Shown one piece after another: positions 1 through 64,000 of a stretch of DNA of 64,000 bases. Origin of the DNA: Candidatus Methanomethylophilaceae archaeon (lineage in GTDB: Archaea > Thermoplasmatota > Thermoplasmata > Methanomassiliicoccales > Methanomethylophilaceae); assembly GCA_944320495.1 (NCBI GenBank), contig CALUHR010000008.1:42249-106248 (forward strand), in the 5' to 3' direction. Below the pieces are notes generated by a model. The model had not been told where the DNA came from. It worked only from the letters and a program-made list of their open reading frames with translations, and ran no database searches. A program made the position numbers and the translations under genes. The number at the start of each line of letters is the position of its first letter. Within the stretch, counting starts at the first letter, position 1.

Positions 1-1329
1 CACCGCGGATATGGAGAGTCCGACCGAGTCCAGCAGGTCGTTGCCCCCGGTCATGATCAGGACCGCACCGATGAGGATGGTCAGGACGAACATCACGAAC
101 ACCATGAGCGCCGAACGGATCACGCTGTCCTCGACCACGCGGCCGTCGACCTTCACGGAGTAGACGGAGTTGGTGTGGACCAGGGTGCTGAATCCTGCCC
201 TGATGTACTCGTAGATGATCCTCAGCCTCCCGATCTTGATTCCTCCGCTGGTGGAGCTGGTGGACGCTCCGATTACGACGACGATCATCAGGAAGATGGT
301 GCACTGGGCCGGCCAGAGGGTGTAGTCCTCGACGTAGAATCCCGTGGACGTCCCGAGGGACACCGTGGTGAACAGGACGTCCTTGAAGACCTCGTAGAGG
401 CTCCTGGCGTCGGTAGGCTTGCCGGAGACGATCATGTCCTGGAGCATCAGCAGGAAGATGACCACCGTGATGACCCCGAACCACACGATCATGGCACGGT
501 ACTCGGAGTTGCCACGGTAGACGCCGCGCTCCCTCCTGGCTATGGCGCGGTAGTGGAGGTAGAAGTTCGTTCCTCCGAGGAACATGAAGGCGATGGTGAC
601 CCATTGGACGGCGTCCGAGTAGATCATCAGGCTGCTGTTGAACATGAACAGGCCACCGGTCGAGATGGTGGAGAACATGAGGCACATGGCCTCGATGGTA
701 GGCACCTGCAGGATCACGAGGAAGATGAAGTTCAGGGCGCTCAGCAGCATGTAGATCATGATGAACGAGCGGGCGACGTCCCTCATCTTATGGGAGTAGT
801 CCGAGGACTCGTACCCGGCCAGCTCGTTGTAGAACAGTCCGCGGCCGTGGCCCACCTTCGGCAAGAAGTAAAGGAAGATCAGGACGACGGCGATACCTCC
901 GATCCACTGGGTCATGGACCTCCAGATCAGGAGACTGGTGCTCTGCTCGCTCAGGTCGCCGATGACGGTGAGCCCGGTGGTGGTGATGCCGCTGACCGAC
1001 TCGAAGATCGCGTCAATGGGGTCTATCCCCGACATGATGTAAGGGATGGTGCCGATGGCGAACATCACCAGCCAGGAGAGCCCAACCAGCAGCAGTCCGT
1101 TCACGAAGCGGAACGTGCGGTACTGGGTGAACATGAGGTACTGGAAGGATCCGAGGGCCAGAAGAAACGGGATCGGGGCAAGGAAGGGCATAGCGTCCTC
1201 GCCGAAGTACAGGGCGAAGGCGGCCGGCACCAGCAGCACCAGGCCGAAGATTACCTCCACCAGGCCGAGGACGTTGACCGTCGTCCCCTCCCAACGGATG
1301 CAGCGCTTGCGAAAATCCTTCCACTTCAA
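1..1329 (-). CDS. trkH: TrkH/KtrB-type potassium channel subunit (3' end outside window)
   Basis: Membrane pore subunit of a Trk/Ktr potassium uptake system. The minus-strand frame reads as successive hydrophobic helices with selectivity-filter-like loops, including SGITTTGLTV, the first filter, and later STGGLF and GTSTGFY segments. The likely start is TTG at 1329, four bases after the trkA stop, with GGAG about 10 nt upstream inside trkA. The gene therefore follows trkA in one operon, and TrkA would gate this pore through its nucleotide-binding RCK domains. The C-terminus lies beyond base 1, so the entry is partial. No CGA codon was noticed in the visible part. Confidence 0.88.
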   Translation of the reverse strand, partial: MKWKDFRKRCIRWEGTTVNVLGLVEVIFGLVLLVPAAFALYFGEDAMPFLAPIPFLLALGSFQYLMFTQYRTFRFVNGLLLVGLSWLVMFAIGTIPYIMSGIDPIDAIFESVSGITTTGLTVIGDLSEQSTSLLIWRSMTQWIGGIAVVLIFLYFLPKVGHGRGLFYNELAGYESSDYSHKMRDVARSFIMIYMLLSALNFIFLVILQVPTIEAMCLMFSTISTGGLFMFNSSLMIYSDAVQWVTIAFMFLGGTNFYLHYRAIARRERGVYRGNSEYRAMIVWFGVITVVIFLLMLQDMIVSGKPTDARSLYEVFKDVLFTTVSLGTSTGFYVEDYTLWPAQCTIFLMIVVVIGASTSSTSGGIKIGRLRIIYEYIRAGFSTLVHTNSVYSVKVDGRVVEDSVIRSALMVFVMFVLTILIGAVLIMTGGNDLLDSVGLSISAV

Positions 1330-1333
1330 CCGA

Positions 1334-2686
1334 TCACATCTCCGGCAGGACTCCCTTGCCGAAGATCCTCACGACCTCCGACTCCATCTTCGCGTTCGAG
1401 AATAGAATGACCGAGTCACCGTCCTCCATCCTGGTGTCCAGCACCGGGTACAGGATCTCGCCTTGGCGCTCGATGGCCACGAGACGGAGCCCCTCGGGCA
1501 TGTTCAGGTCCCCGACGAAGCGGTTCAGCAGCTTGGAGCCCGAGTCGACGACATGGGTGAAGAACATCCAGTCGCTGCTCTGCATCCTGGCTATGGCCAG
1601 CTCGTCGGAGACGAGGCATTTGATGATCTCGTTGGACACGACCTGGTTGAAGCCGATGATGGTCTGCAGGCCGGTGTAGCGGAAGATGTCCTCGTACTCG
1701 CGCATGAAATACCGAGAGATGACCTTGCGCGCGTTGTGCCTGCCGGCGGACATGCACATGAGGAGGTTCGTCTCGTCCCTCGACGAGGTCGAGACGGTGG
1801 CATCCACGCGGAACACGTTCTCGTCCGCCTGGATGTTCGGGTCGGTGTAGTCGGCGTTGATGATGGCGACGCCGCTGAGCGCCCTGGAGAGGGCGATGCA
1901 GCGGGCCGGGTCGCGCTCGATGATCTTGATGTATCTCTTTACGGGATCGTCGGAGAGCATCTTGGCGAGGTTTAATCCGACGATGGAGCCTCCGAGGATG
2001 CAGACCTCCCTGGTGACGTCCTCGACACCGACCATCTCGTTGAACTGGGAGATTGCCTCGTCGCTCCCGAACACGCACAGGCGGTCGCCGGGATGGACCT
2101 CCATCGTCTCCGGGGATGTGAACACATCGTCGTCGCGATAGATGGCGAAAACGGTGCATCCTGGCGGTATGGGGAGGTGCATGACGACACGTCCCACGAT
2201 GGGCTTCTGTCCCTGGACGGAGAACACGGCGATGCTCACGCCCATGCTCCTGATGCTCTCGTACTCGACGACGTTCTCGAGGACGCTGAGCCTGTACATC
2301 TTCTCCGCGGTCGTCAGGTCGGGGGATATGATGTAGTCGATGCCCTCCACGCCGTCGGACGCGGTGTCGACCATGAAGTCGGGGTTGTGGATGGTGGCCA
2401 CGGTCTTGATGTCGGGCTTGATCCTCTTGGCCATCATGCAGACGAATAGGTTCTCCGAGTCTGAGCTCAGCGTCGAGACTATGACCTCGGCGCCATGGCT
2501 CTCTATGGCGTATCTGAGGATGCGCGGATTCGTACCGTCCTCCCTCAGGACGGCGACGTTGAGGCGGCCCTTCAGGGTCTCCGTCACGGATTCGTCCTTC
2601 TCGATGACGAGGACGTCGTGAACGTCGGAGACCGTCTCGGCGGAGACGAATCCGACGTTCCCCGCCCCGACTATGATGACCTTCAT
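1334..2686 (-). CDS. trkA: TrkA potassium uptake regulator, two RCK modules
   Basis: Cytosolic gating subunit of the potassium transporter. At 450 aa it has the size of a double-module TrkA. The N-terminus MKVIIVGAGNVGF is the glycine-rich NAD-binding motif of an RCK_N domain, and a second RCK_N starts near residue 230 with EVCILGGSIVG. Each RCK_N is followed by an RCK_C domain; the segment with PPGCTVFAIYRDD is typical. It ends in TGA and trkH starts just downstream on the same strand. The gene is divergent from hisD across 140 bases. Function by family; the sequence motifs are clear. Confidence 0.93.
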   Translation of the reverse strand: MKVIIVGAGNVGFVSAETVSDVHDVLVIEKDESVTETLKGRLNVAVLREDGTNPRILRYAIESHGAEVIVSTLSSDSENLFVCMMAKRIKPDIKTVATIHNPDFMVDTASDGVEGIDYIISPDLTTAEKMYRLSVLENVVEYESIRSMGVSIAVFSVQGQKPIVGRVVMHLPIPPGCTVFAIYRDDDVFTSPETMEVHPGDRLCVFGSDEAISQFNEMVGVEDVTREVCILGGSIVGLNLAKMLSDDPVKRYIKIIERDPARCIALSRALSGVAIINADYTDPNIQADENVFRVDATVSTSSRDETNLLMCMSAGRHNARKVISRYFMREYEDIFRYTGLQTIIGFNQVVSNEIIKCLVSDELAIARMQSSDWMFFTHVVDSGSKLLNRFVGDLNMPEGLRLVAIERQGEILYPVLDTRMEDGDSVILFSNAKMESEVVRIFGKGVLPEM

Positions 2687-2762
2687 CCGCTGGGACTACG
2701 CCTACGGGAACTATAACACTTTTCGGTCGGTCGGGAGGGGTCATCCAGCCCCCTCTCCCTTC

Positions 2763-2770
2763 CATATATA
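2763..2770 (+). promoter_or_regulatory. Candidate TATA box for hisD-ppk1-ppx
   Basis: CATATATA-type AT run in the 140-base divergent spacer between trkA and hisD, about 57 bases before the hisD ATG. It implies a short leader of roughly 30 nt if transcription starts about 26 bases downstream. Position and composition only. Confidence 0.45.
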
Positions 2771-2826
2771 GGATATGGAGTTTCCGACCGAATCATATTA
2801 ACATTGAGATTCGCATCCGTCGCCTC

Positions 2827-4083
2827 ATGTGGCAGCAAGTCAACGAGGACTTCTGGAAGGAGAACCGCGAATCCAAGGTCGGACAGGTCGAGGACACCGT
2901 CCGCGAGATCGTCGAAAACGTCAGGCAGAACGGCGACAAGGCCCTCAGGGAGCTGGCGAAGAAGTTCGACAAGGTCGACCTGGGTGAGATCGCGGTGACC
3001 CGCGAAGAGATCGAGGCCGCCTACGAGCAGGTGAAGCCCGAACTCGTGGAGGAGCTCGAGAACGCTGCATTCAACATCGAGAGGTTCCACAGGATGCAGA
3101 TGCCCGCAGGCCTCTGGCTCACCGAGGTCGAGCCCGGCATCACCCTCGGGGTCAAGTCCACCCCCCTCGAGAGGGTCGGATGCTACATCCCCGGAGGGCG
3201 CGCGTCCTATCCCAGCACCGTGCTCATGACCGCCATCCCCGCCAAGGTCGCGGGCGTCGACGAGGTCATCATGTGCACCCCCGCACCGATCAACCCCCTC
3301 ACCCTCGTGGCCGCCGACATCGCCGGCGTCGACGAGATCTACAAGTCCGGAGGCGCCCAGGCCATCGCCGCCATGGCCCTCGGTACCGAGAGCATCGAGC
3401 CCGTTCAGAAGATCGTCGGGCCCGGCAACGTGTTCGTCACCGGCGCCAAGATGATGCTCCGCAACACCGTCGACATCGACTTCCCCGCCGGCCCCTCCGA
3501 GATCGGCGTCCTCGCAGACGAGACCGCCGTGCCCGAGTACGTGGCCTCCGACCTCATCGCCCAGGCGGAGCACGACCCGTCCTCCGCCAGCCTGCTGGTC
3601 ACCAGCGACCCCGACCTCCCCGACAGGATCTGGGAGATCATGGAGGGCATGATCGAGAAGGCCCCCAGGAGGGAGATCATCGAGAAGGCCATGAACAACT
3701 CCGGCTACATCATCGCCGAGGACATGGACCTCGCCATCGAGATCATGAACGGCATCGCCCCCGAGCACCTGTCCATCCAGGTCCGCGACCCGCTGGACGT
3801 CCTCGGCAAGGTCAGGAACGGCGGTTCCATCTTCGTCGGACCCTACACCCCGGTCGCCGCCGGCGACTACGCATCCGGGACCAACCACGTCCTGCCCACG
3901 TCCGGCCACGCCGCAACCTGCTCCGGCCTGAACGTCCACCACTTCATGAAGACCTCCACCGTCCAGATGCTCTCCAAGGAGGGGCTGGCCGTTCTCGCGC
4001 CGACCATCGAGACCCTGGCCACCGCTGAGGGCCTGCACGCCCACTGCGAATCGGTCAAGATCAGGAAGCCGGAGGAGGAGTGA
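2827..4083 (+). CDS. hisD: Histidinol dehydrogenase
   Basis: NAD-dependent zinc enzyme for the last two oxidations of histidine biosynthesis (histidinol to histidine). The 418 aa length is normal. Family landmarks are visible: ERVGCYIPGG near residue 115, GGAQAIAAMA near 180, the KIVGPGN segment near 197, the zinc/active-site region with EHLSI near 315, and SGTNHVLPT near 355. It is a lone his gene here, first in a tight run with ppk1, whose start is four bases after the hisD TGA. No CGA among its arginine codons. Confidence 0.96.
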   Translation: MWQQVNEDFWKENRESKVGQVEDTVREIVENVRQNGDKALRELAKKFDKVDLGEIAVTREEIEAAYEQVKPELVEELENAAFNIERFHRMQMPAGLWLTEVEPGITLGVKSTPLERVGCYIPGGRASYPSTVLMTAIPAKVAGVDEVIMCTPAPINPLTLVAADIAGVDEIYKSGGAQAIAAMALGTESIEPVQKIVGPGNVFVTGAKMMLRNTVDIDFPAGPSEIGVLADETAVPEYVASDLIAQAEHDPSSASLLVTSDPDLPDRIWEIMEGMIEKAPRREIIEKAMNNSGYIIAEDMDLAIEIMNGIAPEHLSIQVRDPLDVLGKVRNGGSIFVGPYTPVAAGDYASGTNHVLPTSGHAATCSGLNVHHFMKTSTVQMLSKEGLAVLAPTIETLATAEGLHAHCESVKIRKPEEE

Positions 4084-4087
4084 TCCC

Positions 4088-6190
4088 ATGGCGGGCCGCA
4101 CCACGAAGAGGGCCCCCGCGGACGAGACCCCTGCGGCCCCCGATCTCTACGACTCCAAGTACTACATCAACAGGGAGCTGTCGTGGCTCGAGTTCAACAG
4201 GAGGTGCCTCGAGGAGGCCAAGGACGCCTCCAACCCCCTGCTGGAGAGGGTGAAGTTCCTGGCGATATGCTACGGGAACCTGGACGAGTTCTACATGATC
4301 CGCGTCCCCGGGATCATCGCCAAGACCCCCATACCCGGACCGGACTACCTAACGATCAACTACAACACCCTGATGCAGCAGGTCTCCGAGACCGTGCAGA
4401 AGCTCGTCTTCGAGTACTCCGACTGCTGGAACGGGATCAAGACGGAGCTCGCCGAGGCGGGCATCGTCATCAGCAAGGTGGAGCAGCTCTCGCCCGACCA
4501 GCAGGCCTGGGTGGCCGGGTTCTACAAGCAGAGGGTCCACCCCCTGCTGACCCCGCTGGCACTGGACGTGAGCCACCCGTTCCCGTTCATCTCCAACAAC
4601 TCGCTGAACATCGCGGTGAGGATGTACGACAAGAACCACGAACAGCTGTTCGCCCGTGTCAAGGTCCCCGTCGGCGTCCTCCCCAGGTTCGTGCGGGTCC
4701 CCTCCACAAAGGGCGAGCAGTACGTCCTCCTGGAGGACATCCTGGAGAACCACATCTCCTCGCTGTTCCCCGGCCTCGACGTGGTGGGTGCGTACATGTT
4801 CCGCGTCACACGCAACGCGGATGTGAAGGTCACGATCGACGAGGCCTGCGACTTCATGACCGCGGTCGAGGAGTCCCTCGAGGACAGGGACATCGGGTTC
4901 CCCGTCAGGATGGCCGTCGAGCGCACCATGCCGCCGGAGATGGTCAAACTGTTCGCCAGGAACCTGAAGCTCAGCGACCTCCAGGTCCACAGGACCGACG
5001 CCATCAGCCTCGGGGACCTGTGGGAGCTCGTGGGCCTGGACTATCCGAAGATGAAGGACAAGCCCTTCGAGCCCTACACCCCGCCGGAGCTGGCCGAGGG
5101 GATGGACATATTCGAGTCCATCAAGGACAGGGACTGGATCCTGTTCCACCCCTACGAATCGTTCCAGACCATCGTCCGCTTCATCACCACATCCGCCGAG
5201 GACCTAAACGTCCAGAGCATCAAGATCTGCCTGTACAGGATCGGCAAGGACCCGTCCCTGGTGAAGGCGCTGATGCGCGCCAAGGAGAACGGCAAGACGG
5301 TCTCGGTCCTGATGGAGCTCCGCGCCAAGTTCGACGAGAGCAACAACATCCTGTGGGCCAGGGAGATGGAGAAGATCGGCGTGCACGTGGTCTACGGTCC
5401 GGTGAACCTGAAGGTCCACTCCAAGCTCCTCCAGGTCGTCCGCCTCGAGGGGGAGAAGCTCGTCCGCTACACGCACATGAGCTCGGGCAACTACAACTCG
5501 TCCACCGCCAAGCAGTACGGGGACATCTCGTTCCTGACCGCCAACCCGGAGATCGGGGAGGACGTGGGGGAGCTGTTCAACGCCCTGACCGGATACTTCG
5601 GACCCAGGATGTACACGCATCTGCTGGTGGCTCCGCTGACACTTAAGAGCTCCCTGATCGAGAAGATCGAGCGCGAGATAGAGGTGTGCAGGACCACCGG
5701 AAGCGGGTACATCGCCATGAAGGCGAACGGGCTGATCGACTCGGACATCATCGCCGCGCTCTACAAGGCGTCCAACGCCGGCGTCCGCATCGACCTCAAC
5801 ATCCGCGGACTCTGCTGCCTACGCCCGGGGATCCCCGGTGTCTCGGAGAACATCAGGGTCACCAGCATCGTGGACAGGTTCCTCGAGCACTCGAGGATCT
5901 ACTACTTCGAGAACGGCGGCCATCCGGAGATGTACATGGGATCATCGGACATGATGCCCAGGAACCTACTGGCCAGGGTGGAGGTGCTGTTCCCCGTGCT
6001 GGACCAGGACATGCTCGCCCACATAAGGGACGACATCCTGAGGATCCATCTCAGCGACAACGTGAAGGCACGCGAGCTTCTGCCCGACGGCACCTACAGG
6101 CTCGTCCAGAGGCCGGAGGGCGAGAAGAGGATGAGATCCCAGAAGTGGTTCCTCGACCACAGGGGATGCTGGCATGGAACAGAGGACTGA
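4088..6190 (+). CDS. ppk1: Polyphosphate kinase 1
   Basis: Reversible synthesis of inorganic polyphosphate from ATP. It is 700 aa, the usual size for PPK1, with all regions: N domain (INRELSWLEFN), head domain, and two C-terminal phospholipase-D-like domains. The autophosphorylated histidine lies in LKVHSKLLQ (about residue 445) and the second conserved histidine in FLEHSRIYYF. It starts four bases after hisD and its end overlaps the ppx start by 17 bases, so the two polyphosphate genes are translationally linked. About forty arginine codons were read without a single CGA. Confidence 0.97.
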   Translation: MAGRTTKRAPADETPAAPDLYDSKYYINRELSWLEFNRRCLEEAKDASNPLLERVKFLAICYGNLDEFYMIRVPGIIAKTPIPGPDYLTINYNTLMQQVSETVQKLVFEYSDCWNGIKTELAEAGIVISKVEQLSPDQQAWVAGFYKQRVHPLLTPLALDVSHPFPFISNNSLNIAVRMYDKNHEQLFARVKVPVGVLPRFVRVPSTKGEQYVLLEDILENHISSLFPGLDVVGAYMFRVTRNADVKVTIDEACDFMTAVEESLEDRDIGFPVRMAVERTMPPEMVKLFARNLKLSDLQVHRTDAISLGDLWELVGLDYPKMKDKPFEPYTPPELAEGMDIFESIKDRDWILFHPYESFQTIVRFITTSAEDLNVQSIKICLYRIGKDPSLVKALMRAKENGKTVSVLMELRAKFDESNNILWAREMEKIGVHVVYGPVNLKVHSKLLQVVRLEGEKLVRYTHMSSGNYNSSTAKQYGDISFLTANPEIGEDVGELFNALTGYFGPRMYTHLLVAPLTLKSSLIEKIEREIEVCRTTGSGYIAMKANGLIDSDIIAALYKASNAGVRIDLNIRGLCCLRPGIPGVSENIRVTSIVDRFLEHSRIYYFENGGHPEMYMGSSDMMPRNLLARVEVLFPVLDQDMLAHIRDDILRIHLSDNVKARELLPDGTYRLVQRPEGEKRMRSQKWFLDHRGCWHGTED

Positions 6191-7748
6191 CACCGAGACC
6201 GTAGGCTTCATCGACGTCGGCACCAACTCCATCCATCTGCTGGTGGTCAGGTTCTATCCTGACACCTCCGGGACGCCCATATTCCAGGACAAGGAGTCCG
6301 TGAGGCTGGGCAAGAGCCTGTACAGCACCGGGCGCATCACCCCCGAGGCGGTGGAGAAGAGCGCCCTGGTCGTATCGAGGTTCGCCCGGATATCCAGAGG
6401 CCTCGGCGCAGACCGCGTGATCGCGTTCGCGACCTGCGCGGCCAGGGAGGCCGCCAACCGCCAGGAGCTCATCGACGCCGTCTCCAAGGATGTGGAGCTG
6501 AAGGTAATCCCCGGCACCGAGGAGGCCAGGCTGATCGCCCTGGGCGTATTCGGGGACCAGGGGCCGGCTGAGCGCACAGTCGAGATCGACATCGGCGGGG
6601 GCAGCACCGAGGTCATCGTCCGCGAGAAGGGCGAGGACATCTTCCTCGACAGCCTCAGCATGGGCGCGGTCCGCTACAACTACTCCCTCAACATCGACTG
6701 CTCCGGACCCGTGAGCCAGGAGCAGTACTCCATGATACTCCGCACCGTCGACATATCGTCGTACCACGCGGTGAACAAGGTCCGCGCCCTCGGCTTCCGC
6801 AGAGCGGTGGGATCCTCCGGGACGCTCATGTCCATAGCCGACATGTGCGCCGCCCGCAGGGGAGACGGGGACGCCTCGTACTTCACCCGCAAGGAGCTCC
6901 GCTCACTGATGCAGGACCTCTGTCCCATGACCGCCGAGGAGCGCCTCAGGGTCCCGGGCATGGGGAAGACGAGATCGGACATCATCATCCCCGGAGGGGC
7001 GATAGCAGAGGAGCTGATGTCCCTTTTCGGCATATCCAGGATGGACATAAGCCCGGACGGGCTCAAGCAGGGGATGATGCTGGACCATCAGCTCTCCCAC
7101 GGGTACACCGTATTCGGTGCCAGGCAGTCCTCCGTGCGCGCCCTGGCCCACAGGTGCCAGTACGACCGCCGCCATGCCGAGACCGTCGAGCGCAACGCCA
7201 TGTCCCTCTTCGACCAGTCGAGGGAGCTGGGAATGCACGACCTCGGCCCGCAGTGGAGGAGCCTGCTCTCCTGCGCGTGCATACTGCACGACATAGGCGA
7301 GCTAATCAGCTACTCCAACCACAACGTGCTGTCCCAGGTCATCATCGAGAAGGCCGACCTCCAGGGGTTCACCTGCGAGGAGATCGCGGCCATGGGTCTC
7401 ATGGTCAGGTTCCACCACAAGAAGTTCCCCGGCCCGAAGGACTCCCGCCTGGCGGGCATGTCCAGGGAGGACGCCACAGCCGTCAGGGTGTGCGCCATGC
7501 TGCTCAAGATGGCGGACGTCATGGACCGCCACAGGAACAACTCGGTCCGCAGCGCGCGCATGAGGATAGACGGGGGGCGTCTCATCCTATCGCTCTCCGC
7601 CGATGAGGACCCCAGCATGGAGATCTGGAGCCTCGAGCGCATCCGCCCCGACTTCCAGAAGCTCTTCGGTCTGGACCTCGTGCCCGTCTCCGTAGATCCG
7701 ATGACACCCGTCCCGTCTCGGAACGGGGCCGGAACATCCCCGGAATGA
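6174..7748 (+). CDS. ppx: Exopolyphosphatase, Ppx/GppA type with HD domain
   Basis: Hydrolyses terminal phosphates of polyphosphate (or pppGpp). The 524 aa protein has an N-terminal actin-like Ppx/GppA module, with DVGTNSIHLLV near residue 14 and DIGGGSTE near 140. A C-terminal HD-type domain carries the CILHDIGEL motif near residue 366. Its ATG lies inside the end of ppk1, giving a synthesis-degradation pair in one operon. The last residues are low complexity and the stop is TGA. The N-terminal domain is certain; whether the HD domain binds a nucleotide cannot be told from sequence. Confidence 0.93.
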   Translation: MEQRTDTETVGFIDVGTNSIHLLVVRFYPDTSGTPIFQDKESVRLGKSLYSTGRITPEAVEKSALVVSRFARISRGLGADRVIAFATCAAREAANRQELIDAVSKDVELKVIPGTEEARLIALGVFGDQGPAERTVEIDIGGGSTEVIVREKGEDIFLDSLSMGAVRYNYSLNIDCSGPVSQEQYSMILRTVDISSYHAVNKVRALGFRRAVGSSGTLMSIADMCAARRGDGDASYFTRKELRSLMQDLCPMTAEERLRVPGMGKTRSDIIIPGGAIAEELMSLFGISRMDISPDGLKQGMMLDHQLSHGYTVFGARQSSVRALAHRCQYDRRHAETVERNAMSLFDQSRELGMHDLGPQWRSLLSCACILHDIGELISYSNHNVLSQVIIEKADLQGFTCEEIAAMGLMVRFHHKKFPGPKDSRLAGMSREDATAVRVCAMLLKMADVMDRHRNNSVRSARMRIDGGRLILSLSADEDPSMEIWSLERIRPDFQKLFGLDLVPVSVDPMTPVPSRNGAGTSPE

Positions 7749-7903
7749 GCCTCGGACCCGCTCCGGACGGGCGAAAAAGGACAGATTCAAATAATCCAGC
7801 AGGGATAGGGAATCAGAGTGGAAGCCGGTCCCCTTGCATGGAAGAGATTCCAAACCGGCCTCTACTTACCTTCACATCCCGCCTTCATCAGCGGACGTGA
7901 TGG

Positions 7904-9193
7904 ATGGGGGATCTCATGGTGACGGGCACGGCATTCTTCGAAGCGGCCGCCGCCTACAACGATGCACCGGTGAAGAGCGGATTGTGCTCCATATGCAAGG
8001 GCGCCCACAGGCTGTGCGGCAAGGACCGCTGCCCCCTGATGATCAAGTTCTACTCGCAGCAGAAGACCCGGCCGCTCATAGACGCCAAGGACCTGGCCGG
8101 CTCAAGCCCACCGTCCGTCTTCGTGGGACGCTACGGATACCCGAAGGTGGACATCGGACCCCTGGTCCCGCCGGAGTTCGGTGACACCTCCGTAATGGGG
8201 AGACCTGAGATGTGGGTCGGGAAGTCGATAGACGAGATCGTCGACATGCGCTTCCGCCTGGTGAGGGGGAAGTACCGCATCGACGCCACCGACTTCGCGA
8301 AGTACGGGCGCATGGTGGACGCGGTCCAGGAGGTGGCGCTGACCGAGCGCCCCATAGACATAGAGACCACCTTCTCCCAGAAGCCCCGCGGCAGGGTCGT
8401 CCTGGACGATGACATCGAGCCCTTCGGTCCTTCGGCCAGGATGGAGGCCATGTCCATAGGCAACGGGAGGTTCGAGAGGAACCTGGAGAGGTCGTTCTAC
8501 GACACCGACATGCGCGCCGTGGACGCCGTGGTGTCGGCGTACAGGGGAGGGACCCTGATCTCCGAGATCCAGAAGGCCTTCTCTGTTGGAACGATGGGGA
8601 CCGGCAAGCGCAGGCGCTTCGTCCCCACCAGATGGAGCATCACCGCCGTCGACGACATCATAGGCAAGGACCTGCTGAAGACCACCAGGTGGAACCCGAC
8701 CATCGACGACTTCAGGCTCTACCTCTGGGAGGAGCTGGACAACAGGTGGGCCATCCTCCTGATGCCCTGCACCTGGAGGTTCGAGCTCATAGAGGCGTGG
8801 TATCCCAACACCACCTGGAACCCCACCGGGAAGACCATAGACGTCATCCACGACAGCGAGTTCTTCGACGGCAGGACGGAGTACGCCCACATCGGAGGAT
8901 GCTACTACGCGTCAAGGATGGCGGTCAACGAGCTGCTCATTAAAGAGGGGAGGACCGCAGGTGCCGTCATCATGAGGGAGGCCCATCCCGGATACGTTAT
9001 GCCCGTCGGGGTCTGGAACGTCAGGGAGAACGTCCGCGCCGCTCTGAAGACGGAGCCCCTCCATTTCGAGACCTACGACCAGGCGATGACCCGTGTGGAG
9101 CAGATGATGGACATCAAGCGCGACGGATGGATCGCCAACTCCGACGTGATGAGGGACTGGCTCGTCCAGAGGAGGATTGAGGACTATTACCGA
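7904..9193 (+). CDS. nreA: NreA-type DNA repair protein with C-terminal PIP box, ends at CGA
   Basis: Archaeal NreA family protein, known from Haloferax to act with the nucleotide excision pathway through PCNA. The N-terminus has the four-cysteine zinc motif (GLCSICKGAHRLCGKDRC) and the long conserved NreA core follows. Residues 422-429 (9167-9190) are QRRIEDYY, a PCNA-interacting PIP box, which in this family closes the protein. The next codon is CGA at 9191-9193. With CGA as arginine the frame stays open to 10225 and adds about 344 residues of Arg/Pro-rich nonsense across the radical SAM gene. I therefore end it at CGA, giving 429 aa. ATG at 7916 is an alternative start. Confidence 0.9.
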
Positions 9194-9980
9194 CACGACC
9201 CTCGGCGACTTCTCCGGAGAGAGGCTGGAATGGGACGGTCCTTTCCGGATAGTGGAGTGCGGCAGGGCGCTGTCCCCATCCGGGCTGGACGAGATGGACT
9301 ACGCCCTGAACCCCTACGGGGGATGCGAGCACGGCTGCATCTACTGCTACGCCCCGGGACACACCCATTCGGATCTCGCGGGATGGAGGGTCGTCCGCGT
9401 CAAGAGGAACGTGATCGACAGGCTGTCCAGGGAGCTGCCCTTCGCGGACGGTATAATCGGCATAGGCACGGTCACCGATCCGTACCAGGCCGCAGAGGGC
9501 AGGTTCCGCCTGACCAGGGGATGCCTGGAGGTCCTGGCCTCGAGGGGCCGGAGGATCCACATCCACACCAAATCGGACCTCGTCCTCCGCGACATCGACA
9601 TCCTGTCGGGGATGGACTGCGTCGTCGGGATCACGTTCACCGGCGTCGATCCGAGGGTCTCGAAGATGACCGAGCCAGGCGCCCCGCTGCCCGAGGCGAG
9701 GCTCCGGGCGATCACCGGCCTCTTGGACGGCGGGGTGCGGACGTACGCCCTGGTCGCCCCCACCATGTCGACCGCCGAGGGGCACGAGGCGGAGATCATC
9801 GATGCCCTCCGTTCCACGGGGGTCCGCCGCGTATACGTGGAACCCCTCAACCTCAGGCTTGTGGACACCACGCGTCTCGACAGGATGGGCATAACCCCGT
9901 CCCCCAAGGCTGTCGCGGAGATGGCCAGACTCTGCCGCGAGGCTGGCATCCTGGGCATGGGCGTGGTTCGTCGATATTGA
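9177..9980 (+). CDS. Radical SAM protein, SplB-like/COG1533 type
   Basis: Iron-sulfur enzyme that reductively cleaves S-adenosylmethionine; the substrate is unknown. The CX3CX2C motif is in GGCEHGCIYCYA (about residues 49-60), preceded by the family's YALNPY. The start taken is TTG at 9177, inside the PIP box of nreA; a GTG near 9253 is possible. The codons before the TGA read CGT CGA TAT TGA, so CGA (9972-9974) occurs one codon before the end. Overlap with nreA suggests co-transcription. Confidence 0.85.
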   Translation: MRTITDTTLGDFSGERLEWDGPFRIVECGRALSPSGLDEMDYALNPYGGCEHGCIYCYAPGHTHSDLAGWRVVRVKRNVIDRLSRELPFADGIIGIGTVTDPYQAAEGRFRLTRGCLEVLASRGRRIHIHTKSDLVLRDIDILSGMDCVVGITFTGVDPRVSKMTEPGAPLPEARLRAITGLLDGGVRTYALVAPTMSTAEGHEAEIIDALRSTGVRRVYVEPLNLRLVDTTRLDRMGITPSPKAVAEMARLCREAGILGMGVVRRY

Positions 9981-10067
9981 GAACCATTATGAATCGCGAT
10001 CGTTTCAATCAGACATCTGGGAATTGCGCCATTGCCTTCAGATTGCGAGGGTCGGAAGGGTTCCTCG

Positions 10068-10337
10068 ATGGACTGGAGAACGGCGATGGAGTTCGTGGGC
10101 GCCACTTACGAACTGATCATCCTGTGCTTCGCCTATGGTTCCCCGAACCACTCCGCCCAGTGTGCCAGAGGGGATTGGGCTGTTGCACGGCCAGATCTCC
10201 ATGGTCTCCATGTACTACATGTTGAGGACGATCAAACCCTGCTGTTCTTCAAGATCTCTGACCATCTCGGCAGGAATCCGGCCACCGTAAAGATCCCCCG
10301 GTCTCGATATACGGGTGTTTCGCCCCAAGAGGTGTAA
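10068..10337 (+). pseudogene. Possible decayed small gene, unidentified
   Basis: From ATG at 10068 one frame reads MDWRTAMEFVGATYELIILC and then loses coherence. A neighbouring frame carries a helical-looking stretch (GLLHGQISMVSMYY, about 10180-10220), and the first frame looks coding again near 10230-10290. This alternation suggests a frameshifted small protein, perhaps a regulator, but no family is recognised. The rest of 9981-10373 shows nothing else. Confidence 0.25.
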
Positions 10338-10373
10338 GAAGGGAACGACCGACAGATCGCCGCCGGCCAGTTT

Positions 10374-10741
10374 TCAGTGTATGCGATCAATCCTCGAGAC
10401 GATCTTCCACTCGCCGTTTTTACAGGCATTTCCGTGAAGGGCGGAGCATTCATCTCTACATTGTAATGCGCGCGAACGCGGCCGAGCCCTCGATTTCAAG
10501 GACATCAATGCACGTCATCGCATCGGGAACCGCCCAGGTCTTGTCCACCGAGTCGAAGAGAGATTGCATGAATCCCCGGCAAGCTCCCCGTTCACGTAGC
10601 CTCAAAACCGCCTCCTGGTCAAACGTTTTCCCGAGGAGGGTGGTGTCACAGCCCCTTCATCCGTCGGAGTAAAATCTGCATTGCCTTCACGACTTCCTCG
10701 AAGTCCGATATCTTGTCCGAATCCATCACCTTCGTATCCAT
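10374..10741 (-). pseudogene. Frameshifted NTF2/lumazine-binding-like gene
   Basis: Remnant of a small NTF2-fold protein like the intact gene at 12069-12455. It starts at ATG 10741 with MDTKVMDSDKISDFEEVV. A shift of frame after about residue 30 continues as LLGKTFDQEAVLRL, MQSLFDSVDK and IDVLEIEGSAAFARITM. A further break is followed by NGEWKIVSRIDRIH and TGA at 10374-10376. At least two frame changes and an in-frame TAG lie between the blocks. It is directly downstream of a flavodoxin, mirroring the NTF2-flavodoxin pair upstream, so it is probably the decayed half of a duplicated module. Confidence 0.7.
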
Positions 10742-10790
10742 GCTGACTAATAGGATTCAGGTGACACGCGGGGTGCAGGGCACACCCGCA

Positions 10791-11423
10791 TCGTTCGCTT
10801 GGCGGCATGATGAAGTGCGTCCAGAGGTGGGGCTCATAGACGGGCTTCTCGGTTCCCGCCATCCTTCCGGCGTTGATGCACTTCAGGAGCCACGCCATGT
10901 TCTGGGCGAGCGTGCGCATGGTCTGCAGCCCCTCCTCGTCCCTGCGGACGTCTTCGGGGGTGAAGCCATGGACCTGGTTCCAGTATTGTGATGGGACCAG
11001 CGGCATGTTGCAGATCGTGAAGTACTTGTTCAGGCGGTCGAAGGCCGCGGAAGCCCCGCCCCTGCGGCAGGACACGACAGATGCTCCGAGCTTGCCGGCC
11101 ATCCTCGCCGCATTGGAATAGAAGAACCTGTCCGCGAATGCGCAGACCTGACCAGACGGGCCAGCGTAGTACACAGGCGAGCCCAGAACGATTGCGTCGA
11201 ACTCGTCCAGCCTCTCCGCCAGGACGTTGACGTCGTCCTTGATCGAGCACCTGCCCTTCTTGGCGCAGTATCCGCAGTCCCTGCATCCAGCGGTGTCGTT
11301 CTTGATGTGATAAATCTCCGACTCGACGCCCTCCTTGGTGAGTGTTTCCGCAATCTCCTTCAGGGCGGTGTAGGTGCAGCCGTGCTCCTTGGGGCTGCCG
11401 TTGATAAGTAGAACCTTTGCCAT
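10791..11423 (-). CDS. NADPH-dependent FMN reductase / iron-sulfur flavoprotein, ends at CGA
   Basis: Flavodoxin-fold redox protein of about 210 aa. MAKVLLINGSPKEHG at the start is the FMN phosphate loop, CRDCGYCAKKGRC (about residues 46-58) is a cysteine cluster for an Fe-S centre, and GSPVYYAGPSG is the second flavin loop. The codons after THFIMPPSE are CGA (10791-10793). Reading through adds about 63 residues of unrelated sequence that run into the NTF2 remnant, whose ATG is 50 bases further on. The start chosen matches the family and lies just 3' of an unneeded upstream extension. Confidence 0.85.
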
Positions 11424-11519
11424 AGTATCGCTCCGATTGGGCCGAATGGCCATACTGCGTCCCCAAATCGAGGACTGATAAGAACCCGCCATCCGAAGAC
11501 AGCGAGGTCTGGTTTGTTA

Positions 11520-12065
11520 TCAAATGGATGCTCCCAGCTTCCTGGCCTCGTCCAGGTCACCGTGACCCTTGATGTCCCCTACGGCCATGACGCCGCCGCA
11601 AAGTACCTTCCCCAGGCTCTTCCAGCCCAGGTGGCGTATGAGGTTGTCATAGTAGTTCACGACCTCGTCGAAGCCGTCGCCCTCGGCCGCCATGAGAAGG
11701 ACGCATTCCTTCACCGGGTTCCTGTAGTCCGGGTTGCACTCCGCCACCGCGAACAGACGGTCGAACGCCGTCCTGAGCTGACCGCTGAGGTTCCAGTAGT
11801 ACAACGGGGATGCCAGGACGACGACGTCCGTGGCCTTGTAGGCCGGATAGATGTCGTCCATCCCGTCCCTCTGGATGCACGGGTGGTCCGGGTCCTTCCC
11901 GCCGCAGAAGCATCCGCGACAGCCGTGGATGTCCATCCCCTGGAGGAAGAACGTCTCGACGGTGTTGCCTGCGCCCTCCGCGCCTTCGGTGAACGCCGTG
12001 ATGAGCTCGGATGTGTTGCCGTTCCTCCTGGGGCTCCCGTTGAGAACAACGATCTTCTTTGCCAT
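11520..12065 (-). CDS. Flavodoxin-fold iron-sulfur flavoprotein
   Basis: 181 aa, MAKKIVVLNGSPRRNGNTSE being the FMN-binding loop, followed by a cysteine motif CRGCFCGGKDPDHPC (residues about 49-63) and ASPLYYWNLSGQ, the second flavin loop. It is likely a cytosolic electron carrier or small-molecule reductase. It starts three bases after the NTF2-like gene, so both are one transcript opposite the HxlR regulator. Ends in TGA. It is paralogous to the gene at 10791-11423. Confidence 0.87.
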   Translation of the reverse strand: MAKKIVVLNGSPRRNGNTSELITAFTEGAEGAGNTVETFFLQGMDIHGCRGCFCGGKDPDHPCIQRDGMDDIYPAYKATDVVVLASPLYYWNLSGQLRTAFDRLFAVAECNPDYRNPVKECVLLMAAEGDGFDEVVNYYDNLIRHLGWKSLGKVLCGGVMAVGDIKGHGDLDEARKLGASI

Positions 12066-12068
12066 GTG

Positions 12069-12455
12069 TCACCCCTTCTTGATCGTGTCCGAGTTCTGGT
12101 TGTAGACCTTGGCTACGCACTTCCACTCGCCGTCTATCTTGATCATCATCAGGAAATCGCTGAAGTCGATGCGTCCTCCCCAGTTGTCCTCCAGGACGCG
12201 GACGATTGCCACGGTCTCCTCGATACAGAGGACGTCTATCCTGGCCTTGTACCCGGGGTCCGCGCCGACGGTGTCGATGTTGTCATACAGGTTCTGGATG
12301 GGGCCGTGCTCGAGTCTCCCGTCTAGGAACCCGAACATGACGGCCTCGGGGTAGAAGAGCTCCTTGGCGGGCGTGCTATTGCCCGAGCCGACGCTCTCGA
12401 CGAACTTCTCTGCCGCTCTCTCCACCGCATAGTACTCGCTCATGTCAGATCTCAT
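12069..12455 (-). CDS. NTF2-like (putative lumazine-binding/SnoaL) protein
   Basis: 128 aa from ATG 12455, chosen because GAGGGG lies seven bases upstream; longer (12476) and shorter (12443) starts exist. The cone-shaped NTF2 fold is suggested by KELFYPEAVMFGFLDG near residue 35, GPIQNLYDNI near 55, and the typical end IDGEWKCVAKVYN. Members are often paired with flavoproteins in gut microbes, as here. TATA-like TTATATCC on the minus strand near 12508 fits a start around 12485. Precise function unknown. Confidence 0.78.
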   Translation of the reverse strand: MRSDMSEYYAVERAAEKFVESVGSGNSTPAKELFYPEAVMFGFLDGRLEHGPIQNLYDNIDTVGADPGYKARIDVLCIEETVAIVRVLEDNWGGRIDFSDFLMMIKIDGEWKCVAKVYNQNSDTIKKG

Positions 12456-12534
12456 TGCCGATCCCCTCAGCGACATGGTCGCTTTAGACAGACCATCTCT
12501 GGAAAGGATATAAGTCGCGCACTTTCGCGCACAT

Positions 12535-12565
12535 CAGTCACTCACCTGCGCTCCAGTCACTTACC
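12535..12565. promoter_or_regulatory. Direct repeat in the divergent regulator promoter
   Basis: CAGTCACTCACC at 12535-12546 and CAGTCACTTACC at 12554-12565 are direct repeats 19 bases apart, between the minus-strand NTF2 operon and the HxlR gene. Two turns of helix between copies on the same face would suit a dimeric winged-helix regulator. Operator role is inferred from position. Confidence 0.45.
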
Positions 12566-12651
12566 CGGGGTGAAGCTTGGGCCATGCTTCATAAATTGAA
12601 GTGTGAGGGTTTTTTGAATCACGGTCGCATTATGTCGGACGGCGAGTGCCA

Positions 12652-12996
12652 ATGGTCCAGTGCAGCATTCTCGAGGCCGACATAGATACGACGGGGTTCA
12701 GCTACACCCTGTCCCTGATCAATGGGAAGTACAAGATGTTCATCCTGTACGCCCTGATGGAGTTCGGCACCGTCCGCTTCAACGAGATGAAGGGGTACAT
12801 CAGGGGAATCTCCTTCAAGACGCTCAGCTCGAACCTCAAGGAGCTGGAGCAGGACGGCCTGGTGCACAGGGAGGAGTACCCGCAGGTGCCCCCGAAGGTC
12901 GAGTATTCCCTCACCGAGACCGGCAAGTCGCTCATCCCGATCCTCGACTCCATGTGTGAGTGGGGGGACGTCCATCGCGGAGACCGTCCGAGATGA
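12652..12996 (+). CDS. HxlR-family transcriptional regulator
   Basis: About 114 aa winged-helix protein. The start is ATG 12652 or GTG 12646. Family landmarks are [13 protein letters not shown] near residue 22, the recognition region with [20 protein letters not shown] near residues 52-71, and the [12 protein letters not shown] wing near residue 80. HxlR proteins usually sense redox or electrophile stress and control an adjacent flavoprotein; here the divergent NTF2-flavodoxin operon is the likely target. An AT-rich TATA candidate (ATAAATT, about 12590) precedes it. Confidence 0.9.
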
Positions 12997-13082
12997 TGAC
13001 CGTCTGTAATGAGCATCATATTATCTAACACATTGTTCCTTATCCGCCCCATGGCCGAACTAGCGGCCCCGAGGGGAATCCA

Positions 13083-13592
13083 TTGTCGAAGGAACTTATC
13101 GCATTCTACTCAAGGGCCGACGAGAACTACTTCGCCGGTTCCTACAGATACGTGGACGTCGGGAACACCGAGATTGTCGCCGGAATGCTCCAGGAGCTCA
13201 CCGGGGCCGACATTTTCAAGATTGAGCAGGCGAAGCCCTACTCCAAGGACTACAACACCTGCATCGAGGAGGCCAAGGAGCACCAGAGGAGGGACGCGCA
13301 CCCCGAGCTGAAGTCCTGCCCGAAGAGCATCGACGGGTACGACACGATCTACCTAGGCTACCCGAACTACTGGGGGACGATGCCCATGGCCGTCTTCACC
13401 TTCCTCGAGAGGTACGACTTCACAGGCAAGACCATCCGACCCTTCTGCACTAACGAGGGCAGCGGTCTCGGCAGTAGCGTCTCCGACATCAGTAGCCTCT
13501 GCCCCGGGGCCAACATCGAGAAAGGCCTGGCCATCACAGGCGGACAGGCCAGGGGTTCCCGCCCCTCCCTCGAGCGCTGGCTCAAAGGATGA
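13083..13592 (+). CDS. Flavodoxin
   Basis: 169 aa from TTG 13083, with GAGGGG a few bases upstream. The fold is shown by LIAFYSRADENYF at the N-terminus, GYPNYWGTMPMAVFTFLE in the middle, and the conserved PFCTNEGSGLG. The codon just before PFCT (13437-13439) is CGA, in the middle of the protein. This is the only clear internal CGA I found in a complete gene of the window. Stop TGA. It may be a recently acquired or differently constrained gene. Confidence 0.9.
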   Translation: MSKELIAFYSRADENYFAGSYRYVDVGNTEIVAGMLQELTGADIFKIEQAKPYSKDYNTCIEEAKEHQRRDAHPELKSCPKSIDGYDTIYLGYPNYWGTMPMAVFTFLERYDFTGKTIRPFCTNEGSGLGSSVSDISSLCPGANIEKGLAITGGQARGSRPSLERWLKG

Positions 13593-13600
13593 CCCCCGAC

Positions 13601-13631
13601 GGTGGGGGCCGCTCCCATCCCGGCCCCCACC
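13601..13631 (+). terminator. Perfect inverted repeat after flavodoxin
   Basis: GGTGGGGGCCG (13601-13611) and CGGCCCCCACC (13621-13631) form an 11-bp stem with a 9-base loop right behind the flavodoxin stop. No long T run follows, so it may be an RNA 3'-end structure rather than a classical terminator. Confidence 0.5.
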
Positions 13632-13689
13632 GACCCCGCGGACAAGTCCCAGACACGCTGCGTTCAGACGCGTAGTATAATAACAACAC

Positions 13690-13697
13690 TTTTATAG
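13690..13697 (+). promoter_or_regulatory. TATA box of the thermosome gene
   Basis: TTTTATAG lies 43-50 bases before the thsA ATG, with an AGGTGAT ribosome site at about 13727. The surrounding AT-rich stretch stands out from the GC-rich neighbourhood. Confidence 0.6.
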
Positions 13698-13739
13698 AAG
13701 AACTAAATTGTCGTAATCAAACATACAGGTGATAATACC

Positions 13740-15356
13740 ATGTACGGTTCTGGAAACCAGCCCGTCATCGTGCTCAAAGAGGGCACGGAGAGGAGCAAAG
13801 ACAAAGAGGCTCAGTTCAACAACATCAGCGCCGCCAAGGCCGTTGCCGACGCTGTCAGGTCCACCCTGGGACCCAAGGGAATGGACAAGATGCTGGTCAA
13901 CACCATCGGCGATGTCGTCATCACCAACGACGGTGTGACCATCCTGAAGGAGATCGACGTCCAGCACCCCGCCGCCAAGATGGTCGTCGAGGTCGCCAAG
14001 ACCCAGGACGCCGAGTGCGGAGACGGGACCACCACCAGCGTCGTCCTCGCCGGGGAGCTCCTCAAGCAGTCCGAGACCCTCATCGACGCCAACGTCCACC
14101 CCACCGTCATCACCAATGGTTTCAAGATGGCCGCCGACAAGGCCGTCGAGATCCTCAACGAGATCGCCATCGACGCGAAATCCGACGAGGTCCTGAAGAA
14201 CGTCGCCTCCACCGCCCTGGTCGGCAAGTCCGTCGGCGATGAGGAGGAGGCCCTGGCCGAGATCGTCGTCAAGGCCTGCAAGTCCGTCGAGGAGGACGGA
14301 AAGGTCGACACCAAGAACATCCGCATCCAGAAGAAGGTCGGCGGAGTCATCGGCGACACCTACCTCGTGCAGGGAGTCGTCATCGACAAGGAGAAGGTCC
14401 ACTCCAGGATGCCCTCCCACGTCGAGGACGCCAAGATCGCCCTGTTCTCCTGCCCCCTTGAGGTCAAGAAGACCGAGTTCGACGCCCAGATCCAGATCAC
14501 CGACCCCACCATGATGTCCTCCTTCCTCGACGAGGAGGAGAAGTCCATGAAGGCCATGGTCGAGAAGATCAAGGAGGTCGGAGCGAACGTCGTCTTCTGC
14601 CAGAAGGGAGTCGACGAGCTCGTCCAGCACTACCTCTCCAAGGCCGGCATCCTCGCCTACAGGAGGCTCAAGGAGTCCGACCTCGAGGCCATCGCCAAGG
14701 CCACCGGCGCCAACATCGTCGGCAACGTCATGGAGATGACCAAGGAGGACCTCGGAACCGCCGGAGCGGTCGACGAGAAGCAGGTCGGAGAGGACGGCAT
14801 GGCCTTCATCACCGGCTGCAAGAACCCCAAGGCGATCACCATCTTCGTCCGCGGCGGAACCGAGCACGTCCTGGAGGAGGTCGAGAGGGCCCTCAACGAC
14901 TCCATCCGCGTCGTCGGTGTCGCCATCGAGGACGGAAAGGTCGTCGCCGGTGCCGGAGCCCCCGAGATCGAGCTCGAGCTCAGGCTGGACGACTACGCCG
15001 CATCCGTCGGAGGACGCGAGCAGCTCGCCATCGAGAAGTTCGCCAAGGCCATGGAGATCATCCCCTGGACCCTCGCCGAGAACGCAGGTATCGACCCTAT
15101 CGACAGCATCATCAAGCTGAAGAACGCCCACGAGAAGAAGGAGAACGGCGCCGTCTACGCCGGTCTCGACCTCGACAGCGGCGACGCCGTCGACATGAAG
15201 GCCAGGAACGTCCTCGAGCCCCTCAGGGTCAAGGTCCAGGCCATCAACTCCGCCCAGGAGGTCGCCAACATGATCCTCAGGATCGACGACGTCATCGCGT
15301 CCCGCAGGGCCCCTCCGGCGCCTCCGCAGGGAGCCGGCGGAATGCCCGGAATGTGA
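13740..15356 (+). CDS. thsA: Thermosome subunit (group II chaperonin)
   Basis: ATP-driven archaeal chaperonin that folds proteins in a double ring. 538 aa, normal for the family. Motifs include [13 protein letters not shown] near residue 38, [10 protein letters not shown] near 61, the catalytic GDGTTTSVV near 93, and a C-terminal Gly/Met-rich tail ending GGMPGM. It has its own promoter with a strong ribosome site, GC-biased codons of a highly expressed gene, and no CGA. TGA stop. Other subunits are not in this window. Confidence 0.98.
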
Positions 15357-15448
15357 TTCCGTAAAAACGCCCACATCCGGGGGCGGGGGTCTTGCCCCCT
15401 CGCCCCAAACCTTCCTTCATTTTATACAGAGAATGAGATGCGTTCCCC

Positions 15449-15766
15449 ATGAGAGGCGCCATCAATGCCGATCCGGACCAGGCCGTCAGGGGCTACCGCT
15501 CCCTCAGGCTCCTTTCCGTCGTCCTGGTCGTGTGCGCTATCTTGGGACACGTCCTGGGCCACGGATGGCTCACACTCGTCTGCGCCATATTCGCGGCCGT
15601 TCTGCTCGCCTTCGAGGCCCACATCTCCCTGAAGGTCTACAAGAACCCCCCGCACCTCGATGATGACAGCCCCACGGCGACCATCCGCTACGCGTCCCCG
15701 GAACACAGCAGGCTCGTCAACGATCTCATCTACTTCGAGACCGTCGAGGAGAGGGACCGCGAATGA
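15449..15766 (+). CDS. Small two-helix membrane protein
   Basis: 105 aa. Two adjacent hydrophobic helices (about residues 22-39 and 41-58: LLSVVLVVCAILGHVLG and LTLVCAIFAAVLLAF), then a charged cytosolic tail ending EERDRE. A TATA-like TTTTATAC about 25 bases upstream supports a short-leader transcript. No family recognised. Confidence 0.7.
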   Translation: MRGAINADPDQAVRGYRSLRLLSVVLVVCAILGHVLGHGWLTLVCAIFAAVLLAFEAHISLKVYKNPPHLDDDSPTATIRYASPEHSRLVNDLIYFETVEERDRE

Positions 15767-15881
15767 GGAGGCCCTGCCCTTCCGTACGCAACGGTTTTCA
15801 CAACGGTCCACGATTATTGAGACGATAGGATTCCCGCGGCACGGGCATTGTCGAGGGGATCCGGACCGAGGGGGTTAGGAC

Positions 15882-16985
15882 ATGGCCGACATGGAGTACA
15901 GGAGACTGCCTCACGGCGGGGAGGAGATCAGCGTAATCGGATTCGGGACGGGGTTCAACGAGTTCCCAGGCCACGAGGCGATGGTGCGGACCATACGCTT
16001 CGCGCTCGACTCCGGCATCAACCTGCTCGATCTCACGCCATGGGATGCCAGGGTGCTGGGGGCCTTCGGCGAGGCCCTGAGGGGGAGGCGCGAGGACGCA
16101 TACCTCCAGATCCACTTCGGGTCCGACTACCCCTCCGGAACCTACGAGAGGATCCACGGGCTTGACAGGGTCAGGAAGGCCGTGGAGCGGCAGATGGCCC
16201 AGGTTGGCACCGACTACATCGACTTCGGATTCATACACTGCCTCGACGATCCGCAGGTCTTTGAGGACGAGTTCTCCAACGGCACCATCGACTATCTCCT
16301 GAAGCTCAGGGATGAGGGTATCGTGCGCCATGTGGCGCTGTCCACCCACACCCCCTCCATCGCCAACAGGGTCCTCGACGAGGGATTCCTGGACCTCCTG
16401 ATGTTCAGCATCAACCCCGCCTATGACTACCAGCATGGGCAGTACGCCTTCGGCGGGACCGACGAGAGGGCGGAGCTCTACACCCGCTGCATGACCGATG
16501 GCGTTGGGATATCGGTCATGAAGCCGTTCAGCAAGGGGCAGCTGCTGGATCCATCCCTGTCGCCTTTCGGGAAGGGTCTCACCGTCAACCAGTGCCTGCA
16601 GTACGCCCTAGACAAGCCCGGCGTGGTGTCGGTTCTGCCCGGCATCAAGGGGATGGACGACCTCCGCGGTGTGCTGTCGTTCCTGGACTCCACACCGGAG
16701 GAGAGGGACTACTCCGTGGTGAGGACGTTCTCCCCGCCGGACGTGTCCGGGAGATGCGTCTACTGCAACCACTGCCAGCCCTGTCCTCGGGGCATCAACG
16801 TCGGACTGGTCAACAAGTACTACGACCTCGTCCTCGCAGGCGACGCACTGGCCGCCGACCACTACATGAACCTCTCGCTCAAGGCGGGTGACTGCGTCGG
16901 ATGCGGCCACTGCAACGATGTCTGTCCGTTCCATGTGGACCAGGTCAGGAGGATGGCGGAGATCCGGGACCGCTTCGGGCAGTGA
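15882..16985 (+). CDS. Aldo/keto reductase with C-terminal 2[4Fe-4S] ferredoxin domain
   Basis: 367 aa. An aldo/keto reductase barrel starts with MEYRRLPHGGEEISVIGFG and is followed by a ferredoxin-like tail with two cysteine clusters, CVYCNHCQPC (about residues 287-296) and CVGCGHCNDVCPF (about 338-350). This is the archaeal/clostridial 'predicted oxidoreductase of the aldo/keto reductase family' with iron-sulfur electron input. A paralogue lies at 20962-22053, where an in-frame UAG sits near the position of the serine in DVSGRC here. Stop TGA. Confidence 0.93.
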   Translation: MADMEYRRLPHGGEEISVIGFGTGFNEFPGHEAMVRTIRFALDSGINLLDLTPWDARVLGAFGEALRGRREDAYLQIHFGSDYPSGTYERIHGLDRVRKAVERQMAQVGTDYIDFGFIHCLDDPQVFEDEFSNGTIDYLLKLRDEGIVRHVALSTHTPSIANRVLDEGFLDLLMFSINPAYDYQHGQYAFGGTDERAELYTRCMTDGVGISVMKPFSKGQLLDPSLSPFGKGLTVNQCLQYALDKPGVVSVLPGIKGMDDLRGVLSFLDSTPEERDYSVVRTFSPPDVSGRCVYCNHCQPCPRGINVGLVNKYYDLVLAGDALAADHYMNLSLKAGDCVGCGHCNDVCPFHVDQVRRMAEIRDRFGQ

Positions 16986-17061
16986 CCCCTGGGACCCGAA
17001 CACGGGCCCTCGACAATCCTTTATAACGGCGGAGCCGATGCGTCTGCGGGATGGATGCACA

Positions 17062-17835
17062 ATGCGCGCAGCGCTATACGCCAGGGTCTCGACGGACGAC
17101 CAGGCGGTCGAGGGTTTCTCGCTCGACGCCCAGGTCAAGCGCCTCGAGGCCTATTGCAGGGTCCGCGGCTGGGAGGTCGGCGGGATCTACAGGGACGAGG
17201 GGTTCTCCGGCAGGAACACCAAGCGTCCGGAGTACGAGAGGATGATGCGCGAGTCCGACTCGTGGGACGTCCTCCTCGTTCTGAAGATGGACCGTATCCA
17301 CAGGAACAGCGTCAACTTCGCCCGCATGATGGACGACCTGCGCGACATGGGCAAGGAGTTCAACTCGGTCCAGGAGAAGTTCGACACCACCACCGCCATG
17401 GGACGGTTCGTCATGGACATCATGCAGAGGATCGCCCAGCTGGAGAGCGAGCAGATCGGCGAGAGGACGTTCATGGGCATGGAGTTCAAGGCCCGCAACG
17501 GCACCGGAAACCTCGGCTCCGGCCACCCGTACGGATACGTGTACACCGAGCACGGCCTGGAGGTCGTGAAGGATGAGGCGCATACGGTGCGCGCGATCTA
17601 CAACATGTACGTAAGGGGCTCCACCATGGAGGACATCGCCGGATTCCTCAACAGCGCCGAGATCCCCGCCAAGAAGGGCGGCAAGTGGAACAGGCAGTCC
17701 GTCTGCAACATCCTCCACAACCCGCTCTACGTGGGATACTCGGAGTGGAACGGCATCCTGCGCAAGGGCGAGCAGCAGCCCATCGTCGAGATGGCGGTCT
17801 TCGAGAAGGTCAACGGGCCGTTGGAGATCCAGCGA
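17062..17835 (+). CDS. Serine site-specific recombinase 1, ends at CGA overlapping the next ATG
   Basis: 257 aa. The N-terminal resolvase domain begins MRAALYARVSTDDQ with catalytic Ser10, and a recombinase domain follows (NRQSVCNILHNPLYVGY near residue 213). It lacks the long zinc-ribbon/coiled-coil tail of phage large serine integrases. The last coherent codons give NGPLEIQ, then CGA (17833-17835), which overlaps the ATG of recombinase 2 as CGATG; a TGA follows six codons later. A TATA candidate (TTTATAAC, about 17020) is upstream. Confidence 0.9.
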
Positions 17836-18692
17836 TGCGTGCGGCCATATACGTGAGGGTCTCCACCGAGGAGCAGGCCGCCGAGGGGTACTCCATCGAG
17901 GCCCAGAAGGAGCTACTCCAGGACTACTGCATCGTCGAGGGGTGGGAGGTCGCCGGCGTCTACGAGGACGACGGATTCTCCGGAAGGAACGACAAGCGTC
18001 CCGCCTACCGCAAGATGATGTCGGAGATGGACCTTTGGGATGTGGTCGTCGTCATCAAGATGGACCGTATCCACAGGAACAGCCGCAACTTCATGTCCAT
18101 GATGGACACGCTCACCAAGCATGGGAAGATGTTCGTGTCCTCGTCCGAAGCATTGGATACGACCAACGCCCTCGGGAGGTTCGTGGTCGACATGATACAG
18201 AGGCTCGCCCAGCTGGAGAGCGAGCAGATCGGCGAGAGGACGTACATGGGCATGCGCGAGAAGGCCGAGACCCTCGAGGCCGTCCAATCCGGTAAGAGGA
18301 CCATGGGCTTCACGCCGCCGTTCGGCTACCGTCTTGAGGACGGGGCACTCGTCGAGGACGAGGGGGAGCTCCCGATCGTCAGGCGCATGTTCGCCGAATA
18401 TGCCGAGGGCAGGCCCATGGATGCGATATGCTTCGGCCTCAACCGCGACGGGATACTCACCCGCAGGGGCAATCCCTGGAACAAGCGCAACCTCGCCAAC
18501 ATCCTCCACAACCCCGTCTACGCCGGGTACATGAGATGGGAGGACATCCTCATCCGCCACGATGCGGAGACGGTCCTCTCGCCGGAGCAGTTCAACGGCG
18601 TGCAGGAGCGCATCGCCTCCAGGATCAGGGACCCCTCCAAGAGGGGCGTGAATCTCCTTCCAACAGAGTCAGATTATGCGACGGGGATGCGA
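17835..18692 (+). CDS. Serine site-specific recombinase 2, ends at CGA
   Basis: About 285 aa and clearly paralogous to recombinase 1: MRAAIYVRVSTEEQ with catalytic Ser10, KMDRIHRNSRNF, QLESEQIGERTYMGM and NLANILHNPVYAGY match along the length. Its ATG overlaps the end of recombinase 1 by one base, so the two are co-translated and may act as a heteromer. The first CGA is at 18690-18692; a second CGA and a TAG follow within six codons. Target sites are not evident. A short C-terminus argues for inversion or small-element mobility rather than phage integration. Confidence 0.88.
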
Positions 18693-18893
18693 ACCGGACG
18701 AGCCGGTTAGTTAACGGAGAACGTTCGGTGCAAATATCCCATATTATAAATAATGTATCCGAAAAAGTCCATTTGTTGACGTCTCAATCTCCATTGTCTG
18801 GCACATGCCTCTGGATGTCTATGCCTGTACGCATGCGCCACATATGGTATTAAATAGTGATTACGTCGAATCATTCCCCGGGTCCTAGACCCA

Positions 18894-18902
18894 ATAGGAG
18901 GA
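18894..18902 (+). promoter_or_regulatory. Strong ribosome binding site of the acetate transporter gene
   Basis: ATAGGAGGA immediately before the SatP-type gene is an unusually complete Shine-Dalgarno match for this window. A TATA-like TATTAAATA lies about 45 bases further upstream. Confidence 0.55.
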
Positions 18903-18908
18903 AAACAA

Positions 18909-19433
18909 ATGACTGACGAATGCAAAACCATCGACCCGACGGCCTTCGGCCTGTTCTTCGTGGCCGTTGTGTCCCTTCCACTCGCCCTGGCCGGATTCTT
19001 CGGCTACATGGGCAACGAGTGGAACGCGACCATCATGGCTGGCGTCGGATCTCTGCTGATGGTAAACGGATTCTTCATTCTTCTCGCAGCGCTGTACGCC
19101 TACAAAGCCGGCAGCAACTTCGGATTCGTCGTATTCGGCCTCGTCTCCATGGGAGTGTTCTATGCCGGATACGGAGGGGGAGACCTCTGGATCAACGTCA
19201 CCTTCGGAATCATATTCCTGATCTGTCTGATCTGGTCCTACCGCGCAAAGACGCTGAAGACCCTGACGTTCATCCTGCTGACCACCGCCCTTGTGTTCAT
19301 CGCCAACGGCTGTGTTATCGAGACCGGTGCCGAGTGGTCCTGGCTGTTCCTCGGAATCGCCGCCATCCTCAACTTCATCCTCACTCTGTACCTGGCTTTC
19401 GCGCTCGCCGACGAGCACATCCGCTGTGTCTGA
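18909..19433 (+). CDS. Acetate uptake transporter family (SatP/GPR1/FUN34/YaaH)
   Basis: 174 aa with six predicted membrane helices; the N-terminal DPTAFGLFF corresponds to the family's NPAPLGL-type motif. Members move acetate or succinate with protons. Acetate import would provide carbon for a methylotrophic hydrogen-dependent methanogen, but the substrate is inferred. Own promoter and strong ribosome site. TGA stop. Confidence 0.87.
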   Translation: MTDECKTIDPTAFGLFFVAVVSLPLALAGFFGYMGNEWNATIMAGVGSLLMVNGFFILLAALYAYKAGSNFGFVVFGLVSMGVFYAGYGGGDLWINVTFGIIFLICLIWSYRAKTLKTLTFILLTTALVFIANGCVIETGAEWSWLFLGIAAILNFILTLYLAFALADEHIRCV

Positions 19434-19507
19434 TCGGAGGACCTCAAACCCCTTACCGGCCTCTGGCCGGGACATCTTTATTTAAGCGTTCTCAATCACC
19501 GACCCTC

Positions 19508-19603
19508 ATGAAGAAGGAAATGAAGATCAAGATCGGTGCCTACTTCATGGTCATCATCATGGTCGTCGTCGTTGTAACGGCAGCCGCCTCCGCCCTGATC
19601 TGA
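19508..19603 (+). CDS. 31-residue single-helix membrane peptide
   Basis: MKKEMKIKIGAYFMVIIMVV and eleven more residues: a lysine-rich start and one hydrophobic helix (about residues 10-31). A TATA-like TTTATTTAA lies 25-30 bases upstream, fitting a short leader. The TGA overlaps the ATG of the SDR gene by one base, indicating coupled translation. No function recognised. Confidence 0.6.
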   Translation: MKKEMKIKIGAYFMVIIMVVVVVTAAASALI

Positions 19604-20355
19604 TGATCGCCGTCGTCACCGGGGCATCGTCGGGCATCGGGGCCGAGTTCTGCAGGGCCCTGGACGGGGAGGGGCTGGATTCCATCTGGATCATCGCCAG
19701 GAGAGCCGACAGGCTGGAGGCCCTGGCATCCGAGCTCTCCACCCCCTGCGTCGTAATCCACGCGGATCTCACCGACAGGAAGCAGCTGTCCGAGCTCGTC
19801 GGACGCATAGGATCCTCCGGCGAGAGGGTCGACTACCTGGTGAACTGCGCCGGAGTCGGCAGGTTCGGAGAGACCTGGGAGCTCTCATCGGAGGAGACGC
19901 TGTCCATGATCGACCTGAACGTCTCCGCCCTCACGGAGATGTGCCGCGGATGCATCCCCCGCATGGAATCCGGATCCCGCATCATCAACGTCTGCTCCGC
20001 ATCCGCGTATCTTCCGCTGGAGCGCCTCAACGTGTATTCCGCCACCAAGGCGTACGTGCGCGCGTTCTGCAACGCCCTCGGAAGGGAGCTAAAGACCAGA
20101 GGCATCACGGTATTGGAGGTCTCCCCTGGATGGGTGGAGACAGATTTCATCCCGCTCTCCAGGTCCACAGGCGACGTTCCCGAGACTGTCTTCAAGCACA
20201 CCGTTAAGGCTCGCGACGTCGCCGTGAGGGCCATCGCCGACGCCAAGCACGGGAGGAAGCGCTCGATATGCGGCGCGTACAACAGGCTCCAGGTCTTCGT
20301 GTGCACCCACATGCCTCGCATGGCATCATACGTCTGGGGAAGGTCCCTGCTGTGA
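19603..20355 (+). CDS. Short-chain dehydrogenase/reductase
   Basis: 250 aa NAD(P)-dependent oxidoreductase. TGASSGIGAEF (residues 6-16) is the dinucleotide motif, NCAGVG the structural motif near residue 84, and YSATKAYV holds the catalytic Tyr and Lys (YxxxK) near residue 146. Start overlaps the micro-peptide stop, and the stop overlaps the GTG start of the GNAT gene, so three genes form one unit. Substrate unknown. Confidence 0.92.
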   Translation: MIAVVTGASSGIGAEFCRALDGEGLDSIWIIARRADRLEALASELSTPCVVIHADLTDRKQLSELVGRIGSSGERVDYLVNCAGVGRFGETWELSSEETLSMIDLNVSALTEMCRGCIPRMESGSRIINVCSASAYLPLERLNVYSATKAYVRAFCNALGRELKTRGITVLEVSPGWVETDFIPLSRSTGDVPETVFKHTVKARDVAVRAIADAKHGRKRSICGAYNRLQVFVCTHMPRMASYVWGRSLL

Positions 20356-20957
20356 CGACGGTCCTCCGCGAGTTCAGGGAGGGGGACTGCAAACCCATAT
20401 CCGCGATAATGTGCGACGTCTGGTCCATGGTGAGCTACGGCGCCGATGTCGCCATGCCCGGGTCGAGGATGTACTGCTGCCAATGCGTCCTCGGGTCGTC
20501 GTTCATCCGTGTGGCCGAGGTCGACGGGAGGATCGTCGGATGCGTCGGGGCCAGATACGGGAACGAGAGGGTCGATGCACCCTGGGCCGAGAGGATGCTG
20601 CGGCAAGAGAGGGATTCCTTGGCGAACTCCGAGGACGGGATGCGGATGATCGCCGAGTTCGAGTCCTACGATTCCATAGACAGGGACCTCGGCATCAGTA
20701 CCGAGATCGACACCGATGCGGAGCTCACCATACTCATCCTTTCCGAGGGTTGCAGGGGACTCGGACTGGGCAGGATGATGTTCAACGCCGCCTGCGATTA
20801 CCTTCGCTCCAAGGGCGCCGGGAGCATGATGCTGTACACCGACACCGACTGCAACACAGGGTTCTACGATGCCCTCGGCGCAGAGCGCGTGGCAACCTCA
20901 GGAATGATGTGCCTGGGGGAGCCGCTCGGAATGTTCCTTTACAGATATCCGCTGCGA
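20352..20957 (+). CDS. GNAT-family N-acetyltransferase, ends at CGA
   Basis: 201 aa starting at GTG 20352, which overlaps the SDR stop. The acetyl-CoA loop is CRGLGLGRMMFN (about residues 135-146), with the usual helix YLRSKGAGSMMLY after it and GFYDALGAE near the end. Coherent sequence ends FLYRYPL and the next codon is CGA (20955-20957), seven bases from the convergent reductase end. Read through, the frame runs to 21131 antisense to that gene's ferredoxin domain. Confidence 0.85.
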
Positions 20958-20961
20958 GGAG

Positions 20962-22053
20962 TCATCGGAATCCGAACAGAGCCTTCGCATTGTCGACATG
21001 CTCCTCCGCATCGAGATGGAACGGACACCTCGAGGTGCACCTGCCACAGTGCAGACAGTCGGAAGCGTGCTTCGACAGAGCCCTGTAGTGCTCCCAGGCC
21101 ATCTCGTCGCCAACGGCGAACAAGTCGCTGAACTTGTTGACCTTCCCGATGTCGATGCCTGCGGGGCACGGGAGGCAGTGGTTACAGTAGACGCACTGGT
21201 CCTACATGTCCGCCGCCGTCAGGCCGCCGATGAACGAGTAGTCCCTCTCCTCCCTAGAAGCGTCTAGGTACGAGAGCATAGCCTCGAGCTGTCCGACTGA
21301 GCCTATTCCCGGGACCACGGACACTGCCCCGGGGCGGTCCAGCGCGTACTGAATGCACTGCGCCGGGGTCATCGCCCTCCCGAACGGGGAGGTCTCGGCA
21401 TCCATCAAGATGCCTCCCCCATAGGGCTTCATCACGACTATCCCGATCCCCCTGCGCTCGCAGTCGCGGTAGAGCTCCAGCCTCTCGGGGTCCATCACGA
21501 GGCCGTTGTCCCCGGCCACGAAGTCATAGGTGGGATTGAGGCTGAGCATGAAGTCGTCGACAACCGTTTCCTCGATGAAGCGCCTGCATATCTCTGGGGT
21601 GTGAGACGTGAACCCGATGTTGTCCACGCGCCCCTCGTCCTTCCATTCGACCAGCATGTCGTACAGCCCATCGGACATGATGCGCTCGTAGTCCTGGGCC
21701 TCGTCGACGCAGTGGAAGAGCAGCAGGTCGGCGTGATCGAGACCGTACTTCCTCAGCTCGGTCTCGAAGGACTCGCGGCACTCCTCGGGGTCCCTCGTGG
21801 CCGCGTACTGACCTCCTGGGTAGTGTACGCCGGTCTGCAGCTGGAACACCATCCCGTCTCCGTGCTCCCTGACGGCCTCCCTGATGGCGGGAGCGCAGGG
21901 GTCGTCATACATGGAGGTCTCCATGAAGTTGACGCCTGCGTCCATAGCCTTCGATACGATGGTGTGGACATCGTCACCCGCATCCCTGAGGAAGCCAGAT
22001 CCAAGACCCAGTGCGCTGATCCTTTTACCGCTACGAAGTCTCCTGTACTCCAT
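20962..22053 (-). CDS. Aldo/keto reductase with ferredoxin domain and an in-frame UAG codon
   Basis: Paralogue of the gene at 15882. From ATG 22053 (AGGTG upstream) it reads MEYRRLRSGKRISALGLGSG through the reductase barrel. Codon 284 (21202-21204) is TAG, and the same frame goes straight on with DQCVYCNHCLPC and CLHCGRCTSRCPF, the two Fe-S clusters, to FGF CGA TGA. The aligned region of the paralogue reads DVSGRC against DM-TAG-DQC. Conservation of both cysteine clusters after the TAG argues for readthrough, possibly pyrrolysine, over a dead gene. Without readthrough the protein lacks its ferredoxin domain. Confidence 0.85.
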
Positions 22054-22166
22054 GGGAACACCTACTAGTGACTGCATGTCAGCTATCTCCCGTATAATTA
22101 CTATGTGGTCACGCTCACGAGAAGACGACATCGATATAACCGCACATAGCGTCCACCTCATCAGAC

Positions 22167-23366
22167 ATGGGGCAGGACATGTGGTGGCTGATGCACGGCG
22201 ACATATCCGTCGCCTCGGTTCACATCGACAGATACGGTCATCTGACATCATTGGGAGAGATATTCGATGAAGATCATCTGCCAGTCGGTGTGAAGACCGG
22301 TGACAGGGAGCACACCCTCGAAGGACTCGATCGCTGGTGGTCGAAGCGCGCGATACCCATCTCAAGACCCGGCGTGTCAGCCATGTTGGAATCCATGGGG
22401 ATCGCATCCACGGAATCGCTTCAGATGATGTCCAAGGGACTGGGCCTCTCGGACTCCTATTGGATCCGTCCGGAAGGATCGGACCTGTCATGGTCGGACG
22501 TGAACTTCCACGATAACGATTTCTCCGAGGAGGTCGGCAACGCCCTGTTCAACCATGGCACGACCGACGTCCTGAACTTCGACTCCCCGGACTCCTCCTC
22601 GGACGGCAACCTCAGGAAGAGATGGGTGATCGAGGATGGGGTGAGGATCCTGATGAAAGGCGGGAGCGGCCAGATGCAGGAACCGTTCAATGAGGTCCTT
22701 GCATCAGAGATCATGCGTCGCCTGGACGTACGGCACGTCGACTACAATCTGAGATGGGTTGATGGCGAGCCGTTCTCCGTCTGTCCAGCGTTCACCGACA
22801 GCCGCACCGAGCTCGTGCCTGCCTGGTCCGTGCTCGCGACGTGCAAGAGAGAAGATGGGGAGACGCTTTACGACTTCACGAGACGCTGCTTCGAGTGCTG
22901 CGGACTGAAGGACCCCACCGCTTCCCTTGAGAGGATGATTGCCGTTGATTTCCTGATAGCGAATGAGGACAGGCACCTCGGGAACTTCGGTCTGCTCCGC
23001 GACCCCGAGACTCTGAAAACCAAGGGGTTCGCCCCGCTGTACGACAACGGGGCCTCGCTGGGGCATCGCGTGATCACGCTCTGGATAGAGGAGGGTTACG
23101 ACCTGATCTGCCGGCCGTTCAAGGTCACCCACGGAGAACAGATCCATCTGGTCAGGGACCTCGGATGGTTCGACCCCGACAGGCTGGAGGGCATGGACGA
23201 CTTCGCCAAGGATCTGTTCGATGGGTCAAAAGGGTTCGTGGACGAGCGCAGGAACAAGGCGATCATCGGATTCCTACAGAGAAGGATCGACAAGCTCGCC
23301 CAGTACGCCGAGAGTCCGGACTTCCGGGACGACCGGCACCTGGACCTGAGAGTGGTAAGCGGCTGA
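22167..23366 (+). CDS. HipA-like Ser/Thr kinase, orphan
   Basis: 399 aa. The C-terminal half has the HipA kinase signature: ADF-type segment VDFLIANEDRHLGNFGLL (about residues 252-269) with catalytic Asp and His, and YDNGASLG (about 291) as the metal-binding loop. HipA proteins phosphorylate tRNA synthetases or other targets and are normally toxins paired with a HipB antitoxin; no small DNA-binding gene is adjacent. A paralogue lies 450 bases downstream. TGA stop, no CGA. Confidence 0.82.
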   Translation: MGQDMWWLMHGDISVASVHIDRYGHLTSLGEIFDEDHLPVGVKTGDREHTLEGLDRWWSKRAIPISRPGVSAMLESMGIASTESLQMMSKGLGLSDSYWIRPEGSDLSWSDVNFHDNDFSEEVGNALFNHGTTDVLNFDSPDSSSDGNLRKRWVIEDGVRILMKGGSGQMQEPFNEVLASEIMRRLDVRHVDYNLRWVDGEPFSVCPAFTDSRTELVPAWSVLATCKREDGETLYDFTRRCFECCGLKDPTASLERMIAVDFLIANEDRHLGNFGLLRDPETLKTKGFAPLYDNGASLGHRVITLWIEEGYDLICRPFKVTHGEQIHLVRDLGWFDPDRLEGMDDFAKDLFDGSKGFVDERRNKAIIGFLQRRIDKLAQYAESPDFRDDRHLDLRVVSG

Positions 23367-23452
23367 TGGTCGAGGCTATTCGGCGATCTCGTCCTGGACT
23401 CGTCTGTCTTCCTGTGACCCTGTCTCTTCGACTTCATATTACCCGCGGATGG

Positions 23453-23614
23453 CCTAGCTGACCAACTTCTCACGGAGAACCGTTTGTTCCCTTCCTCATC
23501 CGTAGCCGTGTGGGCCTCAACACAGGACATACGGTCACCGTGCCTGGGGCACTCTGTCTCGGGGCAGTCGCAGTTCAGTTGAGCTCCTGAGCCATGCGAG
23601 ATGGGATGGAGCAT
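23453..23614 (-). pseudogene. Possible remnant of a small cysteine-rich protein
   Basis: In the 450-base gap between the two kinases one minus-strand frame contains NCDCPETECPRHGDRMSCVE, resembling small gut-microbial proteins with CxCPxTxCPRHGxCxxC spacing. The start (ATG 23614) and the end are unclear and the frame runs on into antisense of the kinase gene. The rest of the gap is AT-rich and appears empty. Confidence 0.35.
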
Positions 23615-23818
23615 CAGGATAGACCTGTTTCCCGGACGGCGTATCTCGTCTTTCGTGTGCCGACACCTGCTGTACGGACTCCTGAACAGAGTTGATATTG
23701 TTATCATACAATGCTTAATGACAATTTTTGATTAATAAATTGGATTAAGATATCACATAAATTAATAATGTATGGTGATTGAGAAGATAGGATAAACCCT
23801 CGCGACATACGGTCATCC

Positions 23819-24988
23819 GTGTCGGAGGGACGTTTTCAGCTCATGCAAGGGGACCACCGGGTCGCAGAGGTGTGCATCTCCGACAACGGCATTATGACGG
23901 AGCTACGTGAGATGTTCGATCCGGAGAGGATGCCCTGGGGGACCATTGGCACCGACCCCGGCGATACCATCAGAAGGCTCGGAGAATGGTGGGGATATCG
24001 CTGCATCCCGAGGAAGAGGAACATCCAGGACGCACTGGGTCGCCTCGGATTCAGCTCGAGCGAGGCGCTCATGACCGCTGGCCTGGCGGTCAACATGACG
24101 GACCGCTACTGGATCCGCCCGAACGGGAGCGGCCTGTCGTGGGACGATGTCAGCCCCCACACCAACGACTTCTCCGAGACGCTGGGCAGGACGCTGCTCG
24201 GTAAGGGGGACGGGTTCGAACCGTCTCCGGACTGCGCCACCGACGGGATGGTCCCGAAGATGTGGACATCGGAACGTCGCCTGCTCAAAGGCGGGACGAC
24301 CCGCTGCAGGCAGCAGCCGTACAACGAGGTCCTGGCCTCGGAGGTCATGAGACGCCTCGACGTGGAGCACGTCGATTACGATCTGAGGCGCATCGACGGG
24401 AAGGTTGTCAGCTCGTGCCCGTGCATCACCTCAGAAGGGGTGGAGATGATACAGGCCAGATGTCTGATGATGACCCGCCCGATGGACAGGTCTAAATCCA
24501 TCTACCACCACCTCATGGAGAGATGCGGGAGCATAGGCCTCGTGGACCCGAAGGACTTCGTAGACAGGATGCTCGTCGTCGATCACATCATGGCGAACAA
24601 CGACCGGCACTACAACAACTTCTCCATCCTCAGGGACCCGGAGTCGCTAGAGGTCCTCGGCTTCGCCCCCATATACGACACGGGCTCGTCCCTGGGCTAC
24701 GACCTCCGGGTCGGGGACATCTCTGGATCGGAGACGAGGGGCAGGACGTTCAAGGCACGTCTCGACGACCAGTTGCTGCTCCTCGGGGACACGGACTGGA
24801 TCGATCTGGACGCTCTCGAGGGGATCGACTCCTTCGCCCGTCGTCTGATGGGAGGCTCGGAAACGGTCTCGCCCGAGAGGGTGGAAGCGGTCGTAGAGCT
24901 CCTGCTGTCCCGTATCGAGTCGCTGAGGGACCGCATCGAGAATCCACGCGGATTCCGCGACGAGCCGTCCGAGGACATACCGGTCCGA
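23819..24988 (+). CDS. HipA-like Ser/Thr kinase, second orphan copy, ends at CGA
   Basis: 389 aa from GTG 23819, aligning along its whole length with the gene at 22167. The catalytic stretch is VDHIMANNDRHYNNFSILRD and the metal loop YDTGSSLG. Coherent sequence ends SEDIPV, then CGA (24986-24988); the length then matches the paralogue. Reading on would add 45 residues encoded by AT-rich, non-coding-looking DNA to the TAA at 25123. No HipB partner. Confidence 0.82.
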
Positions 24989-26394
24989 TCGTCGTGTTGT
25001 CAGCAAATGTCGTCAATAATTCTCACTGCGAACTTGGAGAGCACCAGCTTACGTTCCTGCATGCGAATATCTTGTCTCAGATGTGTAGCTAATATAATTT
25101 ATCTGATAGCTATTCTTGATTAATTAATTTTAAACTATTCCCATTCATCTCTGAATACAGCGAAAACATTGTTTCAAAGGCGCAGAGACTCGATTCAACG
25201 ATGAGACGTATTCAACCGATCATGGGATTATCAGCATCCATCGGGCAACGGGATGATGTCTTTGTCATGCGGATGGTGGCCCTTGCATTAGGGCGGACAG
25301 TGGAGCCGTCAGTCCAGGTTCATCGATTGTTCAACCGTGTTGATGAAATCGACTCTACACTCATGTTCGATCCATGGCCGTCTCCAGTCGATTAGGAGGG
25401 GTGTGGAATCCAACTCGGGAATCATCAATCCTTCTGATGGAAAGAGACCCCATGCATTGCAAGATGTCCGACCTACAGTGATCAACCGGCAGATCATATC
25501 AGAGCAGATGGAACCAGACCGATGTATCCGGATCTAGATCGGATCGGACGACGTCAGAAAGGCAGAGGAGCCACTTCTACCTCACAGCAATGAGCTGATG
25601 CACTCGGACATCGACTCTGTTCCGCATGCACGTGGGATGTCTGCGGCGCTCATTCTTGCTGTCTACATGAAACCTGATATCGGAGCCTCTCGAAGACGAT
25701 ACCGAAGACTCGATGCATTGTATCGATACAAATCAAGTGTATTAAGATATCAACTTAATTAATTACAAATAGCAAACAAAATGCAGAAACCTGGTGCAAA
25801 ATTTAATTAATTGAGGTAGAAAAAGAGGAAGATATCGGGGTCGATCGGAGCGGCTTCGAAACCCCTCGAAATCGCACGAAAACCCCACCCTTTTCGGTGA
25901 TTTTCCGGGATCCCAAGTACACATTCGGGAGGCCGTCGTGGACACGAAGGTGCCCAAAAACCGATGATTTTTCCAAATCGGATCCATAAATGAAGATTTT
26001 CTGCCTATGTGCAGAAAATGACCCTGAAATGTGCGATTTGCACTAGATTTTTGAGAAATTCTTCATATTCGAGAATAAATGATGAAATAACGATATTTGC
26101 TTTATTTTATTAGTACCTGTGAATCCTATTGGGTTCCTTCCGGGTACAATGCAACGATACTCGAAAAATGACGTTTTCAAATGATAAATGGAGAATTCAT
26201 TAAAATCTGAGATTAATAAATGTAATAAATGCTCTAGCTTTATTTTATAAGCATTCTGTATGGATTCAAAGAACGAATGCAAAGATGTGAGATTAATCAA
26301 TGAAGTAAAGTTATCTACTTTACTAATATCGATAAAATAAGAAATGAGGGTTTTAGGGCGGAACTGCCGCGTAGAGACGATTCCGCCCATGGAA
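24989..26394. other. AT-rich stretch without a recognisable gene
   Basis: About 1.4 kb of markedly lower GC than all flanking genes. It has several TTAATTAATT runs (25750-25810), a G-poor block with CCCCTCGAAATCGCACGAAAA-like and AAAACCGATGATTTTTCC-like words (25855-25980), and one perfect hairpin. Open frames here are short or use atypical codons, so I call none. It could be a degenerate mobile element, a non-coding RNA locus or a regulatory/replication region. Confidence 0.5.
25996..26019. repeat. Hairpin ATTTTCTGC / GCAGAAAAT
   Basis: A perfect 9-bp inverted repeat with a 6-base loop inside the AT-rich gene-free region. Role unknown; terminator or structured RNA are possible. Confidence 0.55.
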
Positions 26395-27585
26395 TCAGAG
26401 TTCGTCGCGCAGGTACATCATCATCCCCTGCAGGGAGTTGAGCACCTGGGAGTATCCGTATTCGAGCTGAGCCTCCTCGGGCGTCAGGGAGCCGACGTAC
26501 TCGTCCTGATGCCGGGGATCCCTGGATTCGCTGAGGACGGTGATGATCCTGCGGAATCCGTCGAGGACGCTGTCGTGGTCCTGGAAATCGATGGAGAGGA
26601 TCGCATCGCACACCGAGATGTCGGTCTTGAGGAAATCGACGATGTCGTCGCACACCTCGAGCGGTATGTCCCCGTTGACCGCCGAGTCGAGGAACAGATC
26701 GATCTTGGAGTCCTTCATGTCGCGGACGCGCTGTATGATGTCGACCTTCTCCCTGCTGAGGAAGGCGCCCTGCGCATTGCCCTGCGTTTCGACGGCGGCT
26801 TCGTCGGCGGGGGCCTCTTCGGGCTCGGGTTCGGAAGCGGGGATCTCGGATTCGGTCCCTTCGACCTCTGCGACAGGTGGTTCCTGCTCGACCGGTTCCG
26901 GTTCGGCAGAGGGAGCCTCCGGCTCGGTGACCTCCTCCTCGACAGGGGCCTGCGCCTCCTGGACGGGTTCGGCGCTGTATGCCGACTCTAGGACGGAGAG
27001 CTTCTGCTCGGCGAGCATGAGGTCGGTCTTCAGGGAGGCGATGGTCGCGCGTAGACTCCCGTTCTCTTCGGAGAGACGGTCGCGTTCCGCCTCGGCCTCG
27101 GACAGCTGGTCCCTGGCGGTCTGGGCGTCACCCCTGGCGAATTCGAGCTCGGACGACATCTCATCCACGCGGGCCCTGCAGGACTTGAGTTCATCCATCA
27201 CGGATGCGAGGGCATCGCTGTCATCGTGAGCGTTGAGCGATTCGGCGGCCTGCCTGATGATCTCGCGGACGCTGCCGAGCAGCTCGTCGTCGAATCCCTC
27301 CACGGTCGGTTCCGATTTGAGCGCATTGAACGCATCCTCGTCGGCCCTCTCCGACGAGGAGAGCCTCGACAGGTATTCCGGGGAATCAAGGGGATCCAGC
27401 TCGATGGCGGTTTCGCCCTCGGTGTCCAGGAGGGTATCGCAGGCATCGATGTCGTCCCCCAATGAGACGATGATATCGATGTACGTGTCGACGTTGGAGC
27501 TGTCGATCTTCGCCATCGAGGCGAAGACCATGATCTCGTTCAGCTTACGGTCCCTTACCCTGGTGATCAGGTTTGCATCCCACAT
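26395..27585 (-). CDS. Acidic coiled-coil protein with repeated terminal domain
   Basis: 396 aa from ATG 27585. The N-terminal domain (LITRVRDRKLNEIM...) resembles the C-terminal domain (IIQRVRDMKDSKID...), an internal duplication. Between them lie a coiled coil (about residues 145-220, heptads such as AEAERDRLSEENGSL) and an acidic Pro/Glu-rich linker (about 230-290). A TATA sequence is 24 bases upstream of the ATG, so this is a separate leaderless gene. With CGA read as arginine, it would fuse to the gene at 27646-28419 through an AT-rich spacer. No function recognised. Confidence 0.72.
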   Translation of the reverse strand: MWDANLITRVRDRKLNEIMVFASMAKIDSSNVDTYIDIIVSLGDDIDACDTLLDTEGETAIELDPLDSPEYLSRLSSSERADEDAFNALKSEPTVEGFDDELLGSVREIIRQAAESLNAHDDSDALASVMDELKSCRARVDEMSSELEFARGDAQTARDQLSEAEAERDRLSEENGSLRATIASLKTDLMLAEQKLSVLESAYSAEPVQEAQAPVEEEVTEPEAPSAEPEPVEQEPPVAEVEGTESEIPASEPEPEEAPADEAAVETQGNAQGAFLSREKVDIIQRVRDMKDSKIDLFLDSAVNGDIPLEVCDDIVDFLKTDISVCDAILSIDFQDHDSVLDGFRRIITVLSESRDPRHQDEYVGSLTPEEAQLEYGYSQVLNSLQGMMMYLRDEL

Positions 27586-27608
27586 GAGGCACGAATCGTG
27601 TCGATGTG

Positions 27609-27613
27609 ATATA
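27609..27613 (-). promoter_or_regulatory. TATA box between the two coiled-coil-region genes
   Basis: CTCTATATCAC on the minus strand with its TATAT about 24-28 bases before ATG 27585, the standard archaeal spacing for a leaderless start. It lies inside what would be continuous coding sequence if the CGA codons at 27646-27648 and downstream were arginine. Confidence 0.6.
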
Positions 27614-27645
27614 GAGTTGCGGATGCGTATTCGCTTGAATCGGAT

Positions 27646-28419
27646 TCGAGGCGAGAGGCTGCGGTCGGAGGAGAGCGGATAATCTGAATTGAATGCGCAT
27701 CTGGCGTACATGGCGGCCACATATCTGGGCATCTCCCTGCGGAAGGCCGTGAGCGCATCGGATTCCTTCATGTCCAGGACGTCGCCGAACATGGAATCGA
27801 ATCCCTCCTCGGACACCGTGCCCAACGAGATGCAGACCTTCGAGATCTCGGAACTCTCGACGTTGCCGAGGGAAGCGATGCGAAGCAGCACGGAGCACTC
27901 TCTCCTGGTGACGGAGATGTAATCGGTAATCCCCTCCAGTATCTCCGGGTCCTGTCCAGAGCAGCGTTCGGACGCGCGGTCCATGAGGTCCATGACACGG
28001 CGGAACACCAGGGAGTCGCTGTCTGTGAGAGAGCATTCCGGCCTCCCATCGCGGAAGATGTCCAACGCCATCATGAGCAGCGGGGTCTGGCCGGTGAGCT
28101 CCTGTATCATCCAGACGAAATGACCCTCGTCCTCCATGTCCTCCCTGTCCAGCCTGTCGAGATAGGAGGAGAACATCTCCGTCGGCATGGGAGGGCATCC
28201 CTCGGTCAGGGTGTCCATCATCTCCTCGAACTCTGTCAGGTCGTTGACTCCGATCTTCGCGATGCACCGGGCGTAGTTGATCTGTCCCGCAAGGATCCTG
28301 ACCTTGATCGACCTCTCAGTCTCGCTCAGCGACTGGTCGAACGTTGCGGCGGCTATCTCGCAGCTCTTGCGGACGATGATCCTGCGCAGAATCTGTATGT
28401 CGAGATAGTCGAATAACAT
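27646..28419 (-). CDS. Uncharacterised acidic helical protein, ends at CGA
   Basis: 257 aa from ATG 28419 (MLFDYLDIQILRRIIVRKSC). All-helical by appearance, acidic, no signal peptide or membrane segment. Coherent sequence ends SSDRSLSP followed by CGA (27648-27646); the next 20 codons contain three more CGA, unusual ATA, TCA and TCT codons and a TATA box. It precedes the coiled-coil gene at 26395 and may work with it. Family unknown. Confidence 0.68.
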
Positions 28420-28567
28420 GTTCTCTCACTCCTTTGCATCAATTAAATCTTGTAAAGCTATCACATGAATTATTCTATATTTATCATCAAGCAATCTTCT
28501 AATGCAACCTCATCGCGAGATGCGTTAGGGCCCCCATCGGAATCCGCTATATCAAATGGCTGGGGAA

Positions 28568-30277
28568 TCGGTCGATCCGTGGAGGGAACAGGATCTTCAC
28601 GGTGTCCCCGTCGGTGGTTATGCCCTCCGATACCTCTACACGCAGCATCCTACCGTCGGGATGCTGGACTATGTCACCATCCGATAAGTCCTCGTCTGCC
28701 GCCAGGATGTGGTAGAGCAGGTCGTTCATGAACGTCAGGAGCGTATCGGGTCTGTCGCGGCATCCCACCGTCTCTACCTCGAGCTTGCCGAACAAGTGTA
28801 GCCCGCAGGTGTAGGACCTGACCTCACCATCGCGGTGGGACAGCCCCACCCAGACCCAGTCCCCAATCGGAAGGGCGCCGTCCCTGATGGACTCGGCTTC
28901 ACGGACGTAGTCGTCAGCGCTGATGACTGCACCGGGGATGTACACCCCGATGGTGCCGGGCTGCCTGCAAACGGCCGAGACGATCTTGGTGTGCAGGGTG
29001 GCGGCCGCGATGCAGTCGCTGCCGTGATTCACCAGGGCGACCATGATGTGGGCCCTGTGCTGCCCGACCCTGTCGCGGGCATCGGGCCAGCGGTAGTTGT
29101 TGAGGGCGTTCTCCTCCGCCTCCCCGTCGGGGACGGGTCCGGAGGTCTTGCTGATGATGACCAGGTCCCCGTCGCATTCGAACGTGAGGTTGGACCCGTC
29201 CGTGCTGAAACGGCAGCGTATGCCCCATTGGGACACGAGGTCGAACTGTATCCTGTCCGGATCCCACGCGTCCTCCTCCAGTAGGACCATGGCGATGAAC
29301 GGGCCACCCCTGTCGCGTGGGACATCGAGGGACATCCTCTCGTCGAACGATGCTATGACGGGCTCCTGTCCCCCGTACCCGGCGAAGCTCAGGAACGACC
29401 TGAGTCCGCGGTCTACGCTGACGGCATACAGCGGCCTCCCCTCCACCCTCCTGCCGAGAGCGGCGCGGGCGGCGTCCTCCATGTCGGGGATGGCGTCGAT
29501 GATGCGCCTGATGTCCTGCACCGGGATCTTGGACAGGTACGCCTCGTTCATCATGAGGGTCACGAACACCGACCCCCCGGGGAGGTCCATCACGTAGGTG
29601 CAGTATGGATGGTCGGCGATCCAACCGGCGGGGCGGAGGGCTTCCTTGACCTCGCGGAGCCCTTCCGGGTCGACCATAATGCCCTTGACGGCCTCGACGG
29701 CGGTCCGATCCGGGGAATCCTCCCCGGGCTGGCGGGACTCCATCTCCTCGATGGTCCTGCATGCCTCGATGTCACCCATCAGAGCGGTGAAGTCCGGATC
29801 CGCCGGAACGAGATCGAGGCCCCTCCTGGCGGCGGAGAGGGCCTTGGAGCGGTCCCCGTAGTGGCAGTAGAGCCTTCCGAGGGTCAGCCAGTTCCAGGGA
29901 TAGGAGGGTTCCTCGTCGGTACCGCGGAGGAGATACTCCATGGCGAGACGCGGCCTCCCGCAGTACATGAGGGCGTTGGCGTACCTGTAGAACCACACGC
30001 CACAGCCGCGGGCCAGGTCCTCCACGTCGGAGAGCCACTGGAGGGAGGTCCTGAAGTGCTCATAGTCTCCGATGTTGTTGCAGGCGTAGGCGATCATGAG
30101 CGCCACATCAAGGTCATGATGGGCCTGCCTCTCGGTGAACCTGCCCTCCGACACGCCGACTGCTATGATGCGGCCGATGCAGTCGAGCATGCCTTCGAAA
30201 TCTCCGGACGAATCGTCCTCGTAGGACTGTATCTCTCTGAAGTCCTCCGGACGGAGGACTCCTCCGAGATCGTTCAT
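28568..30277 (-). CDS. TPR-like plus DUF4261 protein, ends at CGA
   Basis: 569 aa. The N-terminal 170 residues are helical repeats (RQAHHDLDVALMIAYACNNIGDY, FYRYANALMYCGRP). The same module recurs near the C-terminus of the 1233-aa protein at 48025. The C-terminal half (about 315-540) matches DUF4261, for example SLDVPRDRGGPFIAMVLLEE and HIMVALVNHGSD. DUF4261 also occurs among predicted immunity proteins of polymorphic toxin systems. The frame reads FPPRID then CGA (28570-28568), then six codons to TAG. No toxin gene is visible nearby. Confidence 0.75.
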
Positions 30278-30385
30278 GGTCTTCCATATCGACGGAAAGG
30301 TAAAAATCCGCTTCGGTTCGTCTACGTTTGAAGGGATGGAAGTCGTGAGCGATTATGTAATTGATGACCTTTGATGCATGGCCGT

Positions 30386-31297
30386 TCGGCCCCGCCTCAC
30401 GTCGATGTCCAGATCGTCCGAGCTCACATAGCCGGCCACGCCAATCTCCATCGCGCGGATGAGGTGCTTCTCGGCCTCCTCGGTCCTGCCCACCTTCATG
30501 AGGGCGCTGGCTAGGTCGTGGTGCAGGGTGACGAGCGCCTCCCTGTCGTAGGCCATGTGGTTCTCCATCATGCTCTCCATGATACCCACCGCCGCGGTGA
30601 GGTCCGCGACGCTGTCCTCGTGCCTTCCAAGGTCGGTCTCGCTGCCGGCCTTCATGACCAGGTCCATGATTAGCGCGTCCGGCTCCTCCAGGACCCCCCT
30701 GGACATTAGGTCCGAGCCGATCGCTATGGCTATCGAGTACTGCTCCACCGAGGCTTCCACGTTGCCGAGGCCGTCCAGGGCCTCCGCGGCGAGGGAGCGC
30801 AGCTCCATGCGCCTGTTGTCCGACCATGGGTCGAAACCGCCTAGGATGTCCAGCCCCTTGCGGATGAAGGGCTCCGAATCCTCCGGATGCTCGGAATCGA
30901 TGAGGTTCTCGGAGACTGAGATGCACATCCTGACGATGCTGCGCAGGTCGTAGTGCCTGGAATCGGGGCCCAGGTCCCCGAGACGCTCGGCCGCGATGTC
31001 GTACTCCTCCACAGGGTCGCCGTCCTGGTCGAAGATCAGGGAGCCCATCGTGACGTGTATCTTCACGAAGGTGCCCGCGTCGACGCGCACGCCATCGGAC
31101 TCGAGATCGGCGGCGAGGTCGGCCGCGCTCTCCAGATCGTCCAGAGCGGACGTGCGGTACTCGAGCATGGCCAGGACGTTTCCGCGGTTGACGTAAGCCT
31201 CCAGGAGGTCCCCGCGGTCTCCGCCGTCCTCCAGGGAGTTGACCCTGTCGTTGAGGTCCTGCAGCGTGTCTTCCAGGTGGGAATCCGTCCTCTCCAT
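30386..31297 (-). CDS. TPR-repeat protein, ends at CGA
   Basis: 303 aa of tetratricopeptide-like helix pairs from start to end, for example LLEAYVNRGNVLAMLEYRTS near residue 29 and TLHHDLASALMKVGRTEEAE near 263. No enzymatic domain. Coherent sequence ends LDIDVRRG, then CGA (30388-30386); TAA follows eight codons later. It lies upstream of the DUF4261 gene on the same strand, about 110 bases away. Likely a scaffold protein. Confidence 0.72.
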
Positions 31298-31391
31298 CGG
31301 CCCGCGATTGACTGCGACGGTTAAAACAGTTCGTCAGGGCCGTTCAGTGTGACTGCGCCAAGGTTAGATAGTATCCGTCCATTGCGCGGTC

Positions 31392-32732
31392 ATGAAGCAC
31401 GAAAGGATCCTCGCCGTCCATGACATCTCATGCGTCGGCAGATGCTCGCTGACCGTCGCCCTCCCCATAGTATCCTCCGTAGGGATAGAGTGTTCCGGGC
31501 TCCCCACGGCCGTGCTGTCGACCCATACCGGCGGATTCACCGGGTACACCTACAGGGACCTCACCGAGGACATGGTCCCCATAGACGAGCACTGGAGGAC
31601 CCTGGACATAAAGTTCGACGCGTTCTACACCGGGTTCCTCGGATCCTTCGAGCAGATAGATATCGTCTCCAGGCTGTTTGACGACCTCAGCCACGAGGGC
31701 ACCACCATCTACGTGGATCCCGTCATGGCCGACGGCGGGAAGCTCTACCCCGTCTTCGGACCCGACTTCCCCAAGGGAATGAGGAGGCTTTGCGAGAAGG
31801 CGGACGTCATCATGCCCAACCTGACCGAACTTTGTCTGATGCTCGACGAGGAGTGGATCCCCGGCCCGTACACCCACGAGTACGTGGACTCCATGATCGA
31901 GAAGGCCCGCGGGTTCGGCGTCAGCAAGGTCGTCCTCACCGGGATCAGCTTCGAGGAGGGGCAGGTCGGCGCCGTCTACAGGGACTTCGAGACCTGCGAG
32001 ACCGGATCCGTCATGCGTGCGGAGATCCCCGGATACTACCACGGGACCGGCGACGTCTTCGGATCCGCTCTGGTGGGGGCGTGCGAGTGCGGGCTCCCGC
32101 TCTCCAAGGCCGTGGAGGCAGCGGTGAACCTGACCGTGAGCAGCATCATCCGTACCTATGAGTCCGGGGAGGACGTGAGGTACGGCGTCAACTTCGAGAT
32201 AGGCCTCCGCGACTACATCGCCGAGGTGGATGCCGGCCGTCCGGTGAAGGTCCGTCCCGCAGTGTCCGACTGGGACCTGTCGATAGTCGAGGACATCGCC
32301 AGAGAGGTCTGGACCGAGGCCTACGAGGGCGTGGTGCCCCGCGCACAGACCGACTACATGGTCGAGAAGTTCCAGACGGTTCCCGCCCTCAGGGAGCAGA
32401 TCTCCCGCGGTTACACCTATCTGCTCGTCACCGTCGACGGGACTCCAGCGGGATACTGCGGATACGTCCCCGACGACAGGGGCCTGTTCCTCTCCAAGAT
32501 CTACATCAGGAAGGAGTTCAGGGGAACCGGCCTCTCCTCCCGCCTGTTCGACATCCTCCGCGTCACCGCCAGGACCATGGGCAAGGACCGCGTGCATCTG
32601 ACGGTGAACAGGGACAACGCCCGCGCCATCGCCGTCTACGAGCACGAGGGCTTCTCCGTCTCCGGCACCGCGGACACCGACATCGGCGAGGGCTTCGTGA
32701 TGAACGACTACCTGATGGAGATGAGGGTCTAA
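31392..32732 (+). CDS. Pyridoxamine/pyridoxal kinase fused to a GNAT acetyltransferase
   Basis: 446 aa. Residues 1-280 are a PdxK/PdxY-type ribokinase-fold enzyme: HDISCVGRCSLTVALPI at the start, YVDPVMAD near 114, and the catalytic GTGDVFGSAL near 218. Residues about 300-446 are a GNAT domain with the acetyl-CoA loop RKEFRGTGLSSRLFD near 375 and the typical VNRDNARAIAVYEHEGF. B6 salvage kinase joined to an acyltransferase is unusual; the fusion may acylate a B6-related amine or may only share expression. TAA stop, and the next gene starts six bases later. Confidence 0.9.
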   Translation: MKHERILAVHDISCVGRCSLTVALPIVSSVGIECSGLPTAVLSTHTGGFTGYTYRDLTEDMVPIDEHWRTLDIKFDAFYTGFLGSFEQIDIVSRLFDDLSHEGTTIYVDPVMADGGKLYPVFGPDFPKGMRRLCEKADVIMPNLTELCLMLDEEWIPGPYTHEYVDSMIEKARGFGVSKVVLTGISFEEGQVGAVYRDFETCETGSVMRAEIPGYYHGTGDVFGSALVGACECGLPLSKAVEAAVNLTVSSIIRTYESGEDVRYGVNFEIGLRDYIAEVDAGRPVKVRPAVSDWDLSIVEDIAREVWTEAYEGVVPRAQTDYMVEKFQTVPALREQISRGYTYLLVTVDGTPAGYCGYVPDDRGLFLSKIYIRKEFRGTGLSSRLFDILRVTARTMGKDRVHLTVNRDNARAIAVYEHEGFSVSGTADTDIGEGFVMNDYLMEMRV

Positions 32733-32737
32733 GTCCC

Positions 32738-34426
32738 ATGTTCATACCCACCACCAGGGAGGAGATGGACCGCCTGGGCTGGGACCGGGCGGACATCCTG
32801 CTGGTCTCGGGTGACACCTACACCGACAACTCCTACAACGGGACCGCCCTGGTGGGCCACTGGCTGATGGACCACGGGTACAGGGTCGGCATCATAGCAC
32901 AGCCGAGGGTCAACACGGGGGAGGACATCTCCCGCCTCGGCCGCCCCAGGTTGTTCTGGTCCGTCTCGGCCGGATGCGTAGACTCCATGGTGGCGAACTA
33001 CACGCCGACCAGGAAGTTCCGCAAGGAGGACGACTTCACCCCGGGAGGCGTCAACGACCGCCGTCCGGACAGGGCCTGCATCGCCTACACCAACCTGATC
33101 AAGAGGCACTGCAAGGGGGAGCCGGTGTTCCTGGCGGGCGTCGAGGCCAGTCTCAGACGCATCGCGCACTACGACTTCTGGTCCGACTCCGTCCGCCGCT
33201 CCGTGCTCTTCGACGCGAAGGCCGACGGGATCGTCTACGGGATGGGGGAGCTGACCAACCTCCAGATCGCCGAGAGGCTGGATTCCGGCGATGACTGGAG
33301 GGACCTCCGCGGCGTCTGCCACGCATCCTCATCGAAACCGGACGGATGCGTGGAGATGCCCTCGTACGAGGAGGTCTCCAGGAGGGACGATCGGAGGGCG
33401 TTCATGAGGGCGTTCTCCATCCTGAGGCACAACTCCGACCCCGTCACCGCGAGACAGCTCTGCCAGGCCCACGGGAACCGCTGGCTGGTGCAGAACCGCC
33501 CCCAGAGGTGCATGACCACGGAGGAGCTCGACGCGGCCTACGAGTCCTCCTTCGAGAACAGGGTCCACCCCTTCTACGCCGGAGGCGGACGCGTCGCCGC
33601 CCTGGACACCGTCAGGAACTCCGTCACCACGCATAGGGGATGCTACGGGGACTGCTCCTTCTGCGCCATAGCGGCGCACCAGGGGACGACGGTCGTCTCG
33701 AGATCGCACGACTCCATCATGAGGGAGGTCCGTCGCATGGCCGCCTCCGAGGGTTTCGACGGCGTCATACGCGATGTGGGAGGGGCCACGGCCAACATGT
33801 ACGGGATCGAATGCACCAAGAAGCTCTCGAACGGGAGGTGCGAGGATAGGAGATGCCTCGGAGGGAGACCGTGTCCGAGGCTGCCGATCGACCACTCGGA
33901 GCAGATCCGCCTGCTGGATGACGTATCGTCGGTGGACGGTGTGCGCAGAGTGTTCATCGCCTCCGGCATAAGGCACGACATGGTGCTCGCGGACAGGCGC
34001 AGGGGCGGGGACTACCTGGACAGGGTCGTCTCCGAGCACGTGTCCGGACAGATGAAGGTCGCCCCGGAGCACGTGTGCGACGATGTTCTCAGGCTGATGG
34101 GCAAGCCCGGCAGGGATGCCCTGCTGGGATTCAAGGGCATGTTCGACGAGTGCTGCAGGGAGCGCGGGAAGGAGGAGTTCCTCACCTACTACCTGATGGC
34201 CGCGCATCCCGGATGCACCCGGGACCACATGCGCGAACTCGCATCCTTCTGTACCAGGGAGCTCGGCACCCATCCCGAGCAGGTGCAGGTCTTCACCCCG
34301 ACCCCTTCCACGTATTCGACGGCAATGTGGTGGTGCGGCACCGACGAGAGGGGCCGTCCGGTGACCGTCGAACGCTCCATCCAGGGCAGGCAGAGGCAGA
34401 AGGAGATGGTCTGCGGGAGGCGCCGA
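32738..34426 (+). CDS. ygiQ: YgiQ-family radical SAM protein, ends at CGA overlapping next ATG
   Basis: 562 aa. UPF0313/YgiQ N-terminal part (LVSGDTYTDNSYNGTALVGHW), then the radical SAM cysteines in HRGCYGDCSFCAI (about residues 300-312), and a C-terminal region with FTPTPSTYSTAMWW. Substrate unknown for the family. Coherent sequence ends RQKEMVCGRR and the CGA (34424-34426) shares its A with the next ATG (CGATG). Reading on gives 54 nonsense residues overlapping that gene. Over 60 arginine codons upstream, none CGA. Confidence 0.92.
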
Positions 34427-35097
34427 TGGACGCCTGTCTCTCCCGCTTGGTCTCCGAACGCTGCGGATGCGAGGTGGACGCTTCGTTCATCAGAAGGAAG
34501 GAGTTCCGCTTCGCATGGGGCACGCGCGACGGACGTCCCGTCATCCAGATATCGGACTATCTCCGGGACGCCCCGGACCAGGTCCTGACGGACTTCGGGG
34601 AGATGCTGGTCCGTCGCTCCAGGAAGCAGAGGACCGCCGTTCCGGCGTCGTTCTGCGAATACGTGGCCACCGACGACTTCGTCATATCCCGGAGGCCCAC
34701 CTACATCGATCGCAGCAGGAACCTGCTCCGCACCGACATCGGGGACCACGCCTTCATACCGGACTCGATCCAGAGGCTCCTGGACGCGGGGCTGCTGACA
34801 CCCGAGGACATTCGCAACTCCTGGTTCTCCTGGACCCGCAGGGACAACCTGCGCAGGCTGGGGTTCTGCTCCACGCTGTTCCGTGTCGTGGGGATATCCT
34901 CTGCCCTGGACTCGCCGGAAGTCCCGGATTCCATCAGGGACTATGTGGTCTACCATGAGTGCCTGCATCTCAGGCAGGGATACCGCCCCGGCGGGCGCAT
35001 CCATGATGCGGAGTTTCGTCGTTGGGAGCGCTCCTACCCCGGATGGAAGGAATGCGAGAACGCCCTTCGCACCCTCCACCGCCGGACAGGTTCTTGA
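34426..35097 (+). CDS. Predicted zinc metalloprotease (HExxH)
   Basis: 223 aa from ATG 34426. The motif YHECLHLRQG (about residues 183-192) has two histidines and a glutamate for zinc, and a possible third ligand in GRIHDAEF. Resembles SprT/M48-like minigluzincins; no signal peptide, so cytosolic. Start-stop overlap with the YgiQ gene indicates coupling. About thirty arginine codons without CGA. TGA stop. Confidence 0.7.
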   Translation: MDACLSRLVSERCGCEVDASFIRRKEFRFAWGTRDGRPVIQISDYLRDAPDQVLTDFGEMLVRRSRKQRTAVPASFCEYVATDDFVISRRPTYIDRSRNLLRTDIGDHAFIPDSIQRLLDAGLLTPEDIRNSWFSWTRRDNLRRLGFCSTLFRVVGISSALDSPEVPDSIRDYVVYHECLHLRQGYRPGGRIHDAEFRRWERSYPGWKECENALRTLHRRTGS

Positions 35098-35119
35098 ATG
35101 ACGAGCCGATTCGGCATCC

Positions 35120-35995
35120 ATGGAGCAGAGAGGCTTCGTGTTCCACGGAACCGACGGAGAGGCCGTGTACAGCATAGACCAGGTCAGGGAGCTCGCCTCC
35201 CGCGACGATCCGGACGGGGTGTACGCCCTCGCGATGGCATACCTCTTCGGATGGGACGTCGAGGCCGATGAGGACAGGGGATACGATCTTCTCGAGAAGG
35301 CAGTGGGGCTCGGACAGACCGACGCCATGGCCCTGATGGTCCGCCTGTACATGCAGAACGAGTACGACGGCATCGACAACGAGCGCGCCGCCGAACTTTC
35401 GATCACAGCGGCCAAGGACGGCATCCCCGAGGCGCAGCTCTATGCCGGCCTCGCCTACATGGACGGGGTCTCCGTACCCCAGGACTATGCGGAGGCGTCC
35501 CGCTACCTGTCCCTCGCGGCCAACCAGGGCGACCAGGAGGCCAGGACCGCGCTGGCGTACCTCTACGAGAACGGCCTGGGCGTGGGGAAGGACGAGGCCA
35601 AGGCATTCTCCATGTACAGGACGGCCGCCCGCGGAGGATGCGTGAACGCCATGTTCCACGCCGGCATCTGCCTCGAGTTCGGCATCGGCACCAAGGCGGA
35701 CCCCGACAAGGCCAAGGGATGGTATCTCGAGGGCTCCAAGGGAGGGGATGCCTTCGCCATGGAGAGGCTCGGCCACCTGACCCTCGATGAGGATCCCGGG
35801 GAGGCCTTCGAATGGTTCCTCAAGGCCGCCCTCGAGGGTGTGACCACCGCCATGGGGACCGTCGGGTTCTGCTATCTGAACGGGGTCGGGACGGAGGCCG
35901 ACAGGACGGAGGCCGTGAAATGGCTCCGCATGGCGGCCGACAACGGCATCGAGGAGGCCTCGGAGGCGCTCTCCGAGCTGGGGGGTCGCCACCGA
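35120..35995 (+). CDS. Sel1-repeat protein, ends at CGA
   Basis: 291 aa made of about seven Sel1-like repeats (for example AQLYAGLAYMDGVSVPQDYAEA and GFCYLNGVGTEADRTEAVKW). Such superhelices bind other proteins. The last repeat ends LSELGGRH, then CGA (35993-35995). The 12 following codons to TGA overlap an AAAGTTAAAG stretch suited to be the promoter of the next gene. No signal peptide. Confidence 0.82.
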
Positions 35996-36056
35996 TGGGG
36001 AGCGATCCCTCTGCCAAGAAAGTTAAAGCAGTGAGTGCATCGCCGTGGCGATTCCA

Positions 36057-36725
36057 ATGACCGCAGGCGATTCTCTCGAGACCATGGCGGCTGGGGGAGA
36101 CCCAGATTCGCAGTTCCAGCTCGGCGTCCAGTACCTCTACGGCACCGGCGACACCCCCAAGGACGCCTCCAAGGCCGCCGAATGGTTCAGGAAGGCCATG
36201 GAGAGCGGACATGTCCCCGCCATCAGGGAGTACGGGATTCTCGTCGCATCCAGCGAGGGCGTCGAGGCCGACCCGGAGGAGGGGGCACGCATCCTCGGAA
36301 GGGCGGCCGACGAGCTCGACCCCAGCGCGATGTACCATCTCGGCCTGATGTACGAGAAGGGCATCGGCGTGCCCGTGGACATGCAGAAGGCCGTCAGGCT
36401 CCTCGCTTACGCGGCCATGATGGGCTATCCCGGCGCCGACATCGACGCACAGCGCATCGATGACATCCTCACCGAGGAGCGCAACAGGCGCCTGAAGTCC
36501 AGGCCCGTCATCAAGCTCATGCTCTCCGACGTGGACGTGGAGGCGGCCTGCTGCCCGAGGATGCTTGACGACCTCCTGGCCCAGAGGACCGTTTTCACCG
36601 AGAGCGAGGAGGGCCCCGCCCTGCTCGGCGACGACGCCCAGGGATTCGAGGCCGTCTTCCACGCGTGCCCCTACTGCGGAGCTCCCATCCAGATCGTTCC
36701 GAGGGACAAGCAGTACTTCGGATGA
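36057..36725 (+). CDS. Short Sel1-repeat protein with C-terminal CPxCG motif
   Basis: 222 aa from ATG 36057 (GTG 36045 possible). Three to four Sel1 repeats (FQLGVQYLYGTGDTPKDASK, YHLGLMYEKGIGVPVD), then a non-repeat tail with HACPYCGAPIQ near the end, half of a zinc ribbon. Its TGA (36723-36725) abuts, without a spacer base, the CGA end of the convergent Sel1 gene. Confidence 0.8.
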   Translation: MTAGDSLETMAAGGDPDSQFQLGVQYLYGTGDTPKDASKAAEWFRKAMESGHVPAIREYGILVASSEGVEADPEEGARILGRAADELDPSAMYHLGLMYEKGIGVPVDMQKAVRLLAYAAMMGYPGADIDAQRIDDILTEERNRRLKSRPVIKLMLSDVDVEAACCPRMLDDLLAQRTVFTESEEGPALLGDDAQGFEAVFHACPYCGAPIQIVPRDKQYFG

Positions 36726-37679
36726 TCGCATCCGGGCGGCCAGGAACTCGGCCGCCTCGGGGCATCCTATCTCGGATGACAGCCTGATCAGCCCCATGCC
36801 CTTGCGCTCGTCGGCTTCGATGCCCTCCCCGTTGAGGTACATCAGCCCGAGCATGAATATGGCCAGTGGATCCCACGATTCCGCCGCACCCCTGAAGAGG
36901 CTTCTGGCGGAGCCGAGGTCCCTCTCCACCCCTAAGCCTGAATAGTACATCATCCCCAGCGTGAGCATGGACTCGCGATCGCCGCGTTCCGCCGAGCATG
37001 ACAGCATCCGGGCGGCCAGGACCTCGTCCTTCGCGACGCCGTCGCCGTACAGGTAGCGGAGGCCGATCTCCCTCAGCGAGTTGGGCTCCCCGTGCGATGC
37101 GGCGATGCCGTACCACTCCACCGCCTTTGCCGGATCCTTCCCCGTCCCCTCGCCGGTCTCGAACATGCGCGCGACGTTGAACATCGCATCGACGTTGCCA
37201 TGGTCGGCGGATTTCGAGAAGAGGGCGAACGCCTCAGACCTGTCCAGACGTGTGCCCCAGCCGTTGTAGTACAGGATCCCTAGGTTGCACTGCGCGCCCG
37301 GATGGCCCTGGTCGGCGGCAAGTAGATACCACTTGGCGGCCTCCATCTTGTTGACCGGTATGCCGAGACCCTTGTCGCAGATGTAGCCGAGTCCGTACTG
37401 CGCCTCGGAGTACCCCTGGTCCGCTGCTTTGCGGTACCAGTGGATGGCCTCCGTCGCATCGGCCGGCATCCCGATCCCGTTGAGCAGGAAGTAGCCGTAG
37501 GTGTACTGCGCCTCGGCATATCCGGAACGGGCGGCATCGGAGATGAGGGAGACCGCCCTCTTCGGGTCCCTCTCGACGCCGTCGCCTTCGTAACAGCGTC
37601 TGCCCAGAATGTACTGCGCCTCGGGATCGCCGCGTTCGGAACGGGCGGTCAGCTCCAGGATGGAATGGCCGTCGGACAT
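36726..37679 (-). CDS. Eight-repeat Sel1 protein, ends at CGA
   Basis: 317 aa, about eight regular 36-residue Sel1 repeats from the start (AQYILGRRCYEGDGVERDPK to LGLMYLNGEGIEADERKGMG). Coherent sequence ends AAEFLAARM, then CGA (36728-36726), directly abutting the TGA of the plus-strand gene. With CGA as arginine the frame continues for 300 codons antisense to both upstream Sel1 genes, a clear artefact. Confidence 0.85.
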
Positions 37680-37836
37680 ATGACCATAAACCGACTATCT
37701 CCAATTAATGATGTCTGTCGAACTGGGACGCATCCATCGTTCCAGGATGGGACAGTCACCCATCGTCGGCTGATCGCACGGATCCCACGCGTCTTTCGAT
37801 GCAGAATCTATATGTCCGTACTCCATTCCGAATCCC

Positions 37837-38394
37837 ATGGCAGACCCACAGACCGAGGAGTACACCCTGGAGGAGGCCGCTGCGATCATAGAGGCGGCCA
37901 TCGACAGGAAGAAATCTGAGATTGAGTGCCTGCGGAAGCGCGCGAACCGCCTCAAGAAGGAGGAGAAGGTCAACGCCAACCGCCAGCTCGTCGCCTATCT
38001 CGAGGCTGACGTGACCGCATACACCACCGTTCTCGCCGACATGCGCGACGACGACGCCCTCCTCGAGGGTCTCGACCTGGACGCCGAGCCCGTGGAGGTC
38101 CCGGACGACTACCAGGACTACATCGACGGACTCTCCGCGGACGACCTCGAGAACGAGATGGACGCGGAGTCCATCCGCGCCGACTACTGCGACGCCGTCG
38201 TCGAGGAGATGTGCACCTCCATCGGCGAGCAGGCCCTCAGCTCCAAGAAGATGGTGAAGGCCCTCCTGGAGGACCCGTACGCACTGGAGCAGATCGGCGA
38301 GGTCGTGTTCTACGACGACTACCTCTACGACCTCTTCAAGACCATCTCCGCCGAGAAGGCTGAGAAGAAGTCCAAGAAGAAAAAGAAGAAGTGA
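37837..38394 (+). CDS. Uncharacterised charged protein with poly-lysine tail
   Basis: 185 aa, helical and highly charged. An N-terminal coiled-coil-like part (residues 10-50) is followed by an acidic middle and a tail of lysines and serines (KKSKKKKKK), suggesting nucleic-acid or acidic-partner binding. The stop overlaps the GTG start region of the next gene. No family recognised. Confidence 0.65.
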   Translation: MADPQTEEYTLEEAAAIIEAAIDRKKSEIECLRKRANRLKKEEKVNANRQLVAYLEADVTAYTTVLADMRDDDALLEGLDLDAEPVEVPDDYQDYIDGLSADDLENEMDAESIRADYCDAVVEEMCTSIGEQALSSKKMVKALLEDPYALEQIGEVVFYDDYLYDLFKTISAEKAEKKSKKKKKK

Positions 38395-39089
38395 TCCCGG
38401 TGCCCGCAAGCAAGTACGAGAGGGAGCTGAGATTCATCGATTCCGAGGTCGCCAGGCTCAACCGCGGACTCAAGGACCTAGCGGAACGCATGCCCGACAG
38501 CCCTTCAGAGGCGGCCAGAAAGGCCGACGAGGTTCTGGGCATCCAGGACAAGATCGCCACCCTGATCGCCAGGAAGCGCGAGATCGAGGACTCCTTCATC
38601 AGGGCCGGGATGGACGTCCCCGACATCGGACGCAGCATGAACGCCACCGTCCACAACGCCGGGGGATTCGAGATCCACGGGACCCAGGAGGCGGAGACCG
38701 TGGCCGGCCTTAAGCCGACCCAGATGTCCATCGAGGGCATCAACGAGGACATCCGCAGCATCAACGCGGAGCTCGCCTCCATCGAGGACCGCCGGGTCGC
38801 CGCCGAGATCGAGGGCGACTCCGACGAGGTCCAGAAGCTCGACATGATGGCATCGTCCCTCCGTTCCAGGAGGGACTCCCTGATCCAGTCCGCCAGAGAG
38901 ATCCGCTCCGCCCCCAAGGAGGAGGAGCCCTCGCAGGTGAGCGGCGAGGATCTCGAGAGGATCGCCAGACTCGAGTCCGAGACGGCCTCCCTGCGCTCGC
39001 AGGTCTCCGACGTGAGGAACGGCCTGCAGGACGTCAAGGAGCAGCTCAGGCAGATCATGCTGGCCCTGGGCATCGAACCGGACGAATGA
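38391..39089 (+). CDS. Coiled-coil protein of unknown function
   Basis: 232 aa, GTG start at 38391 overlapping the previous stop (GTG 38400 is an alternative). Two long coiled-coil stretches (about residues 5-65 and 185-225, LESETASLRSQVSDVRNGL) flank a less regular middle. Likely a partner of the preceding gene. Its TGA (39087-39089) abuts the CGA end of the convergent helicase. Confidence 0.68.
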   Translation: MIPVPASKYERELRFIDSEVARLNRGLKDLAERMPDSPSEAARKADEVLGIQDKIATLIARKREIEDSFIRAGMDVPDIGRSMNATVHNAGGFEIHGTQEAETVAGLKPTQMSIEGINEDIRSINAELASIEDRRVAAEIEGDSDEVQKLDMMASSLRSRRDSLIQSAREIRSAPKEEEPSQVSGEDLERIARLESETASLRSQVSDVRNGLQDVKEQLRQIMLALGIEPDE

Positions 39090-41162
39090 TCGTCCCTCCG
39101 CGGCCTCGATGAGGCCGCGGATCAACTCCCCTTCCCTTGCGGACCAGAAGCCGACGTCACATACCACGACGAGTCTGCGTCTGGCCCTTGAGACCGCCGT
39201 GTTGATCACCCTTCTGCCCATCGGCGTCTCCGAGCTCGTGAACCTCAGGGGGACGTCCCTGTTCACGGTCCCGCTGTCCGCCACGCTGAGCACCACCGTG
39301 TCCCATTCCCTCCCCTGGGACCCGTGGACGGTCATCACGCAGTCTGAATACCTGCGCCCCACCTTGGACCTCAGGAGCCTGCACTGCGCCGTGTAAGGCG
39401 AAAGGACGCACACATCCGAGGGGTCTGGCGACGAAGCCTTCAGCAGCCTGGCTATGGCATCCGCCTCCGCCCTGTTCTCGCGGGTGTCGCGCTCCCCGCA
39501 GACGACGTCGATGCACTCTATCGACATGTCCGTCTCCGAGGAACCGGTCATGCCGTTGCGGTAGACGTAGCGGTCCAGGACCCTGGCGAGGGATTCCCCG
39601 AACCTCCTCGAATCTGTCAGGTCCCTGCGCACTGTGACCGAGAAGGACGGCCCGGAGCCGGAGATGTACTCGGCACGCAGGTCGATCAGGCCTCTTGTGA
39701 GGACGGTCTCGCAATGGAGGGCGGACATGTTCCAGATGAACGCATCGGAAAGCCATCCGCCCGACTGAGCCCTGTCCATGAGCAGGGCCTCGTCGAGCTG
39801 GGTCACCGGCGGAAGCTGCATGTGGTCCCCGAACATGGCCACCGGCACGCCGTTGGTGAAGAGGGCGAGCGCCTGCACCAGGCCACAGTATCCGGCCTCG
39901 TCGAGGAATATCCTGTCCACGTCGAGCTCCATCCTCCCGTCCTCGGGGGAGCCCTTCGGACGGAATCTGGAGATGAACTGGTGGGGCGTCGCCGCGATTA
40001 TCGGAGCACTGGCTATCCTGTTCCCGGTCGACCTGGACCTCAGCACGGACATCTCATCGTAGAGCCTGGAGATCTCCGCCGATATCTCCTCCGCGCTCCA
40101 CTCGCCGTACTCGGAGATCTCCGCCGCCGGACGCTCGCGGTCGAAGAGGGCGGAATGGAGCTATCTCGCGGCCTCCGACAGCGGTACGCCCTCCGACATT
40201 ATCGCGGCGGTCGAAGGGCGCATGGAAGCCACCGTCATTATGTCCCCGATGATGCGCTCCCTCTCAGGATCACCGTCGGCATACCCCTCCGCATCGTCCA
40301 GGATCCCGGCGGACGTCAGGTGCTCGAGCTGGGCCCTTACGGAATCGCAGGCCCTCTCGTAGAGGACCTCCTCGAGATTCCCGATGGACCTGGCACATCC
40401 GTCTATCCTCATCTGGGCCTGGTTGTCCTCGCACATGTCCGGATGCTCCGCGAGGAACCCCTTCGTCGGGACGCCCAGCCTGACTATCCCCTTCGGGACC
40501 CCGTCCTCGCCGAACGCCCCCAGGATCCCCCTCAGCACCTGCTCGACCGAGTTGTTGGTGGGTGCGAACACCGCGACCCTCTCACCGGCCTCGAGACAGC
40601 CGCGGATGCAGGATGCCAGAACGAACTGGGTCTTGCCCGTGCCCGGGGCCCCCCAGACATACGACATCGACGACGAGGCGACCGCCAGGGCCGCCGATTC
40701 CTGCTGTCCGGTCGGGACGCCGGGATATTGCGGCTCGACCGTGTTCTGAGGCTCGCCGGGGGCTCTGACGTAGGCCCCGTACCTGCGGTAGAAGTCCCCC
40801 GCGGCCAGTACCAGGAACTTCATGTCCGCGAGGACCGAGATCCTGGCACCCTCCACGGACATGACGCGGAGGACCTCGGCATCAGGCCTGACCACGATGG
40901 TCCTCGAGATCTCGTCGTACCTCGTGAACCCGGCATCCTGCTCGCCCAGGACCCTCTCGCCTATCCTGAGCAGGAGGCCCGAGGTGTCGCTGAGGCGGGC
41001 CGCCAGATGCAGTATCGCGAAGCCCTGCCTCACATCGGCGGAGGTCACCAGGGTCTCGGACATCCCCATCGGTGGATCCGTCACCCACTGCATGTCCTCC
41101 ATGTAGCGGTAGACGGCATCGGCCGATCCGGAGAACACCGCTGATATCTCTTCCCCATCCAT
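39090..41162 (-). CDS. Superfamily 1 helicase with in-frame UAG, ends at CGA
   Basis: 690 codons in one frame. The first 333 hold Walker A VWGAPGTGKT (about residue 170). Codon 334 (40161-40163) is TAG. The frame continues with LHSALFDRERP, Walker B IFLDEAGYCG, motif V VHGSQGREWDTVVLS and motif VI NTAVSRARRR, so both halves are needed for a UPF1/DNA2-like (AAA_11/AAA_12) motor. Coherent sequence ends GLIEAAEG then CGA (39092-39090), abutting the plus-strand TGA; beyond it the frame is antisense nonsense to 38505. A TATA-like TTAAATCC lies about 25 bases upstream of the ATG, so the start is leaderless. Confidence 0.82.
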
Positions 41163-41234
41163 GACGCCGTCTGCCGCAATGGGGATTTAAGCGGAACGGC
41201 GCAGGCTACACTCTTCGATATAGGGAGCGTAGCA

Positions 41235-41669
41235 TCAGGAGTAGAAGCTGGCCCAGTTCTGCTCGATGTCCTTGTCATCGAACTTGGGGACTCCCTCGGA
41301 GAAATCGTCCCAGTCCACGGGCTCCCTGGAGAGCACGACGAAGGAGTTGTTCCCTGTGTCGAACTTGATGGCGTCGGAGGAGACCATGATCTTGACGTTG
41401 AACAGCATGCTGATGTTCAGGTCCTTGTAGTCCCCGTCGGGGTCCTCGACGGAACGGTCCCTGCGCAGGCTGTTGATGCGGATCTTGCGCTCCTTGAACA
41501 GGCCCTTCACGACCTTGGTGGCCCTGTCGAGGTAGTATCCGTCGCCCAGTTCCAGCGACCAGTACTCGACGCCCGCCGCATCCGGGCCGACCTCGGCCTC
41601 CGTCCATCCGGTGTAGTCGTCCTTGCTGGTGCCAGCGTAGATCCTGTATTGAATCTCCTTCGAGATCAT
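41235..41669 (-). CDS. Uncharacterised 144-aa protein
   Basis: Soluble mixed alpha/beta protein starting MISKEIQYRIYAGTSKDD, rich in aromatic and acidic residues, ending WASFYS and TGA. No membrane segment or known motif. It stands alone upstream of the helicase on the same strand, 72 bases away. Confidence 0.6.
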   Translation of the reverse strand: MISKEIQYRIYAGTSKDDYTGWTEAEVGPDAAGVEYWSLELGDGYYLDRATKVVKGLFKERKIRINSLRRDRSVEDPDGDYKDLNISMLFNVKIMVSSDAIKFDTGNNSFVVLSREPVDWDDFSEGVPKFDDKDIEQNWASFYS

Positions 41670-41803
41670 CCCGTACCCTGCCTCTCCATGGATGTCCGAT
41701 ATTTAGCTCTTAATCGGCCCCATCCCGGTTTTCGATGGCCGTTATCCCGCCCCGTGAGTAACCGGGGCAATCATCATTATAGCGTCCTCCCGATACGGGT
41801 CGC

Positions 41804-42688
41804 ATGTTCGCGGACGCCTGTGGCAAGGTCTCGGAGTTCTCCAGACCTGTGGTCATCTCGACTAGGCATCAGGACGGCACCATCAAGACCGAATGCGGCA
41901 CGTTCATCGTCCTCAACCGGGACGGCTGGATAATCACCGCCGGCCACATGTACGACTCCTATGTGAAGTACCAGGGGGACCGCAAGAAGGCCGAGGAGAT
42001 CGAGGAGCTCAACGCCGCCCGCAGCTCCAGGCCCGGTGCCCCGTCGCAGCCGGTGAAGCTCGATCCCGGCATGATAACGAACCACTCCTTCTGGTGGGGC
42101 TGGGACGGCGTCCGCATCACCAACGTCTACGTCAACAGGCAGCTGGACATGGCCGTGGGAAGGCTGGAGCCCTTCGACCCCGAATGGGTCCGTGAGTATC
42201 CGGTCCTCAGGGACCCGGACCATCTCCGCCCGGGCACCAGCGTGTGCAGGTCCGGATACCCGTTCGTCAACATCACCGCGTCCTGGGACGACGCGACCTC
42301 CTCGTTCAGGATACCCAAGATCCCGATCAGGGACCTGATATTCCCCAACGAGGGCATACACACGCGGACCGTCGACCGCGGCAGGACCAGGGACGGCGAC
42401 TTCCGCATGCTCTACGTGGAGACGTCGTCGCCCGGGCTCAAAGGCCAGTCGGGGGGCCCCATCTTCGACAGGGAGGGGAGGATCTACGCGATGCAGGTGC
42501 AGACCATGCACATGCCCCTCGGCTTCCATCCCACCGTCGAGTACGACGGCAAGACCGTCGTGGAGAACCAGTTCATGAACGTCGGCCTCGGGGTCCATGT
42601 GGCCACCATCAGGGACGTCCTCGACAGCCGCGGCGTGAGATACGACGCCGAGGAGGACGCCGGGGGATACAGGATCGTGGGCCGATGA
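41804..42688 (+). CDS. Trypsin-like serine protease
   Basis: 294 aa with a chymotrypsin-fold triad: His in IITAGHMYD (about residue 48), Asp in RQLDMAVGRL (about 112), Ser in LKGQSGGPIFD (about 213). No signal peptide, so it probably acts in the cytosol. The last codons are GGC CGA TGA; the CGA (42683-42685) shares its A with the ATG of the next gene, again CGATG. The downstream membrane protein is co-translated. Confidence 0.85.
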   Translation: MFADACGKVSEFSRPVVISTRHQDGTIKTECGTFIVLNRDGWIITAGHMYDSYVKYQGDRKKAEEIEELNAARSSRPGAPSQPVKLDPGMITNHSFWWGWDGVRITNVYVNRQLDMAVGRLEPFDPEWVREYPVLRDPDHLRPGTSVCRSGYPFVNITASWDDATSSFRIPKIPIRDLIFPNEGIHTRTVDRGRTRDGDFRMLYVETSSPGLKGQSGGPIFDREGRIYAMQVQTMHMPLGFHPTVEYDGKTVVENQFMNVGLGVHVATIRDVLDSRGVRYDAEEDAGGYRIVGR

Positions 42689-43191
42689 CCGAACCGCTCT
42701 TCACCGTGTCGACGGCGTACACGCTGTCCACCTACCGTGACTACAACCGCGCCGTGCAGGCCGCCAACGGAGTCTACCGGAGGATCTGGCTCTCCGCCGT
42801 CATCTACATCGCGGCCGGCGCCCTCCTCTGCCTGCTCCTGGAGACGTGGATGCCCGCGCCGCTGTTCGTCATACTCGCGGCGGTGAACATATGGCTGAAC
42901 TTCAGGAACCTGAGGAGGGCGGAGGACTTCCAGTACCAGCAGGAGCAGCTCATCGGCACGGTGCGCTACGACTTCTACGACGACAGGATCGATGTCACCA
43001 CCACCGACGGTACGACCCAGAACCCGTACTCCGGCGTTCAGCGCGTCTACGAGACCGACAGGTCGTACCTGATCATGTTCGCGCCCATGTCCGGGGCCAT
43101 CCTCCCCCGCGAGGACTGCAGCCCCGAGCTCATCGAGTTCCTCGCTACACGGTTTAAGTTTGAAAGACTACGTTCCCCCCGTTCGATTTAA
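42685..43191 (+). CDS. YcxB-like membrane protein
   Basis: 168 aa. Two hydrophobic helices (about residues 34-70: IWLSAVIYIAAGALLCLLL and the following helix) and a C-terminal soluble domain (VRYDFYDDRIDVTTTDG) typical of YcxB-like proteins. Start overlaps the protease end by one to four bases, pairing a protease with a small membrane protein. TAA stop. Confidence 0.78.
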   Translation: MTEPLFTVSTAYTLSTYRDYNRAVQAANGVYRRIWLSAVIYIAAGALLCLLLETWMPAPLFVILAAVNIWLNFRNLRRAEDFQYQQEQLIGTVRYDFYDDRIDVTTTDGTTQNPYSGVQRVYETDRSYLIMFAPMSGAILPREDCSPELIEFLATRFKFERLRSPRSI

Positions 43192-43215
43192 ATCTTAACA
43201 TCCTAATAGCTAATC

Positions 43216-43518
43216 ATGGACGACTCCGATATCGAGCGTCTCTCGTTGATCGGAAAGGCGCTCTCAGATCCCAGCAGGATCCGCATACTCCTCAACTTCA
43301 GGGGAAGGACCCTCTCGATCTCCACGATGACGGAAGAGCTGGAGACATACCAGTCCAATCTCTCGTACCACATGTCCATCCTGGTGAAGGCGGGTCTAGT
43401 CACCCGTGTCGACACAGGCAAGTGGCACTATTACGCCGTTGACCCCGAGACCCTCGAGCTGGCTCGCAGGTTCATCACCCAGTGCTCCAAGCGCCCCCGC
43501 TCCCGCAGGCAGGAGCGA
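43216..43518 (+). CDS. ArsR-type winged-helix regulator, ends at CGA
   Basis: 100 aa: ALSDPSRIRILLNF (residues 14-27), then the recognition helix region YQSNLSYHMSILVKAGLV and the wing GKWHYYAVD, a minimal ArsR fold with no cysteine metal site evident. Coherent sequence ends RSRRQE then CGA (43516-43518); a T-rich stretch follows before the XPD start. Reading on would overlap XPD by over 200 bases in another frame. TTTAAATC upstream fits a leaderless promoter. Confidence 0.83.
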
Positions 43519-43558
43519 GGGCCAACTGTTTTTCTATTGGCTCGGATTCCGCCCGGGC

Positions 43559-45637
43559 ATGATGGGAATGTTCTGCCCCAGATGTCATGCCCTCGTGTCC
43601 CCGACGGATGCGAGATGCCGCTCCTGCGGCGCACCCCTGGACAGCCTGGTGGAGAGCAACCAGTCGGTCCTGGACGGCGTCGCCGAGAGGCCGAGGAGGG
43701 CGGAACCCGAGGTCACCGAGGTGAAGGGCGCCCCGTACATGCCATACGAGCCGCGCGGATGCCAGATGGACATCATCACGGACATGGTTAAGGCCCTTGA
43801 CTCCGGGAGGCACTTCGTCATGGAGTCGGGCACCGGCACCGGCAAGACCATCGTGTCGCTGGCCGCATGCCTCGACCACGCCTCCCGCACGGGAAAGACC
43901 ATCGTCTACCTCACCAGGACCATCTCTCAGAGCGACCAGGTGATGAGGGAGCTCCGCGCCATCTCCAGGATCAGGCCCGTATCGGGCATCACGATCACCG
44001 GCAGGGGGAAGTCCTGCCCGCTCTTCAGGGGCCTGAAGGACTTCGACTCCATTCCGTCGAACGTCCTCTCGATGATGTGCAACGACGCCCGCGAGAAGAG
44101 CCGCCACGGGAAGGCGGGGGGATGCAGGTACTTCGACCGCGTGGAGATGTCCCTGCCGCAGATCGAGTCATACGTCAGGACGAGGTTCCCCACCTCCGAC
44201 GAGCTGGACGAGTACTGCATCAGGATGCAGGTCTGCCCCTACGAGGCCAAGAAGGCGCTCATGAAGGGTTCTGAGGTGGTGGCCGCACCTTACGTCCACA
44301 TCCTCGACCCGGACATCAGGGACAGCCTCATGACCAACCTAGACAGGCCCGGGGACCCGAGATCCCTGCTCATCATCGTGGACGAGGCCCACAACCTCGT
44401 CGACGCGGCGAGGGAGAGCGAGACGTTCAGGATCGACCGCGCCCTCGTAGACGCCGCCGTGGACGAATGCTCCACGTTCTCCCACCAGCCGGAGGTCGGG
44501 GACAGGATACTCCTCTCCGAGTTCCTCGGGACCCTGAAGAGGGCCATTCGCGCCGCCGCGATCGAGCTCATCCCCATGGGAAAGGACACCGTCGCCATCC
44601 GGGACGACCGCATCGAGAGGACCATCATGGACAAGTTCGGACTGTCCCCGTCCGAGCTCCAGGTGGCCATCGAGGACGCCATAGACCTCGGCGAGGCCAG
44701 GACCGACAAGCTCCTCGACAGCGGGGAGAACCGCGTCTCCGACATACAGGAGGTCGCGGTGGCCCTGAAGTCATGGTGCGGAGCGGACTCCAAGCGCTTC
44801 GTCCGCACCATCCACGCCGACCGCGAGGGGGAGTTCCTCCGCGCGTACTGCATCGATCCCAAAGAGATCTCGATGTTCCTCAACTCCACATCGGGGACCG
44901 TCCACATGTCTGGGACGCTGCATCCCATGGACCAGTACGCGAGGGTCATCGGACTCTCGAGCAACTGCACGTTCCGCAGGTACCCATCCCCTTTCCCGCC
45001 GGAGAACCGCCTGGTGGTCTACACGCCCCATCTCACCACCAGATGGCAGGACCTCAAGGCCAATCCGGACATGAGGGCGAGGCTGGAGAGGACCATAGCG
45101 GACCTGTGCAACTCCGTCGACAAGAACACGCTCGTGTTCTTCACATCCTATGCCAGCATGCAGTCCATGCGCGGATACCTGGAGGAGCACATCCACAAAC
45201 GCCTCTACTGGGAGCAGTCTAGGAACAACCGCGCCAACGCCTCCGCGCTGTCGTCCTTCAGGGCGAGACGCGACGGGGTGCTCTTCTGCGTCATGGGCGG
45301 CAAGTTCGCCGAGGGCATAGACTTCCCCGGCGAGGAGCTGTGCTTCGCCGTGATCGTCGGCATCCCCTATCCCCCGCCGTCACCCGACCTGGACGCCATG
45401 TCGGACATGTTCGAGTCGCGCTACGGACAGGGCAAGGGTTTCGCCTACACGTCGTCCATCCCCGCCCAGAGGAAGCTCAAGCAGGCCATCGGGCGCCTCA
45501 TCAGGACGGAGACCGACCGCGGGATGGCCGTCATCCTCGACAGCCGCGCGTCCAGGTTCGCCAAGGACCTCGATGCGAGACCGTCGGACGACCCGGTGGG
45601 CGAGGCCGCCAGGTTCTTCCGCCGAGAGCGTGTCTAA
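43559..45637 (+). CDS. xpd: XPD/Rad3-type DNA helicase with N-terminal zinc ribbon
   Basis: About 690 aa from ATG 43559. Residues 6-23 are a zinc ribbon (CPRCHALVSPTDARCRSC) not usual in archaeal XPD. The motor follows: Walker A ESGTGTGKT near residue 88, four FeS-type cysteines (GKSCPL, MMCNDA, GGCRYF, QVCPYE), DEAH in IIVDEAHNLVD, and motif VI KLKQAIGRLIR near the end. 5'-3' DNA repair helicase. The final codons are CGC CGA GAG CGT GTC TAA, so CGA (45623-45625) comes three codons before the TAA, after ARFFR. Confidence 0.92.
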   Translation: MMGMFCPRCHALVSPTDARCRSCGAPLDSLVESNQSVLDGVAERPRRAEPEVTEVKGAPYMPYEPRGCQMDIITDMVKALDSGRHFVMESGTGTGKTIVSLAACLDHASRTGKTIVYLTRTISQSDQVMRELRAISRIRPVSGITITGRGKSCPLFRGLKDFDSIPSNVLSMMCNDAREKSRHGKAGGCRYFDRVEMSLPQIESYVRTRFPTSDELDEYCIRMQVCPYEAKKALMKGSEVVAAPYVHILDPDIRDSLMTNLDRPGDPRSLLIIVDEAHNLVDAARESETFRIDRALVDAAVDECSTFSHQPEVGDRILLSEFLGTLKRAIRAAAIELIPMGKDTVAIRDDRIERTIMDKFGLSPSELQVAIEDAIDLGEARTDKLLDSGENRVSDIQEVAVALKSWCGADSKRFVRTIHADREGEFLRAYCIDPKEISMFLNSTSGTVHMSGTLHPMDQYARVIGLSSNCTFRRYPSPFPPENRLVVYTPHLTTRWQDLKANPDMRARLERTIADLCNSVDKNTLVFFTSYASMQSMRGYLEEHIHKRLYWEQSRNNRANASALSSFRARRDGVLFCVMGGKFAEGIDFPGEELCFAVIVGIPYPPPSPDLDAMSDMFESRYGQGKGFAYTSSIPAQRKLKQAIGRLIRTETDRGMAVILDSRASRFAKDLDARPSDDPVGEAARFFRRERV

Positions 45638-45758
45638 TGATAGCAACGTAACAGAACCATTCGTTCGGTGAAACGGATGATGCATGTACGTATGACATGT
45701 CACAATCGATCATAGTGATTAAGCAACGCGTATATAGGGGTCCGCGATTCGTCGGCGC

Positions 45759-46715
45759 ATGGCATTGCTTGAGACCCTCGAGGACATCAAGGTCTGGATA
45801 GTCGCGGCCATAGTGCTCGCCCTTCTGATAGGGTTCGACAGCCCCGATGCGTCCACCATCATGATGGTGGCCCTCATCGCCCAGATGGCCGTCGCGCTCG
45901 ACGGGATCCAGTTCAGCAGGAGCGACTTCGGCACCTACAGGAAGCCGATCGTCGTCAACATCGTCTGCTGCTTCGGCATCTGCACGGGCTTCACACTCCT
46001 GACCGGTCTGCTGTTCATCGACGACACTGCCCTCTGGACGGGCTGGGTGATGCTCTCGGCCGTACCCTGCGCCATATCCGTGGTCCCGTCCGCCCTCTAT
46101 CTAAGGGCGGACCCCAAGCTCGCGGTGCTCTCCCTCACCGTGATCTATGTTGTGGCCCTGGCGGTCACCCCGCTCCTGACCCATGTGCTGATCGGCGACT
46201 CCGTCAGCCCGCTCGAGGTGCTCAGATACATCCTGATGTTCATCCTCATCCCGTTCATCCTCACGATCCCGCTGAAGCGGCTCCATCTGAAGAGGGTGCC
46301 CAAGACGCTCTTCATCAACCTGATGATGTTCGTCCTGGTGTTCGTGGGACTCGGATCCAGGCAGGAGTTCGTTTTCGGCGAACCGATGGTGGTCCTGGCA
46401 CTCGTGATCGCCTGCATGTTCAGGATCTTCCTCGTCTCGACCGTGATCGTCCTCGCGATGAGGAGAATGGGCTGCAACAGGGACAACGGTCTGAACTACG
46501 TCACTTTCTGCTACTGGAAGAACTCCGGGATGAGCGCATCCCTCACGATGGGGCTCTTCGCCGCCACCATGCCGGAGGCCGTGCTCCCCTGCGTGATATC
46601 CCTCATCGTCGAGGCCGTGTGGTTCGCCATCCTGACGAAGTACATCGACAGGATGTGGCCACCTAAGATGTCGACGGACGATATGCTCACTGCAGAGGCG
46701 AACCTGACGTCTTGA
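45759..46715 (+). CDS. BASS-family (bile acid:sodium symporter-like) transporter
   Basis: 318 aa with nine to ten hydrophobic helices and the family's inverted-repeat layout; CYWKNSGMSASLTMGLF near residue 247 is the characteristic crossover region. Substrate uncertain (organic anions or arsenite-like ions in relatives). A TATA box GTATATAG about 25 bases upstream gives a short leader. TGA stop. Confidence 0.83.
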   Translation: MALLETLEDIKVWIVAAIVLALLIGFDSPDASTIMMVALIAQMAVALDGIQFSRSDFGTYRKPIVVNIVCCFGICTGFTLLTGLLFIDDTALWTGWVMLSAVPCAISVVPSALYLRADPKLAVLSLTVIYVVALAVTPLLTHVLIGDSVSPLEVLRYILMFILIPFILTIPLKRLHLKRVPKTLFINLMMFVLVFVGLGSRQEFVFGEPMVVLALVIACMFRIFLVSTVIVLAMRRMGCNRDNGLNYVTFCYWKNSGMSASLTMGLFAATMPEAVLPCVISLIVEAVWFAILTKYIDRMWPPKMSTDDMLTAEANLTS

Positions 46716-46799
46716 TCGCATATGACCGTCACGAGTCTCGCTCAGAGATGAGAGATGAGAGGAGTAACCGCTCAAATATCCAGACCTCACTTTCCGAAC

Positions 46800-47147
46800 A
46801 TGGACTGCAAGACCATCGCCGTGGCCGTGGTTTCGATACTGATTGGAATCGGCATAGGTTATGTGGCATTCCATGAGAACGAGAACGTAGTCGAGTATTC
46901 CTACGGCACCGATAACAACTGGGGTGACATGGTGAGTTATGAGGTCTTCCATGATTCCGCCAAACCAGTGTGGGTAACGGCAGAGGTCGGTGGACAGAAA
47001 GTCATACTCAAAGATGGCGACAGGATTCTCGCCTCCCCAGGCGATAGCTTCTCGCTCACCTTCTCGAATCCGACAGATTACGGAATCGATGAGCTGAGGG
47101 ATCACATCACACTGTACTTTGACGGAATCGAAGGGAAGAGGTTATGA
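46800..47147 (+). CDS. Membrane-anchored small protein
   Basis: 115 aa from ATG 46800 (MDCKTIAVAVVSILIGIGIG): an N-terminal hydrophobic anchor, then a soluble outside domain rich in beta-forming residues (VWVTAEVGGQKVILKDGD). TGA overlaps an ATG of the next frame as ATGA. Family not recognised. Confidence 0.6.
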   Translation: MDCKTIAVAVVSILIGIGIGYVAFHENENVVEYSYGTDNNWGDMVSYEVFHDSAKPVWVTAEVGGQKVILKDGDRILASPGDSFSLTFSNPTDYGIDELRDHITLYFDGIEGKRL

Positions 47148-47400
47148 TTTCATTCCCGCAATTGCTTCCGCCATATACACAGTACCTTGCCGACATGGTT
47201 CTCTCCATAGACCCCATCTGGAATTGTACGGTATCCTGAGGCCACACACCAATGTCGAACCTGTCTTCAAGATCGGGGACAACGTGATCGTCGACAAGCC
47301 CCCAGAGGGCTCCGAGGAGAGGTGGTTCGATGATACGCCGACATACCAACCATTCATCGGGTACATCACGACGTGCTCTTCCTGTCCCATCGTGATACGA
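47144..47400 (+). pseudogene. Frameshifted small gene after the membrane protein
   Basis: ATG 47144 overlaps the previous stop and opens MISFPQLLPPYTQYLADMVL for 31 codons to TGA at 47237. A different frame continues with well-biased codons as VFKIGDNVIVDKPPEGSEER to ITTCSSCPIVI, then CGA (47398-47400). One frame shift near 47235 would join them. 47401-47709 shows no gene beyond a tRNA promoter. Confidence 0.4.
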
Positions 47401-47709
47401 TCGCCGACTGGCGACCGCGATTCCCATCATAGGCAGATCGGAAATCGTATGGTTCTGGTCAAAAACGTGGATTTGCTCGTATCCAAGAGTGACTCTTCCC
47501 CATACCAGAGAAATCTCTGAAGAGACAATCGCCTCGGAACTCAGGAGCATGCGGGAGAGGGAGAGAAGCTGGGTTCGACACACAGCCCGTTACGTCAGAT
47601 GCGGAAGCGGAAAGAACATCGACCTTTGACATGAACAAAGATGCCTGTTCACACCGACACGCGACCTGAACCTTCCCCTTAAATACGGCATGAATCTACA
47701 CCGAATGAG

Positions 47710-47793
47710 GCGGAGGTAGCCGAGCGGCCCAAGGCGCTGGTCTTGAAAACCAGTGGAGGATTCTCCTCGGGGGTTCAAATCCCTCCCTCCGCG
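47710..47793 (+). tRNA. tRNA-Ser (anticodon UGA)
   Basis: Acceptor GCGGAGG (47710-47716) pairs with CCTCCGC (47786-47792), G discriminator at 47793. Anticodon TGA at 47744-47746 in loop CTTGAAA, a long variable arm typical of serine, and the T-loop GGTTCAAATCC. CCA is not encoded. A TTAAATA promoter lies about 25 bases upstream and CTTTTTG follows. It reads UCA/UCG-type serine codons. Confidence 0.97.
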
Positions 47794-48024
47794 CTTTTTG
47801 ATCAATCTGAGCGTATCGGGTGACCTGTAGGTACACTCCGCATTGTCAAAGAAAATGTCAGGCCCAGAGATGTCTCCCGATCGATGAATCGCGGATCGCC
47901 TCACTCATCCCTCGGGTGAGTGGTCCGCATACCGATCGCCGCAGAAGCGATTGAGTGCACAGAGCCTGTTCCCGGGTAGTCTACGCTGAATCTGTTATCG
48001 TCGGACGGATACGTCGGATTGCGG

Positions 48025-51000
48025 TCGAACCTCCGGCAGCCAGTCCCCGCCGAGCCTCACGTCCTCGACCCTGCCGTTGAGATTCCTGTAGGTGAGCGTC
48101 ACCCCCATGCCCCCGTCCACGGTCACCGTGGTCAGGACACCGGCGCGGTTGGACATCGGGTCCCTCTCGCGCATGAGGACGGCCAGGGAGGACCATCTTC
48201 CCGACATCGCCCTGTCGCGGATCCCCGCGAGCCGCGACGGGTCCATCTTCGATACCGCGGCGATGTTCGTCTCGAACACCATCGAGACCCTCCCTCCGCG
48301 GGTGTCGAGGTCGAAGCAACAGTACGGGCCGTCCTCCTCCCAGGTCCCGTCCACAGGCTCGAACATCCCGCGGAAACGCTCCGCACCCTCTGGGTCCGTC
48401 AGGATGCAGTCGATGGTCCTGAGCTTGCCGTCGCTCGCCGGGTCGTCACCGGCCTGGAGGACCGCGTCCGCTCCGGGGTCGATCCAATGGAACTCGAAGC
48501 GGTCGAGATCGTATCCCGCCTCGATCTCCGAGGCGAGGGTCTCGAACTCGTAGTCGCCGGGCACCAGCTCCAGCCCCCTGCGGACCGCGTCCATCGCCGC
48601 AACCCTGTCGCCGAAGTGGGCGCGCAGCTTGGCGACCTGCAGCCACACCCATGGATAGCACGGCTCCTCGACGGCCCCCCTCTCGGCGTATACCAGCGCC
48701 TCCTCGAGGCGACCGCAGTACATCAGGGCGCAGGAGTAGCGGTAGAACCATGTCCCGCAACCCGATGCCGCGGATTCCGACGAGGGCATCCACCGTGCAG
48801 CGCGCCAGTAGTGGACGTAGTCCCCGATGTTCAGGCAGGCGTAGGAGAACCAAAGCGCCACGTCCAGGTCCCTCTCGACTTGTCTCGAGCTGAACCTCCC
48901 CGACCTTATCCCGTCGTTGAGGGTTTCTACCAGGTCACCGAGCATCGCGTGATACCGCCCGTCGATCTCCCCCTCATAGGAGGAGAGGCGCTCGACGTCC
49001 TCCTGCGACAGGATGGGCTCCGCGGGATCCTCGGGAACGGTGCGGTCCATGACCCTGACCGAAGGGCAGTCCCTGCGGAAGCTGTGGAAGCTGGCCCATG
49101 CCAGGTCAGTCCCCTCGAAGAAGCGGGATGCGGCGGAGAGCGTGCGCTCCAGGTCCCAGGCCATGAGGTCGATGTATCCGTACCGGGTCCCGGTTGCTCC
49201 TCCGATGATGCGTACGGAGTCCTCGCCCGCCTCGGCGACGATGGCTTCGGATGCCGCGTCGCGGAAGCGGAGGATGTCCCCGGAGCGGTCTTCCCCGGCG
49301 AAGCCGTCGAGCGGGAATATCAGGAACCCCGCCACGGCGCCGTCGGCGTGGAGCATGTCCGCCGAGGCGTCCTCGCAGGAGATGTAGCTCCCCACGAGCT
49401 TGGCGCAGGAGGTGACGCCGACGACCACGTCGGCCCTCCAGTCCGCCTCTGGATCCTCCACGGGGTCGGACCTGTAGACCCTGCTGACGTTCAGGTACGA
49501 GTCGGCGTCGATCTCCATGTTGAAGCCCATGTCGATGAGACGGTCCCTGAGCTCCGACAGGCGGACGGTGTCCCCCTCCGGGGCCTTGCCGACCACGTCG
49601 ATGCCGTCCAGGACCGACATGGCGGGGACCTCGCCGATGACCCTCTCCATCAGGTTGGCTACCATCCATCCCACATCGTCGGGTTCGGTGGAATATAGGC
49701 TGTCCAGCTTCCCGCAGTGCATCGTGAGCCTGACGAAGTCGCCGCTCCTCTCGATGGATACGTCCACGTCCTCAGGCGCTATCCTCACGCCGTCATGCTC
49801 GATCTCCATGCCGATGCCGGGAGGCCGGCCGGCGGTCACTCCCCATCTCCTCAGCACGTCCTCGGGCGCGCGCCTGATGAACTCGGAGATCTCGAACAGC
49901 CTCACCCTGTCCGCCTCCGGGGTCAGGATGAGATGGAACCTCTCGCCGTCATGACCGATCTCGAAGGCGACATCCCCGAACGTGATATCCAGTATCCCAT
50001 CGACCAGACCGATCAGTTCGCCCTCGACGACGGCACGGTCGGGATGGGCCAGGAGCCTCTCGATCTCGTCCATCTCCTCGGCGAACCTCCTCCATGTGAG
50101 CTCAGCGCGCTCGCGGAAGCATCTGTGGAAGCGGGGGTGCGCCAAACCGTTCAGACAGGATCCCAGCATCTCCCCCGCATCCGGATCGGTCTCGGCTGCC
50201 TTGGCGAAGTACGGAATCGCCTCCGGCTCCCTGTCCATCATGTAGTACGAGTATCCCATGCGGTAGTTCCAGAGCGGATCGTCCGACTTGGCTTCCCGGA
50301 TGGATTCGAGGATGGCTATGGCCTTGCGGAAGGGCTCAGGATCGTCCGGTCCGCCGATGTTGTTGTACGCCCTGGCGAGGATCCCGTACAGGTCGGGGGT
50401 CCTCTCGGACTCGGGCAGAGCCTCGATCGCCTCTATGATCCTCTTGTGGAGGCCCTCGACGTGCCAGCTCTCCAGCTGCTCCATCAGCGGGGATTGGTCT
50501 GCACCGGGGGAGGCGTCGCCGCCCGATGCCGCATCCCATGCGGGATCGTCCATCACCTCCTCGACGGAGATGTCCATGCGGTAGAACGAGAGCATGTCGG
50601 AGAACGTCTCCCTGATGGAATCGACATCGGACCCCGTCATCCGGTAGCCCAGCTCGTCCTGGAGCTTCAGCACGCTTCCGGCCCTGGACCTCAGCTGGTC
50701 GATCATCTCCTGGCGGGACCAACCGCCCGTCGGTATCCAGAAGCTGAGGCCCCTGAAGATGTGCTGCGTACGCCTGAGGAAGTCCTCCGGGACCGATCCC
50801 CCGTCGGCCATCGCCCTGCAGAAGACGTATTCTTTCGGGAAAGGGCGCTCGTCTTGGAACGGCCAGAGGTCGGCCTCGGGCACCTCGGCGGACGCCTCTT
50901 TCTGGATGCCGTCCTCGGTGACGGGCTCATCGAGACGGACGATCCTCCTTATCAGGAACCTTCCGGGGATCTCACCGTCCGGGCCGGTCTTTATCGGATT

Positions 51001-51726
51001 GAAATGAGGCGAGCATGGCAGGTATCCGAGCACGGGGCCGTATCCCGTGAGGATGTTCCCGCCGAGGTCCCCGCCCCTGAACAGAGGGGTCTCTGAGCGT
51101 ACCAGTTCGACCTCGAACGGGTCGTATGCGATGGTCAGACCGAACTGGTTCGCCTCTTCGAACACGCAGGGGCCGTCGAATCCCTCCAGATGCCTGAGTC
51201 CGGAGCGGAAATCGAAGCGGTCGCCCCAGAGGAACAGAGTCTTGGAGCCTCCGCCGCAGAGATACTCCCATTCATCCGATGTCGGGAGATCGAATCCCTC
51301 CTCCAGGGAGCCGAGAGCATCCTCGGTCCTCCCCTCGAACGCATCGGGCATCATCTGCACGAGCATGGGCGGGACGACTGCTGTCCGAACGGAACCGATC
51401 ATCCTCCTCAGCACCTCGTCGGGATCCCCCTCGTACCCGTGCTCCCTCAGGACGCGTTCGATCTGGAAACGCGTCTCCCCGTCCAGATCCTTGAAGGAAC
51501 CTCCCCATTCGAGGGTCACGGTGTCCCCCGGCACGAATACGAAGTAACGGCCGTCCCTCTCGAACACTGCGGAATAGGTGTAGATGCCCCATCTCTCGAA
51601 CCTGCGGAAGCCGACGAGCGTCATGCCGTGGGATTCGCCTGCCGCACGGAGGATCCTCTGCCTCGAATCGATTGTGAGAAGGTCGTATTCGTTCCTGTAG
51701 AGCCGGCGGAGGTCCTCTTCGTCCAT
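48025..51726 (-). CDS. Giant TPR multidomain protein, ends at CGA
   Basis: 1233 aa. Residues about 150-270 (PTSDEWEYLCGGGSKTLFLW, FRGGDLGGNILTG) resemble formylglycine-generating-enzyme/C-type-lectin-like folds. TPRs around 430-530 are followed by RERAELTWRRFAEEMDEIE, a region seen in gut-bacterial TPR proteins. The C-terminal 300 residues repeat the module of the DUF4261 protein (RQVERDLDVALWFSYACLNIGDY). I read every codon: no CGA in the first 1233, then CGA at 48027-48025 and two more just before TAA (47995). A TATA box (TTTATTATA) lies about 26 bases upstream. Confidence 0.78.
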
Positions 51727-51970
51727 GGGATCGACACGATATCCGTCTCTTATAATAAATACGTTTAGAGTTGTTACGTCCTTAACCGAATCCGCGACTG
51801 TGCGTTTGGAATTTCCGTCACCATCGCAGCCGATTCGGCCATTTCATTGACGATATCAACATCCGATCTCATTCGCGGATGACTTTTGGGATTCAAACTT
51901 CATCAAATTAAAGACTTAGAAGATTTTGCAGTTTGTAAGATTTATAATGGATGAAGACGATTGAGACCTC

Positions 51971-53038
51971 ATGTCCGACTTGGATTCCGCGCTCAAGATG
52001 CAGATCGACATGATCAGGGCACAGGCAGAGACCCAGAAGAACATGTACCGGCAGATGTACGGATCCGATCCGGCGATGGCCGAACAGTTCTGCGCCCAGA
52101 TCGATCAGAACACCGAGATGCAGATCAACATGATCATGCAGATGATGGGCGGGAACCAGGATCCCGGGGAGGCCCTGCTCGACCAGATGTCGCATGCGAG
52201 GGACGTCCTCGGACAGCTCGGCTACGGTGAGGGAGAGATATCCGCAGCCATGGGCGACGACGCAGGGGACACCCTCACCGAGAGGGTTCTGGGGGACCTC
52301 GACCCGTCTGAGTTCGGATACGGCGACATCGTGACGGCCATCGCATCCCTCGACGAGCTCGGGGAGATGACCCCCGCTCCGGCGGATGCCGACGGGATTC
52401 GCAGGTTCGAGATCCTCCTGACCGGCATAATCTCCACCCTCAACGACCATCTGCTGGACGGCCTGGACGTGGAGCCGAGGAACGCCGAGAGCACGGACCT
52501 GGTGAGATCCATCCTGTCGAACTACTGGGGAGTGGAGGGGAGGGAGAGTCTCATCGACACCCTGAGGTACCTGATCGTGTCCGGACACACCATGGACTAT
52601 GTGAGCGCACTGGAAGCCATATCGTCCGGCAAGGACGCCGCCGCGCTCCATACCGAGGACATGGACGAGGAGGACATCGCGGTCTCCGACGCCAGGTTCG
52701 CGTTCACGGAGGCGTACGCCGGCAAGGTGGATCCGGTAATGCTCCGCGGGTGGGATCTGGGCAGGGCCGCCAACGTCACCCGCTGGGGATACTTCATCGG
52801 CTTCATCACCGAGGAGGAGGCCTGGGGACTCCTGGACCAGATAGCGGACGGGTGCATGGAGGCCTTCGACTCCTGGAGGTCCTTCGCCCAGTCGTACATC
52901 TTCGGGAGCATGTACTGGAAGTGCCCGTACGGCCCGGACGCATGCTACGAGAACATCGCAGGCCTGATGTTCGCCGTGGAGCACCTGCTCACCGAGGGCG
53001 AATGGAAGGACTCCCCCTGGGCGAGCGGCAGGGCATGA
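51971..53038 (+). CDS. DUF1266-domain protein
   Basis: 355 aa. N-terminal helical part rich in Met and Gln (MQIDMIRAQAETQKNMYRQM), then a DUF1266 domain with GWDLGRAANVTRWGYFIGF (about residues 258-276) and FDSWRSFAQSYIFGSMYW near 300. The domain is common in enterobacterial and gut-microbe proteins; no activity known. A TTTATAATG box 25-30 bases upstream. Stop overlaps the ankyrin gene start (ATGA). Confidence 0.83.
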   Translation: MSDLDSALKMQIDMIRAQAETQKNMYRQMYGSDPAMAEQFCAQIDQNTEMQINMIMQMMGGNQDPGEALLDQMSHARDVLGQLGYGEGEISAAMGDDAGDTLTERVLGDLDPSEFGYGDIVTAIASLDELGEMTPAPADADGIRRFEILLTGIISTLNDHLLDGLDVEPRNAESTDLVRSILSNYWGVEGRESLIDTLRYLIVSGHTMDYVSALEAISSGKDAAALHTEDMDEEDIAVSDARFAFTEAYAGKVDPVMLRGWDLGRAANVTRWGYFIGFITEEEAWGLLDQIADGCMEAFDSWRSFAQSYIFGSMYWKCPYGPDACYENIAGLMFAVEHLLTEGEWKDSPWASGRA

Positions 53039-54486
53039 ACCTGGAGGAGCTCGAGGCGGCCTACGGGTACGGCGGGTCGCGCGAAGAGGTCATGAGGGTC
53101 GTCAGAAAGATAGACCCGTCAGAGACGGCGCCGCACGGAGTCACCGCCTTGCACATCGCCGCCCGCCAGGTCGACCCCGAGACGATGGAGGCCCTCCTGG
53201 ATAGGGGATTCCGTGCCGGCGCCACCGACGAGTACGGCAACACCCCGCTGCATATCCTCGCGGTGCAGAGATGGGACGGCCGCGTGTCGAAGATGGCCGA
53301 ATGCACTGACCTCCTGCTGACCCACCGCTGCCCTCCGTCGAGGAGGGACGATCGCGGGAGGTGCTTCTATCACATAGCAGCGCAGATGCACAACCTGCCG
53401 ATGATTTCCGTCATCGGCCAGAGAATGGTGCGCTGCGACGCCCTCCTCGAGGACTCGGGGATGAACGCCCTGCACGTGCTGTGCGATTCGGCATCGAGCT
53501 ACGACTACATCCGCGAGAGCAGACCCGAGGAGTTCGAGGAGAAGGACCGCATGTGCCGCCGCATGGCCGAATGGCTGGTCGGATGCGGCATCGATCCGGA
53601 GGCGGAGACCAGGATCGGCAGGAAGGCCATCGACTTCGCCGTCGGGAACAGGATCAAGCTGACCTCCTCTTTCCTCGCCGGGAACGACGATGCTGTCTCG
53701 GGAGGCATGGACCTCCACCAGGCCGTAACAGTGGACGATGCGGAAGCCATCTCGGCGATACTCTCGGCCGGAGCCGACCCCGATGCGCTCTGCGACAGAC
53801 CGGGCGACTATCTCGGGATGACCCCGCTGATGGTGGCCTGCCGGAGGATGGCCAGGGAATCGGCGGAATCGCTTATCCGTGGAGGAGCATCCGCGTCCTA
53901 TGCGGACGGCCGCGACGGCAGGACCGCCCTCTACCATCTCCTGAGGGCCCTCTCCTCGACGGTGGGGACGGGAAGCAACGCCAGGGACTCGGGCAGCTTC
54001 CTCTCCATGCTGAGGATGGTCGCGGAGGCCCAGGGCACGCCGGATCTCCCGGTGAGCGATGAGGAAGGTCCCGCGCTCTGCTTCCTGGCGGGGAACGACA
54101 GGCTGGGACACACCTCGGACGGGAGGTCCGTGAGGAGCATCGCCTTCGAGACCCTCGCTTCCATGGGCGCGGATGTCGATGCCAGGGACAGCCACGGCCG
54201 CACGCCTCTGATGCTCGCTTGCGGGATCCCGGGGCCGGAATCGGAGGGCATCGTGTCCACCCTGATGGAGCTCGGGGCGGATTGCGACGCCCGCGACGGG
54301 GACGGCACCACCGCCCTCATGAGGGCGGCATCCATCCCGGGGAACGCGGGCATCGACCTCATCAGGGCGATGCTGGACTTCTGCGTGCCCGACCCAGGAC
54401 TGAGGGATTCGAAGGGCAGGGACGCGCTGGAGATGGCATCGGACGCCGGCAACGCCGACGTCGTCCGCCTTCTCCTCTCCCTGCGA
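53035..54486 (+). CDS. Ankyrin-repeat protein, ends at CGA
   Basis: 483 aa with degenerate and regular ankyrin repeats (GVTALHIAARQVDPETMEAL near residue 35, GMTPLMVACRRMARESAESL near 262, GRTPLMLACGIPGPES near 385, GRDALEMASDAGNADVVRLL at the end). The last repeat stops at LLLSL then CGA (54484-54486), 21 bases before the convergent ankyrin gene ends. As arginine, the frame runs on 49 codons antisense to that gene and stops at TAG. Confidence 0.87.
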
Positions 54487-54507
54487 GGGGACGAAGCCCT
54501 CCCGCCT

Positions 54508-55500
54508 TCAGCCCTTGGCACCGGCCGTCAGGAGCATCTCGACGATCTCGGTGAAACCGGACTCCGAAGCGTAATGCATCGCGGTGCGTCCGTCGTTATC
54601 GGCGGCATCGGGGTCCGCCCCGCTCTCGAGCAGTAGCGAGACGAAGTCGTTGCGCCCGTTGCGGGCCGCGAGGATCAGCGGGGTGGATCCCGAGCCGTTC
54701 TTGGCATCCACATCCGCTCCGGCGCTTATGAGCGCCCTGCCGATGTACTGGTTGCCGGCTGATGCCGCAAGGTGCATCGGACGGTCGCCCGTGTTCAGGC
54801 TGGCCGATGCGTCAGCGCCCGCTCCGAGGAGAAGCTCCACGATGCTCAGGTTGCCGCGGTGGACTGCCAGGAAGAGGGCGCTCTCCCCGTCGTCGTTCAG
54901 GGCGTTGACATCCGCTCCCGACTCCAGCAGGACGCGGACGACCTCGCCCTGCGAGTTCCAGCATGCCTGGTGGAGGGGCGTGTTGCCCGACGAATCGGTG
55001 ACGGAGGGTGATCCGGAACCCGCGGCGAGCGTGGATACGAGCCCCTTCAGACCCTTGGACGTCGCGATATCCATGACGGTGTGCCCGTCGTTGTCCGCTA
55101 TGGACGGGTCCGCGCCGTTCTCCAGCAGGAGCTTGGCGGCGTCGACCTTGCCCTCGGAGGCCATCGCCATGAGCGGCGTCCTTCCCTGGCGGTCGGCGGC
55201 GTTGACGTCGGCGCCGGCATCCAGGAGCATGCGGATGACGTCCTTGTTCCCGCTCCTCGACACCATATGGAGCGGCGTGGTGCTGTCGTTGGAGCACGCG
55301 CATGCATCGGCACCGTTCTCGATCAGCATGGAGACCAGGTCGCGGGCGCCCTTCTGGCTGGCGTAGTGGATGGCTGTGAATCCGGAGGGGTCCCTCTTGT
55401 TCACGTCGATCCCGCCCTTGGCGAGCAGGGCCTGCGCCACACCCTTCTGTCCGTTCTTGCATGCGTTCAGGAACATGTTGTCCATCTGTGTCATCATCAT
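54508..55500 (-). CDS. Ankyrin-repeat protein
   Basis: 330 aa from ATG 55500, chosen because it overlaps the upstream stop (ATGA) and begins MMMTQMDNMFL. Nine or so canonical repeats (GFTAIHYASQKGARDLVSML, GRTAMHYASESGFTEIVEML) make up the whole protein, so it is a binding scaffold. Last gene of the operon TetR, ankyrin, TPR, ankyrin. TGA stop. Confidence 0.92.
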   Translation of the reverse strand: MMMTQMDNMFLNACKNGQKGVAQALLAKGGIDVNKRDPSGFTAIHYASQKGARDLVSMLIENGADACACSNDSTTPLHMVSRSGNKDVIRMLLDAGADVNAADRQGRTPLMAMASEGKVDAAKLLLENGADPSIADNDGHTVMDIATSKGLKGLVSTLAAGSGSPSVTDSSGNTPLHQACWNSQGEVVRVLLESGADVNALNDDGESALFLAVHRGNLSIVELLLGAGADASASLNTGDRPMHLAASAGNQYIGRALISAGADVDAKNGSGSTPLILAARNGRNDFVSLLLESGADPDAADNDGRTAMHYASESGFTEIVEMLLTAGAKG

Positions 55501-55955
55501 CCCTCCCTGTGGAACGTCATCAGACCGAATGCCTCCAGCGGTGCGGCGATGCGGCGGGCCTCGTCGGTCTCGCCGCAGTCCGTCAGGCAGAGGCAGTACA
55601 GCCATCTCGCCAGCAGACCGGCGTAAGTGGGATTGCATCCGGGCATGGCCGGATTCATGGGCACCGGAGACATCATACCGGAGATGAGCGCCTCCCCGAC
55701 GGGATCGAACGCCCTCTGCGGGACGCCCTCGGTCAGGCGGCGAAACGCCAGGCCGGAGAGCTCCATGGCCTCGTCACCGCGGCCTGCGGACCTCATGCAG
55801 AATGCCTTGTTGTAGATCGTGCAGGCGTCGTCGGTGGCATCCGCCCTCTGGAGGATCATCCACGCGCCGGGGAGGTCCCCTGCCGCCATCATCTGGTAGG
55901 CGGCGGAGCCGTCGATGGTTGCCTTCGTCTTCACATCGCTGTCGAGGAAACCCAT
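55497..55955 (-). CDS. Small TPR-like protein
   Basis: 152 aa from ATG 55955 (MGFLDSDVKTKATIDGSAAY). Helical repeat region YQMMAAGDLPGAWMILQRAD and YNKAFCMRSAGRGDEAMELS resembles tetratricopeptide counting domains. GAGGTG, which follows directly on the CGA ending the upstream ankyrin gene, serves as its ribosome site five bases before the ATG. Under the standard code it would be the C-terminal part of that ankyrin protein. Stop overlaps the downstream ankyrin start. Confidence 0.7.
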   Translation of the reverse strand: MGFLDSDVKTKATIDGSAAYQMMAAGDLPGAWMILQRADATDDACTIYNKAFCMRSAGRGDEAMELSGLAFRRLTEGVPQRAFDPVGEALISGMMSPVPMNPAMPGCNPTYAGLLARWLYCLCLTDCGETDEARRIAAPLEAFGLMTFHREG

Positions 55956-55964
55956 GCGAACACC

Positions 55965-57179
55965 TCGGACCATCAGCTCCATCACCGATTCCATGCCCGC
56001 GGAGGCCGCCATCTCGCCGGCGGTGACCCCCTTATCGTCGGGTATGTCGTATCTGGCGCCCTTCTTCACGAGCAGCCTGGCCGACTTCTCGTCCCTCCAG
56101 GAGATCGCGTGGTGAAGGGCCGTCCTGCCGTGCGAATCGCAGGCGTCCAGTGCGGCGCCTGCCACCACGAGGGGCTTGACCACGGCCCCGTGGCCGTTGG
56201 AGACGGCCGCCATCAGAGGCATGGTGCCGTCGTTCATCGCGATGTTCGGATCCGCCCCGAGGTTCAGCAGGGCCTCCGAGAGCCCGCCGTCCTGGTAGCG
56301 GTAGGATGTCAGCACGAGGATCAGAGGGGTCATGCCCCTGTCGTCGGCTACGTCGAGGCATCCGACCTTCGACAGTATGGCGATCTTGCGTGAAACTACA
56401 GCCTCCATGCCCGGCACGGATTGCCATTGGCGGCAGACGCTGACGGGGGGCTGCATGACCGCGTAGTGCGCCGCCGTGCGTCCGGAGTTGTCTGTCCGGG
56501 ATGTGTCCGCACCCCTGCCGATCAGCAGATCGGCGGACGCATCGTCCCCGATGAGACAGGCGGCGCAGAGGGGCGTTACTGAATCGAAATCCACCGCGTG
56601 TCCGTATCCCTGACGGGCCTCCGAACCGGGTGCGTCTGGATCGGCGCCCGTGTCCAGGAGCGCCTCGGCCAGATCCCTGTGTCCGAAGAGGACCGACAGG
56701 TGCAGGGGCGTGGCGCCGTATGCGTTGCAGACCATCCAATCTCCGGCATCGCCGGCGAGACGGGCCACGGCGGCCATCTCGGCCTCGCGGTCCCCCGCCC
56801 ACCCGGACCTCTCCATGGAGGCCAGAAGATGGAGGGCGTTGGAACCGGCGCGGTTGCACGATGTCAGGTCGGCGCCCGCCTCGGACAGACCCTTATAGAC
56901 CTCAGGACGGCAGATGCAGTGGGAGGCGCACATCGTCGGCAGCGTCTCCCCGTCGGGGAACCTGACACGGAGATCGAAGCCCCTGCCGGCGAGCATGCCG
57001 ATGAAATCGGTCGCCCGATCGGATTTGAGGGCCCTCTCGATCAGGCCCTCGGCGGCGTTCGCCTCGTCATCGTCATCCATGTCGAATCCTGATATCATCT
57101 CGGCAGCATCCGAAGCGGCCTGCTCCGCCCTGCCCTGGAAGAAATCCAGTTCGATCCTCCTTATCGCATCCCCATCCAT
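55965..57179 (-). CDS. Ankyrin-repeat protein, ends at CGA
   Basis: 404 aa from ATG 57179 (AAGGGGTG upstream). N-terminal helical segment, then ankyrin repeats (GATPLHLSVLFGHRDLAEAL near residue 155, GRTALHHAISWRDEKSARLL near 357). Final repeat ends MESVMELMV, then CGA (55967-55965), which forms part of CGAGGTG before the next gene's ATG. Part of the operon downstream of TetR. Confidence 0.85.
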
Positions 57180-57198
57180 TATCGGCACCCCTTCGGAA

Positions 57199-57807
57199 TC
57201 GTCTCTGCACAGCATCCACCCTCAGGCCCGAGACCAGTTCGACGAGACGGTCCACCTGGATGTCGATGGCCTCATCCACGGCCTCCCCGTAGAGGAACGG
57301 CAGCGAATGCTTGCCCGTCCGTCCTATCCAGACGATCGACATCAGCATGTTATAGAACACACGGGGATCGAGACGGCTGACCGGGACGCCGAGCAGATTG
57401 AGGACCTCGGCGAAGAGCACGATGCGGTCGTTCTTGAATCCGGCGAACTCCTCGTCGCTCAGCAGCGTCCTGATGTACGTCTGGTCGTCGAAAGTGGCGA
57501 TGAACCATCTGCCGGACAGCAGATCGTCCAGGGTGGTCCTCAGACCGTTGTCCGCGCCGTAGTTCCAGACGTTGGTTCTGAAGCATCCGAGCATGTCCTC
57601 CGACTGGAGGTGGAACATCTCGATTATCAGGGCGGCTTTCGACGGGAAGAACGAGTAGAAGAACGTCTTCGAGATCCCTTCGGGAAGATAGATGTCCTCA
57701 AGGCTGGTCTCCCTGAGACCCTTCTCGGCGAAGACCTCTGCGGAACGCCTCAGCATATTCATGCGGATGGCGTCGCGTTCCTCCGCAGTGTACGCCTTCC
57801 TGGACAT
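57199..57807 (-). CDS. TetR-family regulator, ends at CGA
   Basis: 202 aa, a normal TetR length. N-terminal helix-turn-helix: AEVFAEKGLRETSLEDIY (about residues 23-40) and ISKTFFYSFFPSKAALIIEM. C-terminal ligand domain unassigned. Coherent sequence ends GLRVDAVQR then CGA (57201-57199); with arginine it runs 42 more codons into the ankyrin gene. The ankyrin ribosome site starts within ten bases. It probably controls this operon. Confidence 0.88.
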
Positions 57808-57842
57808 CGCGTTTGATATCGACGCCTGCGGTTAAAGACCTT

Positions 57843-57855
57843 CGCATCGTATGCG
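57843..57855. promoter_or_regulatory. Palindrome overlapping the TetR promoter
   Basis: CGCATCGTATGCG: 5-bp arms around a 3-base centre, about 36-48 bases before the tetR ATG and touching its TATA-like GATAAATACGC. A plausible autoregulatory TetR operator. Confidence 0.45.
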
Positions 57856-57898
57856 TATTTATCGTCGGATACGGGGGCCGAAGCCCCGCATCCATGGT

Positions 57899-58948
57899 TC
57901 AGTACGGGTTGGCCTCGGAAACCTCGACCATGGCCCTGATGTTCTCTATCGGCGTCCCATATGGGACCGCGCAACCCGGACCGATGATGAATCCTCCGCC
58001 CTCACCGGCCTCGTCGAAGCATCTCTGGGACTCGCGCCTCACATCGTCGGCGGTCCCGCTCATGATCACCGATACGGGATCTATGTTACCCACGATGGCG
58101 CTCCTCCCCCTGAGGGCCTCCTTCGCGGCCCTCATGTCGACGGCATGGTCGAGACTGAATGCGGCGGCGCCGACCTTGGCGAAGTCCGCCAGCATCGGGC
58201 CGGTATCACCGCAGATGTGGACCATCGTCGGAGCCCCGTAGCGGCTCCTCAGATGGGACACGATGGAGATCAGGTTCCCCATGTTGTACTCCCTGAACAT
58301 GTTGTCGTCGATCATGCTCGCAGATGATACCGGATCGGTGCACACCACATAGTCGGCATCGAAGGACTCGAGCTCCGCTGAGACGATGTCCCTGCATAGC
58401 GCTGCACCCTTGGCTATGACCCTCTTGGCCTCGTCCGGGGCCATGAGCATGTCCATCAGAAGGCTCTCCGCCCCTCTGAGGTACGAGGCGACGGTAAGCG
58501 GCCCCTCGCACCAGGCCGGAGCCATAGCTCCCTCGCATCCCCTGCCCACGGCGGCAAGAGCCTCGATCACGTACCTGTGGAACATCGGCGAGTCCTTCTC
58601 GTCGAACGGATCGTACAGCGGCTTGGCGTCCACATCCTCCGGACTGTTGTAGTAGGCGTTCTTCAGGGACCCGGGCTCGTTCTCCGGGAGCTTTATCTCG
58701 ACTCCGGGGAGGTCCATGAAGATGCCCTTGGTCTCCAGGGGACCGAAGAAAAGGTCCGCGCCCGTGTCGGCCACCCACCTCCTCATGATCTCCGTGATCA
58801 GGGCGGGGTCCTCCCTGCACTCCCTGACGGTGTGGCCGGTGTAGCTGAGCATCGCGCTGTTGCCGAAGTCGCAGACAGGGGCCCTGTCGGGGATCTCGCC
58901 CTTGAACACAGCAACACAACGCTCCTTGGAATCCATCCTGACGGTCAT
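57899..58948 (-). CDS. MtaA/MtbA-type methylcobamide:CoM methyltransferase (uroporphyrinogen decarboxylase family)
   Basis: 349 aa from ATG 58948 (MTVRMDSKERCVAVFKGE). TIM-barrel of the UroD/MtaA family with the zinc site VHICGDTGP (about residue 243) and a later cysteine in IGPGCAVPYGTP, as in CoM methyltransferases that take a methyl group from a corrinoid protein to coenzyme M. Its own TATA (CTATAAATAC) lies 30-40 bases upstream. No corrinoid protein or substrate methyltransferase is adjacent, so the donor is unknown. TGA stop. Confidence 0.82.
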   Translation of the reverse strand: MTVRMDSKERCVAVFKGEIPDRAPVCDFGNSAMLSYTGHTVRECREDPALITEIMRRWVADTGADLFFGPLETKGIFMDLPGVEIKLPENEPGSLKNAYYNSPEDVDAKPLYDPFDEKDSPMFHRYVIEALAAVGRGCEGAMAPAWCEGPLTVASYLRGAESLLMDMLMAPDEAKRVIAKGAALCRDIVSAELESFDADYVVCTDPVSSASMIDDNMFREYNMGNLISIVSHLRSRYGAPTMVHICGDTGPMLADFAKVGAAAFSLDHAVDMRAAKEALRGRSAIVGNIDPVSVIMSGTADDVRRESQRCFDEAGEGGGFIIGPGCAVPYGTPIENIRAMVEVSEANPY

Positions 58949-59104
58949 GGTGATACCCGACACGATGATTCGTCGTCTGACGTATTTATAGTACGGATTG
59001 CGGACATCACAAGACTGCGACTTGAGTATGGACGATTGGTCCACGAAATCCTTCCGGATCGGAAGGCTTGGTATCCAGACGTCTGATTCGAGAAAGTTAT
59101 AAAT

Positions 59105-59143
59105 CCCGCCTCGGGGGCGGGTGCCGCCGGAAGACCCGGCGGC
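59105..59143 (-). terminator. Two adjacent GC hairpins after mscS
   Basis: GCCGCCGG/CCGGCGGC (59123-59143, 5-base loop) and CCCGCC/GGCGGG (59105-59121) directly behind the minus-strand mscS stop, followed by AT-rich ATTTATAAC on that strand. Probable transcription end or 3' stabiliser. Confidence 0.55.
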
Positions 59144-59150
59144 TTGTTTG

Positions 59151-60755
59151 TCACTGCCCCTCGGGGGTGGTGTCGTCGTCCTTGCGCTTGCCGTCGCAGG
59201 GGGTCTGGACGATGATGTCCAGCTTGTTGAACGGGATCTCGATGCCGTTCTCCTCGAACAGCTGGAAGATCCTCTCCCTCATCTGCCCGGCGTAGGTTCC
59301 GTTGCTGTCGAAGTCGTCGACGTAGGCGGCCAGCCTGAGCTCGATGGACGAGGACAGGAAGTTGGTGAGCCTGGTGGAGGGCAGGGATCTGGAGCCGTCC
59401 TTGATCACATGGGGGTGCTCCATCGCGGCCTGAACCATCAGCTCCTGGGCCTTCTTCAGGTCGCTTCCGTAGGAGACGGTCATGTAGACGTAGGTCCTGG
59501 TGTCGGGGTTCTCGGCGGTCATGTTGACGATGGTTCCGCCGGAGACGATGTTGTTGGGGATCGTTACGACCTGGTCCTGGTCCCAGTTGTCGAACTCTGT
59601 GAACATGAGCTTGACCTTCCTGACGATGTAGACCTGCCCGCCGATGTTCACGAAGTCGCCCCTCTTGAACGGCCTGGTGGACAGGAGCACGATTCCGGAG
59701 AAGAACTGGTTGAGGATGTTCTGAGCGCCGAGCGTGATACCCAGGGTGATCACTCCAGCGCTGAGCAGTATGCCCGTCAGGTCCACGCCGAATATGGCGA
59801 GGATGCCTGCCACCGCGGCGATGCAGATCACGATCTTGCCGATCATCTTGAACAGCGGGATGAGGGACGAGTCGATGCCCGAGTCGGTGCCGCGCTCCAC
59901 TCCGCGGAGCACCGCGCTGATGATGAACACGTAGACGGTCCAGGCCATCATGGCGCCGATGATCAGATACAGGACGCCGGAGATGGTGCTGAACGCGTCC
60001 CTGATCTCCGGGCTCACGCCCAGGATGGTGAGGCACTGGTTGAGCGCCAGAACAGCGATGAGGGCGACGACGAGGCTGGTGAGGTTCTTGCGCACCTTCC
60101 TCCTCTCGCCCTCGGACCCCTTCCCCGTGAATATGCGGGCGAAGAGGGGGATGAACACGAGGCACACGGCGTAGGCGATGATGATCCAGACCACCAGGGT
60201 GACCAAGGCGGTGACCCACTCGGACCCGAGGACGCCGTCGAGAGTGTTCGGGAACATGCCGAGGAACTTGTTGTCGCCGTCGGCGGAGTAGAATGCGGAG
60301 GTCACCGAGATGTCGGCGGTGACCGTCAGGGTGAAGGGCTCGACACCGTCCTCGAGGTCGGTGAACGTGAGGTTCACCGTGGCGGTCTCGGTGGGGCTGT
60401 CGTCGTACCTGTCTATGGACACGGTGACGTCGACCATGGCAACCTGCCCGGAATCTGTGAGCCTGTCGGGCATGAGCATGTCCTTGTTCGACGTCGCGGT
60501 GACATCCACGCTGTCGGAGCTGCCTTCGGCGTCCACCGTCAGCGACAGGTAGCAGTCGGATGTGTTGTACACGTAGATGATGAACGAATCGCTGCCGCCG
60601 CTCCCGATCTCCATCGAGAGGTGATCGCCCGAGGCGGATCCCGGCAGCGTGATGACGATGTCCTCCGGCGTCGCGGACTCAGCGTCGGATGCCAGGGGCA
60701 CGACGAGGAACGCGGCTGCCAGGATGACGGCCAGGACTGCTGTCCTTTTGAACAT
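59151..60755 (-). CDS. mscS: MscS-family mechanosensitive channel with extracellular domain
   Basis: 534 aa. Signal peptide (residues 1-25, VLAVILAAAFLVVPLASDAE), a beta-rich outside domain (about 30-170), then membrane helices and the MscS pore helix with GITLGAQNILNQFFSGIVLL (about residues 345-365) and cytosolic beta domain (RPFKRGDFVNIGGQ). The large extracytoplasmic N-domain is longer than in E. coli MscS. Tension-gated release of solutes under osmotic downshift. TGA stop. Confidence 0.92.
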   Translation of the reverse strand: MFKRTAVLAVILAAAFLVVPLASDAESATPEDIVITLPGSASGDHLSMEIGSGGSDSFIIYVYNTSDCYLSLTVDAEGSSDSVDVTATSNKDMLMPDRLTDSGQVAMVDVTVSIDRYDDSPTETATVNLTFTDLEDGVEPFTLTVTADISVTSAFYSADGDNKFLGMFPNTLDGVLGSEWVTALVTLVVWIIIAYAVCLVFIPLFARIFTGKGSEGERRKVRKNLTSLVVALIAVLALNQCLTILGVSPEIRDAFSTISGVLYLIIGAMMAWTVYVFIISAVLRGVERGTDSGIDSSLIPLFKMIGKIVICIAAVAGILAIFGVDLTGILLSAGVITLGITLGAQNILNQFFSGIVLLSTRPFKRGDFVNIGGQVYIVRKVKLMFTEFDNWDQDQVVTIPNNIVSGGTIVNMTAENPDTRTYVYMTVSYGSDLKKAQELMVQAAMEHPHVIKDGSRSLPSTRLTNFLSSSIELRLAAYVDDFDSNGTYAGQMRERIFQLFEENGIEIPFNKLDIIVQTPCDGKRKDDDTTPEGQ

Positions 60756-60929
60756 GCTCAGATGTAGCTCTCACGGTTAAAATGGGTTTCCCAGCATCCG
60801 AACGCGATTCCGGCGGTAAACGACCGAATCGTTCAATACACCGACGACAATCGGGCTTGCGGGATCTTCCGGATGATGAGGAACCGAGGCTGACCCGTGA
60901 TGAGCCCTATGAGTCCTGACGGGGTCCCA

Positions 60930-61466
60930 TCGCTGCTGCGAATAGTCCGACATACCGGTGTACCCCATGAAATCGGACAGCTTCATCCCGTTCTCCCATC
61001 TCATGATGTAGTACCCGCTGTCCGAGACCTCCAGCTTGGGCAGCCTGCGGTACAGCACGCTGTGCCTTCCCCTGTAGGCGTGGTCCGTGGGTATGGTGAA
61101 CAGACGCCACGGGTCTCCGCGCTGGGACTTCAGCCGGAAGGCGTAGATCGGGACGAGATGCGAGCGGCAGCAGTCAGCGAGCATGATGTCGGCCTGCTCC
61201 GTGAGATGCTGGTTCTTGCTGAAGTGGAGGACGCTGTCCCCGGAGCTCTTCACCTCGATGGGGAACGAGAAGTCCCATCTGAGAGCCACCAGGTCCACTC
61301 CAAGGGATCCGGCGGCGCGGATGACCATGAACGGGTCCGTGAGCATCGTCTGGTAGTTCGCCTTCTCCATGGCATCGCAGGTCTTCACCATCTTAGCTAT
61401 GGCCTTCTGGTCGCCCGTGAGGAGGGACTTCAGCTCGCGCTCGTAGACGTCGCCCGGTGGTGCCAT
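60930..61466 (-). CDS. Hjc-like Holliday junction resolvase family nuclease, ends at CGA
   Basis: 178 aa. PDDEXK fold signs: YERELKSLL (Glu near residue 10), GVDLVALRWDF (Asp near 58), FPIEVKSS (Glu-x-Lys near 71). Resolvases of this family cut four-way junctions, although longer than archaeal Hjc (about 130 aa), so substrate is uncertain. Coherent sequence ends MSDYSQQ then CGA (60932-60930); reading on adds 50 residues of low-quality sequence to TAA. Confidence 0.75.
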
Positions 61467-61656
61467 GATGGTTGTCGATTCCCGATGCCATATTTAAAGA
61501 GAACAAGGGGGGTGCAGCGAAAACCCCCCTCCCTGGCGATCAAGAGATGATCTTGACAATCCTTTATCTCCCGATGTCAGATATCGTACCGAGGGATGCA
61601 TGGATGATCGGAACCACCGTCACATTCGCAAAGATGCACACTGGAGGGAGGCTCCG

Positions 61657-62280
61657 ATGCCGACCTGCCCCAAGTGCGGAGCCTACAACCCGGACAGTTA
61701 CGAGTTCTGCTCCAGATGCGGCGAGATGATGTCGCCCGTCGAGATGGGCGCACCCGTCTCCAGGAGATACGCCGCGGACCGTCCCGCTCTGCGCTACCTG
61801 CTCATAGTCCTGCAGATAGTCCCGTGCGTGCTGGGACTCTACCTGCTGTTCGGCACGAGGCTCGACATCACCGGCTTCTACGGATTCTTCTCCGATACGA
61901 TGTCCATAATGGAGATCCTCGACCAGGGCTGGTACCCCACCAGCATCTCCGCGTCCGGATTCACCATCATCTTCTGGATATCCGCCATACTCTTCATCGT
62001 GGGCCTCTCCGTCCCGGTGTTCCACATATTCGGATACGTCATGACCCTCGGAATGGCCATGGGCATGTCGGAGATGTACGTGTTCGGCTCCGACTCCATC
62101 ATCATAGTCGGGGCGGATGTCGGCGGCATGGAGATCCTGGCGGTCCTCGGCCTGCTCATGGGGATCGCGGCGCTGCTCCTGTGGTTCGCCGTCGTCGTGC
62201 GCGGACCCTGCGCCAGCATGCCCCTGAAGCTGAGGCTCGCATACGTGTGGACCGGCAGGGTCGGTGAGAGGGAGAGGCGA
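61657..62280 (+). CDS. Zinc-ribbon membrane protein, ends at CGA
   Basis: 207 aa from ATG 61657, preceded by GGAGGGAG. Zinc ribbon MPTCPKCGAYNPDSYEFCSR at the start, then about four membrane helices (LLIVLQIVPCVLGLYLLF, IIFWISAILFIVGLSV and others). Ends GERER then CGA (62278-62280), which abuts the CGA of the convergent hydrolase as CGATCG. As arginine both genes run on through each other. Function unknown. Confidence 0.78.
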
Positions 62281-62976
62281 TCGCCTCGAGGACCTGTCCA
62301 CGACCCTGATGCTGTCCACATCGACCCCGCAGTCCCTGAAGATGGGATCCACGATGCGGGTGCTGTGGGCGATGTAGCTGGAGTGGTCGGCGCGCTTCAT
62401 GATGCAGAGACGACCGTCCTGGACGGATCCTGCTATGAGCTCGGTGTCCTCCCTGCGGATGCAGTCCCTGCTTCCGGCTATGACCGTCACAGGGCACGTG
62501 ATGCGCGCCAGGTCCTCCGGACGGATGTCCGGCTCGGTGAGCATCATGCGGACCAGAGGCTCGTCCCCGTGGAGCAGCCTCGTGAGGGTCATGCCCTTTA
62601 TCATCGAGGGGCGGGTGTTCGCCCCGCAGACGAAGAGCCTCGAGGGAACATCGGGGTGCTCCATCGCGAACAGTAGTGCCACGATGCCGCCGTCGCTGAA
62701 CCCGCATATGATGGGGTCCTCGATCCCGAGCTTGCGGATGAAGTCGTGGAGGTCGTCCGCCATGTCGGCGTAGTGGTACTCCCCGTCGAGCGGCGGGGAG
62801 CTCTGACCCTGGCCGCGGGAGTCCACCAGATACACCGTGAACGCCTGCTCCAGATAGTCGACGGCGCGGTCGAAGATCGTATGGTCCTCGCCGTTGCCGT
62901 GGAGCATAATCAGCGCCGGACCCTTCTTCCCGCGGACCTCGTAGTAGATGGACACGCCGTTGGTTGTTACCCTCAT
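62281..62976 (-). CDS. Alpha/beta hydrolase, ends at CGA
   Basis: 231 aa. MLHGNGEDHTIF is the oxyanion region near residue 24, CGFSDGGIVALL (about 92) the nucleophile elbow with Ser, and a final catalytic His in MKRADHSSYI (about 197). Ester or thioester hydrolase of unknown substrate. Coherent sequence ends VVDRSSR then CGA (62283-62281). Read through, the frame runs to 61564 antisense. TAATTATC upstream is a TATA candidate. Confidence 0.87.
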
Positions 62977-63022
62977 CGCTGAGGGATACTTCCAACGGGT
63001 AGATAATTATTAGGAAGAACTA

Positions 63023-63048
63023 AAAATGGGAGGGATCGTCCCCTCCCG
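63023..63048 (-). terminator. Terminator of aspS
   Basis: On the minus strand GGGAGGG and CCCTCCC form a 7-bp stem with a 6-base loop, followed by ATTTTTAG, 10-35 bases after the aspS stop. Confidence 0.6.
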
Positions 63049-63057
63049 TGGGGTTTT

Positions 63058-64000
63058 TCAGGGAGCCAGCCTGGAGGTGTCCCTCGGGAAGAGGATGACC
63101 TCCCTGATGTTGGGCAGGTCCAGGGCCTTCTCCAGGAGCCTCTCGGTTCCGATGCCCCATCCGCCGTGCGGGGGCATGCCGTACCTGAAGGCCTCGAGGT
63201 AGAACTCGAAGTCCTCGGGGTTAAGGCCCTTCTTCTCCATCCTCCTCACGAGCACGTCGTACCTGTGCTCCCTCTGTCCGCCGGAGGAGACCTCCTGGCC
63301 ACGGTAGTCCAGGTCGAAGCTGTAGGAGTAGGGGGTGCCGTCCTTCTCCATGATGTAGAAGGGCTTGGCCTCCTCAGGGTACTCGGCGATGAAGTACAGG
63401 TCGATCCCCTTCTGTCCCATGATATCGCCGACGATCTTCTCCCCCTCGGTCCCGAGGTCGTCGCCCTCGTTGAGCTTGAGCCCGGCGTCGTTGACCATCT
63501 TCAGGCACTCGGAGTACGTGAGGATGGGGTAAGGCCTGGCTGGGACGTTGATCTCCTTGCCGAGGATCTCGAGCTGCTTGGCCCCCCTCTCCTTCAGACC
63601 CCTGAGGACGTGGTCGACGATCTCCTCGATCATCGCCATTACGTCGTTCTGGTTCTGGATCCAGGACATCTCCCCGTCGAAGGAGATGAACTCCGTCACG
63701 TGGCGGTTGGTGTTGGACTGCTCGGCCCTGAAGGCGGGACCGATCTCGTAAACCCTGTCGAGTCCGGTGGACATCAGGATCTGCTTGTACAGCTGGGGGG
63801 ACTGGGCGAGATAGGCGGGCCTGTCGAAGTACTGGACCCTGAACAGCTCGGCCCCTCCCTCGGCGCCGGCGGCCCCGATCTTGGGGGTGTACACGCGGGT
63901 GAACCCGTTCTCCCTGACGGCCTCCTCGATGAGGTCGACCATGATGGACTTGAGCTCGAAGATGGCCTTTATCTCGGGCTTGCGCACATCCATGAACCTG
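63058..64000 (-). CDS. aspS: Aspartyl-tRNA synthetase, archaeal type (5' end outside window)
   Basis: C-terminal about 314 residues of a class II synthetase that charges tRNA-Asp (or also tRNA-Asn). Motif 2 is seen in EIGPAFRAEQSNTNRHVTEF and motif 3 in GGWGIGTERLLEK near the end, in the archaeal/eukaryotic arrangement. The frame is open through base 64000; the anticodon-binding N-domain lies beyond. Ends in TGA with no CGA. Followed by a terminator. Confidence 0.96.
   Translation of the reverse strand, partial: RFMDVRKPEIKAIFELKSIMVDLIEEAVRENGFTRVYTPKIGAAGAEGGAELFRVQYFDRPAYLAQSPQLYKQILMSTGLDRVYEIGPAFRAEQSNTNRHVTEFISFDGEMSWIQNQNDVMAMIEEIVDHVLRGLKERGAKQLEILGKEINVPARPYPILTYSECLKMVNDAGLKLNEGDDLGTEGEKIVGDIMGQKGIDLYFIAEYPEEAKPFYIMEKDGTPYSYSFDLDYRGQEVSSGGQREHRYDVLVRRMEKKGLNPEDFEFYLEAFRYGMPPHGGWGIGTERLLEKALDLPNIREVILFPRDTSRLAP

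Follow-up and report, generated by a model that had tools for sequence, protein, structure and literature searches.

Can an arginine codon end the genes of a living cell? The question is raised by a 64-kb window, the whole stretch of DNA analysed here, from the draft genome of an archaeon of Methanomethylophilaceae type, a methanogenic lineage. An earlier note, made from the letters of the window alone, had found CGA nearly absent inside genes and present at or within about a dozen codons of about 25 of 56 gene ends, and had taken it for a termination signal. We ran a gene finder that gave CGA no meaning, with CGA and the three stop codons all at neutral weight, over a genome sample of 535,848 of 1,768,794 bases (30%), the window included, and both observations carried over to the larger sample. 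Inside genes, CGA stands at 0.23 per 1000 of 125,822 interior codons, as rare as TGA, whose 0.29 per 1000 is the noise level of the gene finder; over all reading frames of the sample, it stands at 27.7 per 1000. CGA comes first at 107 of 432 gene ends, and for 52 of these 107 the interval between 20 codons ahead of the model's end and 30 codons past it holds no standard stop. Resolved ends divide into 275 TGA, 107 CGA, 17 TAA and 3 TAG. In the congener G014, CGA comes first at 18 of 342 ends (Fisher p 1.7e-14 against 107 of 432), 2 of the 18 being without a standard stop. A codon nearly missing inside genes that sits at about a quarter of the sampled ends is likely to be a fourth stop codon.

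The window on its own confirms the earlier count: among 49 coding segments judged, CGA came first in 23, a standard stop in 19 (18 TGA, 1 TAA), and neither lay within reach in 7; 14 of the 23 had no standard stop in the following 15 codons. One CGA, at 17097-17099, was dropped as a gene end, the model having overrun a TGA at 16983-16985, which leaves 22 CGA ends, 13 of them without a stop in the following 15 codons. When ends without a standard stop were scanned codon by codon, the result did not single out CGA: it lay within 12 codons in 51 of 66, but coding-favoured codons ranked as high.

Could CGA still be arginine, merely shunned, with genes running to the next standard stop, or with the pattern arising from gene-finder or assembly error? 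In its favour, some codon shunning occurs clade-wide without CGA stops, and at 9 of the 22 window ends a standard stop follows within 12 codons, at 2 of them directly. These two are an aldo/keto-reductase-like gene (CGA at 20965..20967, - strand) and the gene ending at 42683..42685 (+), each with TGA as the next codon. A radical SAM gene (9972..9974, +) has TGA one codon on, where a stop and a last arginine are not distinguishable, and the CGA at 17833..17835 (+), which overlaps the start of the next recombinase gene, has TGA 6 codons on. TAG lies 6 codons beyond 28568..28570 (-) and TAA 10 codons beyond 30386..30388 (-); the G014 orthologues end 11 residues further than the first CGA and 1 residue before the second. 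A Sel1-like gene (35993..35995, +) reaches TGA after 12 codons, a Rad3/DinG-like helicase (45623..45625, +) TAA after 3, and a long repeat-rich gene (48025..48027, -) TAA after 9; the best G014 homologue of the last is 252 residues longer, which counts against an exact end there.

At the remaining ends, the next in-frame standard stop lies much further off, and in two of the genes, the NreA-like and the YgiQ-family one, a family model extends to, or almost to, the CGA. In an NreA-like gene (from 7904; CGA at 9191..9193, +; next stop 343 codons on), residue 428 of 429 falls on the last position (110 of 110) of Pfam Nre_C. The YgiQ-family radical SAM gene (34424..34426, +; 53 codons) aligns residues 2-558 of 562 with positions 1-557 of 558 of NCBIfam TIGR03904 (729 bits, cut-off 462), and in a GNAT acetyltransferase-like gene (20955..20957, +; 57 codons) Pfam Acetyltransf_1 reaches 115 of 116 positions at residue 204 of 229. 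An ArsR-family gene 100 codons long (43516..43518, +; next stop 90 codons on) matches NCBIfam NF033788 at 66 bits (cut-off 55), and a HipA-like gene (24986..24988, +; 44 codons) matches HipA_C below the Pfam cut-off. The TetR-family gene (from 57807, 202 codons; CGA at 57199..57201, -; 41 codons) has a Pfam TetR_N match, and a distant orthologue (25.9% identity) ends 23 residues short of the CGA; the G014 orthologue (69.9% identity) of an ankyrin-repeat-like gene (54484..54486, +; 49 codons) stops 1 residue past it. An FMN-reductase-like gene (10791..10793, -; 62 codons) and a gene without a name (60930..60932, -; 50 codons) end in the same manner.

Four further ends abut a convergent gene. 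A Sel1-repeat-like gene (repeat type assigned by eye; 36726..36728, -; next stop 301 codons on) adjoins the TGA at 36723-36725, and a helicase-like gene (39090..39092, -; 194 codons), which carries an in-frame TAG in its upstream part, adjoins the TGA at 39087-39089. A membrane-protein-like gene (62278..62280, +; 131 codons) meets an alpha/beta-hydrolase-like gene with a partial Pfam Abhydrolase_1 match (62281..62283, -; 238 codons), the two CGA codons together forming CGATCG. Among 11 pairs of abutting convergent ends, 7 are CGA/TGA and 3 CGA/CGA. A shunned arginine codon is hard to square with the run-on tails, which can reach hundreds of codons, are dense in CGA and show no coding signal; the absence of these tails from orthologues and the recurrence of the CGA-end pattern in draft genomes of separate projects speak against it too. 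We consider this explanation highly improbable.

Where, then, do homologues end? We compared orthologues at an identity of at least 40% and a coverage of at least 60%, dropping segments with an in-frame stop. Orthologues with a standard stop end within 5 residues of the CGA in 59 of 77 CGA-ended genes and within 15 in 68 of 77; for standard-ended control genes, the orthologue end lies within 5 residues in 221 of 237. A looser first pass had given 21 of 39 within 5 residues and 7 shorter by more than 20, partly locus edges or model overruns. When standard-stop C-termini were projected onto genomes by a procedure blind to CGA, the 77 projected ends in this genome fell on TGA (41), CGA (11), TAG (2) and any of the 60 other codons (23 in total, at most 2 each). 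CGA received 8 of 17 projected ends in G035 and 5 of 16 in G047, and 2 of 209 in nine non-user genomes; counting against, it received only 2 of 56 in G008 and none in G037 (13 sites), G039 (22) or G004 (14). CGA also stands where full-length family models are exhausted: those of NreA and YgiQ in this genome, and in a relative those of aRF1, ArgS and pelota. Among 28 genomes with a resolved pelota end, the end is CGA in 5, each of them a CGA user, and TGA or TAA in the other 23. Against G008 (median identity 95.4%), TGA and CGA are swapped at 4 of 43 aligned ends, with one more mismatch of CGA for CGG, and on a tree of the release factor aRF1 the CGA users fall into four separate groups. Orthologue ends, full-length models, the TGA/CGA interchange and the recurrence in separate lineages all support the view of CGA as a termination signal.

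What could make it one? CGA probably ends translation at about one in four sampled genes because aRF1 is predicted to read CGA much like UGA. The position of human eRF1 Arg68 is Met or Leu throughout the clade (Met here) and Arg, Lys, Asn or Gln in outgroups, and simulations of Arg68Ala predict that the penalty on a first-position C falls from about 6 to 1-2 kcal/mol (PMC5681627). We propose that the clade's ancestor lost from aRF1 the arginine that in human eRF1 braces the NIKS loop, which would have weakened the rejection of C at the first position. CGA, one transition from UGA, would then have risked premature termination and been purged from genes, with CAA purged less completely; tRNA-Arg(UCG) would have decayed or been lost in many species; and T-to-C changes at TGA stops, now nearly neutral, may have let certain lineages accumulate CGA stops, a few of them with the aid of additional changes in aRF1 such as the Ser at Gly31 here.

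Codon usage bears on this scheme from both sides. For the comparison of clade and outgroups, 57 of 70 sets were kept, the other 13 having low GC3 or stop noise; two sets, L033 and G008, are one genome and thus not independent. CGA makes up 7.2 per 1000 arginine codons in the Met/Leu68 clade against 33.3 in outgroups (p 1.2e-4), and the depletion of CAA is -1.39 log-odds against -0.04 (p 8.6e-5), both p values ignoring kinship. Against the aRF1 explanation, CAA also appears scarce in L110 (kept) and in two outgroup loci of R and Q type that the filter removed, L108 and L104, and does not appear so in the low-GC Met68 loci L066, L075 and L089 (dropped); enrichment of CAA near gene ends is weak. 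The change to Met68 is a single event on the tree, common to non-users and to species still using some CGA. Further changes are scattered: this genome has Ser28 (human Gly31) and G001 has Arg at Lys63, and the compared motifs of the users G037, G039, G040 and L065 have none. A user-specific aRF1 mutation was not found; no aRF1 change is common to all users. Among the routes that the earlier note had listed, reassignment fits best, in the form of reading by the release factor, with the restriction that the supporting position 68 change belongs to the whole clade and not to CGA users in particular.

A second route in that list was loss of the tRNA reading CGA. It is not borne out here: the gene for a tRNA-Arg whose anticodon is UCG occurs in this genome and in most CGA users, which speaks against simple tRNA loss. 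A subtler version would hold that no tRNA reads CGA well, so that the ribosome pauses until aRF1, itself unaltered, terminates at this near match to UGA; termination would then be the default at an unassigned codon and not a skill gained by aRF1. Within the genus, tRNA-Arg(UCG) does look degraded (loop positions assigned by eye): 19 of 31 genomes, users and non-users alike, have a mismatch at 31-39, and 5 of 31 have C at position 33. In 7 of 31, among them the heaviest CGA user found (G035), the search returned tRNA-Arg(GCG) as best match and no tRNA-Arg(UCG). Non-users, too, exclude CGA from gene interiors, which speaks for this version. However, the 31-39 pair can form in the tRNA-Arg(UCG) of G047, a user outside the genus; G008 and this genome share an identical gene for this tRNA, as if it had been kept; and CAA is depleted in the clade despite the presence of tRNA-Gln(UUG) in this genome. 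We therefore consider a vacated codon unlikely as the explanation. The 31-39 mismatch in 19 of 31 congeners also disposes of a 4-bp anticodon stem as a peculiarity of this genome.

The third route, editing of the mRNA, would turn the C of a gene-end CGA into U and present the ribosome with an ordinary UGA. CGA and UGA differ by exactly that base, and CGA stops here have a flanking preference: T follows at +4 in 66 of 106 CGA stops against 79 of 255 TGA stops, and in 53 of 93 once abutting ends are removed, a bias that we count for reading by aRF1 as well. As a general trait of CGA stops, the preference was rejected, being confined to this genome and G008 among the users sampled; no upstream motif was found at CGA ends. 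Editing at ends only would leave interior CGA unpurged, and no enzyme was identified, the searches giving two cytidine-deaminase-fold matches and, for DYW, a search that is uninformative since it matched no control. Editing thus appears rather improbable.

Returning to the release factor, we lean towards a broader reading of these sequences, in which CGA would be a real fourth stop in a cellular archaeal genome, the second most used, opened by the clade-wide loss of an aRF1 residue guarding the first base against C. The same step would have made CAA costly, and CGA would have been captured in four separate groups, leaving shunned, intermediate and captured stages within one family. If true, a living cell ends about a quarter of its sampled genes on an arginine codon, and sense-to-stop change is open to large genomes. 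How release factors keep fidelity to a first-base U, and how codons are captured, are long-standing questions, which a specific aRF1 residue and a set of neighbour species differing in stage would make testable. Public gene calls for such genomes would contain wrong C-terminal tails and fusions.

Our literature searches agree with the earlier note, which knew of no such code: they found no sense-to-stop change for a cellular genome, the known cases being organellar, and, within the literature searched, CGA would be the first case of a codon for an amino acid becoming a stop in the main genome of a cell. Changes from amino acid to stop are reported for mitochondria (AGA/AGG in vertebrates, UCA and UCG in Sphaeropleales, UUR in some green algae), with the codon likewise absent in interiors and present at homologous gene ends; in those cases it is tied to release-factor changes (PMC6821328, PMC12574857). 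Those are organelle genomes of few genes with bacterial-type release factors, whereas here a 1.77-Mb cellular genome uses aRF1. The aRF1 class is unrelated to the bacterial-type factors. Plastids were added in 2025 with UUA/UCA stops in peDinoflagellates, described by the authors as the first known case beyond mitochondria; this is also sense-to-stop, but in a plastid genome, with other codons and a proposed RF2-type factor (PMC12574857). The bacterial CGA/CGG and AGG reassignments found with Codetta likewise change the meaning of rare arginine codons, CGA included, but these become amino acids, in low-GC bacteria (PMC8629427). Codetta is described as unable to detect sense-to-stop changes (PMC9825746), so a screen of that type would miss a CGA stop. 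Altered use of a stop-type codon is familiar in the same order, Methanomassiliicoccales, where UAG encodes pyrrolysine (PMC4153887). That change runs in the opposite direction, from stop to sense, and has a dedicated tRNA; PylS is present in this genome.

CGA, an arginine codon, very likely terminates translation in the genome under study (G000), a draft of 1.77 Mb in 14 contigs with 90.6% completeness. The window covers C8:42249-106248 of this genome. A purpose-written gene finder with seven states (six frames and non-coding), which gave TAA, TAG, TGA and CGA zero weight, counted 0.23 CGA and 0.29 TGA per 1000 interior codons in 536 kb, against 27.7 for CGA over all frames, bearing out the earlier note's view that CGA is nearly absent inside genes. 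Among 432 gene ends, 107 meet CGA before any standard stop (TAA, TAG or TGA), 295 a standard stop first and 30 neither; for 52 of the CGA-first ends, the stretch from 20 codons before to 30 codons after lacks any standard stop. By count, CGA ranks second among end codons (TGA 275, CGA 107, TAA 17, TAG 3). In the window, CGA end use was upheld, with the by-eye count of about 25 of 56 genes revised to 23 of 49 ends (standard stop first in 19, neither in 7), one of which was discarded because its model had overrun a TGA at 16983-16985. Of the 277 genes in the sample with a standard end, 10 also have CGA immediately 5' of that stop, resembling a tandem stop (window examples at 20965-20967 and 42683-42685).

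When each genome's own genes were truncated at the first stop-like codon and checked against those of standard-code relatives, CGA ends lay no more than 5 residues from where the orthologue ends in 59 of 77 cases and no more than 15 in 68 (ten genomes); standard ends fell within 5 in 221/237 (twelve genomes). For G000 alone, the figures within 5 residues were 14/17 for CGA and 60/66 for standard ends. A less strict pass gave 21/39 for CGA and 79/96 for TGA. In a reverse projection blind to CGA, 543 C-termini of nine non-user genomes were mapped onto each genome and the following codon was read. Onto G000 (n=77), this codon was TGA in 41, CGA in 11, TAG in 2 and another in 23; CGA followed in 8/17 for the relative G035, 5/16 for G047 (outside the genus), 3/14 for G001, 3/17 for G040 and 2/56 for G008, in none for G037 (0/13), G039 (0/22), G004 (0/14), G041 (0/3) and G018 (0/19), and in 2/209 for nine other genomes pooled.

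Family models run out at the same codon. The earlier note had NreA stopping at CGA, and its Nre_C match is indeed complete (110/110) one residue ahead of it; in YgiQ, the TIGR03904 match reaches 557/558, four residues short, and matches of the eight remaining window proteins are too partial for placing an end. Among ten further CGA genes of G000, HxlB (175/178) and the archaeal riboflavin reductase (208/210) extend nearly to the end; no family was assigned to three, and the others fit less exactly. In G035, models for aRF1, the archaeal release factor (403/403), ArgS (569/569), UbiX (181/181), adenylate kinase (211/212), UMP kinase (221/222), PheS (323/324) and pelota (350/351) finish at CGA or at most 3 residues off, with the next standard stop 23 to 182 codons beyond; at locus L211 (13727-16755, minus strand), arginyl-tRNA synthetase directly follows aRF1 and CGA ends both. 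For G047, the pelota (350/351) and CPS small-subunit (360/361) models finish within 5 residues of CGA, and the PurM model (331/332) within 16.

Across 43 aligned ends of G000 and G008 (median identity 95.4%), 28 were TGA/TGA, 7 CGA/CGA, 3 TGA/CGA, 1 CGA/TGA, 2 TAA, 1 TAG and 1, a misfit, CGA/CGG. Eleven convergent gene pairs have zero bases between end codons (7 CGA/TGA, 3 CGA/CGA, 1 TGA/TGA), in the window at 62278-62283 (CGATCG), 36723-36728 and 39087-39092 (both TGATCG). The base after the end codon is T at 66 of 106 CGA stops of G000 (A in 3) versus 79/255 for TGA (p 4.6e-8), and at 29/42 CGA stops of G008; the bias was not seen in the small samples of other users, that is, genomes with CGA at many gene ends.

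CGA-first shares mark as users G000 (107/432), G008 (43/194), G001 (13/47), G037 (8/32), G040 (10/40), G047 (19/60), G039 (6/30) and G035 (21/50). Shares are lower in G018 (6/85), G014 (18/342), G003 (0/33), G015 (0/37), G031 (1/32), G033 (0/31), G005 (2/33), G036 (0/18), G038 (0/18) and G016 (1/11), and ambiguous in G009 (4/35), G004 (11/39, of which 2 lack a standard stop), G041 (6/34) and some small samples. Because the projection misses CGA in G037, G039 and G004, these are less sure than the gene finder suggests. The pelota end is CGA in 5 of 28 resolved genomes (genus plus G047), every one a user, and TGA or TAA in 23, including users G001, G037 and G039. In a quick tree built from 40 aRF1 rows, users require 5 gains or losses, which are not distinguished, 4 of them forced by well-supported branches; a single user clade was ruled out (p-AU 1.6e-74).

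Loss of the tRNA reading CGA, one mechanism offered earlier, does not apply to G000, where ARAGORN finds a tRNA-Arg(UCG) gene at C13:413317. A search of the genus with a model of this tRNA, positions being judged by eye, found orthologues with unpaired positions 31 and 39 in 19 of 31 genomes; in 5 of 31, C replaces the near-universal U33 (L278-L281 in G009, G033, G034 and G003; L277 in G032). In 7 of 31 the best match was tRNA-Arg(GCG), an absence that is provisional because the assemblies are 61-99% complete. The 31-39 pair is possible in the outside-genus genomes G047, G051 and G053-G057.

The best mechanism we can offer is unproven and probably correct as stated: a predicted reading of CGA by aRF1, eased by Met68 (human eRF1 numbering). 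The aRF1 of G000 shows 100% identity across 410 residues with that of L033, an uncultured Methanomassiliicoccales MAG counted with the congener G008 as one genome because their match coordinates coincide; identity to the aRF1 of MAGs named Methanomethylophilaceae or Methanomassiliicoccaceae is 82-89%. The G000 protein aligns Ser28 with eRF1 Gly31, Lys60 with Lys63 and Met65 with Arg68. Met or Leu at position 68 marks the clade, with Arg, Lys, Asn or Gln in outgroups; Arg replaces Lys63 in G001/L037 and L094, and Asn-His follows Met68 in G035. Simulations described in PMC5681627 give eRF1 a penalty of about 6 kcal/mol against CAA, CAG and CGA, and the Arg68Ala variant one of 1-2 only; CAA should therefore be shunned too, and this was put to the test. 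After 13 of 70 sets were dropped, CAA log-odds relative to AAA and GAA were -1.39 in 48 Met/Leu sets versus -0.04 in 9 Arg/Lys/Asn sets (p 8.6e-5, kinship ignored). L110 (Arg, kept) is an exception at -1.47, and dropped sets also run against the trend, L108 and L104 looking CAA-poor and L066, L075 and L089 not. CAA is no stop codon in G000: the leading codons listed in the projection besides the stops and CGA do not include it, and it is enriched near ends only weakly. Among the aRF1 rows listed, Ser at position 31 occurs only in G000 and L033/G008; it falls within the GTS loop, one of the eRF1 recognition motifs described in PMC5681627, and our guess is that it is tied to the T bias after CGA stops.

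In the openly licensed papers and few preprints covered, a scope that leaves absence unproven, neither CGA nor any other sense codon was reported to serve as a stop in an archaeal, bacterial or nuclear genome; plastid UUA/UCA is called the first sense-to-stop case beyond mitochondria (PMC12574857). G000 encodes two cytidine-deaminase-fold proteins (C13:272784-273140 and C1:76385-76609). Two window genes on the minus strand continue in frame past TAG, one aldo/keto-reductase-like (21202-21204) and one helicase-like (40161-40163). Both TAGs are candidate pyrrolysine codons, and PylS is encoded in G000; a paralogue at 15882-16985 aligns by eye across the TAG of the aldo/keto-reductase-like gene.
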